Source: Morchella semilibera
Lineage: Eukaryota > Ascomycota > Pezizomycetes > Pezizales > Morchellaceae
Direction of reading: 5' to 3'
Length of the DNA: 64,000 nucleotides
NCBI GenBank assembly: GCA_009192285.1
Contig: WBVU01000009.1
Span: forward strand, 1,426,001-1,490,000
The notes beneath the pieces are model-generated. The model made no database searches. It was not told where the DNA came from and saw only the letters and a program-made list of their open reading frames with translations. The translations under genes and the position numbers were made by a program. Of this stretch, positions 1-64,000 are shown one piece after another; position 1 is the first letter of the stretch; each line of letters opens with the position of its first letter.

Positions 1-2924
1 TTGATAAGAAACGTAAGGTACATATAACCACATAGCCCACTTCTCACGACTACGAGTACCTCCCCTCCCTCAGAGCTGACAAACAACACTCACCTCTCTG
101 CCTCTCTCGACAAACGACGGCGACGACGACTACATACTTACTTACTACTACATAGTACTACTACTACTACGACGACGGCAATAATCATAGTCATTGGTGG
201 ATCCGATATACATATGTCATCCCATCTGTTCGCAAACTCCCCAAACAAAATACTCATTTCTGTGGCAAGCAAGCAAGCAAGCGTGTAACGCCACACTGGG
301 AAAAACACGCAATCCGATACAAGGTGCCCCCGTCAATCAATCAAATGCTGATCTCGGAAATTACTTTAGCGGTGGTAAGAGCAATGCACCGCGCGGTGTG
401 TTACTATTTTTGATCGCCAGCTTCAATGAAACCCGGTAACATTTCTCTCGAGCAGAGCATATTTTTGTTGTGTGTGTTATGTGTTGTGTGTGCGTGTATG
501 GATGGATTGATGAGACGAACTTTTTTTTTTTTTCCTGGATAAAATAGGAAGAGAGAAAAAAAACGATTTATTTTGCACGCGCCAAACCGCGACCCTTCCT
601 CGTGGAACAATACCCACCTACCGCGCATCCTGACAGGTCTGAGCCTGCCTGCCTCCGTGAGTCTGCTCGTGCTACCTAACGTCAACATGGGTACTCATAA
701 TTACAATCCCCACCCCCCCCCCCATGGACGGCCATTCACCAATTGCAACGCGCGCAAAAAGGGAAAATAAAATAAAAATAAGGATAAAAATAAAAACCCC
801 CCTCAGGATAAAAAAAAAAACTCCAAAAAATAAAAACACGAGAAAAAATGGGAAGGCTGGGGAGAAAAGGAAAAAAAAAGGGGAGTTTTTTTTATATATA
901 TATATATATAATTTATTTTTTTCTTCCTCATGCGTCTGTCACCTCATGACATTAAGGGAAACCCTATCGCAATAAGCAAATTTAAGCAAGCAGGCACGCA
1001 TTGCCGGATCAATGCCGGATCTTCAACCCGACCTTACATGGGGGGGGGGGGATAGCAGCAGCAGAAGGTATCGACCGTAATTCCGCCTTGACAAACACAT
1101 CCCAAAACAAAAAGAAAAAAAGCACAAAAATACGCGCGGTTCAACGCGTCGTAATAATCCGGCGGGGAGGGGGCTGGGGGGCACTGATCATCTCGCGGCA
1201 CCGCCTCCTCCGGCTACCACAATTCCGCTAGTTAGGGAAGGGATTTGATATCAATCAGGTAGAGTAGACAAACTCGTAGAGAAGGCCTACCCTCATGATG
1301 ATGATACCTCTTGGAGCTTCACTCCCTCGCAACACGGCCCCAGTGCACAGAAGTACCAAGATCCCAGGTTCTTGCAAGGATTCTTGCTTCTACGTCTTCT
1401 GTTATCTTCCTCCCATGATGTCATACATATCTACCGCACGCCGTCCAATCCCACCCCTCCCAAATTGAGGGAGGCGGGGTATGATGGGTCCCCAGAAACC
1501 CTTTCCTCTTCTCGCTCTTCTCGGGGAACATTATATGCACGGAAGCATGCGGGCGCGGCTATGGTTGAGTCTAGTCACGCTCCCCCCCTCCCCCCCGAAC
1601 TAGAAACACACCAATTGCTTTTGTATCCAGCCCTGTTTACCTGATAGAGCTGTTGTGGTGTTGTTTATAATTAATGTCTCTGTTGTGTGGGTTTTCCGGG
1701 GGGAAGATTGTTTTTCTATGTAAATATTGTTCTGGGCGGGCGGGTTGGGCGTTTCCAACCCTGGTCCACTTTTTCGGCCCCTATGATCATTTCCAGCACT
1801 TAAGATTTACCGAGTGATGGGCTATGAACCAAAAACTCGAGTATGTGATCTAGCCCATGTCGCTACTTAGGCACGCTACTATAAAGGATGCTATGTAATT
1901 CAAATATATTTGCTACGAGATAAGGTTGAACCTAGTCTTGAGATCAATTCATACAATCTGTAAACCTTTGTATTCAGCGGAGCTTCCATGTCCAATGCTG
2001 TTATCAGCCAATCATTACAGTCATTATCGAGGCTAGAAACGCCAAGAGAAAAAATATGAAGATAAGATAGAAACACTGAGTGAGAAATAGACCAGTAAAA
2101 AGATATTGCAGATGGATACCATAAGGAAACGCGGGGACAACACATGTTATAGGGAAAATGCAGTATTTTGCCTTGCTGTGGATGAAGTGGGCCTCCCATA
2201 CAGAAACGTAGATCAAAAAAAACGAGATCAAACATATAGAAATGAGTTATGCTATACGTAGGAAGATAAAGAAAGATAGGGAGAGGGACTTGAAAAAAAA
2301 TAAGAAAACCATTCATTAAAAAATTAGCGCCACCAAGGACCCGGGGGAAAAAGTGACGTCTGATTTGTATCGGACTTCTTGACTTCTACAAATCCTCTAC
2401 TCCTTTCAACCTCAGGCGGATTTGTTGTTGTCATGGGGCTACTGTTAATAGTATTCGATGTGTCCATGAAAATCTCAGTTTGATCGTCTAGAGCCATGAG
2501 ACGAGGAATGCTTCCATCACCCGCGATCGTATTATCGAGGAAATGTTTTTGTGCCCAGTAATTCGGTGAAAAACCTATGTCTCGGATAAAACTTTGGTCA
2601 GCAAAGGGCTTATAAGGTTAACATTCTTTATGAGCAAGGTAAGGAGGTAAAGAGCAGGTAAGGAGTAGTGATGCTCGATAAAGAGCGTCCTATCTAGATA
2701 GCGTAGGCGTTTCACAGCTAGCTGTGACGTGGTCTAAAGCTAACCAGGGGCAGCAGGGAAAAATATATAGGGTCTGAATCAAGCTAGCGCAAATGCATGT
2801 ACCCCTCATTTCAAGCCGCTAATATGAAAAAATATATAGCTTAAAATGGCAAGGGGGTTCCTTACTTCCGTGAAGGAAGATATAGGGAACTACATGTAGA
2901 TAGGGTTATGGGAGATACTACTTG
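1..2924. other. Intergenic region, no gene supported
   Basis: I see no gene here. The left part has short trinucleotide repeats (CTA/ACG around 120-180) and CT-rich stretches that could be promoter or 5' UTR of a gene off the left edge. There are A-rich and G-rich runs around 530-560, 760-910 and 1040-1050, and a TA repeat at 892-910. ORFs in this stretch lack family features and long runs of ordinary codons. One TACATGTA palindrome lies at 2891-2898, just downstream of the helicase gene. Confidence 0.6.
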
Positions 2925-6507
<3,583 letters not shown>

Positions 6508-8279
6508 TTTCTTTTAGAAAGAAGCTTCTATCGATGGAGGGCGGAATTTGGTGATGTATTCTTTTTTTCTTTTTTCTTTTTTTTTCTAGAAGATATGTTT
6601 ATATCTCACTCGCTTACTCACTTGCTCCCCCTCCTCACTCTCTTATCTTTCCCATTCACTCTCGCGTTGAGGGAGAAGAGAAAATGAAACCAGAATGGGA
6701 GAAAAACGAGATGAGGGGAAGACCAAGGAAAAGAAATTAGGGCGGACGAGCAACAATAATAGCAGCGAATGAATGAAGCTTGCGTCCCCGTCGCCGTCTA
6801 TTTGTTGTCAGTAGACTAACGTTTTACAAAACCTTCAACGAACTTTTCCCGAGCAGTTGGCTACGAGTCCTTTGCGTGTGCGCGGGCAAGACACCAGAGT
6901 TCAAAACTAAAGCTCAAAACTGGTCTAGTCGTGCTAACCTAACGGGTTGACAGGAAAGGCCCGGTCAGCGCAAACCTGGATTATCAGTTATTGGCGAAAA
7001 TTATACAACACTCCATGGATCCAACCGGCGAGCGAGTAAGTGCGTCAAATCAATATCGATATCCCCGAGATTTAGTTTGTGGGGTATGGGAGCTTAAAAG
7101 CTTGTCTCCTGACTTCGACTGCCGGGTAAGCGAGCTTCTGGTATTTGCTCTTACACTCAGCGGATTGGGGCACCAAGATTATAGTCGCACAATGATCCAA
7201 GAGAAGAAGTTTATGCTTATACCCGCGCAATCACCTCACGAAGATTGAATTTTTGAATTGACAGGGAAATGGCCATGTTTACAATTTCAACGGGTAACAA
7301 TTTCGTCAAACTAAGATCTTGAGAATTAAACAATATCAAGGTGTATATATACGGACAACATATATGTAGTATCTACATATACTGAGTTTGAGAAGCTCTA
7401 GTCGCGCTCGAAAAGACTTGGCACCCCCGGCCAAACCATGAGGGGTCCTTTCCGCTTCAATAACGAGACCATACATGTAGCTATATAGTACAATATCTCT
7501 ATCTATCAATTACTACATGTATGTAAGTATGTGTATGAGCAATGGTGGGTACATACATGTATGTGTGTGTGATCTGCATGGGTATGAAGATATACATGTA
7601 CTCTATAGATCTACATGTACATACATTACATCAATTTGATTAACCGCATCGTGAAACTAAACGGTACCGCCCAACCTAGTGAATAAACCCATGGGCTTAA
7701 CGCAAAGTAATGGTAGGAAAGTAGGAAGATGGGGCCCTTTGGTTGGCGCCAGAAACTGCGGTAATAACACTCCCACTGGACCTGGTGGTGGCCCCTCTAC
7801 TATAGCACTCGCCAAACTCAATATATCGATTACTCTTTTGCGGATCGAATGAAGAAGCTATCGCATCTAGGATTAATTACATACAACGGGCAAAATCTAG
7901 GATTGGCTGCCCCATCGCCTGAATTTGCGCCACGAAAAAATATCTGCAATCTACATGTATAGAGTGACAAAGGAACATATGAGCTCAAAGTTGATTGAAT
8001 ACTTCTACTTACACGAACGAGATATCTAGACCCCCAAGAGTTTAACAAAACGACTAAAATGAGAGATAAGGTATACGCCAAATGAAACGAGAACAAGAGC
8101 AGCTACGGTAATGCAAACCAACCACGGCATAAACTCTCAGCAAAACAGATGAACCTTGCCTCCCTAAGCAAAAAAAAAAAAAAAAAAAAAAAAGGGAAAG
8201 AGATAAGTAAATTTTACCATAGAAAGTCTGTAGCCAAGTTACTTCTGCAAGGCGTCGAACTTCTTAGCGTATCGGCAAT
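6508..8279. other. Intergenic region between helicase 5' end and trehalase 3' end
   Basis: No gene seen. CT/TTC-rich sequence at 6560-6665 lies just upstream of the helicase start codon and is probably its promoter or 5' UTR. The 7340-7640 part is TA-rich and holds five TACATGTA palindromes (7472, 7514, 7554, 7593, 7612), with another at 7952. A long A-run lies at about 8170-8192, downstream of the trehalase stop. Confidence 0.6.
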
Positions 8280-11206
8280 TTATTTAGGAGGCGAACCAAA
8301 GAATAAGGGTTCCGCGGGACTCTCTTCGGGAGTGTCTGGAGGGCTAGCACCCCATTTGAGAAGCAAAAGTTCTCTCTCTGCGTCCGTGGCCGAAAAAAAA
8401 TCGTTTGGTGCGACACAAGCACCAAGGGCACGCTTCATATGAGAGTTTATGATTGTGAGACCAAGCTGATAGGATGCGTTAACCCATCCAAACCTACATA
8501 ATCACAATGTTAGCACTGTCGATAGATGCCACTTTGGAAAATGCATACCCCTCGCGAGCGACACCCCTAAAATCTAGGCCTTGGTTTCCATATTCTGCAT
8601 CAACACGATGCGGGTCGATTGGGCGTGTTACGTCATACTTTTCCACAACCACACCGTTGTAGTCTACGAAGGCTTTCGTAATCATGTAGAGCCAACGGTA
8701 GGCAAGACGTTCCGCATCTTCCTTGTAGCCATAACGTTCAAGACCAACCCAAGCAAGGATCTGCTGAGGAGCCCACCCGCTGCGGTATGCGTCAGTAGGC
8801 ATTCAAAAGTTTTTGGATGAAAGAATAGGGACATACTAAGGATAATCCCATTGCCGGTTGGGTCTGTCTAAGCCGATTCTCCCTCTACTCTTCTCTGTAC
8901 CACTTACTAAACCTCCGTGCTCCTCAAATAGCTTCATGGCTTTCTCCACCATTTTTGTAGCCTGCTTAGGAGAACTAACCCCTGCCCACATGGCCCAAAA
9001 TGTGGTGGCAGACTCATACTTGCTCTGCTTTTTAGTTACCGTATTATAGTCAAAGTACATGCCCTTTTCCTCATTCCACAGGTATCTATCGATGAGCATC
9101 TTGCGCCTCTTGGCCCTACGTTCCCAAGCACCAGATGTATGAACAGAGCCTGTTTGGAGATCCGGTTGTCCCTTGGCTGAGAACTCCTGCGGAATGACTA
9201 AACGACCACCGAAATAGGTTTCAATCACCTTGGCGATATCTGTTTCGTACTTATAAAGCAGAGAGTTAAGATCAATCGTTGCCAAGTCCGCGCAAACTCC
9301 CTCGAGGCGATAACTCGTATCGTGTCCAGATTCGCGAACGGCGCGGTCGTGGAGGAAGTATTCATCCAAAGCCGGCTCTTTGATAACACCATCATTATAG
9401 GCGACGATAAAGTCCTCGATTGACATTCCATGCTTCCTGGCATATGGTCCAAGATGAGAGTCAAAGTGGCTAGGTTCTGTCTCTGGAGGAACACCAAGAC
9501 CATCAGGGCGATACCTGCTTAATCCAGAAATTGGGTCTAGTCGAGGTTCAGAGACCCATACAGTAAAATACTCTTTTATAGCTGCAAGGATTGAGGTCTT
9601 GAGAAACTCGGTGGATCCTTCGAGATGTTGGATCTTTTTGAAGACCCGAAGTGTCATGTCCGTGAGAAACGGAGGTTGTGAGCGCGAAAGGTAATATGAT
9701 CTATTTGCGTTTAAAATTTTACCATAATGCTCAATTTCGAAGCAAAAGTTGACGACCATAGCTTTAGCAAGATCGGTGCGGTCGTCTATAAGAAGCCCTA
9801 AGGCGATCATGTAACTATCCCAGCCTGTTTGGAAACAATTAGGAATCAGACCTTTGAAAGGTAATGGTGTTAGGGTAAATTACCGTAAAGTTCATTGAAT
9901 CTACCTCCAGGGACCACAAATGGCCAACCTCTCATTTGTTCTTTACCATCATCATCGACATACTTCTCCATAGCCAGTGCTAGTAGTCCTGGCTTATCAT
10001 TGATACCTAAAGGAAATATGTCAGGATTCGTAACTTCTAAAGCTCAATATCCGCTGGAAGATACTTACTCTTTGTATATGCTGCCGTAATCTCCTCCGGT
10101 AGCTCTACAACATCAAGATTTAATTCGGGTTGCTCCTGAGCTATTCTTTGATAGTACTTCAGTTGGTCTGGAGCTCCTCTAGGAACGTAAATTCTTGGCC
10201 TAGGATCTTTCATCCTTTCGGCTTTTGGGTCTTTAGCAACGACATCAATAACACTTGCATCAATTCTCCGAGTCAGACCATCCCAGAAGCTGTGCTTTAT
10301 GAGTCGACGGAGGCGTGCAACTGGATTTTCGTTTAAGCGGGCTTCATCAAGTACAATATGTTTACGTCCGTAGTCAATCGCCAATGTGAGCTCTTGCAGG
10401 AGATTTGATAGCATGTAAGTTCCACGGACTTGGCTATGATTATAGCCGTTGGAGTTTGCGGTTCCTAGTGAGAGAACCTGATTTCATTAGATATAACTAT
10501 GAGGCCGTGGGAAAGAAGTGCCTTACCTTGGGTCCACCATCCTCAATTGTGATCTGGAAGTTACCGTCCGTGTCTTCAGATGCGAGTAGGCTCCTGTAAG
10601 TAGATTCAACATTAATCAAGAATTTTCTCGGGTTGTGTGCGTTGTAATCATCTAGTTAACAATTTGCATCAGTTAGCTTAGAACCATGATAGTCGGCCAC
10701 CGTGGTAGTTTGCTTAGGTGGGCTGAAAAGTACGAAATCAAGGTATATGGCTTACCTGCGGAAGATCTCCGGACTGGCTTCGACAGTGGCAGTGCTAGGC
10801 CTCCAGATGTAGGTGCCAAAGTATGCTTGTCATAAGTCTGATTCTGAAAGTCAGTTACTGCTTAAACACGGCAAATCGAGTTGTAGACGTCCAGGGGATG
10901 AAAAAGATCAAGCTACGCAACTACTTGTAGAAACCTCAATCAGGATACCTCTAAGCTAGATGGGATCTAGGTGAGGGAACTACGAGCTTCCAGAAAAATT
11001 CTTTTTCTTGTTCAAAACCCCAAGGGTTGATGAAATGGACAAAAGGAAGCATTTAAACCTACAGCAGACAAAGTTCTTGGTCTCCCCCCTATTGGGTTGA
11101 GGTTCTGCTCCCCGTAATAGATGTGAGGGGCTGAGAAGGGATCATGATTATCATCGTGATGCCTAGGCCAATCTTTCCCGGTGCTGCTGCCAGATACAGT
11201 CGACAT
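8280..11206 (-). CDS. treB: Neutral (cytosolic, Ca-binding) trehalase
   Basis: Hydrolyses trehalose to two glucose in the cytosol (GH37). Eight exons in transcript order: 11206-11063, 10843-10756, 10651-10527, 10477-10069, 10006-9884, 9824-8837, 8779-8549, 8493-8280, giving about 773 residues (yeast Nth1 is 751). The N-terminus has a basic RRSS site (73-76) of protein kinase A type, then the calcium-binding loop [12 protein letters not shown] (104-115), which separates neutral from acid trehalases. Both trehalase signatures are present: [14 protein letters not shown] (288-301) and QWDYPYGWAP (621-630). There is no signal peptide. In fungi these enzymes are activated by PKA phosphorylation with 14-3-3 binding and by calcium; here that is inferred from the conserved sites. 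Two introns split conserved motifs and rejoin in frame, which supports the model. Confidence 0.96.
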
Positions 11207-11382
11207 GCTGGGTAGTGGTTTCTGCGTTTTGAGAAGGTGTATGCTTCGGATTCTTTAAACACTATAGCTATAGTAGTTATTGGGATGGAGAATTAACTGG
11301 GTAGATTTAGAAGATGGTGGAGTATTTTAGAGATTGGGTTGTGGGAAGATAAGGTTCACGACTTAGTGGTGAGGTGAGAAGG

Positions 11383-11394
11383 AGGGGAGAGGGG
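11383..11394. promoter_or_regulatory. Two STRE-like AGGGG motifs upstream of trehalase
   Basis: AGGGG occurs twice (11383-11387 and 11390-11394), about 180 bases upstream of the trehalase start codon. In yeast, NTH1 and other stress genes respond to Msn2/4 through this pentamer. The motif is short and lies in a purine-rich stretch, so this is only suggestive. Confidence 0.25.
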
Positions 11395-14206
11395 AAGAAT
11401 TAATGTACGAGAAAACTGTTCTCTTGCTCGTCAGTTTATCTGATTCGATGCCTGTCCCCTCTGTTCTGCTGTTACGAAGGGACAAAGGCAGGTGTGATTT
11501 GGACTCGGGAGGGATGGAGGGAGCTAAGAAACCCGGCACAGCTATGACGAAGGGCCAAAACAGGGATGGCTGCAGACCCGCAATGCAACCTGCGCAACGC
11601 ACCCACCACCGTCTGCATGATATGAAAAAATGAAAAATAAAATGCATGAAAAAAATAAAAAGCTTCACTCCGGAAGAACCGATGTCATGCATGTCACGAT
11701 AAGGTTTCTAGACGTTACAAGAACCGACTATCATGATGGAGGTACCTGAAAGCTAACGAGGAATGATGGTATGGCCCAGCCTACACCTCCTCTCAGTACA
11801 CATGCAACGATATTTCCCAAAGCGCGTGTCAATGACCGACAAGACCCCGAAAGTTTCGTTACACAAACCCCTGTCTTGAATCTGGGAAACGGGTAATTTT
11901 CCGACTTAAAGAAAGTTTGATACGGCGCATTCCACCCCACATTTTGGAGCCGCAACATCATCGGCATCCCACGCAAGGTTTGTTTCATCCTCTCCCCACG
12001 CGATATGTACCTATGTGTACCTTACTCAATTAAACAGCCCTTTGTTTCTGTGGATTCTCCTTCCGCCCCATCTTTACCAAATTAAGACCAGCGTCTGAGC
12101 ACTCACGAATCATGTACTACTCCCATTTATATATAGCCCTTCCGACGCCCTCAACCCCTAAATTGATCGCCCCCACGATGTCTTGCAGTTGAGAATCTGG
12201 AGAGTTTAACATATTGTGGGGAATTTTTGAAATCCCTGCCTTCAGCTTGAGTATGGCCTGATCAAACCCCTGAGAATGTTTATCTTGTCATGTATTTTTC
12301 TTATCCCCAAAGCTACACATATGCGCGTTACCCAATGATTTCACTCATAATGACTGGGGGGATTGTATCGTGAGAGGAGTTTCAAAGAATTCGACTAATA
12401 GTCACGTGTTTGTAGCTTTTAGACCAAAAAAAAGACCCAAGGGGTACATCGAACCCGGCGAAACACCGTTTTTGGACCCATTGAGCGATTCCCCGTCTAT
12501 CTAGTCAAGACCCGCGTACTTTTGTGGTCACCTGGTGCTGATGTCCTTGGGGCATATTTGGGCCGGAGTGAATTAAGGGCAGGAATATATACCTTCTACG
12601 CAACACTAGCAATACTTGATACTAAATTATTAGAGGTAGGTACATAAGGCATAGGATTTAGATCCCCGACTCGGCCAATAGGACTCCTTCCAGACAATAA
12701 TTTTACCTCATGATGTAAGCTACCCGTCAAGAAAGAAATTCGCTTAAATCTTATAAATAATAAATGCAAGGTAAAAAAGAAAAGAAAAGAAAAACGCGCA
12801 TGGGGGCGTTACCCCGCAGCGATGTCGGTCTGTTGCTTGAGTTACTCCATGTGTCATTTCAGCAACACAAGCAATAACAAAACCCACATTGACACTGGTC
12901 ACGATGGTTATCGGCCTGCCAAACCCCACATATATCCCTGCTCTTATGTGTGGGAGGTAGGGACGAAAAATAAAAATATATACCATCAATGATCGAAGCA
13001 CTCTTCTCAGCTCAGAACTATTGAAGCATCGGTTGCACTTTGTATGTACAAGTCGCAAGAAAGGTTTCTTGCTTCCCCGATATATATATACTCCACCTAT
13101 CAAAGTCATCACAAATCAGCTTGAAAGTATATTCTAGCCTAGTCCAGTTCAACATTTCATCCATCCCTTACCGTCAAGTGTCCTTATTCTGGTAACACAG
13201 CTAACTGCTCTACGAGCACAAATGCAGGTGAGTCTATCAATTCTATTTTCTAACTAGGGATAAATAATAAAGGATCGGATGGTTTGGGAATCACTGGCCG
13301 AAGTTTAAAACCTACGCCTCGTTTCAAATACCTAAGGCTTTCACTACAACACAGAGAGTTAAAATAAAACTATTCTCTAAAAAATATGTGTTACTGTTGA
13401 GGAGTAGGCCAGTTTATGGATTTATTGTCGCCAAGAACATCCCACTTGAGGTGCGGGGATTAGATGCTGGGCCCGTACCTACTTAATATTTATAGTTCGA
13501 CTTAAGATGCCATACGACAGAACCATATTGCCCTGAACTTTGTTAGCTCTACCGCAGAATCTCAGGAATAATGAACCAAACTGGACCTCAAATTCTTGTT
13601 GAGCCTCAATCCGACAGAGCCAAACCGTAGCTCTTAGTCGTCTTGACCAATAGGTTAGTGGTATTCCAGCCCATTCCGCCTGAGATTCTGCGGTAGGCTT
13701 ATCAATATCAACAAAGTGTAAATTTGTTTTGTGCTGATGTATCACCAGGTTCAGTTCTCAACGCACGACCTTCCTTTGTACGAAACTTCCATCTATCACT
13801 CCTTCCTTCCCTTCTTAATTTTATGTGAATACATCAAGCAAGCCTACTGCTAGCTTTAGTGTTTGGTCTTGTAAGTAAATACATGTATTAATGGCCATCT
13901 AAACCTAAACACAGCAAATAATAAATGGCAGGTAATTTTAAGAACTCTTGCTCGCTTACCATTACACTAAAGTATACTATACTCAGCACTAGCACTATAC
14001 ATATAAACGATTACCAACGAAAGAGAAAACATTCTGTCCGTACATAAAAATATTTGTATCAAGAGAACTTGCGAGAGTACGAGTGATAGCCTATGAAATT
14101 ACTACAAGCCAGGTCTATGCTGACTTACTGTGACGTTGATATCTCGGTGAGCGCTCGAGCATGTATACGTAGGTATCTACTCTAGTACAATAGAGTATAT
14201 ACATTA

Positions 14207-14329
14207 TTAGTCTCGTTCCCAGACCCAATCGGTATTTCTTTATATTGTGGTGTGCTCAACACTGGAACTAATATACATAAAATACTACATCTCCAACCAC
14301 ACCAAAATAGGGGATGGGCACGAGACTAA
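14207..14329. mobile_element. Palindromic TA-flanked element (MITE-like), 123 bp
   Basis: The ends are inverted copies of TTAGTCTCG, with similarity continuing inward to about 20 bases (TTAGTCTCGTKCCCA) and a degenerate inner match (TTKTGGTGTG on each arm). TA flanks both ends (14205-14206 and 14330-14331), consistent with a TA target duplication. No coding capacity. The structure is visible; the transposon origin is inferred. Confidence 0.55.
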
Positions 14330-14824
14330 TACATTATGTACTAATATTTCAATCCTGTACGCCGACCGTACCGTGACGCCAATCAATTAAGCAAGGATTT
14401 CTCATGCCAAGATGATCGGCGTCAGGGAAACTGATACCGGCCCCATGTAGTCGGATGTAATTGTCTGATTGAGCGCCCCAGGCCGGACCCTAGGTACTGT
14501 GTTCTGAGGTTCCAAAGCCTTTTTCGAATTGTATAAAGTAAATAATCGAATATCTCCAATGCATGGGATCGAGATTCTGGTTTTTCATTTTATTCCTGTC
14601 CCGCGGGAAATTCGAAAGCCATAGAGCTAGAGGTACTTTCGTGGCGACGAGAGATTTTCATCGCCACTGCAGTTTACTACCTACTCGGGTGTAGCATTTA
14701 GAACCCAAAAATGCATTTGTATGGGAAAGCGGCGCCACTCCATACAAATAATTCCTGTTTTGTCAGTTCCGGGGACTTTCCCCTACCCCCGTAGTACTCA
14801 TGTACTACGGGTGTAAGGGTAAGT

Positions 14825-14870
14825 CTGGCGACACTGGGCCCATAGTTGCAACAGTTCCTACTGTCGCCAG
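14825..14870. repeat. Short inverted repeat (hairpin)
   Basis: CTGGCGACA at 14825-14833 is matched by TGTCGCCAG at 14862-14870, enclosing an internal GTTGCAAC palindrome. It lies just left of the 89-bp palindromic element, and a second GGCGA/TCGCC hairpin lies near 14643-14668. Confidence 0.6.
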
Positions 14871-14911
14871 GTTTCGACTATGTAGCTTACATGTACATGT
14901 ACCTACATGTA

Positions 14912-15000
14912 CTTGCTGAAAAATAAAGTATGGTCTCCAAGGTGAGTCAGAAAGCAACCGGGGATGTTCGGGTTGAGGCCATACTTTTTTTTCCAGCAAG
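14912..15000. mobile_element. 89-bp palindromic MITE, copy 1
   Basis: Terminal inverted repeats of about 27 bp starting CTTGCTGRAAAATAAAGTAT, flanked by TA on both sides (14910-14911, 15001-15002). A nearly identical 89-bp copy lies at 51119-51207 with its own TA flanks and unrelated surroundings, which shows that the unit moves as a block. No ORF. It sits directly against a TACATGTA palindrome and about 210 bases upstream of the Spc98 start. Confidence 0.85.
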
Positions 15001-15212
15001 TATTAGAAAGGAAGCCTAATAAGAACTGTCGGGGATGTGTCACCAAATATCACTCGACCATTGTGGTTTATTCGTGCCTTTAAGATGTCATTGTCTATAA
15101 TAGAAACCCTAACCCATGAAAGACTTGGCGCATCCCACTTCACGCGTGTAATGGATAAACACGAGATCCAAGAACTTCATCACCCGCGCCGTCAAACAGA
15201 CTCACATATTCA

Positions 15213-18206
15213 ATGGCCGAAGGACGAAATCATCGAATCGACCATGCGCTCTCTTCACTTATCGAAACGTTTCTGCGCGCTGGCCCAGATGAGGACCAGG
15301 AGGCCTATCACGAAAGGCATGATTCTGCCTTGGATAGAGCACAACAGATCATTGATAGGTTGAGTACTCGATAATACATTGATTTTTCTGGTGATGATCT
15401 TAAAAGAGAGGAGCTGATAGTGACCTTAGCCAGGGAAAACCGAGTGTCGTGATGGATGTGCAACATATTGTTGATTGTATCAAGAATAAGCGTAATCATC
15501 TCTAAATCTTTCCAATTGAATTGTCCTCGAAGCTAAGCTAGAGTTTTAGTCGTTAGAGATCATAAGTCGCCCGATCCAGCATTAAGATTTTCACATCTAT
15601 ATGCCAAACTTCTAAATCAACGTGTCCTCTCACAAAAATGGGCTGTTTTATACTTACTCCATGAGCTTGCCGACTCGCCAGCATCTACAGTCCCAATAGG
15701 TGACCAAACATTTGCCATGGCACCTAATGCAGGAAATGCGGTGTTTTCGGAAGCTTTCAGTTATATGGGGTTGCATAGATTACCAGGGCGTGAAAAAACT
15801 CGGGGGTCTGGGGTTGGTGGTTTAGTAGGCGGAGATCTTGGAGGGCAATGGGGGGGCCTAGGAACTGGGGCTGACGAGGGGGGAATGAGGACCAAAGCGG
15901 AGTTGCTAGCGGAGAGAGATGATGGAATTGGTGAGTGTCTTGAACCTTGCCGGGTTTGGTTGTCAAACTAAGGTCTAGAAGAACCAAGTGAACAGACTCT
16001 CCTCTCATGCTTACCGTTTACACTGCTTGGCCTTTCATCAACATCACTCCCATTTAACCCGGCAACTATCCTACCAAACGCTAAAGATACCACGATGCAG
16101 AAGTTTGTGATATCAATCCCGCCAAGCTTACCGTTACCTCTAGTATCCATTCTTCACACACTGGCGGAACCGTCGCTATTATATAGGTCACTCAATGAAT
16201 TTGTCGAGTCCTCATTTGAGGGCGAGGTTCATGGGGGGTTAGTCGGACAGTCTCTTAAATCCGCTATGGGTTTAGAGCTTAGGGGGTATATCAACCTCAT
16301 TGGTGGGTTAGAAAGCGAGATCCGGAGGGTAGTTGCAGCATCCGACACCAACAAGGGAGTGAGAGCGGCGGGAGTCACTCTGAAAAGATGTGTGGTTTGG
16401 ACGAGAGAGGCAACCATGGGACTGAGATTGATGAGCTTGATTGTTGAGCAAACAAAAGGTACATAACAACTCTGCTCCAGGATAATTTTGTATTAATTAT
16501 TACTTTGATTAGATAAAAAGGGCGGGCAACTTATTTCCACCATTCACACATTCGCATCATCGCATGGTGATCCTTTTGTGCATTCATTTGCTGAACGTTT
16601 GTTGAGCCACGTTACACGTCCCTTCTATGATATGCTCAGACACTGGATTTATGATGGTGAACTTACCGACCCTTATCTGGAGTTTTTTGTTATTGAGCAA
16701 AATCCAAGCATTCCTGATATGGGCGGGGTTAAAGTTGGAGCCTCGTCTGTATGGGAGGATAAGTACACTATACATTCACCGCAAGTTCCGACAATAATCA
16801 CAGAATCTTTCGCAAAAAAGGTATTCCTCATTGGAAAATCCCTCAACTTTATCCGTCATGGCTGTAGTGATGCAGAGTGGGTGATGGGCTACTCAAAATC
16901 AACCTCTAAAGAGCTTACGTATGGCGATACTGCCCGTTTAGAGATGAGTATCGACGAGGCCTACAAAACGACCATGGCAAGGCTAATTGAGCTTATGTCA
17001 ACTAAATTTAAATTATTTGATCACCTTCGTGCTCTAAAGAAGTTCTTACTACTAGGGCAGGGGGACTTTATTGCATTGCTCATGGAAGGATTATCTGGGA
17101 GTTTAGAAAGACCTGCAAATGCTCTTTACCGTCACAATCTTACTGCACAGTTGGAGCACGCAATCCGTGGGTCAAATGCACAATTCGAGTCTCAAGACGT
17201 CCTGAGGAGATTGGACGCAAGGATGTTAGAACTCAGTCACGGAGAGATTGGCTGGGATGTTTTCACGCTGGAGTACAAAATCGATGCGCCAGTTGATGTT
17301 GTTGTCACTCCCTATGGTAGCAGACAATATTTGAAAGTCTTTAATTTCCTCTGGCGAGTGAAGAGAGTTGAGTTTGCATTAGGGAGCTCTTGGAGGCGCT
17401 TCATGACAGGGGCGCGTGGAGTGTTAAAAGCAGTTGACGACGTAGTTGGTGCAGATTGGAAAAGAGCCAGATGCGTAGTAGCAGAGATGGTTCACTTTGT
17501 GAATCAACTGCAGTACTACATTCTATTTGAGGTATCAATTCCGCTTATTTTTAGAAACCCAATAATCCGAGATAAACACTAATCTCGCTGGTATTTAGGT
17601 CATTGAATCATCATGGGACGCACTGGAGAGGGCTATATCAAAACCGGATGCCACGCTTGACGATCTCATTGAAGCGCATGCTCGGTATTTGCAACATATC
17701 ACTCACAAAGGGCTTTTAGGGAGCACCAGCGCCAGAAGCAGCGGAAAGAAAAGAGCTGGAGATACTGCAGATGATACATTCATGAATCAGTTACATGAAA
17801 TACTGAAAATCATGCTTGCATATAAGGATGCTGTTGATGGGCTCTATGGCTACAGCGTTGCTGAATTCACACGGAGACAAGAGCGGGGTGCACGGATTGA
17901 AGCAAGAACAAAAAAGGGGCAATGGGGAATACGAGAAACCGATGAAGACGCAGATCATGCAGGTATACCAGGTGGGTGGGGCAGTGGTCATAACGAGGAC
18001 ATGATGTTGCCAAGCCTGCGGACAAGATTAACGAGCCTTTCGGAGGACTTCCAATCAAGAGTCGTTATTCTATTGGGTGATTTGGCTTATCAAAGTGACA
18101 TGGATATGAGATTGCTTGGCGTCCTGTTGAGCTTTAATGAGTATGTTTCTTTCTACAATATCTTCAGTCCCTTAGGTTTGGGTATGGGTTTGAGACTGAC
18201 GTATAA
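15213..18206 (+). CDS. SPC98: Gamma-tubulin complex component 3 (Spc98/Alp6/GCP3)
   Basis: Subunit of the gamma-tubulin small complex that nucleates microtubules at the spindle pole body. Seven exons: 15213-15358, 15430-15491, 15550-15930, 15973-16458, 16513-17531, 17599-18140, 18176-18206, giving about 888 residues. The GCP3-type N-terminal helical module is seen across exons 2-3 (VLSQKWAVLYLLHELADSP). The first GCP domain (grip1) includes LAEPSLLYRSLNEFVE and YDMLRHWIYDGELTDPYLEF. The second (grip2), which binds gamma-tubulin, spans YYILFEVIESSWDALE and ends at LSFNEFGYGFETDV. The start ATG was chosen because the next residues resemble the family N-terminus; an upstream ORF in another frame was rejected. 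The glycine-rich linker around 15790-15880 varies in this family. The seven-residue extension after the last intron is the least certain part. Confidence 0.93.
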
Positions 18207-19130
18207 AGATATTATCCGGTTGTTAATAAACGGAGGACCAGAGATAAAAGGGGGGTATCTAGGACTCAAGATGGGTCAAAAACCAGTGATCCTAGTATCG
18301 GAGATGATACCCAGGCATGAAAGGTGTTTACGATGCCTTTTTTTTTTTTTGTAGGATTAGAGCGGAGGCTCATACATACTTCGGGGTTTTTAGTATGCAG
18401 GGCACCCGGCAATGTGAATTAATATTCAAGCAGCAACCTAGATTAGAGTAACGTATATTCACGCGACAACACTACAATTCCTATGAGTCACTCCTAAGCT
18501 TTGTAGAGTACAACATCTCAGAAACTCAATAATTATTATGTCCCGGGTTTTTCCTGTGGCCCGGCGCTCCTTATGCGGGAGTTAGTATTTGTTCTGCGGA
18601 GTTACCGAGGTCCAAGTAGCGGAACAACTTTAAACCATGGAATCTGTGCATTCCGTCAACCAATTCCAACTGTAAATGTAAATCGGCTATGCCCTATCTC
18701 GTAACCGAAAGCAAAGACAATAGCGTTCTCGCGGGATATTTTTCACATGCAAGGTCAACCCCACACTTTCTGCCCGCGTGCACTTTACTGTTGTTTGCCT
18801 TCTGTCCGAGAAGGTATGTCACTCACAAGCCGCCGGGTGGAGGGCTTCATTTGGTACTGCTCCTGAATCATGTCTAGACCCAAGTCTTCTCTCGAAGCAG
18901 GCCTTGAGCTGTAGTCTACATCCTCCAATCACGGCTTTCACAAGCTAGAAGGCCCGCTGGACCGAAAGCTCCCGAGGGGTAGGCTGGCCTTCGTGGATCC
19001 CTCAAAGTTCTTTTATGTAGCTCTTTGGCTCCTCTTGTTTCTGCTTCCTTTATCCTCCACTGCCTAACCAGCGAGTTCTCCTCTTGAAATCCCACTGCTC
19101 TTCAATTCCTGTTCGACCCTCAGTTTTATA
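18207..19130. other. Intergenic region: Spc98 3' end and isocitrate lyase promoter
   Basis: No gene seen. A T-run at 18340-18351 lies 3' of Spc98. The last 120 bases before the isocitrate lyase ATG are pyrimidine-rich (TTCTGCTTCCTTTATCCTCC), typical of a highly expressed fungal gene. A GTGGGG-type (SYGGRG, minus strand) match near 18760 could be a CreA glucose-repression site, but a single short match is weak. Confidence 0.5.
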
Positions 19131-21062
19131 ATGTCTACCCAAGCCGCCTTAGAAGCAGAGCAGAAGGCCTTCGAGGCCGAAGTTTCGGCTGTAAAGGAAT
19201 GGTGGTCTTCACCCCGATGGCGCTTCACCAAGAGACCTTTCACCGCGGAACAGATTGTTTCAAAGCGAGGAAATCTTCCCATTAGCTACCCTAGCAATGA
19301 CCAGAGCAAGAAGGTTTGGGAGATTCTCGAGAGGAGATTTGCTGGAAAGGAAGCAAGCTTTACTTATGGATGTCTTGATCCTGTCATGGTTACCCAAATG
19401 GCTAAATACCTGGAAACCGTGTATGTGAGCGGTTGGCAATGTTCCTCCACCGCAAGTTCTACGCACGAGCCGAGCCCAGATTTGGCGGATTATCCTATGG
19501 TAAGTTCGTGGTTTTGTTGTTGTTATTGTGGATAGATCACATGCTTGGTCCCTTGAATTCCGAGTTGTGGGGTGGATTTGCCATGTGACTGACATGTGAC
19601 TGACGTGCGTTACCAGGATACCGTCCCCAATAAGGTTGAACATCTCTTCAAGGCACAATGTTTCCACGACAGAAAACAGCGTGAAGCCCGTTTGTCGGTG
19701 CCCCTAGCAGAGCGTGCTAAACAAGCAAACATTGATTACCTCCGGCCTATCATTGCCGATGCCGACACTGGTCATGGAGGACTTACAGCTATCATGAAGC
19801 TTACGAGACTCTTCATCGAGAAGGGCGCCGCTGGAATTCACATTGAGGATCAAGCCCCAGGGACCAAGAAATGTGGTCACATGGCTGGAAAGGTTTTGGT
19901 GCCTGTCAGTGAGCACATCAACCGTCTCGTTGCTATTAGAGCACAGGCAGATATCATGGGTACGTCTTGGGTTTATCAGATGAAGCGGTTACTCAAAGGA
20001 CAAATACTAATTTGAATTTTAGGCGTGGACCTTCTTTCTGTTGCCCGTACCGATTCTGAAGCTGCAACACTACTAACCTCCACAATTGATCACCGAGACC
20101 ACCCCTTCATCCTTGGCTCAACAAACAGCTCCCTCCAGCCCCTTCATGATCTAATGGTGGAGGCTGAGAGCGCCGGAAAGTTCGGTGACGCTTTACAGGC
20201 TGTAGAAGACGAATGGACAGTTGCCGCTGGTGTCAAATCATTTGACGAGGCAGTCATTGATGTTATCAATGCTGGAAATTCTGCCAATAAGCCAAAACTT
20301 ATCAAACAATATCTTTCAGCGGCAAAGGGAAAGAATAACACAGAGGCAAGGAAGGTTGCAAAGGATATCACCGGTACTGATGTATACTGGAACTGGGATG
20401 CTCCAAGAACTAGGGAAGGTTTCTACCGCTATAGGGGAGGAACGAAGTGTGCGATCATGAGAGCTGTTGCATATGCCCCGTACACTGATTGCTTGTGGAT
20501 GGAGAGCAAGAAGCCTGACTATACTCAAGCCCTTGAATTTGCCGAGGGTGTTCACGCTGTCTGGCCAGAGCAGAAATTGGCATACAATTTGTCCCCAAGT
20601 TTCAACTGGAAGGGTAAGTTAACACGGTCGTTCTGACAGAATTAGCTGCTAATTCATGTTGATAGCTGCCATGTCTACTGAGGAGCAAGAGACCTACATT
20701 GAGAGACTTGGAAAGCTTGGATACTGCTGGCAGTTCATCACCCTCGCGGGGCTCCACACCACCGCCTTGGCTTCAGGTAATCTTTCTATACCGGTGTCCA
20801 TTTAAGCTACAGATAACTAACATGCTTACTTCCTTTAGATACCTTTGCAAAGAACTACGCAAAGCAGGGAATGAAGGCCTACGGGAACTTGGTCCAAGAA
20901 CCCGAGATGGAGAACGGCGTTGATGTTGTGCTTCACCAGAAATGGAGTGGCGCAAATTACATCGATAATATGTTGAAGATGGTCACTGGCGGTGTATCAT
21001 CAACAGCAGCTATGGGCAAGGAAGTGACCGAGACACAGTTCAATGGGTTTACCAAGAACTAA
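19131..21062 (+). CDS. acuD: Isocitrate lyase
   Basis: Cleaves isocitrate to glyoxylate and succinate in the glyoxylate cycle, needed for growth on acetate and fatty acids. Five exons: 19131-19499, 19617-19959, 20023-20613, 20666-20776, 20839-21062, giving about 545 residues, the normal fungal length. The N-terminus carries the [18 protein letters not shown] signature region; the catalytic loop KKCGH is at 207-211. The long insertion typical of eukaryotic enzymes is present. The overall pattern fits isocitrate lyase better than mitochondrial 2-methylisocitrate lyase, since there is no basic presequence. The C-terminus is FTKN, so there is no canonical SKL-type peroxisomal signal. Expression is expected to be acetate/fatty-acid induced and glucose repressed (family knowledge). 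Confidence 0.96.
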
Positions 21063-22195
21063 GGGCATCTGGGAGACGGTGGCTTTATGGTTTTTTTTTT
21101 TTTTGGCTTTTTGTCTTCGAGGGCTCTAAAATGAGGTGCTTTCCCGAGACAGTTATGATGGTTCTATATTTCTTTGCTTTCTGGGATGGAGTATTTGTAA
21201 AACCAGCTTTTTCTTTGCTAGTAAATTCGACCTTTCCCACTATAATGAACATACATGTAGGAAAGAAGCCATCTCTATACTAGTTACGTATAACTCACAA
21301 GTGAGAACAGAACCGACATAGCGTAGAAAGAGTATGCCCTAAGTCATGTAGATTCATCTGCCAACTTTTGAGGGACCACCTCCGCCACCGTGACAACCAT
21401 GAACCAGTTCTCAGAAGTACAGACGGCGTATTTCTGAGGGAGTTTTTTCAGGTGCACGGTGCACTATGCGGCCTCCTTAAATGTTGGCAGCTTCACCAGC
21501 AAAAGAGATAAGCACCTATACATAGTGCATGTAGTTGCTAGATCAGGTCGCCAAGGCCGAGTGATTAAGCGTGATGTCGCCATTTTTTGCTCAATCATGC
21601 ATGAGCTCTAGGGCTTACTCAGATAAACCGAGATATACGGTGTTCGATTAAATTCTCTCAAATCATGACATCCCCGAAAATACTCAGCCATTATGAGAGG
21701 ATACAGATGATTATGGGTCATCGGTGGCATATATGGTACCGAACAGGGTGGGATCACTACGATATTCCCGTCAATACGCTAGTAGTGTGGCAAGAGTACA
21801 ATATTGGTACAGTACTCTTCCTCCAATGCCGGTTTAATTTGATATTAGCCACTAAATTCAGTAGCCCTATGGTGGTGATCCTACCCCGTTTTTCATACTG
21901 TGGTAGCGCAAATATTCCACTAGAGAAGCGCACATACCCATCCGTTAACCTGTCATATGAATAAAACCCAACTCGAGCAGGGATCGGTAACAAGATTTAG
22001 TGGTTTAGAAAAGAAATGCTATTTCTTCTATTTAAACGCCTACGTATCCTCCGCGTACAATACATTTCATAGCTCATTGTAGGGATGCCTGTAGCAGCTG
22101 GAAATCACGATTGATCACTCGGCCAAGGGCTCGCTTGTGTTTTACTAGAAAATAGCTATTCTTGACTCTTTTTTTTGGGAAAAAATATTGTACAT
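21063..22195. other. Intergenic region with one dispersed repeat
   Basis: Downstream of isocitrate lyase there is a T-run (21091-21104) and a TACATGTA palindrome at 21252. The 21739-21903 stretch is one copy of a dispersed repeat also found at 38380-38504. No gene supported. Confidence 0.6.
21739..21903. mobile_element. Dispersed TA-flanked repeat, copy A
   Basis: Shares ATTCCCGTCAA, then TATTGGTACAGTACTC and CTCCAATGCCGGTTTAAT, in the same order and orientation with 38380-38504. The ends are imperfect inverted repeats (GGGATCACTAC against GTGGTGATCCTACCCC), flanked by TA at 21737-21738 and 21904-21905. Copy A carries an extra piece of about 20 bases in the middle. Probably an older MITE. 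Confidence 0.65.
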
Positions 22196-22276
22196 GACAT
22201 CGTGGCCGAGTGGTTAAGGCGACAGATTAGAAATCTGTTTCGTTCGCGAGCGTAGGTTCAAATCCTGCCGATGTCG
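22196..22276 (+). tRNA. tRNA-Ser(AGA)
   Basis: A complete class II tRNA: acceptor arm GACATCG pairs with CGATGTC, with G as discriminator. The anticodon stem ACAGA/TCTGT holds loop TTAGAAA with anticodon AGA. There is a long variable arm (TTTCGTTCGCGAGCG) and a T-loop TTCAAAT. No intron. A run of five T follows about 13 bases downstream, as expected for an RNA polymerase III terminator. Confidence 0.95.
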
Positions 22277-23169
22277 TATCAAACCAATTTCCTTTTTCTT
22301 AGGGGGTACCTCTAAGCAAGTAGTTTATGGCTTTAATGTTTATGGTAGTCCCAAACCAAACTGCCCGTCATAATACTAAGGGGTTTTACAGATGAACCTT
22401 TCAACTACTATAAACGATCCGTCCGTTACAGTTCATTTAGCCTAACCAGGAAGCAAAATTGAGAATCAAAGAGCTTCATACTTCCACTTATAAGCGCAGT
22501 CTGTTCTGGTGAGATGTAATTTATAGTTATACTTTGAAGCACGATATTATCAATAATGTCTTCGCAAGCAATCAACCGGCATCACCTGCTGGTGATATGT
22601 AGCTTCTGTTGAACTGGTCGTAACAGTGGGTAATCACCCCATGCATATTGAGCAGCTAGTAACCAATCAGTGGACTTCTTAGTCCCTTTAACCCAATTAT
22701 TCTAGACCTTTGCTATATGTGCAGATCTTTATGGGCCCCTATTCGACCATATATGAATGCAATCAATCAATTCAGCAAAGAAAGAAAAAATGTCATTTAG
22801 TATGTTTAGCTACAACCCATCACCCCATCCCCAATCTCAGTCCTCTTATTGATTTTTTTTTTTTTGGAGAAGAAAACCTTTATTAAAAACAAGAGTGCAC
22901 TAAAATGAGTGCGGCATCCACGCACACACAGTATTGCCGGAAACATAAGGGCCCCTTTATCCCATGCCCAAGTTGTAAAAAAAAAGGCCATTTCTCTGTA
23001 GTATCTCTGAGTATAGTTATATCACTGCAGTATCAGTCCGAGTGATCGGTAGTAGATGTATCTCTGAAATATTCGCTATCTAGACCCCCGGGTGCCCCTG
23101 ATACCGCATTGCTCGAATAGGAGACTATAGCCATCAACGTGGCCCCAGTATCACTCAAGAGACTCAAGG
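22277..23169. other. Intergenic region, nothing recognised
   Basis: Nothing beyond a T-run at 22853-22865 and a small hairpin (ATCACC-TGCT-GGTGAT near 22582). The part next to 23170 is the 3' flank of the WW-domain gene. Confidence 0.5.
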
Positions 23170-24906
23170 TTAGTGACTGACCGTTTTCTTGGGAGAGTGG
23201 AGTCTGGTCTCGGCGTCATCTGAGTGGTTCGGTACGAAAGTATCGACATTCAATTCCTCGGTATTCGGGTTGTCAGATGTCACAAATCCCCGGGAAACCC
23301 CCATGAAGTCTTGATCTTTTTCTAAACCAAAGCATATAGTTAGATGAGAAGTATCCTGTTACCGGGCCGGTTGAAACCTACCATCTATCTCTATAAGTGC
23401 AAGCTCATCCTCAAAAAATTCCACCGTATCATCGTCCTCTAGCAGAATCTGCCTGTAAATTCTCCTTGTAGCTTCCTTAAGCTGGAAGATCTGCGTGTCT
23501 ATAACTGCTAAGTCTCTGAGGACGGCATTGATAAAGATCCGCCTATTTACGAATGTAAACATCATTTCATGAAATGACTTGGGGGTTGTTGACGTTGCTT
23601 GTGCGTATGGTGGAAACCAAAGAGTAAAATGTTTGTCAATCCAACTTTTCATTTCCCCATACCCTTTTTGGTATTCTGCCGCTTTCTTGGCTGTCTTCTT
23701 CTGTTGGTATTCCAGCAGTGCCATCTTCTCATTTATATCCCCCAATGCTTGGCTGTAGTAAAGGCGTTTTGCTAACAAGGCATCCCATTCTTGCCTTCTT
23801 CTATCACGAAGTTCATCGAGAGTATCTTCTGTGATAGCCTCCTCGCCTATTACATCAATATTCGTGTCCGCTTCCTCCTCCTCCTCCTCCTCCTCTGCTG
23901 TAGGCGGCGTTGCTGACCAAACTTCTAATTGTTGCCATTGGTCTGAAGATGACTGGGCCTCCTGATTTCGATATTTATTGAAAATATCAGACAAAGGGTG
24001 TTGCCACGTCGTGTACTTATAATTATGGTTGGCGTAGTATATTTCACCAGAAGCCGTACGCTTTACCTCCCACCCAGCAGGAATGGGATAAAACTTTCGC
24101 CACCTACCCAATAAACTAATACATTCACCGGGACTACTTCTAGGAGATGGTGGCGCTTGCGGCGCTAGTGAGCCGGCAAGATTTGACATGCAATGAGGTT
24201 CATGGTATTGAGAGGGGGGCACTGGTGAGTGGCTTCCGCCCACCCTTGATGTTGACAACCGTCTGGCGTAACCGGAGGAGTTGGTGGTTTCTCCATTGAT
24301 TGTAGGCAGCGAGGGATGTACCAAGGACGTAGGTTGGTACCTTGGAAGCACCTCGGCACATCCCGGTACAATATTTGGTCCAAAGCGCTGGGTATTTGGG
24401 CGCATTTTGAGCCTCGAATTAAATTCGAAGGAGACCAAGAATATGTCAGGAATACGAACACAAACTTCCTTGCTAGGAAAGTCGTTGAAGTGCTGAAAGT
24501 CCAGATAATTATAAGCACATTCGTAAACTTTGAGTTTAATGATGCCCTCCACCTCGATTTTCGGGTTCAGCAGTTTAGGCCCCTGCGAAGAGGATCCTTC
24601 ATTTTTTCTTGCAATATCTCCTCTCGTAAGCGGCGCAGAGCCCTCTAGCTCCATCATGTTTTCCCTATTAATATAAATATTCTTCCTTGCTTGAACCCCA
24701 TCTTCGTAGACTTCGATTCTGTAGAAAGGTCTTTTGTTGTTCGGATCATTGAGTAAATCTACTCTCCATTTGTAGTTCCAGTCTTTGGTGGAAAAAGAAG
24801 GAATTAGGCACCGCAGATATTGCCGGCCAGAAACCGTTTTGAATTCGGGACATGGGTGGCCATTGGATACTATGAACAATCGAATATCGTAGTGAGGATG
24901 CTTCAT
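23170..24906 (-). CDS. WW-domain protein of unknown function
   Basis: Two exons, 24906-23382 and 23321-23170, joined in phase to give about 558 residues. A single WW domain lies at about 276-304 (PAGWEVKRTASGEIYYANHNYKYTTWQHP is split here as PAGWEV...GEIYYANHN...TTWQHP), with both signature Trp and the Tyr pair; WW domains bind Pro-rich peptides. Before it is a folded-looking N-terminal region (1-170) that I do not recognise, with many aromatic residues, then a Ser/Pro-rich linker. After it come an acidic run of eight Glu (about 345), a charged region likely to be helical or coiled coil (about 370-430), and a further helical region. The role is unknown; an adaptor protein is a reasonable inference, no more. 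Confidence 0.82.
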
Positions 24907-27900
24907 GTTACGTGGTATGAATGCTTTAGGTTTGCTCGGGTTACAAAGATCTAGATGGAGGATTAAAGAGACTCTAGAATGATCGATGAAATGGTAGCGG
25001 GATTATGGACTAGGGGATGGGTTATAGCAGGTTGATTCGATGAGGGATAAAGTATGGTAGGAAGTAGGGGGGAGGTGGGCTGTACTGGTGGGTCATGGGC
25101 GAGGGTCTAACTAACGTAAGAGCCCCCTAACCCTATTTTTCAAGAAATTTGTGGGGCTAAATACATAGAAAGAACTATCAAGTAAATGTGTGTGCTTTCT
25201 AGTTGAACTTATGAATAAGACTTATGTTAAAACGACAGGGACTTCGAATTTGCTGTGTGCTATATCTGAAGATCCCTGGACTCGGACTGGCTTGGAAATA
25301 TTTCTTTATTACATGTATTTCTTTTAATACGTACATGTAGCTTATGTTGAGCTACATGCAAAGATCAAGGAATGCATGACTTACTTGAGAGAACGGAAAC
25401 TAAAGAGCGCTAGTGTTCCCGTCGAATTTTAACCCATCTCCAGTTCTCTCTACCTGGGTAGGTAGGTTCTTAGAAAAAGAGGTAAGTGCATGTGTTTAAT
25501 TTTGGAATACATAATTTTGTGCCCTTCTATAGACCCTGAGTACACTCCGTCTAAGAATTTAAGTAAATAAATATAATAGTTGATATCTATTGAAGGAAGG
25601 CAGTAATATAAGTACCCCACAAGATTTTCTATGGCTAGTTACGCCTATCTAAGGAATATCATGATAATGGAGTCTACCACTATAGAATTCTGGTGCCTAC
25701 AGCTTTCGCGAATACTCGGTCCGTCGAGACAGGGTTGCTTGGGCCAATCTGGATCATATAGCAGCTTAACTATCTTTAATACTCGCAAACCCTGCTAGTT
25801 AGTCAACTTACGGGGCTGCACACAACTAATGCAGCAACAGCTGTAGCAATGACCAACAACCCTGTTAGTCAAGAGTTGGATTTTCGAGTGATGGCGAGTG
25901 ATTGTAGCCAACTCTGATAACAGCCGTGTAGCTTTGTCAGCGAGTGATTAACTATGAATATCAACCAAACGATAACAAGAGCACTTATAGCCGAGATCTA
26001 ACCCCTGAGGTCTTTTATACTAGTCGTTTCCGGCAATTCAGGGCGTGAAGTAAAGATCGTCACCGGGTACAACAGGTTTTCGGTTGCAAGACTGCTCTAC
26101 TAACAATTTTATGGGCCTGTTCTCATGTATGATCCCTCTTTATAGCCTCGGCTTTCTTTGTTTGGGGGATTACCTTCACTTGCGGATAGTTCATATATAT
26201 CTATCACTACGTCATTGGCAAATACCCCATTTTTCGGATTTCGTATACTCGTAATTTCTCAACTGCTATTGCGTGGGACAAACCCGCCAAGGCTACCTTT
26301 TTGTATGGTATGCAGTAGCTCCGAGTAGATACAGGTGGCTTTTTTTCTTTCTTTCAGAAGCAAAAGAAAACCCGGGCCCCAAAACCTGATACCTAACTGG
26401 ACCGGATCTTCCCGGGTGTGCGGCGGAAGTCTAGACCCCCCTGTTAATAATTAATTCAGAAATTTGAGGTTAATGCGCGATTGAATTGCGCAGGTGATAT
26501 ATGCATACTAGGGGTAATAATTTCAAAGTACGGTATAAAGATCTCCCCGTATTACTTCACAAGCGGCAAGGGAAAGTATAGGCGCCGCCTAGAAGCCTAT
26601 ATTTCAGCTTGGTTCAAATTTGTGAACAGCTAGGAGCTTAAAAGCTAATGAGATCTGATATCCTGCTTCGGGTTTACCATCTATCTTAACATCTTCAAAG
26701 TCGGTGTGAGAGATCTCTAAGTGCATTCAAAGTATAAACTAACCTTTGGGTCTCTGGGGTGCAGCAAGATCTACCATGCCCCCTCATTTTCTCTGACGTT
26801 ATAATGACGAATATTATTCTGTCCCAACCAAACTTATCTATTACTATATACATGTATTTTAGAGTGTTAGATGGATTGCCCAATCTTCATCGCATGACCC
26901 CAGAGAAATTGGCCAGAAATAAAATAAAATGGCACCGATTAATCCTGGCGCGATGGAATTCCAAGAAAGAAAAAAAAACAACGATGCGCTTTTAAACCGA
27001 GTAGTTAAATAGGGTATGGAGTGGGCGCACTCACGGGGGTGTGGCGCTCGCGGGGTGTTATGGATCCCAGATCTAACTGCGGGGATGCGGCTAAGCTTAA
27101 ATTCAATGGCAAAAGGGGGGAGAAAGGCACTGTGCGAATAGGTTGTTGTGGGGATGTGCTGGAGAAATGATGAGCAGTAAAGCTTGCGCCGGGAATTTCA
27201 ATCTTTGCCCTTTTCATATTCTTTATTTATCAGGATATAAAAGAAAAGAGGTGCTGAGCCTGTATAGCTATAGATATGAAATCAACTCGTTTCACAAGCC
27301 TTGAGTAGCAAAAAAACTGAACCACGGGCTGTACTGTATTGCAATACTAAACAGGGATATTTAAGGCAATAGAAAGCAGTTATTTTGAACAGCAAAGGTG
27401 ATAAAGCCCAACAGGTGTGTATGGGTCGGGTAAGTAAAGTGAAAAGCTAAACAAACCAAAATTCACAAGATCCAAACCAAAAAGAAACCCGAGATACAAA
27501 TAAATGAGACCCTTGAACACATCACGCCTTATAAAAGCGGGAACACAAGATGTCGGGAAGAGTAAATTTAAACACAACGAAGGCGTTAAGAAGAGAAAGA
27601 AGGAGCGCAACAAAAACACAAGAACCAAACCAAAAATAAATAATCCTAACCCATTTCAAACAAAAGAAAGAAAGGCAGAGTTACACACTGTAATAGCTGA
27701 TGAGGTATAGAAGCCATCTCCTCCGAAAGAAAGAAACACCACTGTTATATACGCAACAAAAGAAAAGCACTCACATCTGAGGGCATAAGAGACCGATGAG
27801 ACCCTTAACTTCTCAAAGCCAAACTACTCAAACACATCCCGAAACTCATGTCTGTAATTGCCCAACTCGACACATCTAGGGAAATCATAACTTTTGGGGT

Positions 27901-27943
27901 TTCGTTTCGGTCGTTAATCGTTGCCCGTTCCGGACTGAAGATA
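24907..27943. other. Intergenic region, about 3 kb, no gene supported
   Basis: AT-rich. TACATGTA palindromes at 25310, 25332 and 26849. The sequence next to 24907 is the promoter of the WW gene. The A-rich 27240-27840 part is the 3' flank of the bZIP gene; its ORFs are Lys/Asn-rich and look like chance translation. Confidence 0.55.
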
Positions 27944-30128
27944 TCAAGAATACCTTCGTCCACTACCTGGAGGGCCCATCATGCTCCCGCCCATGCCGTT
28001 ACTTCCCATGCCGTTATTCCCGCCGTTCCCCATTGCCATCCTGTAATTTTGTCCCATCATTGGTGCATGGCTATAGTCATTGGGAAGATTGACATTTCCC
28101 ATATTACTGGTAACAGCTTCTAGGTTGATATTAAGCCCATTCGCAAGAGCAACAGGGCAATCTTTATGAGCAAGCAATAAAGTTTTGAGAGACATGATCT
28201 CTTCTCGTAACCCAGTTACTTGGGCAGTAAGGGCGTCGTTTTCGCTTGAATAAAGCTCAACTTTGGCTTGAAGGTTTGCGAGCCATTGCTTCTTACGTTG
28301 ACGACATTTCAATGCGGCAACACTGCAAAATTTAGCATAGGTAATTCTCAAAATGCTGTTTTATTCCAGGGCACTTACCGATTCCTCTCAAGGAAGTTTT
28401 TCCTCTTCTCCTCATCTGTCATCTTCTTCCCATCTTTACCAGTTTGATTCTCATCCAAGTCCATCCCATCATTCCCATCATCACTCCCTCCACTAATCGA
28501 TTGGTTGACCTTGGTCTTCTTCCGGGAAACTCCTCCGCTAGGGCTTTGATCTTCAGCTTTTCGCCTGCCGTTCGCGCTGGTACCTTTGCTCTTCCTTCCT
28601 CTAGCATTTCGCGGACCATTGTTTGAGCTCATTGGCATGTCTTCACCAGAGTCGCTGTAATCGCTGGCCTCACTTGATGCCCGAATACTGTTGGCCATTG
28701 AGGTGGCACTGGACGCTGACCTGTTGATGCTGCTACTCATAGCAGCATTATTTGCGCTGTTGACAACAGCCCTCTTGGCAAGGCTTGGGCTTGGGCTCTC
28801 GATAGGACCTCCGTTGGGACCGGACATCACAGAAGGAAGCTGGCTGCTATTCTGGTAGCCTGGTCCTGATGTAACCATTGGGGTAGTTGTGCTATCGCCT
28901 TGTTGGTGTTGGGCCTGGGCCAACAAGAAAAGACCACTTGCAGCGTTATGAGCTGGATCCGAGCCATGGTATGGGTCTGAGTGCTGTCGTGGTTTTTGAT
29001 CGTGATCGTTATGACTAGATGATGAAGTATCCTCAGGCTTCACCGAGATATGTTGAGAACCCATGCCAGGCAGGCCCTTTCTCACAGCAGATATAGCTGT
29101 CTTATGGAATTCTAAAGTACCTGGTGTAGTCCCACCACCACTTGTAGCAAATTGAAACATGGCACTCTGTGGCTGGGCAAAAATAGACCCAGATCCTCCA
29201 GGTGTTAACCCGCTCCTGATGCCCGACTCGTTGGGCGTTAATCCAGTTCGGATATGTGATTCGAACCCTAGTGAGCTGCTAGACCCGACTCCGTTGGAAT
29301 TGGACGCAGGACCCTGAAGCATGGCAGGAGACAGTGGTCCAGACCTGAGAGAGTTGATACCCCAGTTGAGATGACCCCCTGGTAATAAAGAGGCAGGGGA
29401 AGTTATGGCTGTTACAGGCGGAAGAATTGCCTTAGGTGTGGCTAGGGGATCGTTAGGGGTTGTTCCTGGATTTGCAAATGATTGTTCAAAAACGTTTGGC
29501 TCTTGATCGAGACGACTGTGATGGTTGATAGCAAAGTAATCTCCGGGGGTGTCTCTTTGTGGCTGACCTGGAGGTGGGGGGAGGGAGCGCGGTGCCTGTT
29601 TAACATGCTGATTCGGGGGTGAGTTTGAAGGATTGGAGGGGTTTGGCGCAGAGTTCGAAATGTCTGGCGGCTGATTTACTGAAACCTGAGGGGGATGTAG
29701 TGAATTCGAAGAATTTGATGATGCAAGTGATTGCGCATGGGAGGTTGATTTTGGAGAACCAATTTTGGAAGAATCCCTTTGACTATAAGATGATGCAGAA
29801 GAGGGCCGTGAGGGTTTATCTATCCGTTGAGGTCGAAATGAGTTTCACCACGGGTTAGCACATATGCATTACGTTGTTGTTGATACTCGACTCGGTTGAG
29901 CCGCGCAGAAGAACCATCAACCATTCACGACATCACAACGTGGTGACCGTAAAGGAACATAACTTCAAAATGAAAAGCGAGAGACAGTGTTAACACAAAA
30001 AACATACCTTCACCCTTAACATTTCTCTTAGTATCAACTGGAGAGCCTGTCCCCATCCGAGAATTCGAGTTCGAATTACCGTTATGAGCGGTACCACCTT
30101 GCTGTCTGGCTGCTACAGCCGCTGACAT
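27944..30128 (-). CDS. atfA: bZIP transcription factor of the Atf1/AtfA type
   Basis: Stress-response transcription factor, the usual nuclear target of the Sty1/HogA MAP kinase in fungi. Three exons in transcript order: 30128-30008, 29819-28379, 28322-27944, giving about 646 residues. After exon 1 the sequence DKPSRPSS, a FEQSF segment and LPPVTAITSPASLLPGG, then LRSGPLSPAML, match the conserved Atf1 N-terminal activation/HRA regions. A Ser/Gly/Asn-rich middle follows. The bZIP basic region is split by the second intron exactly at ERNR|VAALKCRQRKKQWLANLQ (about 517-535), followed by a leucine zipper and LLLAHKDCPVA, a hallmark of this family. The C-terminus is Met/Gly/Asn-rich. The long upstream spacer suggests complex regulation. 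Expected dimer partners are other bZIPs such as Pcr1/AtfB (family knowledge). Confidence 0.95.
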
Positions 30129-31122
30129 AGTTAAAGATGTTCTATGACGATTCTTGTGTGGCGATTATGGGCTTTTGATGTTGGGTTTCTTGGTTGAGCG
30201 GGCGATAAGATGGATGATACTCCCTTGACCGGTTGGGGAGGGATACAAGTGAATTAGAAGTGATGTGTGTGTGGGGGGGGGGGGGTGTGATGTAGTGATG
30301 ATGACGATGATCTCTATCTGGAAGGGTCTCGCCCCGATTGTAAAAGCTACCTTAGCGGTGGGAACAACAACCAATTTTTTTTTCTCTTCCTCTTCTCTTT
30401 AAATTTGGCCAGACACGCGCCCTTGCAAAACACGCTAATTTTTCTCTCTCTTTTAATCAAGATGATACCGATCGGACTCTGCAAGATTCCAGAAGGATGA
30501 TTAGAGGGTGGCGGTAGATGTCGCAGGTTTATTTCTGAGAGGGAAAGGGAAAAAGGGTACGATCACTTGAAGGGAAAGGGAGGAAGACTGGCTTTCCTGC
30601 CTGGAGGGGGGAAGGGACGAATTAGCACGATGGATTAGCAATTAACCCACCATCCTCTCGGGCCTCCCGCTAGGCTGATCACTGTGGGTATTGGTTGACG
30701 GTTCGCGGAGACACGAAACGACGCTCGGGGAGAAAATGTGGCGAACAGGAAGCCAGGTGAGAGGGGGGGCATAAGGATGGGGGAGAGACTAGTTGTGAAT
30801 TCACACTTACTTACCAGTTGCTTGGTGGGGAATATCGCAGGTCTCTGTGTGTAAACCTTCAAAGATCAACCCTTTCCTTCCCTTGAAAAGAACGACAAAA
30901 AGCTGAAAATGTAAGCCGAATCCGAATATACGGTACAAGCAGGGCTCAAGCTGTCAACGGGCCGGTGGTGCTTGGTCCGCGGCTCTGGCGTTGTTCGTAG
31001 AAGCGGTGTGGTGGTGTGTGATGTCGCTGGGATTTTGGTGGTGGTGGTGGTTGTAGTGGGTGATAAGGGGGAGACCACTGACGTAGTGGGTTTCCTTCTG
31101 CCGACACAGTGTTCGTGTGCCT

Positions 31123-31164
<42 letters not shown>

Positions 31165-33810
31165 CTCCCCAGAAGAGAACAAAAGAGCAAAGGCAAAGGG
31201 AAATTAAGAGACAAAGGGATTAACAAGCATATACCGGATGAATTACAGGGGCAAAATATATGGTTTATTGCAAAAGATAAACGTGAAAGTAAGTAAATTT
31301 GGTAGTAGAGTCGAAATTCTGTTAGGGATCAATCGCTGAAGTGTGTCGATGACGAAGGTATGCTTGCGTGCGAGGAGCGGCAAGCTTGAGGATTCGAACT
31401 TATCCAACACACGGTTCAATCCCCATTAGTCAGGAGGCATCGCATTCGCATATTATTGGCTAGATCGCCCACCCCAGTCAGTTTGTAAATTAGGTGTGTG
31501 GTACGGCCAGAGGGGAGAGAATGACGTATGACGGTATCTTGCTTGGCCGAGCTGCCCGTTTTGGTGACGAATTGACGCATCCGGTTGAGACAGACGTTAA
31601 GAGGGAAACGTGGGCTTACACACACCTCCAATCACCTCAAACCTCGCATCTGCACTCCAGTACCAGTACCAGGAAAGGCTCTTTGTTTCGCTATACAGTC
31701 CACTTACAATCATGAGCCTCACAATTCCTTGTTTACATAAACAAGCCTTAAAATCAACACATTTCACTGCAGAATATGGTTCGGTTGCTCAATCTCAACC
31801 CCGCGTTCCAGATCTTGCAGCTTAGTCTAGCTGTAACCCATGGGCCAGACGTTAAAATCATGCCCCAACGAAAGACGTCCAGAGCGTATATGCGCGTGCA
31901 TGTATGTACCTACATACCTACAATGTCAACGCAACCTCAACCGCAATTTACTAACGGGCATCGTGAACAGGGTATAGGATCTATTTGGTACACTACACAC
32001 ATATATATATTCAGGTACCAACTCGAAAGGTCTATAAGCCGATTTCAGTGCAAACATGACACTGCATATTACTCTTAATAGTTCCTCTGGGGTTTTTTTT
32101 AAAAGAAAAAAAGAAAAAAGAAAAACAGGGGTGGTCTACAGTCCAGACCGAACGCCCCTTCATAACGTTAATTCTAGACCTACCGAATATATAGAACGTC
32201 TCAATCAGTATTCTCAACGACTAGACTGAACTAGACCATACGCAATAATATGGGGGATATATGTCCTCATTGATAGCCTCTCTCTACCAGGACCCCGACA
32301 CTATTACTCACGCGCATCAGCCTCACCTCTAATGCAAGGTGAACGGCACTCATTTAACTAAAGACACGAGTAATTACTAAATAGTCCCGGCAAGAATCTT
32401 TGCAGAGGGTCAATGATTGTCCTCCTCTCTACTTATAACCCCATTCGATATCTAGGCTTTGCAAACTAATTCTGTGTTCATCCAGTATCGGCCTGATTTC
32501 GGGGGCTTAATACAGAGTTTCCCCCTGTCGCGGAAAGTTTTGAATTGCAATTGAAGCTCAAAAGTAGATGGTCAGGATCTCTTCTCCCTCCTTTCTTTCA
32601 TCTACTATCCTTGGACTTCAACAATCATAACCTTATATAGGGCTATAACTAGTTCCAACACACACACACATACACACACACATCCTCTCGCTCTCTTACG
32701 GGATCTAGGGACATTTATTGCATTAACAACCGCATGGGCCAAATTTCCGATCCCATGCCTTGCAGCCCAGGTTTCCCGATCCACACCCAGCCTTAATGTT
32801 ATATCATTTGTATCCAGACATCCATCCATTCCCCAGAAAACACTAGGGGGGATATTTCATCCCGGGTAGGGATGAGGGCGCTTAAATATGTTAGGACCTA
32901 TAGGGCTGAGTCGAAAGGATAGTTTATGTATCTCGGCAGCGCGAATGAAGAGACGTGCGGCTGCATATGACAGGTCGCGCTGGAACATCACATCGCTAAC
33001 CCTGGTCTGCACCCACAGATTTGTGGTTGTGCATAATGGCACTGGCAACGTATTAGAGGAAACTTATATCTTGCCCGAACGGATTTGTCAATGATTATAA
33101 GCGATAGCTACACCACCATCTTTAATCTATGGGCCCAATTTTGATCCCCATGGAACACGACTCTAAGAAACTCATGGTTTGGGAGGCAAGAATAAGAGGC
33201 AGTGGCTTCAGGGTGTACGTATAGAGCTGATGGGTTTTGAAGGCCAAAATACAGAACTATTAAAAATATAATATCAATAACCTTGCCTTCACTAGCTATA
33301 CTCGCTCTAAACAGATAATGACATAAATGTTTCCCGGCCTTATTCCGGTGCCTATACTAGTAATATATGTGCTTTGACTAGAGTAGTTAATAAATTGCGA
33401 GTGAGACTATGTGATCGGAAATAGATCCTCAAAGTTACTATTCCAAAAGGACCTATATCAATAATTGACTTCCAGATGTAGTTTTTTTTTCTCCTAACCT
33501 TCGATCTTCAAGGTGGTACTTACATAGTTAGATAGAATCTACGGGCCCCCTTAAAGACTCTAAAAACGGAGTGCTTATAGTGAAATTAAAACAAAGCCTA
33601 CGTTGGAACAACTAAAAGGCCTATATTATCTACCAAACCGCGTTTGGGGGGGGGGGGGGTACTTCGGGGGCTTTCCGGTCGCGCTGAGCCTGGGCCTGAC
33701 GGCTCGACTGCGCGAGCTCGCGGGTAAGTGGGTCTCGAAAAATCTACAGAGCCCCGAGTCTGGTCAACGGAACCCGAAGGTGGGCAAAACATGGAGAGCA
33801 AAAGAAGTAA
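30129..33810. other. Intergenic region upstream of the bZIP gene
   Basis: No gene supported. Contains a G-run (30273-30285), a 40-base T tract (31125-31164), a CA repeat at about 32658-32680, and a G-run of 14 (33646-33659) followed by a GC-rich stretch (33660-33730) unlike the surrounding AT-rich DNA. The first kilobase is probably the bZIP promoter and 5' UTR. Confidence 0.55.
31125..31164. repeat. Poly(T) tract, 40 bases
   Basis: An uninterrupted run of 40 T about 1 kb upstream of the bZIP start codon, followed by CTCCCC. Read on the gene strand it is a 40-base A tract. Such tracts exclude nucleosomes; alternatively it may be a retroposed poly(A) tail or inflated by slippage. Confidence 0.9.
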
Positions 33811-33906
33811 CGACAACGACAAGATTCGAACTTGCGCGCCCGAAGGCATCCGCTAACTTTGGTGACCCATAGCAGGCGAACGTGTTAACCACTCCACCAC
33901 GTTGTC
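33811..33906 (-). tRNA. tRNA-Ser(GCT) with an intron
   Basis: On the minus strand, GACAACG pairs with CGTTGTC in the acceptor arm with G as discriminator. The anticodon stem TTCGC/GCGGA holds CTGCTA, anticodon GCT, followed by a 15-base intron (TGGGTCACCAAAGTT) after position 37, the standard eukaryotic site. The variable arm GCC-TTCG-GGC marks class II. The T-arm is CAAG-TTCGAAT-CTTG. A TTTT stretch lies shortly downstream on the same strand. Confidence 0.93.
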
Positions 33907-34336
33907 TTCGGTGGTTGAGGTTCTTTGTTGAATATTCAAATAGTCATAATACTGCCAAGATTGAAATTTGTGCAACCTTACACATTTGTGGTCGTACGGT
34001 AATATTAATTCACACCGCTGACAGCTGGTCCTAGACACAGATTAGTACCGCTTATGCGGTAGTTTTCCAGGGTGGGAAGCAGTCGCGGCCGCGGGTTCGC
34101 GGCTGATGAGACCCTCGACCCTGATCGCATGCATCGTTCAATTAAGGCTATGTATGCACTCACATACACGCTGTGCTTACATATACTCTAGCTAGGTGCC
34201 CCGGCGATACATGTACTTACAAGTACATGTATGTGCGAAATAATTGCTGTAGCACAGCTAGGATGTACTTACAAAGATTAACTCGAGTATGGTTTCATTC
34301 CGTACGTAATACCTTCATGTATATACAGACATTGTA

Positions 34337-34419
34337 CTACGGTGTCAAGGGTAAGTGAGCAGAACGTAGCAACGTAAACCACACCACCGCATCCTACTCA
34401 CTTACCCTTAACACCGGAG
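34337..34419. mobile_element. 83-bp palindromic TA-flanked element
   Basis: Left end CTACGGTGTCAAGGGTAAGT is matched by the inverse of the right end with two mismatches over about 23 bases; TA flanks both sides (34335-34336, 34420-34421). Related one-ended fragments occur at 14806-14823 and 43717-43737, always right after TA. No ORF. Confidence 0.7.
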
Positions 34420-37400
34420 TACATGTGCACACCCCGTAGAAAATTCGACCATGCATATGTACATAAGTCAATGACAGCAAACTCTTCAAACCATAAATCG
34501 GAAATTGAAAGGTAGGGGTCAAGTTATGAACTCTTAATTTCAAAGAGAAAATGTATTGACCTACATGTCTGAAGCCTATAGTCAGTGCGCGTGCCCCTTA
34601 GCCCAAAGTATCTGATCATGACCTCACCATGTTGAACTTTCATTTGCCACGAGGGGAAAGTTCCGAGGGCAGATACTTCATCTCTGTACAGACGTATGTA
34701 TCCGCATCTATCTACACCCCTACACCACACACGCACCGCACAGCTAGCCACTGATCTGAGAATGACAATACGTCCTGTGTAGCTGGCTAGATAAACACAA
34801 TATGGCTTAAGCTTTTCTACTGCAAACCAACTGCCAAGGCCAGGCAAGTCAAGATCCAAGTCTATCACAGATCATGATCAAGCACTCCAGTAGAGACGCT
34901 TAGCCATAAGTTGTGATCAATAACAAAGCCTGGTAGCTGGAATACCAAGGCGTGCCCCGAGAATTTGGTCGGTGGCACAGAGCTAAAGCCCACTGTCAGT
35001 AAAGTCAGTCAGTCAGGGGCGAGGACGGGCACTGGCTGTTAACGGACAGGGGGGTTTAACAAATAAGAACTATTGGAAGTGGTTCTCATCATAGAGTCCT
35101 TGCCCGTCAACACCCAGCTGGCCGGCCCCCATCTTTACCCCGTGAACGACCTCGATTCTGAAATATAGTCCACTTAACACTTCGGCACTACACCCCAAGG
35201 CTGAGACCGGCGTGTTTCTAGAATACAAACATCCTCCTTTGTACTACCTTTGATTATCGTTGCGTGCGGCGTATAGCCCTCCCTTCCTGATATGCTTCAT
35301 AATACATCACTCGATCGGCTATAGTACTACAAAACTTAGCAACTGCTATTCTATACACCAATGATTGGCTCAACAGAGGTTCCCCCCCCCCCCCCCAGAC
35401 ACAAGGACACAGATATGGTGCCGCCTTTCAAAACTACAGGCAATCTTCGTTTCATTTTCTGTACGAGTTCCTCCCAGCCGAGGAGCGTGAAAGGCCTTAA
35501 AAGTCTCCAATAGAACTTTATTGATCTATCGATCGATATCCGGGGAGACTGAGATTTTCTCTAGCTGGGCCAGGACCCGAACAAAACCCTATCTGGACGG
35601 CCAGTGAATACGCTCGTAGATAAGAGAATTCTTCACTACTCTAGAACACTAAGTTGTAGGTGTATGTGCGCTATGACGCACGTAACTGGCCGTTAGCTAC
35701 CATGCACTCAGCCGCCTGCAAATAGGGTCCTGAGTCCTGACCCCCAGGGCTAATGTTACCTAATAGAAATCAAGCCAGATGCAGCCGCATAGTTTTTTTG
35801 ACATGAGCCTCGTGATGGGACACGTCAGTGCAGCAATTCCTTTCCCATTATTATTATTTAATTTTATGGTGCATTATTTTGTGTCTAGCCGTAGAGAAGA
35901 AGCTTAGAGTAAAAGGAGGGGTAGTGTCTGATCTTGGTGGTATAAGTGGTGGTGGTATAAGTGGTGGTGGTAGTGGTGGTAGTGGTGGACGTGGATGTAG
36001 GTACATGTAGGTACAGTTCCCCCTGCGCAGCTGTGGAGTACCAGGCCACCAGCTATGTAGCTAGGGGGGCTACTATTCACTTGCTGGGATTTGGTTCCTT
36101 AAGTATAAGAACAGTCGAATCAAGGCGAGGTGGTAATGTTGCCATGCAATTGGCGTAATTGATCTATTGGTTACTTTTAAGACATATTTGGGATTCACAA
36201 TTCATGCGTTCCAGCGGCCAGGGTTCATGGATTGGTTCAAAGCCAGCAGCTTATCAGAGGGAACGAGTGCATAAGAACACTCTCTCAAATCAGAAGTTAT
36301 GTAGAGTACGAAAACCCTGTCACCAGACGTGCGCGTGAGATGCTGTAGGAATTACTACAGTGGGCTTAGTAACGCCGCTTCGTTTTCGAATTGTGTGCAA
36401 AAGAAAAGTGACATGCAATAGGATTTTTTTGATCCTTTCCTTGCACTCACGCAATTGCGCTCGAACAAGTGCTTCTCCTCCTCCTCCTCCTCCTCCTCGG
36501 TTACCCGAATCGGAGTTTTCTTCGTGACTGACTGCATGCGATCATGTATCTACCACGGACCCCACTGATAGAGAGCCACACAGTATAAGAACCAAATTCC
36601 TGGCACCTAAGACTCCGAAAAACTAAGGCTGCTTTATAATGAAGTGCCCTGAGATGCCTACATATGAAGTTTGTGACTGAGTCCGCATATATATCTTGCA
36701 TCACTTACGCGCTCCAGGTTCCACTTCACCCGCTATTCTCGAGAACAGTAACTCCCCAGAATTCAAGCACAGACCACCCCGTCTAAGATGTGCGTTTCGG
36801 GGAAAGAAAGAAAGTCGGGTAGGTGATGCAGGGCGTTTTTCATGGATCCGGATAAATGATATGGGTGTGAACGAATGGTATTGCGTGCTATCAGATACAT
36901 AAAAGAGAGACGTCACAAGACATGATACTGTTCTCGAAGGTCTGACAAGTGAAAAGATCGGTAGGATAAGAAGATCCACCCGCACAAGAGCGGGGTACTT
37001 ACCTGCATGCATATTTACACTCCCATTCGTCCTCTAACCCCAAAACAAAGTTTGTTGTGCTCTGGGGCGACTTTTCCATGATTGGAGGGTTTTTTTTTTT
37101 TTTTTTTTGATAGGCGGGATCATGGTGGATCACTCAGTCAAATTTCATAAGTGTGGCTGGAGTTAGGATTTTCGATAGAGAACAACTTTAGACGACATAC
37201 CAACAGATGATCACGAGGAATCGTTTTTTTTTTCTTTTCTCTCGACACTCCTGATCTCAGCTTTTATCGTGGTTACCCAATGCAGTATATCTTCATACTA
37301 ATTTCAAAGTAGGTACATTAAATGAAACTCGACAAGGTCTCAATAATCCAATAGATCGCACGGCCTTGCATTATTGTTGGGGTGGGAGAAGGGAAAACGT

Positions 37401-38379
37401 GGTAGTCAGGTTGATTAATCCCGATCTAGGGCTTTGAGCTTCTGGGCGACAATTCCTGGCCATAGAAGACCTATCTCCCCTCCCGATTTGCATTGATCTT
37501 ATTGAAAAATTTATAGACAGGGTTCATAAAAGTTTGACATCATTCTCGGCCACAGAAAAATACAGCCGGTAGGTTTCTATGGAACGCGGTATGACTTCCG
37601 CAGCTGCAGTTAAAGGTATCTAACTACTCCTAGGCCTTGCACTAGTCGATCCAAGTATACATCCTATTGGTAAGCTTCAGCTGTAATAATTTAACAGGGC
37701 CCGCTCAAAACAGTGAGGTTAAACGCACCCATGATTGTTAGGAAGCCCTCAGTGCTGGTTAGCCTTATCATCGAAGAGGCCAATGACTATGCGCCCGATT
37801 TTAGAAGATGGCAGCGGAATATATGGCCTCTCAGTATATAGAAAAGACTATTATGGCACGCCGTGATCAACGCAATGTCGAAATACCTGCCTCGTTTCAG
37901 TCCTCAAAATTTTGTAAATGTCTACATGTACTTTAAAGTAATATACATAGCTGTAAACTTCAACTATAAATTAACTAACGACAGACTAGCTCAACACCTA
38001 AGACTTAATATATCGATAGTTGTACTTTACTCATGAATCTTCAAAATTCCGATTTAAAAGAGGATCAATCTATGTCTGAGTACACCTAAATTCATGGCGT
38101 TTCCGAACACGACCAGTAGGGATTTTTTTCTGCGTATACGTATGCAATCAGTTGAGTCCGGAAACGTAGTAAGACCACGAGTATATACATGTAATTATAA
38201 ATGCATCTAGCATCAGCTATGTTTAAAAGACCTTTAGACAGCATAGATCATTTATAGCTACATAGATGTAAAGTACATATCTACTTGCTATATATGATTG
38301 ATATTTTCAGGTGTACAAACATCTACATGTATATAATATATATACAGTACGTACCAAAAAGGGATATAAAAGAAACGTA

Positions 38380-38504
38380 CCGAAAAGGGGGATGGGGATC
38401 ACTACTGTATTCCCGTCAACGGTAAGAATACGGTATTGGTACAGTACTCTTTCTCCAATGCCGGTTTAATTCGGTATTCGTCACCCCGTCTTTTTCACAA
38501 TGTG
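38380..38504. mobile_element. Dispersed TA-flanked repeat, copy B
   Basis: Second copy of the repeat described at 21739-21903, same orientation, lacking the extra central piece. TA flanks at 38378-38379 and 38505-38506. The ends form an imperfect inverted repeat (GAAAAGGGGGATGG against CACCCCGTCTTTTTC). Confidence 0.65.
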
Positions 38505-39286
38505 TAAGTTGATAAAATTTGGGCCCGGCCCGACGCACAATCTATAGCACATACATGTAATTTATAGAATATTAAGTTACGACAGGCCCATTTGCAAATG
38601 TAATCAGGTCAGATTCAGCATTATAGTACCGGGTAGCCAGTTATACTCGGCTTGAAACTCATGCATATCTGCGTGTAGACATATTGCGTATGATTCCTGG
38701 CATCAGCAAGACGCAAAAATGTTTGTATTACCGCAAGGAAAAGAGCTCCTGTGGCTCTTTTAAGCTTGGGTTACAAAACGAACCCCGCCAAAAACCGTGC
38801 CCGAAAAAGAAGGGTTAGGGTTTCAAATATCTCGTCGCATATTACGTGTACTCAGGTGAGGTTATATCTCACTCGCTGTATTTACATTGGTCAATTAGTA
38901 TGTTAGGAACGAAATTAATATAGTCATGAACTGTAGGTGACTTGGATGTGAAACACATTTATATGGGACATGGAATCTCACTCATATTTGGATATCACCG
39001 TTTCTATAACCTAATATTATGGATCTTCTAGAAAAACGCAGCTAATATGTAACTTTAGCCTAACAAACTTAACCCAATAGAAGTACATGTATGTACATGT
39101 AGTAGTCACCAACCCTCTAGTTGAGATGACTCAAAGTTTTGTTTTACCCGTTTAGATCCCCTTTAGGTTTTCCCATCACATCTCTAGGAGTGCCAACCGA
39201 CTGAATAAGTGGAAAAAAAAAAAAAAAAGACCCAATGTAGGAAAGAGAAAACATTCCGATAGTATAAACACATAGTGTACCAAAAC

Positions 39287-40098
39287 CTACGCCTTTTCCA
39301 AGTGCTCAATCAACGCCTCAATCGTACAGACCTTAAGACCCCACCTTTTCCCGAACTCTAGGCACTCATCTCGTCTTTTCATTAACCCATCCTCTTCTCT
39401 GACAATTTCGCAAATTGCTGCCGCCTCATTCTTCCCCGCTAGTCTGCAAAACTCGACGGCAGCCTCGGTGTGCCCCCTCCGCTGGCGAACACCCCCGTCT
39501 ACTGCGCGCAGGGGGAAAATATGGCCTGGTGACCTGAAGCTCGCTGGGGATGCCGCGGGGTCCGCAAGGGTTCGCACAGTAAGGGCACGGTCATAAGCGG
39601 AGATACCAGTGGAGATAGTGGGATCTCTTGAGTCAAGCGAAATGGTAAACGCAGTGCAATGAGGTTCTTGGTTATTAGGAACCATCTGTGGTAACGCAAA
39701 TTTATCGATGAGGGCCGGGGAAAGCGGCGCACATACCAGCCCGCTATCTGAGTGTCAGAGAGTTCATCAAGGGATTCTGCGACGGGGTATTGCGGGGAGG
39801 CGACAGGTAACGGAAGATTTGTGAGCTACCTTGTCCATCTAACCATGAACGCCATCTTCTCAACTGTGAGATCTTCTGCGGCAATAATCAAGTCGCCCTC
39901 ATTTTCCCGGTCTGCGGAGTCAAGTACGATAATGAACTCTCCTTGCCCTGTTTTTCGCGGGTCAGCTATGCGTCATCACCGGATTCTCTTGCAGCAGGGA
40001 GAATTTCCAGAATTGGGAGAGGAGAAGGACTCACGGAAAGCTTCAACCGCCTCAGGTATCGAGGAGAACTGAGGAATCGTTTCTGACACCATTACCAT
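39287..40098 (-). CDS. RIB3: 3,4-dihydroxy-2-butanone-4-phosphate synthase
   Basis: Converts ribulose 5-phosphate to formate and the four-carbon precursor of riboflavin. Three exons in transcript order: 40098-40035, 39947-39830, 39743-39287, giving about 212 residues, the normal size for the monofunctional fungal enzyme. The magnesium/substrate loop RENEGD (35-40), FMVRWTSGLVC (about 56-65), [22 protein letters not shown] (131-140) and GHTEA (151-155) are all present; both introns break conserved motifs and rejoin in frame. The second ATG, six bases downstream (40092), would serve equally well as start. There is no GTP cyclohydrolase II fusion, unlike many bacterial and plant enzymes. Confidence 0.95.
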
Positions 40099-41119
40099 TA
40101 TTTTTGATGTAGGCTGCGAAGGTGTAAGGTTTAGGTGGGGCAATTCCTTGGTTCGTCAATTTGTTAACTCAGAAAGAACACCGGAGGAAGAATAAACCAA
40201 ATCTCAGATCTTCAGACAGGAATCCGTGGGACGACACAGCGGGGAAGAGATTAAAGAAGAAGAGAGATACAAACGTGGGGTTCTCGCGGACTAGTATATG
40301 TATGTCTAATGTATTCCGTAAGCGTCGGTTGTCTTGGATAGGTAAGCCTGACCCCATGCTGACATTCCCGGGGGTTAGCTAACTAGAAGCCTCCATACCC
40401 GTGAACTTGTAATCTCTAAATGCTGACACGTGCTATCGTGATTTCCTTTTCTTCGGCTTGAAGATTACCCGATAGCATTAAGGTTGTTCGGGCTAGAGTT
40501 CTAGCTTTGCCGAGGTCGTGGATGTACCTAGTACTTAGGCTTGGTGAAATAGGGACAAATACACAAAGATGGTGATCCCACTGGCTGCACTTTTCCAATC
40601 TTTTGGTTCCTAGTTGTGAACCGGAACGCCCCCGTATGCAGGTATATATTCTTCAAGACATCTACAGGACTCCAAAGCTCTAAAGTACCTACTCGTATGA
40701 GTAATTCGACGACTGATGCCTTACAAATGAAGCCATCTACTTTTACAGGAATTTTCGCATTATCTAAGGGTTAAATAACTGAGCGACGGCAGCCTACCCA
40801 CATACAGAATACCTAGGTGCTTTGTGCAAAGCCCTGTACATGCATGAGCTGTGCTTTTCCACGTGGTGTTTAACAGGAATTCCTGAATATTCCGGCCGGA
40901 ACAAATGGATGGACCCTGTTTATGTCTAACATAATCGACGATCAGGTTAGAGTGAGTTGGTTTACTTTTCGGATTTACGATAGATTTAGGTAGTTCACAA
41001 TCCTATACTCGTAAAGCGAATTCTATTTGTCACTACCTCGAAAGCAAAGCTACGAATTTTGCTGGTGGTAGAAATGATCATTGCCGTCAATGTGGTATTT
41101 GATAAACAGCTGTACCTGT
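40099..41119. other. Intergenic region, nothing recognised
   Basis: About 1 kb between the start of RIB3 and the end of the dipeptidase gene. Contains the RIB3 promoter; I see no ORF with family features and no clear repeat. Confidence 0.5.
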
Positions 41120-42930
41120 TTACTGCTCAACCTGGGGTTCTTCAGCAACATAGTGAAGATAAGCCCCCAAAAGCTTGGTTCCCTCAATATAGTTCCTCTT
41201 ATCAAGTTTCTCTGAAAAAATATTAGTAATCTTTCCTCAAGAACAAGGAGAGAAATCCTATAGATGATAACATACCGTTGATACTATGCGCAGCATCAGT
41301 ACTGCTACCCATAGGCAGCAGTAGGACATTTTTCCCGGTAGCTTGCTCAAATGTCAAGGTAACTGGAATACTCCCACCTTCCCTGGTCATATCTGGCTTG
41401 ACACCGAAAACGCTCTCGACCGCTTTAGAGGCCGCAGCGAAATTCCAGTGCTTAGGGCTTGACACCCACCATTTACCGGCATGCAAGAGCTCAGCTTTCA
41501 TGGTATTGTTGGTTCTGATCTTTTCCCACTCGAATTCTAAGTGTGCAAGAACAACCTTATCCACCGCATCGGGCTCCATGTCTGGAACTGTGCGAACAGA
41601 AAACTTCCCAATAACTTTTGCCGGAATGACTGTCTTTGCACCACAAGCAGAGAAGGCCCCCTCAATACCGTGAATGGATAATGACGGGAAACGCCATCTA
41701 TACAGACTCTGGTTAGAGCTGAATCATGTTATAGGATAGTAATAATTACCTAGCCATCAGAGTACTCTCTTTATCTTGGTAGATGCTGGTAGAGCTTCTG
41801 ATACCATCGTACAAATCCTTCATCTCAAAGCTAATACCCTCATATAACTGCTTCTCCTCTTCGTCGACCGGTTTAACGAGTTCGTTCAAACCGGGAATAA
41901 GAATTTTCCCTTTGTTGTCTACCAATGTCCCCAGCAGCCTGACAAGGTCGGTCATTGGCTCAGTAACAGACCCACCATAAACTCCAGAGTGGAGGTCTTG
42001 ACCTGGGCCATGAATAGCAACTTGGTAGTACGATACCCCACGGAGACCATAGGTCAGACATGGCTTCTCAGCACCAAGCCAGTAGTTGTCGGAAATGCAA
42101 ACTGCATCGGCATCCTTGAAAAATTTCTTGGCTTCGTCGTGGATGATATCGTCGAGGCCCTCAGATCCATATTCTTCCATTCCTTCAAAACACATGAGAA
42201 GATTTACAGGAAATTCGATACCAGCTCTACATTGACGTCAGTAAGATCTTATAAGTGTGATTCCATGAGATAAAACTCACTTCTGATGAGCTTCGATAGC
42301 GTTGAGCCATCCTAGACTATATAAAAATCAGCCTCATCGATCACTTATATAGCTTAGTCAAGGATGGGACTAACACAGGGCCCTTATCATCCGTACTACC
42401 TCTCCCAAACATCTTTCCAGATTCCTTATCAACACTTAAAACAAATGGATCCGTGGCCCAACCGTCTTCCTTCAGTGCAGGTTGCACATCGTAGTGTCCA
42501 TATACCAGGATGGTCCGCTTGGCCTTGTCATTCCCATATCTGGCCAGAATAATTGGGGGAATTTGAAGATGTGGTCTAGCAGGCTCCGCCCCAGGGTGAC
42601 GCTCCTCAACAGTAGCACCAAGAGCTTCGAGCTCCTTTTTGAGAAATTGAGCCATTTTCACAACCTGAGGACGCATAGCGTCATCGGCAGAAACGGAGGG
42701 TATGGCAACAGCATCAGCGAGACCTATGAACACAATTTAGATTTTGTTTCAGGTTTGATTGATCTGGGTACGAACGCTTGATGAAGCACTCGGCCATTTC
42801 GTCCACCCTATAAAATATATATCAGTCTTGTTCGTTTTTAGAGGGAAGCTCTAAACAAGCTCCCCATGCTCTGACTATTAGAAGAACGAATGACATACTT
42901 ATTGAAGTATCCTTGGAGTTGGGGAGCCAT
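41120..42930 (-). CDS. DUG1: M20 metallodipeptidase (Dug1/CNDP2-like)
   Basis: Cytosolic Cys-Gly/carnosine-type dipeptidase; the yeast homologue Dug1 degrades Cys-Gly from glutathione. Seven exons in transcript order: 42930-42899, 42807-42776, 42723-42375, 42316-42281, 42226-41750, 41697-41276, 41211-41120, giving about 479 residues (Dug1 is 481). Two-metal site residues are present: H98 in GHYDVQ, Asp in STDDKGP (133-134), the catalytic Glu pair in GMEEYGSEG, Asp in SDNYWLG, and the late His in GSSTDAAH. The dimerisation-domain segment HGPGQDLHSGVYGG is intact. Two exons are very short (32 and 36 bases) but keep the frame. An in-frame upstream ATG at 43113 would add 61 residues resembling a mitochondrial presequence. 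Confidence 0.95.
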
Positions 42931-43113
42931 GGTTGCTGTTTTAGAGGAGTAGTATTTGGGTATCGGATATCGACAGTGACCAACAACGGTAGAACTTCTT
43001 GTTGATAGTAGCGAGGGGGTCGGTTTAGTTATAGATGAAAAGCTCAAGCGGAGATAAATAGAGGGTTTATGAAAGAATCGATTGTAGACCCGTGAAGAGG
43101 CCTGTAGGATCAT
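42931..43113 (-). CDS. Possible alternative N-terminus of the dipeptidase (mitochondrial presequence)
   Basis: Open in frame with the dipeptidase start codon for 61 codons from ATG at 43113. The translation is rich in Ser, Arg, Lys and Tyr with no Asp or Glu (begins MILQASSRVYNRFFHK, ends YYSSKTAT), as in mitochondrial targeting sequences. Use of this start would give a second, mitochondrial isoform. It could also be chance translation of the 5' UTR. Confidence 0.4.
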
Positions 43114-44077
43114 GTGGCGGGGTCGAATGGGAGGGGTAAAATGCGCGCGTGCTAGAACTAGAGGCAGCGGTTGCCAAGACTAGCGTGTGAGGAATACAAT
43201 TGTACCTACTACATACATGTAGGATTCCCTGACTCCGGCCATAACTAAAATCATACATGTACTTGATCATGCTCGACACTCTTGAGGTTAGATCTAGTCC
43301 CCGTTGCAGAATGACTTCTATAAGTGCATGTATACATGTATATATAATCTTCGGAATATAACATCCTCTAGTATGTTCACATGTTTATACGTGTCTCAGT
43401 TGTATTACGTACTTGTATGTACTCTATCGGATAACAAAATTTCAATCAGAGGCACTTAAAACCTTTATGACAATTTGCAACAATATTTCAGTTCCTTGCG
43501 CTGTTTATATCACGGTTACTAGAAAGGGTTTAAGTGCCTCGTTGCAATTTGGCCTGACAACTTATCAGATACATGAAGTGTTGACAGATATTCTAGTAGA
43601 TTACCCGATGGAGATTCCAAGAAGAATAAAATCCTCTGGCCCTTCAAATCTGTAAAGTATTATCTCTACCGGCATTCACTTAGGAATCCCGCATAGTAAC
43701 GGCCCGCCACATGTACTACGGTGCCAAGGTAAGTGAGCAAAACGTGGCGGTGCCAATTAGCCAGTAACCGCGTTCTAGTAAAAAAGAAAGCAAAGGCTGG
43801 TGGCTTTTATATTCCTATCTCTCGTATCAGAAAGTACAAACATCTGCGGAGTGGGGTTTAGGCTCTCTGGGGGTAAATGGCTTCTAAACAGCTAGAACAA
43901 TGTATGGCCTATGGCCGGCGCAGTTCTGCTACCCCCGTAGTACCTACATGTAGGGTTAGGGATTAGACACGCCAAGGTTAAGAAGCTTGTGTTTTTGTCA
44001 ACGTATTTTGAACCCGTAAACCTCTCTCGAGCCCCCCGGCAGAGAACTTTCTTTCTATCTTAAACTCAAATTCTATC
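43114..44077. other. Intergenic region between divergent dipeptidase and CDK genes
   Basis: Shared promoter region of two divergent genes. Contains TACATGTA at 43214, 43254, 43333 and 43945, an inverted repeat at 43449-43540, and a one-ended fragment of the 83-bp element near 43717. No gene supported. Confidence 0.6.
43449..43540. repeat. Inverted repeat, about 92 bp
   Basis: GAGGCACTTAAAACCTT (43449-43465) is matched in reverse by AAGGGTTTAAGTGCCTC (43524-43540) with one mismatch. CAATTTGCAAC just inside the left arm resembles GTTGCAATTTG just outside the right arm. Possibly a decayed MITE; flanking TA is not clear. Confidence 0.5.
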
Positions 44078-45742
44078 ATGGAAAACCAAGAAATTACCCC
44101 ACGCTGGCTCTCAGTTACCGGGAAGCCTCTTCCCCGCCTGGATCTCCCTAATGGTATACCAGGTGCGTGTTATAGGTCAGAAAGCGAGAGGGCAAACACT
44201 AACATAACCTTAGGGAGGTGCCGGAACATAAAGGACTTCCAATTTCTCAACCAACTCGGTGAAGGGAGTCAGTTGAAGCCCCAATAACGCCACAATCAAA
44301 TCAGGGACTAACAACCGCGTTTATAGCTTATGGAGTAGTTCACCGTGCGCAGGACCACAAAAACCACAAAGTAGTCGCGCTCAAGCAGGTCCGAATCTTC
44401 GACTCAGACCGCGGTAACGGCATTCCGATCACCGCTCTCCGCGAGATATCAATCCTCAAATCTCTCCGTCACAACAACGTCGTCAATGTCTTAGATGTGG
44501 CCGTGGGGGTGGAGCTGGACGATGTCTACATGGTCATGGAGTATGCTGAGCAGGTTGGTGGATTCTCCTTGGGCCGACATTGTCGGTTTTGATTTTAGGG
44601 ACGGGAAAGAATCCTGGGCGCACATCGGCTGGCTTATGGTTCCCTCGCCCGGTGTCGTCGGCAACGGGCGGGTGAAGCGCGCGCAGCTTTTGTTACGACG
44701 CTTTATAGGATTTGGCAAACCTTCTTGATCATGCAAGAGTCAAATACTCGGAAAGTGAAGGTAGATTATAATCACTCTATCAGCTTTGGAAATAAATATC
44801 TTGCTAATGTGCCATATGATTAGTAAAATGCCTTATGAAGCAACTACTGGAAGGATTGGATTACCTCCATAAGCATGACATCATCCACAGGTAAATTGTT
44901 ATCACTTGTAGATGAGCTTCCCAAAATTGACAATCTAAATAGAGACATAAAAATGTCCAATCTCCTTCTCACCGCCAAAGGCATTTTAAAAATAGGTAAT
45001 CTTCCTGTAGTCCCTTGGAAGTTTATAATGCTAAACGACTATCTAAATAGCGGACTTCGGTATGGCCCGCGAGTACTCCGCCCGCCCCCTCACTCCAGGT
45101 GTCGTAACTGTCTGGTACCGGGCCCCGGAACTCCTCCTCTCTGCAACCCGGTATACCTCTGCTGTCGATATCTGGTCTGCGGGTTGTATAATGGGCGAAT
45201 TGATCACGCAGCTTCCCCTACTTCCTGGGGAAACAGAGATTGAACAATTTGCTCTCATTGTGAAGTTGCTCGGGTCTCCTTCCGACAAGATATGGCCCAA
45301 GATGCGGCTTCTTCCCGGTATCTACGATCGTGGTCGCATAGCCCCTGATGATGTCTCTGCCGGTAGTGTTAGGGGCAGATATGTCCCTCCTCCTATCGGA
45401 GCTCAGAGGGAGAATATGTTAGAGCGTCGCCTTGTCGGACAGACCAAGGAAACAATTAGGGTCATAAACGAAATGTTAACCTTTGATCCCGAGCGTAGGA
45501 TCACTGCAAGTGATGCTTTGAGGGAACGATACTTCACGAGAGAAATGCCGCCTCCACAGAGGCCGGAGCTGATCCAGACGTTCCCGGAAATTCGGAATGA
45601 GAGTGATATTGGCGCGAGGAAAGGCGCTGAGGGTGTAGGGGGTAAGAGAAAAGGGAAGGAGCAGGGCGGTGGGTATGTTTTCGACTTTGGAGATGAATTT
45701 GGCGTGAGAAAAAAACATAGACAGCTTGAGAGACGCGATTGA
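44078..45742 (+). CDS. Cyclin-dependent kinase, CDK10/Ppk23-like
   Basis: Six exons: 44078-44267, 44327-44553, 44709-44760, 44824-44890, 44943-44995, 45051-45742, giving about 426 residues. GRCRNIKDF before the glycine loop is typical of the CDK10/PITSLRE group. Kinase motifs: GEGTYG (61-66), VALK with K83, PITALREI in the cyclin-binding helix (97-104), HRDIKMSN (178-185), DFG (198-200), then TPGVVTVWYRAPE with activation Thr at about 211, and a C-terminal lobe with PLLPGETEIEQ and LLGSPSDKIWP as in CDK10. All catalytic residues are present. The C-terminal 60 residues are charged, with KRKGK and KKHR that may be nuclear signals. Substrates are unknown; CDK10/Ppk23 relatives act in transcription or growth control. 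Confidence 0.93.
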
Positions 45743-46356
45743 GATCGTAGAGGTATGATGTGGCTATAAAAGTAAAGTAGTAATTAAGGCGCGCATATGT
45801 ATATGCAAGTAAATAGACAATGATCAAATCTAGTTATTGTGGGGTGTAATCGTGTGATGAACAGCGGCATAATTGTTTATCTACAATTATACCCTACATG
45901 TACTCCTTATAAAAGACGACGATAATAGGCCTTAACTCTGGGCTATCAGCGAAAATTGCCAAGACCACAACCTAGCTTCCAGGGTTAGGGGTGCGGATCA
46001 TCAAATGATTTGCCATGGGTTCAACCATGGGAATCCTATGAATGTAGATAGATATGAGTTGGTGAGGATAAACTACAACTCGGGTTTTTTGCTTCCTATA
46101 CTTTTTGCTTGGGACTACGTAAAAACACTATCCCCGTCACACCACCAACATCCAATCAGACATCCCAGCGGTACCGCTGGTTTTGTATCACCTTATCTAT
46201 CATTTGACTTGTTGATCATGAAGGCGGCGATCTCGATTGTCGAATGCTTTTTTGTTTTTTGTCCTCTTCATTACTCCTCGTTGCCCCCTCCCCCCCGCCT
46301 TTCCCTCAACTTCATTCTCCCGCCTCTATAGACACTTACTTTCTTATTTCTACGCA
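45743..46356. other. Intergenic region, CDK 3' end and promoter of membrane-protein gene
   Basis: TACATGTA at 45895. A pyrimidine-rich block (46260-46330) precedes the next start codon. No gene seen. Confidence 0.5.
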
Positions 46357-47136
46357 ATGTCTAGAGTTGCAATTTACACCGTATCGCTGTTTGTGTTTAT
46401 TGGAGGTATGTGACAACGCTACGTCATTCTTAGCTCACTACTCGAGTTCAAGCTCTATTAAATGGTCTTAATTAAGTTCTAACAATCGATACCGAACCAA
46501 AGTCACTGCTTTAACTCTTTCCTCAATAATTGTTCCCCGGTGGACCTCTTACGAAGATGACAATATTGTAAGCCAAAAACTTCCGAGATCAAGGAAAGGA
46601 GTCTAGAGAACTAATAAAAGTGATATATTTAGCCAATTCACTACCACTATGGGCTCCATAAGCGTTGTACCTCAGCAGGCGACTGCACACATTTCCCCAG
46701 TTATGCCGACTGTCATGGCACCGATCGCTACTTCTGTTCTATGTGGCGATCTACAGCATGGTTGATGAGCTTTACGCTAGTAATCGAAGGTATGAATATT
46801 GTTGCATTTATCGCTATTCTTGCTGGCGGCCCAGCAAAAAGAATGAATGGATGGAAGATGCTAGGGATTTTATTGCTCCTAAACGGTACGTAACACACTC
46901 TAGCGAGCGTAGTGGTAAATTTCTAACCTTGATACCAAGCCTTGATTCAATGCGCTGCAACCTCGCTGGTGCAATACCTATATGATTATGATGATCGGTT
47001 CTTTGTAGGGTGGAAGCTGGGTGTGAGCTGGATTCTAGCAACTGTAAGTTGGGTTGTAACAACTATTTTGGCGGGGATTGTGGTGGTGGGCGGTTGGTAT
47101 TTGCCCCCGGAAGGTGGATACGAGTTTTTAAAGTAG
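46357..47136 (+). CDS. Fungal four-transmembrane protein with extracellular Cys cluster
   Basis: Four exons: 46357-46405, 46503-46567, 46633-46885, 46940-47136, giving 187 residues. Hydrophobic segments at about 4-27, 79-105, 112-137 and 150-178. The first loop (28-78) has four Cys (50, 56, 65, 73) in the context YGLHKRC...DCHGTDRYFCSMWRS, a claudin-like layout. Between TM3 and TM4 is YLYDYDDRFFVGWKLG, and the end is WYLPPEGGYEFLK. I recognise this arrangement as a conserved ascomycete protein without an agreed function, broadly similar to SUR7/claudin-type four-TM proteins. The three introns were placed by this pattern and all keep the frame. A plasma-membrane location is inferred. Confidence 0.85.
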
Positions 47137-47897
47137 TGCTTGGGGAAAGAGAACAGTGCTTCAGTTGTTTTTTTCTTGGGGGGGGGGGGGGGCAGAAAGT
47201 TATTCTTGTGGGGGTAAGGGATCTGGGTATGTTTATGTGTGAAGGATTTGCAGTGTCATGTTAGCATAAATTCATTGAGTGGCGTCTGATTAGACTACGA
47301 GCTCCGGTAGGATCAGTGGCGAGTGATATTCTATGTATATGCAACAATACCTACCGTAGAACCTCGATTTTGGGAGCGGAGAAATATTTCTCACTAGATT
47401 AGCATGCTTGGCAACTCCTAATCCGGAGAATACAAGTGTGTAACATATCATCACCGGTGCTGGCCCAAGTCTACAAATGGATTTGTTGTACACCGGGGGC
47501 TACATAGTCTTCCGTTGAATATTGATTCTACAAATCTCTCAGATCAGAACTGACTAGATTTAAACTTACTTTCACAACCGGGAGCTTCTAACACAAAACC
47601 TGTTCCACAAAAAGAAATAACAATGAACGAACGACAGGTCTAGAAAAGAAGACGAGATGAACGCCGGGACCTCTGAGAACCTTATATGCACAAAACCTCC
47701 CCACAAAATTTAAACATATGAAAACATAATATAAATCACCTCCCATCTCCTCCCACCAGCACCAAGGATACGAATCAAACATGCGTGCGATTGTCGCATG
47801 TAATCGATATATTGTCAGCACGCTTGTCCTATTATACATATATCGTTTATGTACTCTATGCATACACTTATGTATAAAGATTTATTTGGGCGGGTAG
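47137..47897. other. Intergenic region between convergent genes
   Basis: Two 3' ends face each other here. A G-run of 15 lies at 47178-47192. No ORF with family features. Confidence 0.5.
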
Positions 47898-50800
47898 CTA
47901 GTCAAAGTTGGGACTACCTGGAAATAAAAACGGCATGTCCAATTCCCATGGCTGGACGCACACCGAGGGTCCAGGGTCCTGTGCGTTTATCAGGTCATTA
48001 CCCTGCTCTAGAGTGATTCGGGCGACAGGTTGTAAGTGGTTGTCATCTGAAGTTGTAGCAGGGCGCATTTCCTCCGTTCCCACCCGCCAAGCATCGAAAG
48101 GAACTGCAGCAGGCCCCGCAACAGAAACAGCAGAGACTATGGGATTGTGGGTTTGCTCTGAGGTTGCAGGCTGGGGGATCCCTGACGGAATTCTAGAGAC
48201 TATGAGATCGTGGGTTTGCTCTGGGGTTGTAGTCTGGGGGATCCCTGATGGAATTCCAGAAGCAATTGCGTCGTTATTAATATCACGAGGATTAGTTTCA
48301 GAGCCGCCTATACCAGGGGACTGTACTTGGTTGGAGTTGGACGCTGCCCATTCCGTATTAAACTCAGTCATTGTTTTCTTCAGGTAATCCTCATCCAGTT
48401 CTAGACGACATGCGAGGGTTTTTGCCAGCCCTGATTGATATCCTGATTGTTTGTCTAGGGGGATAGGAACGCATTGTGAAAGTCTGAGAGACGGATTGCC
48501 AAATGTCTCCGCGGTTCTAGCCTCGGCATCATACCAAACTAACATGATTTCAGTAATGATTTCAGTAAAAATTAGTATGTGTGGGTTCGGGGTCATTTGA
48601 GATAATCTTACATCCATCTGGTATAGTAGGTTTGTCCCGATGAAACAAAATCCTATAAACCCCTGGCCAGGTGCAGGTCTTTGGGGGTCTATACCTAGAT
48701 AGTTCATCTCTAATATCCGTATTTACCTCATTTCTCAAATAGTCATCCCCAGGGGCCATGTATAGACAATTATCATTTGCCAAATGACGATTCATTGCAT
48801 TTTGATTATCGGTTCGAAACTCCTTACACCGAGGGCACCATAGCTGCAAGTGCTGCGATGTACAATGATTTCTTTATTTAACAAATAAGCTTGTTAGTAC
48901 ATGAAGATTATCTAACAATCAGGGTCCCCATTGGAAAGCATACATAACCTCTTGAACATTGCGACCCTTCCATTGGGAACAGAGATATTGGGATCTTTTG
49001 AAGTAAGGGCAGGCAAATGGCTTCTTACAATTGCCGGTCGTTTTTCCTTTAATTTCTTCTACTTTTTGCCCTTTAGAGGGTTTCTTAGGGGGGTTATCAT
49101 CGTCTTCGTCGTCTTGGCTGCTTGGCCCGTCCCTGGGCCTTTTCCGCTTTGTAGAAACAGAATTCCCTTTTCCTTTTGCACCACCTGAATTGCCCCCGTG
49201 GTGCCGGTAAGTTCCAGCATCTCCCAGGTTGTGTGGTATTTCCATACCGTAGTCACTATAGTCGTCATTTTGACCTTCGTAGTCTTCATTGCTGAGATCG
49301 TCGACATCCTCGCAATAATCTTCCCCTTCACCCCCATCCGTACTGTCTAGAGGGGTTGTGGAGATTTGTCTGGGAGACTCCGATGTTTCTCGGTCTTCCG
49401 GGTGGTCGGATAAAGTAGCACTCGATGTAGTACTGGGTCCCGCTTCTGAATTTAAGGGCTGTTCGTCGCTCTGGCCACTGCTCCCTGGTGTCCTTGTAAG
49501 GGAGACAACGTCTTTTGTACCGGCCATTAATCTTGGCTGATCTTTACCATAACTAGTTAGTATTTCAATTGTAAGGGCCGTGTCGATGCGCATGGCCTTA
49601 TGCCTACCTCCGAATAATTGATTAGTATTATGGAGCTGCGGTGGTGCAATAACTAGCGCGGTTTTTCCGGCGTTATCCTTACGGTTGACATCGATGTCCT
49701 CGCGTTTGAGAAGCTCCTCAGCGACATCAACCCGCCTGTCGGATATCGCAGAGTGTAGCGTAGTTCGTCCACCACCGTCCCCGATTTTGAAATCGACGTC
49801 TTCCCGCTTGGGAATATCAATATCATAGTGGGTCGCAAGGTGTAGCGCAGCTGACTCAGCGCTACTCCTGCAATTGACAATGGTGTCCTCACGTTTGAGT
49901 AACTCCTTAATAACATCGATATATTGGGGGGATGATCCAGTACTTATAAAAGCGCGTAGTATAGTTGACCTGCATTCTAAGCTAATGCCCTTGCGTTCAA
50001 CAACATCTGGACCAGATAGTTGCGCAAGCTCATGAAATACTGAAAGTGCAAGATGTAACGCAGTTGACATAGTGTTATCCATGCAGTTGATATCAATGTC
50101 CTCACTTTTGAGCAACTCCTTAACGGCGTCGAATCGCCCAAGCAGTGCTGCAAGGTGTAAGGCGGTTTGCCCAGTTTGATCTTTGCAATTGACATCAATA
50201 TCCCCACGTTTGAGTAACCCATTGATAGCATTAGGTTGTCTATGTAGTACTGCAAGGTGTAAGGCGGTCCTCCCAGTTCTGTCCCCGCAATTGACATCGA
50301 CGTCCTTACGTTTGAGTAACTCGTTGATAGCATCAGATTGTCCGTACCATATTGCAAGGTGTAAGGCGGTTTGGCCGCTCCCGCTCTTACAATTGACATC
50401 GATATCCGCTCGTCCTAAAAGCTCCTTTATTTTCTCAAGGCACTTTTCGGGTCCTTCGGGTCCTGCGTGCATGAATGCAAGGTGTAATGCAGCATCTCCA
50501 TAACTGTTCTTGCGATTGACATCGAGGTTTTCACATTTGAGTAACTTCTTGATGAGATCAAAACCAGTGCGCCTCACCGCAATGTGTAATACACTATCTC
50601 CGTTTGCATGACTGTCTTTGTAGTTGGGATCGGCACCCCTCTCAAGAAAGCTTTCCACTTCCTCTACATTACCGGCCTTTACCGCAAGTAAGAAGCCTAT
50701 ATTGATTTCAAACTGCGGGCTTGAAATACTTTCAAAATCGGAGGGAGGGAAGGCGAGGATGTTTCCAAAATCAAAATCTAAGGGAAGGATAAAGGTAGGG

Positions 50801-50937
50801 GGTGTTTTCGGAGGGTAGATATGTACGCTGGAGTCTGTTCCCATGGATCCACCGAAAGCTCTTTTGCAAACTATCCCAGAGACTCCTCCCCCTCTCCAGC
50901 CCAAATCCCTACGCTTCTTAGATACTCGTTGATCCAT
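47898..50937 (-). CDS. Ankyrin-repeat protein with C-terminal zinc-finger module
   Basis: Three exons in transcript order: 50937-48949, 48852-48612, 48538-47898, giving about 956 residues. Start is the ATG at 50937; the reading frame stays open a little upstream without another ATG. About nine or ten ankyrin repeats fill residues 80-440, with the pattern TGxTALHLA...LLKREDIDVNC repeated almost unchanged. Then come an acidic, Ser-rich linker and a basic nuclear-type signal (KRKRPRD). A fungal zinc-binding module follows: KPFACPY...C...WKGRNVQE, intron, HLQLWCPRC...H...C. This Cys/His arrangement recurs in many ascomycete proteins, usually after disordered N-termini. The tail has two near-identical 21-residue units (IPSGIPQ...EQTH). 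The donor of intron 1 (GTTATG) is weak but joins the finger correctly. Function unknown; a nuclear interaction scaffold is inferred. Confidence 0.82.
48136..48258 (-). repeat. Tandem duplication of about 63 bp inside the ankyrin gene
   Basis: Two adjacent units share GGTTTGCTCTG and GGGGGATCCCTGA with a few differences and encode two copies of an IPSGIPQ...EQTH segment. The unit length is a multiple of three, so the frame is kept. Confidence 0.8.
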
Positions 50938-51118
50938 GACTGAACCTAAAACGCAGAGGCGCAAGAGACTGAATAAAACTGTTGATATATGCTGGAGTAG
51001 GGGGCTTAGTCCGTCGGCGACACAAGTTGAGTGGGGCTATAGCACTAGCTATATATACAGAGCGACTAGAGAGAGAGAGTTAAAGATGGTGATCTAAGCG
51101 GGCGGCGCACCATATATA

Positions 51119-51207
51119 CTTGCTGAAAAATAAAGTATGGTCTCCAAGGTGAGCCAGAAAGCAACCGGGGATGTTCGGGTTGAGACCATACTTTATTTTC
51201 CAGCAAG
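51119..51207. mobile_element. 89-bp palindromic MITE, copy 2
   Basis: Same length as copy 1 at 14912-15000 and differs from it at only a few positions. Its two arms are here even closer to each other. TA flanks at 51117-51118 and 51208-51209; the latter is shared with the next element. Confidence 0.85.
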
Positions 51208-51209
51208 TA

Positions 51210-51380
51210 TCCCCTGGGCTGGTGAGACTCGCGGAATCCAGGACTTCCTGTTCGGGCTGTGGTAAAGTCACTGAGCCCGTCACTTTCTGTGGGTGTTTGC
51301 CAGAGATTGTTGCAAAAAGCGGGACAACTACTACTGAAATAGGAAGTCCTGGATTCTGCAAGTTTCAGCAGACCAAGGGA
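51210..51380. mobile_element. 171-bp TA-flanked element with about 42-bp inverted ends
   Basis: Left end TCCCCTGGGCTGGTGAGACT and the inverse of the right end TCCCTTGGTCTGCTGAAACT match at 16 of 20 positions; further in, GAATCCAGGACTTCCT is perfect on both arms (51234-51249 and its inverse 51341-51356). Flanked by TA (51208-51209, 51381-51382); the right TA is the start of a TACATGTA. No convincing ORF. It abuts the 89-bp element, so one may have inserted at the border of the other. Confidence 0.75.
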
Positions 51381-51798
51381 TACATGTAGCCTACTAACGT
51401 ACGTAGAGTGTTGATAGGGGTCTTACCATCAATCATGGGTGGTCACAAAATAAATGTGTCACGTGATGTATTTATTACCTGCATACCGTCAATTCTCGAG
51501 AAATCCACTATCCCTGCGTCGCTAAATCTTAATTCCGGGTGAGGCAGTCCAGGTTGTTGGTTGGCGGAATCTGCTGTCTCGGCTAGGTATAGCAGAAAAC
51601 GAAAAATATAAATAGCTTCCCCCTCCTGGAACATAGCCCTCACGATCACTGGAATAGATAATGTTTGGTTAGTAAAATAGGTAAATTATAAAGAGGCCAG
51701 TTACAACGACGATATTTCCCCTCCTAGGTTTAGTTGTCCGTGTTCCAGTGGATGGGGGAAGGCGTCTATATCAATTTGAGGATGGTCGAACCGTAATA

Positions 51799-51900
51799 CC
51801 GCATTAATTGAGAAAATTCGTTGCGCTGCAGCAGGGGTATAAGCCAACCAGAGGCAGGATTTGGACGTCAATATGCAACGAATTTTCTCAATTAATGCGG
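51799..51900. mobile_element. 102-bp element with perfect 26-bp inverted ends
   Basis: The arms start CCGCATTAATTGAGAAAATT and are perfect inverted repeats of 26 bases (51799-51824, 51875-51900). TA flanks at 51797-51798 and 51901-51902. Perfect arms suggest recent movement or selection for the hairpin. Confidence 0.85.
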
Positions 51901-53006
51901 TAGAACTCAAAACAGGGATTGGCCAGAGCCGCGCTTATAACGAACCAAGGCGCGTCAAAGCAACCACTCTACGTCATGCATGAACCATGGATGCACACCC
52001 AAGGATGGTGCTGGGGAGAGGGGGAGGGAGAGAATACTCGAGTCTGACCTATCGCCAGAGCACCTCGATTTAATGATCAGGGTCCATCAAATCATGGCTG
52101 ATCACTCGATGCGCTGAGGGCTACAAACCTGCTCGAAATCATACAATATTAGCTGTCGGTACAGCTGTATAAGTGTATTTGGCCATAGGGCTGGGTTCTC
52201 TCGATGGTGACGACCACAATTGTCTTCCATTCATGGTTATCAGATCATGAGATATCACTCAAGATTTGATTCCGACGGCCATCATGATCAATTTATCTCT
52301 GTATGCGTGATCAGGGGTAAAGGCCTTCAGCTAGACATCAGAGAAGTTTTTTTATAATAGAGACCCGCCTCACTTCAAGGGGCCCGAGGGGTGTACGGAC
52401 CTCAGGGTTAGTTGCTCCGCCGGCACTGCCCATTTACATGATATTATAGCCAGCCATGTTATAATTATAGCTGGACGTCTTGATTGCTCTCAGATAATTT
52501 GGTTGTGGTATCCTGGTTTTTCTTGTATATCCGGCCTACATATACCTGGTTTATTCAGAGTTCTGAGACCCTAATCTCGGCAAACCCCAATATTTTCTAT
52601 ACACTAGTTAATAACCTACTTATACACTAGGTACGTAAGTACACTGCATAAAACAATATACACCTCATATAAACATGGATCTGATAACACTCCCTTACAG
52701 ATATACGGTAGTAGCAGGAAAAGAACACGGTAGCGCTGCACGATGCAATACCCCTTTAGTGCTTCGAGAATACTCAATTTTATATTTTGAGGTAAATATT
52801 GATACTGACTATGATGGTGGTTAGTGAATAGGGGTCTTAGCAAGGGCTGTAATATCGACAAAGGGGCAGTTTAGCCCTATCACAGAACCGAATATCTTGC
52901 ACAGCGGTGGGCATATGGTTCCTATATTTATATGACGTGATATGAACTCCGGAAGTATCCTCCATATTGATAGATATTGTATTAACTGAATCTAGAAAGT
53001 CAATTA

Positions 53007-53133
53007 CCGCAAAAGTCCGTTGGGTAAGACCAGTCTCTTTTTACAGGTTCGCAGCGTAAGCCACACCATTTTTCTGTGGCTTATGCCGTGAACCCGTAAG
53101 AACAGACCGGTCTTATCCAATGGACTTTTGCGG
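53007..53133. mobile_element. 127-bp nearly full-length palindrome, TA-flanked
   Basis: Arms of about 60 bases begin CCGCAAAAGTCC and continue with matches including TAAGACC and, near the centre, AAGCCACA. TA flanks at 53005-53006 and 53134-53135. Shares the terminal CCGCA with the 102-bp element, suggesting the same mobilising enzyme. Confidence 0.8.
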
Positions 53134-53373
53134 TACTCCATCTGAGTGTGTGTGTGCCTGCATCTACATAATACCCTGCTGCAGACGTCGTTCAGGAAGT
53201 CTCCGCGCGGGTTTATATATAGCTACCACGCAACCACTGCGAGATAACCCCGCAATTGAAATCTAGCCCACACATCCTGGAGGGTTTGTTAACCATTATA
53301 TATTAAAAACCCAGACCCCATCCCTCACCACAAGAATTCTTACCCCACAAAGGCCCTTCGCCACTCAAGCCGC

Positions 53374-54443
53374 ATGGATTTTGACATCTCCACAACAAAA
53401 AGCGACTTCCGCGCCCCCGGCGCCGAGAACCACGATGTCTACATTGAAACATTCTATGGCGCCTTCTACTTGCATTCCCGGGTGCTGGTAATGTTCTCCT
53501 CCTGGTTCGCCGCCAGCATGTCAAAGGTCTGGTGGAAAGAGCAGGAATCAACGTCACAGTACCGTTACCGCTATTACCTTGACGCCGACGACGATGGAAT
53601 CACCACTCTTCTTCCCCACCAGGAGGAAAGCCCCCCGAAGGAGCCTCTTGGACCAGATATGGCTATGAGTGTTCGTTAGCCCTCGTGCATGCAGACGGAT
53701 ATAAAAAAAAAAAAAAAGAGGACCCCTACCCAGCTAACTCACGTACCCCACCCCTCAAGTTCCACGAACTCTACATTCAGCTCTTCAGCACCTTCTACCG
53801 CCTCCCCATCAAGCTCCCCGACCACCGCTCCCTCTCCGCCCTCATCCAGCTCGCCGACCAATACGACTGCCTCCCCACCGTCTCCGACTCCATCCGCTCA
53901 ACACTCTTCGAGCGCCCCACGCTGGACCGCGAGATCCGCGACGCCCCCACCCGCTTCCTCGAGATCGGCTACCAGCTGCGCTCCGCCCGCATCTTCCGCG
54001 AAGCCTTCATCCACTGCGTCGGCCTGCGCACCACGGCCGGCGCCCCCACCACCCACGTCGCCGCAATGATCACCATCGAGACCTACCGTCTCGAGCAGCT
54101 GGTCGCCGCCGCAATGCGCAAATTCCTCGGGCTCGCCGGCTTCGGCGAGTACACGCGCCACGTGCGCAGCCTGGTCCGCGGCGAGCTGGGAAGATGCTTT
54201 GACCAGTACCCGGAGCCCGGGAAGGAGGGGAAGCTCTTCAGGATGATTATGGAGAACCCGTTCACGGCGGAGGAGCGCGGCGAGGACAGGGACTGGGGCG
54301 GTCTGCAGTACCAGGCCAGGGGCCTGGTGGCTAAGGTGAAGAAGGTGGCGGGCGATCTGGTGGTCAATAATCTGAGCTTGAAGCAAGAGATGGATTATTT
54401 GACATGTGCGGAGCTGAAGGAGGAGGCGCTGCCATGGTTGTAG
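53374..54443 (+). CDS. BTB/POZ-domain protein
   Basis: Two exons, 53374-53670 and 53760-54443, giving about 326 residues. The acceptor was chosen because a GCTAAC branch site lies about 26 bases upstream and the frame joins (phase 0). The N-terminal part fits a fungal BTB fold: HDVYIETFYGAFYLHSRVL (self-association core), FSSWFAASMSKVW, then after the intron LYIQLFSTFYRLPIKLPD and LIQLADQYDCLPTVSDSIRS. Fungal BTB proteins of this type are numerous and mostly uncharacterised; some serve as Cullin-3 adaptors. Exon 2 is strikingly GC-rich at third codon positions, unlike every other gene in the window. An alternative donor four bases earlier with an acceptor after the A-run at 53702-53717 is also in frame and would add a short stretch. 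Confidence 0.82.
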
Positions 54444-57400
54444 AATGGGCGGCGACTGGGGAGGACGGGTATTGGGGGCCGTGGCTTTGGGACTGTTAGA
54501 GCTTTTGGTTTTTTGTTTCTTGTTTCTTGCCCCCGCCCCTTGTTTTTGGTTTTTGGTTTTTTGATAACCCTCTTCTTTTGGTTTTTTGTTCTGTCCTAGC
54601 TAGTGGCCTGGAGGGGCGTCGAAAAGTGGATGAGAATAGAGGGGAGAGGGAGAGGAGGGGGTAAGTCCCCCTCCCCGCACCTATCTAGCTACCCTACTAC
54701 TACTACGGGACGCTACAGTGCAAAAAAATTTAATATTGACCTCCCTACGGGGAGAATCCGGTCCGGAATCCTATAAATACAGTCATTTGGTGGGGGGGCA
54801 CTTTTTCCTATTAAGTTGATCATTACCCACCAACCCCGCTTGGCCGAAAGGGGAATAGTTAGTTGCAGGTTACAACCCCAAGAAAGCTCAGGACAAGTCC
54901 TAGCGTGACAACCAGAAGAGAAATGGTAAAAAAGGGAAAAACAAATAAATCTGCGCTATACTGTTTAGAAGCAATAAATTAATAGCCCGATATAGTGTTT
55001 GGAAATAATAAAATTAATAGTCCTCCGGGGTATATGTTGTTTCTAAAATACATTATTACCTGTTTGTCCGTATAATACAGATAAAATACACACGTGCAAA
55101 CCCTAGTAAGAGATCAATTAAGGGAAAAAAAAAAAAAAAAAAAAAAGAAATAACCCTCACATCCACGTTTTACCTACAATGTAACTACCCTCCATCACTT
55201 CCCCAGCAAGCGAGTGAAGCAAGCAAGTGATCTCCTCCCCACACTCCCCCTCATCATAACCCACCAGCACATGGCCCCAGACCGAGTGATAATCCGTGCT
55301 CCATAACACCCACCACCGGCCAACTATCCAGGTACTACACGAGCCCGCGACAAATCAAATAAATTGCCGAGCAGAACCTTTCGGCCACACACACAACAAT
55401 CTCGGTAGATCTGCATGCTAGTGCTTATTAAAATCTTGTCATGTCCTATCCTCTCTCCCTACACCCGCGCGTGATCGATAACAGCCCCAGCGGTGCGGGT
55501 GCTGGAAATTGGATTGGGTGCGAGACAGAGAGAGGTGAGGAGAAGGAGGGTGGTGAGGGGAGAGGAGTAGAGAGGGAGGTGTTGGTCTGGTGTTCCCCCA
55601 TGTATTCTCCCTCCCTCTAGGTGATATGCAGGTGGTTATTTGTAGGAGTAGTGGTACCTGCGGTGAAGTGGGTAAATGGACGAATGAATATAATCGCAGG
55701 GCGTACGTGCGCCGGGACAGATGTGGGCGGGCGCTTGCAAGTTACACTACAGAGCGAGAGTGGGCAGGAGTGCGAGTGGTGCGTACAGACACTCGGCGAA
55801 AACACCGGAGTGGGTGGGTGGGTGGCTAAGGCATGAAACAGCACAGCACAGCGCAGGTTACGCTACATTGGCTGTGATTAGAACCAGCTACATGGAGTAA
55901 GATAGGTTAAGATCGATCTTGCTTATCTGTTTTTCTCGTGCGTTGTGCGTTTTGTGGATTTATGAGTATATGCGGGGGTGCCCTCTAGGACTCTATTATT
56001 ACTCACTTCTCCATACTCCGCAAACGCAGTGCTGTGGCGGTAGTAGTATTAGTAGTAGAACCCGGGCAGAGGAGATAGTATTTTGATTGATTGATTTAAT
56101 CAATGGGGGCGGTAGTTTTCGACCTCTCCTCTACTTTCCCCTCCCCCCCCCTTCCCCCTCTTCTCTCTTCGTTGCCTGTCCCAGAGTACACAAGTCGTCC
56201 AAGTCACGCCCCTCATGTGCGGAACCGCCGCCAGAACTGCCGCACTGGGTGGAAGTGAGTGGAGGTGGGATGGGGGGTTGCACATAGTTCGTCTGAAGGA
56301 TTTGCAGTCTGGGTGGCTGGTTGGTTGGGTACATAGGCATAATGTTGCACAAGGAGGGGGAGGAGAGACGAGGAGAGGAGCGATATCGTGGGAAGAGGGA
56401 GGAAGTTGGTAGGTACATGTAAGTTTGTGTAATGAGTGTGTGAGTACATGTATATAATATATCAAGTACATACTATATACATGTATGAGTTATGTGCGTG
56501 TGTGTGAATGTATGTACATGTAGGCGTGCACATACATCATATGTGCAGACAGACAGACAGACAGACAGCAGACAGACAGCGCTATGATGTACTTGCATCT
56601 GAAGACCCCGCTTCCTACATTTGTTTACATCTACGTAGTTATCTGTACTTTTGCTCCCCTATTCCCATGGCCACCCCCCCCCCCCCTCTCTCTCTCCCTC
56701 CCTCTTCTGCTCTCTCTTCTCTTCACGAGCTACATGTAGTTACTACATACTTCCCCTCCTCCCACAATTCCACCGTGCCTCCATCCCCCCCCCCCATAGA
56801 CACAAACTCTAAACAAACCCCCCCAGCCCCGCCTACTAAACACGTCCCTTGGTCTGGTCTATGACTATCTATCAATCCAGGAATGCAGGGCGTCGATCAT
56901 GTCACTCTGGCCACCCGCCTGCCTGTCTGCCCGTCAATACGTCAGTATGTCAGCCTTACCAAGCTACATGTACATACGTGTAGGCGTATAATGTGCTCTA
57001 ACGTATGTGATATATGTGCGTCGGAAAATTAATTGCGTGTCCCTGGTTGTTGTTATCGTTGTTGTTGTTTTTTTCTTTTCTCTTGGCGATGGTCGGGATA
57101 AGCTTAGCTTAGTTCGTCCCTTTGGGCGGGTGTGGGTTGGGGGTTGGGGTGTGGGGTGTGGGGCGGATGTCACGTAGTGTGTGTTAGCATTAGGGGGGAA
57201 TACGGAGCGAGTGATTTTCCATGTTCCGAGCTAGGGAAAACCCCACTAGAAGAAATTGGGTTTTCTGTTTTCTTTTTCGATTATTATCATTGTTTTTTTC
57301 TTTTTTTACTCTTACCCAGTAGACCTCATGTATGCTAAACCTGAAGAGTAACTACTAAACAAAATATGTAGATAGAAAATGTTAAACATGACAGTTCTAT

Positions 57401-58210
57401 TGTGCATCTTGGCCTACTACCGGCGGGGCCCGATACAGATAGATGCCCTTCAACAGAAAGGAAACACCTAGCTACATGTACATACTCGTATCCAAGTAGA
57501 ACAAGAGCGGGGAAGCGCCGTCGTGAAATTGAAAAAGGGATATGTCATGCCGTCAGTAGCTGGAATCAATCCGCGGACGTTTAATCATTAACAGGGATAC
57601 AAAAACACAGCACATGACAAAACAATCAACATCATCAAAAATGAAAAAAATAGTAACTCCGTATTTCCCTTCGCCTTCTTAAAAAAAAAACAAGAAATGA
57701 GCCCAAGGAAAACCCAATTTTTTTTTCCAAATAAAACATCAAAATCGCCATTGTACCACACTCCCAACCTTAGAATCCTAAACTAATAAGAAAAACCGCA
57801 ATGCTTTAACGATATGAAAAACACTAAATGAAAATGAGAATGAGAATGAGAAAATAAAAAATAAAAAACAGAAAAGCTAGTTCGAAAAAAAACCCATACC
57901 CGTCATGACCGTAAAATAATAAACAAATCGAAAAAATGATTCATACCCATATGCATGAGGTTCGCACCCATAGCTCCCGATTTATAAACCCAATGATACC
58001 GTATCACCAAGCCCCGCGAAATTAACTCCACTAAAAATAAACCGTAACATAAAAAAAACAAATGATATGCATGAGCAGCCGGTGATAAAATAACAATGAA
58101 CACACAGGGTGGGCAGCCCTTGAGAGACGATTATCGTAAACGGAATTATTTGGTTTGTAAATAATTAATTTTTTTTTCTTTGTTGCCCGTCGTGTCATTG
58201 GGAGGAAAGA
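54444..58210. other. Long intergenic region rich in microsatellites
   Basis: Between convergent ends of the BTB and Cys/His genes; no gene supported. Contains TTTTGG-type repeats (54510-54590), an A-run (55124-55146), GT/TG-rich and AGAC repeats (56548-56580), C-runs (56676-56688, 56787-56798), and GAGAAT repeats (57832-57856). TACATGTA copies at 56414, 56445, 56478, 56515, 56731, 56965 and 57473 make this the densest patch. Confidence 0.55.
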
Positions 58211-60726
58211 TTATTCACACGCAAATGAATCTGTAGCACGGTCGACCATGGACGATTTCCTCCTTGGTTTATGATTGAGGTTCAGTCCCGAAGGAATAAA
58301 ACTATAGGGGCTATAAACCGAAACCCTCCCTAAGTTACCGGTGGTAGGAGGCGAATCGCCAGCGGAGTGACGGGGTGAAAGAGAAGACATCCTCTCGGTA
58401 AAGTTCTTTTGGGAGTTCGACTCTATAATAAATTCCTGTTCTATTTCTGGGGTAGATCTTCCTGTGGATGCTGAGGCGCTTGGCGGCGGTGTAATGATCT
58501 GTTGCTCGCTTCCTCTTCCAGTATAGGCAGAGGTATTCTTGCTCCCTTCTAAGCTGGCTATACCGTCAACTCCGTTCTTGAGAGCTTCTGGACTAAAGGC
58601 TCCTTGGTAAGCACCATGAATACCAAGAGCCCTCTCAGATTGACTCGGCACCTTTTGATCTGGGAGAGTTTCCATGTGAGATGGAGTCTTCCCTTTGCCT
58701 TTCCTATCGCTACCCTTTTTGGCACCCGCCGACTTTGCTTTTTTGGTACCTTTTGTGTCGTCACCGCCGGAGCTTCCACTCCCACCATCAGAACGTCTTC
58801 TTTTCTTTCCAATGGTACGATCGGGGATCCCGTCATCGTCAACGCCTCCTTGGTTATCATCACCGCCAGTGTTGCCGTTTCCGTTTTCATCCCCTTCTCC
58901 ATCAGATCCTTTGATGTGTATCGCCATAGTCAATTCCACATTCGGTAGCAGTTCCACATCAGGAAACTTCCCACCATTCTCCTGTACTTCAATCTCAATC
59001 CTCTCGAGAAGTTTATAGACGTCGTCGATGGTCTTTTCTGTTCCAGTGTGGCGCATGATCCAATTGTTTCCACCGGTAGAGCTCCTGCGTCTAGCGGTAA
59101 CGGTGCTGTTACGCCTACTGCTCTCCCCACTTGTTGGGCCCCCATCACCAAGCTCAATATCCTCGTCTCCAGCAATATTATCTTCAGCCTCCTCATCCTC
59201 ATCCAGCTCTTCTCCATTTTCACCACCCTCGCGGTTCATCCGAAGTTCCTCACGTCTCCGAACCTTAATTACCCAATCCTTGACTCCACCCCAAAGCTGA
59301 AGACGTTCACATTGGCGTTTGACTAATAGAACTTGCTGCCTAGCAAATCCTCTTGGGTTACGATATCTAGAGCGTTGATAATGCTTACGACAGTAATAAA
59401 CCCAAACGTTTTTAGGAATCTGCCTGGTTGAAAGCTTGTTGCGGCCAAAAATATGGGATACCACTTTCCGAAGGGGAGATCCAGTGGTGCAGCTAAGACA
59501 ATACGAGCATTTTGGTATTTGAACCAAGAAGTCATGTGGGGATGAGGCTGCTTGTAGTGAGCCAGTGCTAGAGTTAGTAGAGGGCCCAGCATCGGTAGGA
59601 AGGGTGATCGAGTCCTGTCTAGGCGCGGCGGCCTCGGGTATTGGGAGAAACAAAGGAGTATCTCGACTATAAGCACGCTCATGGACAGATCTTGCCACTA
59701 AAGTAGACCTTTGAGCCTGAAGAGAACGGGAATCTCGAGCGTTGCTTATTGATACTTCGTCCTCGATAGTCCTCCCAGTTGAAGCAACAGAGCCCGCAGA
59801 AGCAGGCCTCAGCTCGGGGCTAAAAATCTATTAGTACGGCTAAAAAGAAATGATGGGGGAAAAGACCCTGGGCTGAGAACTTACTCAATATCCACCTGAA
59901 ATATTCTGTCACTATTAACAGCCATATGGTTTGACGAACTACGAACACTGTGATCGGAGTGTCTTAAGGAGCTACCACTACCTCTACGACCAGCCGCCTC
60001 CGCCTCCACCTCGAGACTTCTACGACCACTAGGCGTAGCGGCTCCCATCACTACTTCCGCAAAGCTTAACAAGGCATCATAACCAGCGTGGTTTTGTTGC
60101 GAAGGTTGATATACAGGAGAGTGATATTGCTGCTGCTGCGTAAAGGCGACATATGAACTTGATGCAGCAGGAGAAAAATAGCTGCAGTTATCAGATGCTT
60201 GGTGGTGGTAATGATGGGGTATGGATCGTGGTGACAATGCAACTTCCGCAGAGCTTGAGATGGCAGAAATGGGGTGATTACTATTATTGTTCAAAGGTGG
60301 GAGAAGCCTTCCTGGAAATGAAGAACCAGGACTAATAGCAGGTTCGTTTATTTTATCGTTTGTATAAGAATTTTCAGCACTTGAGGCTGCATTAGGGTGG
60401 TGATGATGGGCTGCCATGGGAATCTCTAAAGGACTGGTAGCAGCAGTTGACTGCAGTGACGGCCCGCTGTAAGAGCTACGGGAGGAGATCGTGGATTGGT
60501 TATTACTGCTGGGTTGATATTCTCTGTAAGCTGGAGTGAAATGATGCTCGTCTGTAGGGCTACGGGACAGAACAGGCGAGTTTTCGATGCTCTGAACCAT
60601 ATGATCCTGGAGCCTATTCTTGTAACCAGAAGTATCCCCAATGCTACTGCTACTGAAGACAGTATCGGCAGACCTGTGGGGAACGTTTGAAGATGGAGAA
60701 TTGTTGAGAACAAAGTTGATATCCAT
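58211..60726 (-). CDS. Fungal-specific protein with Cys/His motif, unknown function
   Basis: Two exons in transcript order, 60726-59885 and 59819-58211, joined in phase to about 816 residues. The first 370 residues are Ser/Asn/Gln/His-rich and probably disordered. A compact conserved-looking domain spans about 380-475: KCSYCLSC (Cys 385, 388, 391), then PKNVWVYYCRKHYQRSRYRN (Cys 424, His 427), then a basic helical stretch ending WVIKVRRREELR. The spacing suggests a metal-binding, possibly nucleic-acid-binding fold; I have the impression of a fungal-restricted domain but cannot name it. The rest is acidic, then basic with KKRRRS as a likely nuclear signal, ending in Ser/Pro-rich sequence. The large upstream spacer fits a regulatory gene. 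Function inferred only as nuclear. Confidence 0.82.
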
Positions 60727-63700
60727 GGCAAAGTAATTGACCTTGTTGAAGTGTATTTAGAAAGTTTAGCTACCGTTGACGTGGTGTTAAGACCGTTATG
60801 CCGTTGCCAGTGGTGTTGACAGAGGATTTGAGTGGGCGACAGTTGCGTTTGCTCAGTGATCGTGACCTACGGGAGTTGTCGGTACGTGCCACGACGATCA
60901 GTGGGAAAACGCTGTGATGTGTTTGAGCGTGGATGGGGGAAGGAATAAAATCGTTGGTGGATGAGATGGGTGGGAGAAGAAGCGGATGTCAACACGGGGT
61001 GCGTTATAAGGACTTGTTCCCAATGGATGGGATTCCAATTCTATGTATCGTGAAAAGGGTATAAGGCAAGGGTAGGTGAGCGGTTTCTACTGTAAGTGAT
61101 GACTATCTGTCTGGACGTCTGGATACCCGCCTCAACCAGTCAGCTAGAGAGAAATGGACCCAGGAAGCGAATTGGGTGGCGTTGAATAGAGTTTTGCTCT
61201 GAAGCCCCTCCCTACAAGGTAGTAGGAGAGCAGTAGCAGTAGTAGTAGCAGTAGTAGTATGTCTCTCTTCCCCCCACTCCTCTATCTATCTCCGCACAGT
61301 CCTTCCTTTTTGTCTGCCCTTCTCTGTCGTTACTGCTGGAGCTCTCTTATTTTTTTTCCCTCTTCCTTTCCTTTTCTATTTTGCACAACCTTTTTTTTTC
61401 TCCCCCCACAAACCCTATCTGTTCCGGATGATGGAGATTCTATTTGGGTAGGGAAACAATGGGGCAGGGATTGAGGGAGGAAGATAGAAGAAAAAAAATA
61501 GGCACGAGTTCTTCGATGATAGAAGTGAGCGATGACGAAGGCTCAGTGACGCTACACACAACCAACCAGATGCGGCAACACAAGCAAGCAGCAACAGCAG
61601 CAGCAACAAAACAGCAGCAGCAGAAAGAGGAGGAGGGATTGAAGGCCGCAGTCAAATCAAGTCAGGTCACCTCCCTCCTCCCCCCGCAAAATAAAAGATA
61701 GAATTGGGGATCGGGATCTTTTTCGTGGGGGGGGGTGGATGGTTGTTCAGCTGATGTGGGGACCCGTTTAAACTTCCGCTAGAAGACACAACTGCTGCCG
61801 CAATGCTTTTCTAAAGGAATGATCGGACGACGATAGTAGCTTTCACGGGAGAGTGAGAGGCGTGAGTAAAAAGTGGGAAGTGAGATCGCAGCGAGGGCTG
61901 GCGGTGCAAGCAACGCGCGGAGACAGGTACCGAGTGCGAATGAGTGAGCAGGATTGAGGGCAAATAGTGAATAGAGAATAGATTGAGGAATTACATGGAC
62001 CGGTAGTAATACTGATATTGATAAACAGTATAATGCTCCCGACGTCAAAGCTACTGATTGTGATGATAACACACAGTTAGGCAGGGACAGAAGTTCATAG
62101 GGATTAACGAGCGAGTGAACGGATCCCAATTCCAAGTGAAGAAAAAAAATAAAAATTATAACCGATTAATAAACAATAACGATTTCGTTCAGGCAGAGAC
62201 GTTTGGCCATGGTCGTATGTGTAAGGATTGTTTTTTTTGGGTAATCTCTTTTCTTCTTCCTCCCGCGGACATTTTCTTTTCTTTTCTTTTTTTCACTCGA
62301 TTCATTTCCTCATTTACATATCTAAACTTCCATTTCGAGTATTTGAACGGCTTGATTGCGAACCTCCTCTCATTGCGTCTCGACCTCTCACTCCCCTCTA
62401 GGTCTTGCATGCGACTCAACGCACGACACCGCGCCAACTGCAGGCCAATAAACTTTATGAGATCCGCGCCAGTGCACGAACCAGTAACTAACGGTCGCGC
62501 TGGCGATCCGAGCAAAGGGAAGGGAAGGACCCTGTAGGCGCTGCTCTAAGAAAACCTCATGATCAAAGAACGGCCGAAAAATAGAAAACACAAAAGAAAT
62601 AAAAAATAAACTACAGTGCTTCCGATTTTGAGCTTTTGAGAAACGAATAAAAAAAGATTGTGGTTAATCACAAACAAGGCAACAGCAAGCAGCAGCATAG
62701 TAAGTGCTTGTTTGTTTGCTCGCAAAGTTATTTACTATTGCTGCTTCTTGCTGGGATGGGATGACTGGGCTCGTGCAGGAAAGCAAGCAAATGTTAACTG
62801 CAGTGCCCGCCTGGGTGGGTGAGAAGGGTCGTGTGTTTGTGCCCGAAAACGATGCCCTGGAGCTGCCCCGGTCTAGTCGAAATTAGGATAAGCGCTTCGA
62901 GAGCTCGGGCGGGGATACATAACGATTGGGATCTTATGCGAGAACCATAGCTATGCGGGGAAGGAAGGGGCTTTCTCCTACTAACCACAAAAAAAAACCC
63001 CCCAGAGAAAACTTGGCCGGTAAACAGTCTGATCTTGGTCCAACCCCACCACCATCCATCCATCCATCCACCACCACCACCACTACACTAGGTACCACTC
63101 CCACCACTTCCCACTACCACGGTGCGGCCGCTACTCTACTACTAGGTACGCTCCTAATGGTAACTCATGACAGCGAAAAAGAAAAGAAGACATTCTAAAG
63201 AAAGAATCGAGGGATCGTTAATTTTTCAAGACATACATACTTTACTCTAGGTAGGGGAAGGAAAAAGCCACATGGCCGCTGACAACCTAAGACGTCGACG
63301 ACTTAACTAAACCAAAGAGAGTATAAAAAAGTGCTCGGACGACATCGCGGGGTTACAGTGTTTACTTGTGCGATGCGCGATGTGCGATAGCTAATTACAG
63401 ATGCCGCTGTTGCAGTATGTACGCTACATACAGCACCCATAGGTAGTAGCGTAATCATAATAGTAGTGGTCGCAGAGGGAAATAATTCAGAGAGGAAAAA
63501 ACCATGCAGTACGTATTCCTACACAACGACCAGGCTTTGGGGGGGGGTTTTTTTTTTTGCCGCAGACATAAACCCGGTTTTGAGCTGGCCGGAGCTGAGA
63601 GATCTACTTTTTTGCCCATCTCCAATCAGCTCTACTCCCGGCTCCTGTCAATCCCTTTTTTCTTTATTTTTACTCATATTTCCATTTTCAATCTTTATTT

Positions 63701-64000
63701 CCGCCCCTCAGGCCTGGCCAGGGTAACGTTGTTTACTTGAAACGTCAAGACAGTCATTCCGAGAATTTGAAGAGATAGGGTTTTTTGATAAAAATCTGTG
63801 TAATGCATAGAGATTTCCATCCCGACTGGATGGAAAGGAAAAGACCTCCTTTCGGTCTCCGGATCGCGCGGCCTCTGTCGGGTGATTCAAAGCGAAAGGC
63901 ACCGTTACAGGAATATATATAAGGAACTGGCCTGTGCTGTCTAGCATCTGTAGAACACATGAGTCTAAGTATGTAGTACATCTACCCAAGAAAATATAGG
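60727..64000. other. Upstream region of the Cys/His gene to window end
   Basis: No gene supported over 3.2 kb. Purine/pyrimidine-biased blocks, CAG/CAA-like repeats (61590-61625), and CATC repeats (63053-63070). Probably promoter and long 5' UTR of the minus-strand gene, and perhaps regulatory DNA of a gene beyond the right edge. Confidence 0.5.

Follow-up and report, generated by a model that had tools for sequence, protein, structure and literature searches.

Why should one 8-letter palindrome, TACATGTA, recur so often between the genes of Morchella? The window, i.e. the whole 64-kb stretch of DNA analysed here, contains 37 copies when all occurrences are counted, and the 37 positions reported in an earlier, sequence-only reading were all exact, with zero extra copies in the window. 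That reading had expected about one or two copies per 64 kb, in agreement with the 0.9–2.0 predicted from window Markov models of orders 0–3. Expectations under orders 4, 5 and 6 were higher (4.5, 15.9 and 33.7, respectively), but the component words of these models come from the 37 copies themselves. With the 8-mers of the window ranked by their excess over order 3, poly-A alone stood above TACATGTA. The same excess was seen on a larger scale: a 244-kb sample held 91 copies against 3.0–5.7 expected (Markov orders 1–3), and the whole genome (56.8 Mb) held 22,206, on average about one per 2.6 kb, whereas the reversed word occurs 3,723 times; the genome counts include some duplicated contigs, identical wherever compared.

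The excess is nearly confined to the exact word. The 24 one-mismatch words average ∼1,590 copies each (∼1,750 for the one-mismatch words of the control word), so that the exact word is 14 times as frequent as its neighbours on average, and near words were raised at most 2.9-fold over expectation, the highest being TACATGCA. A microsatellite or low-complexity origin was set aside since one-mismatch words are scarcely raised. RIP, which targets CpA, was likewise set aside as an origin since its target is still intact within the motif.

The distribution over coding, intron and spacer DNA was determined in the 244-kb sample using home-made gene models. One copy fell in CDS, two in introns and 88 in spacers (densities of 0.11, 1.7 and 6.1 per 10 kb), against class-specific order-3 expectations of 0.48, 0.10 and 3.8 copies, respectively. 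For CDS this is an absence of enrichment, not a depletion; the introns, with few copies (two in 11.7 kb), could by ratio also be enriched. These two analyses, the genomic count and the split by sequence class, are the checks that the sequence-only reading had named as able to refute it, and both left its main observation confirmed. Convergent spacers contained 7.4 sites per 10 kb compared with 10.7 in divergent spacers. The earlier statement that no copy lies in an exon or intron holds for 36 of the 37 window copies, which are outside gene models. The remaining one (2891–2898) is assigned to an intron predicted at the 3′ end of the helicase gene 2323–6507(−); this gene model may be over-extended at its 3′ end, in which case the copy would belong to the downstream spacer.

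Upstream of the same helicase gene, by ∼965–1105 bp, is a five-copy cluster (7472–7619; copies at 7472, 7514, 7554, 7593 and 7612), with a further copy (7952–7959) in the spacer on that side. The divergent spacer preceding the gamma-tubulin-complex gene 15884–18320(+) contains a copy at 13880–13887, and the triple at 14888–14911 (14888, 14894 and 14904), which reads TACATGTACATGTACCTACATGTA, combines periods of 6 and 10. A pair (25310–25339; 25310 and 25332) lies ∼400–430 bp upstream of the WW-domain gene 23169–24906(−), a triple (43214–43340; 43214, 43254 and 43333) lies in a divergent spacer ∼284–403 bp upstream of the gene 41119–42930(−), and a single copy (51381–51388) lies ∼440 bp upstream of the ankyrin-repeat gene 47897–50937(−). 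Another (43945–43952) is found ∼132 bp upstream of the gene model 44077–44728(+), a model that probably represents the 5′ portion of the adjoining kinase gene. Downstream locations are represented by the copy at 21252–21259, ∼190 bp past the isocitrate lyase gene 19130–21062(+), the copy at 45895–45902, ∼153 bp past the kinase gene model 45061–45742(+), and a pair of 10-bp period reading TACATGTATGTACATGTA (39084–39101), ∼190 bp past the DHBP synthase gene 39286–40092(−). The long spacer at 30.1–39.3 kb holds a pair (34208–34231; 34208 and 34224), and further spacer sites are single copies at 26849–26856, 36002–36009 and 37923–37930 and a triple at 38186–38559 (38186, 38324 and 38552); the copy at 36002 has TA two bases off at both sides, reading TAGGTACATGTAGGTA. 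Between the convergent gene models 53119–54443(+) and 58210–60726(−) lie a four-copy cluster (56414–56522; 56414, 56445, 56478 and 56515) and single copies at 56731–56738, 56965–56972 and 57473–57480.

The flanks of the octamer are not neutral. Where the sequence-only reading saw frequent extension with GTA/TAC, a sharper form was obtained: TA lies exactly two bases out in 68 of the 182 flanks, where 15.8 would be expected, compared with 8–24 at the other flank offsets (0, 1 and 3–13). Directly after the core, A is disfavoured, with 13 occurrences in the 182 flanks. The flanked pattern TANNTACATGTANNTA occurs 3,317 times, its reversed pattern 251 times. The clustering already remarked on was borne out by inter-site distances of ≤50 bp, of which there were 19 against 3.4 under random spacer placement (500 simulations, maximum 9). 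Furthermore, there were 2,666 close pairs of sites where the reversed pattern gave 129, and 606 gap-2 pairs, which have a 10-bp period, where it gave 37; the gap-2 share is 23% of the close pairs compared with 3.2% under uniform gaps. Even-spacing excesses were also present in a half-site lattice (direct TACA-TACA 43, everted TGTA-N2-TACA 16, inverted gap 4 14), which may be due in part to (TACA)n repeats.

With respect to genes, of which the position test covered 59, a modest upstream bias was observed. The zone 250–1250 bp ahead of start codons holds 38 of the 88 spacer sites, where 19.9 were expected, a count reached in 2 of 4000 rotations; this bin was picked after inspection of the data. 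With clusters collapsed, the zone contains 20 of 61 against 13.3 expected (53 of 4000 rotations). The window alone, with clusters collapsed, showed no upstream bias (5 of 21 against 5.0 expected), and a second set of 19 short gene-poor loci, picked by DNA, MITE, transposase or homeobox matches, gave 0 sites in 3,283 zone bases and 38 sites in 49,986 spacer bases. In the same position test TATATATA, ATGTACAT, TAGCTA and CCAAT showed no upstream bias; TACATACA/TGTATGTA did (21 against 11.1 expected, p 0.006), as did the overlapping CATACATG/CATGTATG (16 against 9.6 expected, p 0.03). Of 45 genes, only 17 carry a copy in the 1.5 kb preceding them.

Among the readings proposed from the sequence, that of a binding site or chromatin signal is the best supported, and those of an element-end relic or insertion target fared poorly. 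We consider the chances about even that TACATGTA is the core of a site for a putative abundant, sequence-specific, homodimeric DNA-binding protein. Such a homodimer would contact two TGTA half-sites that abut at the dyad, would favour TA two bases outside each half-site without A just past the core, and would often load as phased arrays on a single helix face with the 10-bp period. We infer that it acts generally, in regulation or architecture, to organise promoters and spacers instead of switching a small regulon, and the copies would be kept by selection.

The reading as a protein site draws on the excess, the concentration in spacers, the near-exact core, the flank preference, the clustering, the 10-bp spacing and the upstream bias, and also on Phytophthora, where independent work had inferred the same octamer to be an abundant promoter motif that a homodimer may bind. 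According to passages of the two reports, TACATGTA is motif-1/M93 of Phytophthora infestans, an abundant promoter motif with 4150 copies in promoters and tied to expression stage (PMC3520976, PMC3597505); its inverted repeat was taken by the authors, in a passage of the first, as suggestive of a homodimeric factor (PMC3520976). The octamer is identical and likewise abundant in the fungal counts; however, the Phytophthora motif belongs to an oomycete and to promoters, whereas the Morchella copies occur in every spacer kind sampled; the fungal sites also favour a flanking TA and form pairs phased at 10 bp, as those of Phytophthora may too.

Several observations count against a protein site. For ordinary factor sites, near-cognate words are enriched in a graded manner, unlike the small increases in near words reported above. 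The upstream bias is modest, shared with other words and absent in the second set. Moreover, sites are found in convergent spacers too, fewer than half of the 45 genes carry a copy within 1.5 kb upstream, and no protein reading the word emerged from the domain matches compared below.

Known readers of similar words were compared. The sole PF05920 (TALE homeodomain) match in the genome has the helix NWFINARRR, in which Ile, not the Irx-type residue, occupies a position that should favour another site; PF00046 homeodomain matches are also present in the genome. The site of Irx/TALE homeodomains is TACATGTA, the same preferred word, as stated in the discussion of PMC3520976, and the homeodomain and palindrome passages of PMC11267843 do not name it. 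For the BEN domain, a passage on NACC1 gives a site with a CATG core and oligos that contain TACATGTA and read TTACATGTAA (PMC11472053), whereas A after the core is disfavoured here; BEN had 0 matches in the genome, in a search whose control was likewise silent. More tentatively, and with some doubt, the spacers may be tiled by an exact palindrome through which one abundant architectural protein, in helically phased arrays, shapes the chromatin of promoters and spacers throughout the genome, the word being convergent or retained in oomycetes.

Alternatively, the copies could be footprints left by the excision of a Tc1/mariner-type transposon or of a MITE, which we regard as rather unlikely. 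A TA duplication with CA/TG ends would leave TA-CATG-TA, exactly the form observed, the TA-rich flanks would be the target preference of the element, and repeated insertions would give arrays. A passage of PMC3520976 describes taCATGta as a footprint of Tc1 in C. elegans, though a rare one. Inverted-repeat elements with TA flanks are common, with 28 pairs found in 244 kb, and the genome, counting its duplicated contigs, yields 69 DDE_3 transposase matches. A 184-bp inverted-repeat pair in locus L009 starts CAGT, as Tc1 ends do, and a MITE (CTTGCTG...CAGCAAG) at 14912–15000, with a second copy at 51119–51207, sits in the final TA of TACATGTACATGTACCTACATGTA, that is, of the copy before it. However, CA starts were found in only 2 of the 28 pairs in the sample, one of which is two TACATGTA copies; the form is common to both systems, but the sample has few CA...TG elements. 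The commonest starts, CC (6 pairs) and CT (4 pairs), leave few footprints, with 4 copies of TACCGGTA and 6 of TACTAGTA (2.4 expected) in 244 kb. TACATA, which should be commoner given the rarity of taCATGta in Tc1, is up only ∼2-fold, and the two-base footprints TACATA/TATGTA show no specific excess, being raised ∼2-fold as are TATATA, TAATTA and TAGCTA. Furthermore, steady-state neutral relics should, by our own reasoning, give decayed and intact copies in roughly equal numbers, whereas the one-mismatch spacer excess is 31–48 per 88 intact, with a similar excess for the control word, and there is no clear decay halo in the sample; a recent burst would be compatible with these decay figures. 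The halo of the flank signature comprised 25 exact and 10 one-transition sites among the first 100 of 11,384 places; in the sample, exact sites numbered 13 and one-transition sites 3. Numbers this small would fit either selection or a young burst.

It is also unlikely that TACATGTA is a eukaryotic counterpart of the highly iterated palindrome of cyanobacteria, made or kept by DNA modification or repair, e.g. by a methyltransferase reading CATG or TACATGTA itself. The exact core with little near-cognate enrichment, and the spread of copies through spacers rather than a few promoters, would suit such a process, and HIP1 (GCGATCGC), linked to methyltransferases in a passage of PMC4390886, provides a precedent. 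Both are exact 8-bp palindromes iterated far over expectation; HIP1, however, is GC-rich, bacterial and methyltransferase-linked, and the fungal word differs in sequence and is concentrated in spacers. A process acting on sequence only should operate in CDS too, where no enrichment is seen, unless selection purges copies there, and protein arrays would more naturally account for the flank preference and the 10-bp phasing.

That the word marks a preferred target of MITE insertion or a relic of MITE ends, as the sequence-only reading had also suggested, is very improbable. Two of the 25 MITE copies examined do sit exactly at the end-TA of TACATGTA, and a site lies within 60 bp in 4 of their 50 flanks, but 1.8 of 50 are already expected from site density, MITE family A is mostly inside GTAC/TGTACA instead, and a target preference cannot itself multiply the target word genome-wide. 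Family B is located at ∼43437–43573. An RNA-level element in 3′ UTRs (UGUA/PUF or poly(A) signal) is barely credible, for although such elements resemble TGTA half-sites and TGTA-NN-TA, the ≤750 bp downstream of stop codons show no enrichment (13 against 19.2 expected) and palindromy is unnecessary for an RNA signal.

The octamer is already known from Phytophthora, and among the open-licence full-text matches listed we saw no report of it in fungi. If the protein-site reading is true, with one protein and ∼20,000 exact copies, the fungus would possess a dominant general factor, and the sequence would already provide the map of its sites; the Phytophthora parallel then allows a test of whether the promoter word arose by convergence in two kingdoms or reflects an old reader common to both. 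If the copies are instead footprints or products of DNA modification, they would constitute a large record of that process. A fungal source, probably a filamentous ascomycete, is also indicated by the neighbouring gene models, among which matches to the Aft1 HRA/HRR/OSA domains, which are fungal, were found, and the isocitrate lyase has as its best match 1dqu, the Aspergillus nidulans isocitrate lyase.

The 37 copies of the palindrome TACATGTA counted in the sequence-only reading were all recovered in the window at their positions (37/37), with no additional ones. By base composition the word should indeed be rare, with Markov models of orders 0–3 predicting 0.9–2.0 copies per window; orders 4–6, which absorb the word itself, give 4.5–33.7. 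Ranked by excess over order 3 in the window, poly-A is the sole 8-mer above it. The genome-wide count proposed earlier (56.76 Mb in 23 contigs, the window sitting on contig 23) gave 22,206 copies against 3,723 of the mirror word ATGTACAT, totals that include some double counting, equally for word and control, since contigs 9/10 and 12/13 are identical over the compared 9,960 and 9,964 bases and contigs 21/22 are judged near-duplicates from parallel matches only.

Genomic placement was determined in a 244-kb sample, comprising the window together with 18 stretches of 10 kb (20 fetched, of which 2 duplicates were removed). Genes were predicted by a small HMM trained on that sample, which yielded 59 gene models, 36% CDS and 116 introns (median 69 bases). 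By these models the proposed confinement to spacers holds for 88 of the 91 copies and fails for three, one in CDS and two in introns. With order-3 expectations trained separately on each class (spacers 3.8, CDS 0.48, introns 0.10), the enrichment in spacers is ∼23-fold; there is none in the CDS of the sample (1 observed) and the intron copies are too few to judge. Densities per 10 kb were 10.7 in divergent spacers (19 sites), 8.4 in tandem (30) and 7.4 in convergent ones (14), the remaining 25 sites lying in 72 kb of spacers truncated at locus ends, at densities of 2.7 and 4.5.

Within 250–1250 bp before start codons, a bin picked post hoc with the data already seen, 38/88 spacer sites were found versus 19.9 expected under rotation (as many in 0/2000 and 2/4000 rotations). 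With clusters collapsed, the zone held 20/61 sites versus 13.3 (53/4000 rotations); the 18 loci outside the window gave 15/40 versus 8.2 (6/4000), and the bias was absent in the window alone (5/21 versus 5.0). A similar bias was seen for TACATACA/TGTATGTA (21 versus 11.1 expected). In a further 59.6 kb, made up of 19 short loci selected via DNA, MITE, transposase or homeobox matches, the zone (3,283 bases) held 0 sites and the spacers (49,986 bases) 38. Taken with the spacer densities, these tests place TACATGTA in all spacer kinds sampled, with an apparent modest upstream preference, pending proper gene models. In the same 244 kb, poly-C/G octamers were missing 250–1250 bp upstream (0 versus 24.7 expected) and poly-A/T octamers were in excess in the first 750 bp after genes (190 versus 106).

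With both strands pooled, A directly after the core is rare (13/182 flanks), T being preferred at +3 (121/182) and A at +4 (94/182). The GTA/TAC extension noted in the sequence-only reading is matched by TA at offset 2 in 68/182 flanks, versus 15.8 expected from the neighbourhood; the remaining offsets up to 13 carry TA in 8–24 of 182. Genome-wide, TANNTACATGTANNTA occurs 3,317 times versus 251 for its mirror. Clustering was likewise borne out, with 19 distances of ≤50 bp versus 3.4 at random spacer placement, and pairs at gaps of 0–30 across the genome number 2,666, against a mirror-pattern count of 129. Of these pairs, 606 have a 10-bp period (gap 2), versus 37 for the mirror, and this is the most frequent gap among the first 100 listed pairs (19/100). 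Words with at most one mismatch sum to 60,359 genome-wide; the 24 one-mismatch neighbours contribute 38,153 jointly, or ∼1,590 each, below the ∼1,750 of the mirror word's neighbours, so that the core is nearly exact. Individual neighbours reach 0.4–2.9 times the order-3 expectation in the 244-kb sample. In the spacers of this sample, TACA/TGTA half-sites outside the motif appear to favour certain even spacings, with 43 direct pairs at gap 0, 16 everted pairs at gap 2 and 14 inverted pairs at gap 4.

The same word is known from Phytophthora. In PMC3520976 it is motif-1, upstream of 12,070 genes, for which the authors suggested a homodimeric factor and did not expect a transposon footprint as source; PMC3597505 lists it as M93, counts 4150 copies in the promoters of P. 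infestans and suggests an association with general growth. Phytophthora is an oomycete, whereas the host here is a fungus, as indicated by the Aft1 HRA, HRR and OSA domains encoded and an isocitrate lyase whose nearest match is 1dqu. No report of TACATGTA in fungi was found among the open-licence papers searched, judged mostly from search listings. The palindrome can thus be classed with the known abundant promoter/spacer palindromes, and its density and grammar are notable.

A putative dimer-binding protein would account for the palindromy, exactness, flank preference and helical phasing. The TALE homeodomain (PF05920) has a single match in the genome, with the helix NWFINARRR in the next exon, which general rules would class as a TGACA-type reader. 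The homeodomain PF00046 has 5 matches (4 distinct by place), and the BEN domain 0 in the genome, in a search whose control was silent too. The discussion of PMC3520976 gives TACATGTA as the word that Irx-type TALE homeodomains prefer.

A possible alternative source is a HIP-like modification or repair process generating the word. The copies could also be excision footprints of a Tc1/mariner-type element, of the form TA-CATG-TA, as the genome has TA-flanked inverted-repeat elements and 69 DDE_3 matches; however, CA-starting inverted-repeat pairs number 2/28 in the sample (one built from the TACATGTA motif itself, the other starting CAGT), words expected from other end types are scarce (TACCGGTA 4, TACTAGTA 6 in 244 kb), two-base footprints are raised no more than other TANNTA words, and one-mismatch remnants fall below the level that neutral relics would leave, though a young burst might account for this. 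The suggested association with MITEs is weak, 4/50 flanks of the 25 MITE copies examined having a site nearby versus 1.8 expected, two of these copies lying exactly at a TACATGTA end, and family A lying mostly in GTAC or TGTACA.

Family A (window 34337–34420; copies in loci L009, L013 and L041–L046) is a high-copy MITE of ∼84–92 bp with a TA target and the end CTACGGTGTCAAGGGTAAGTGAG. A second repeat family of ∼106 bp (window 43437–43573) has copies in loci L032–L040 at 91–97% identity to the window copy, several adjoined by opposite-strand matches. TA-flanked inverted-repeat elements lie at window 14912–15000 and 51119–51207 (ends CTTGCTG), 51799–51900 (CCGCATTAATTGAG), 13552–13693 (CCGCAGAATCTCAG) and 14207–14329 (TTAGTCTCG). 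A six-base-unit repeat at window 6162–6307, inside the gene model 2323–6507(−), translates in one minus-strand frame to a long polyglutamine tract, and the ankyrin-repeat gene region carries tandem repeats of 102 bp and 63 bp (window 50143–50407 and 48131–48260).
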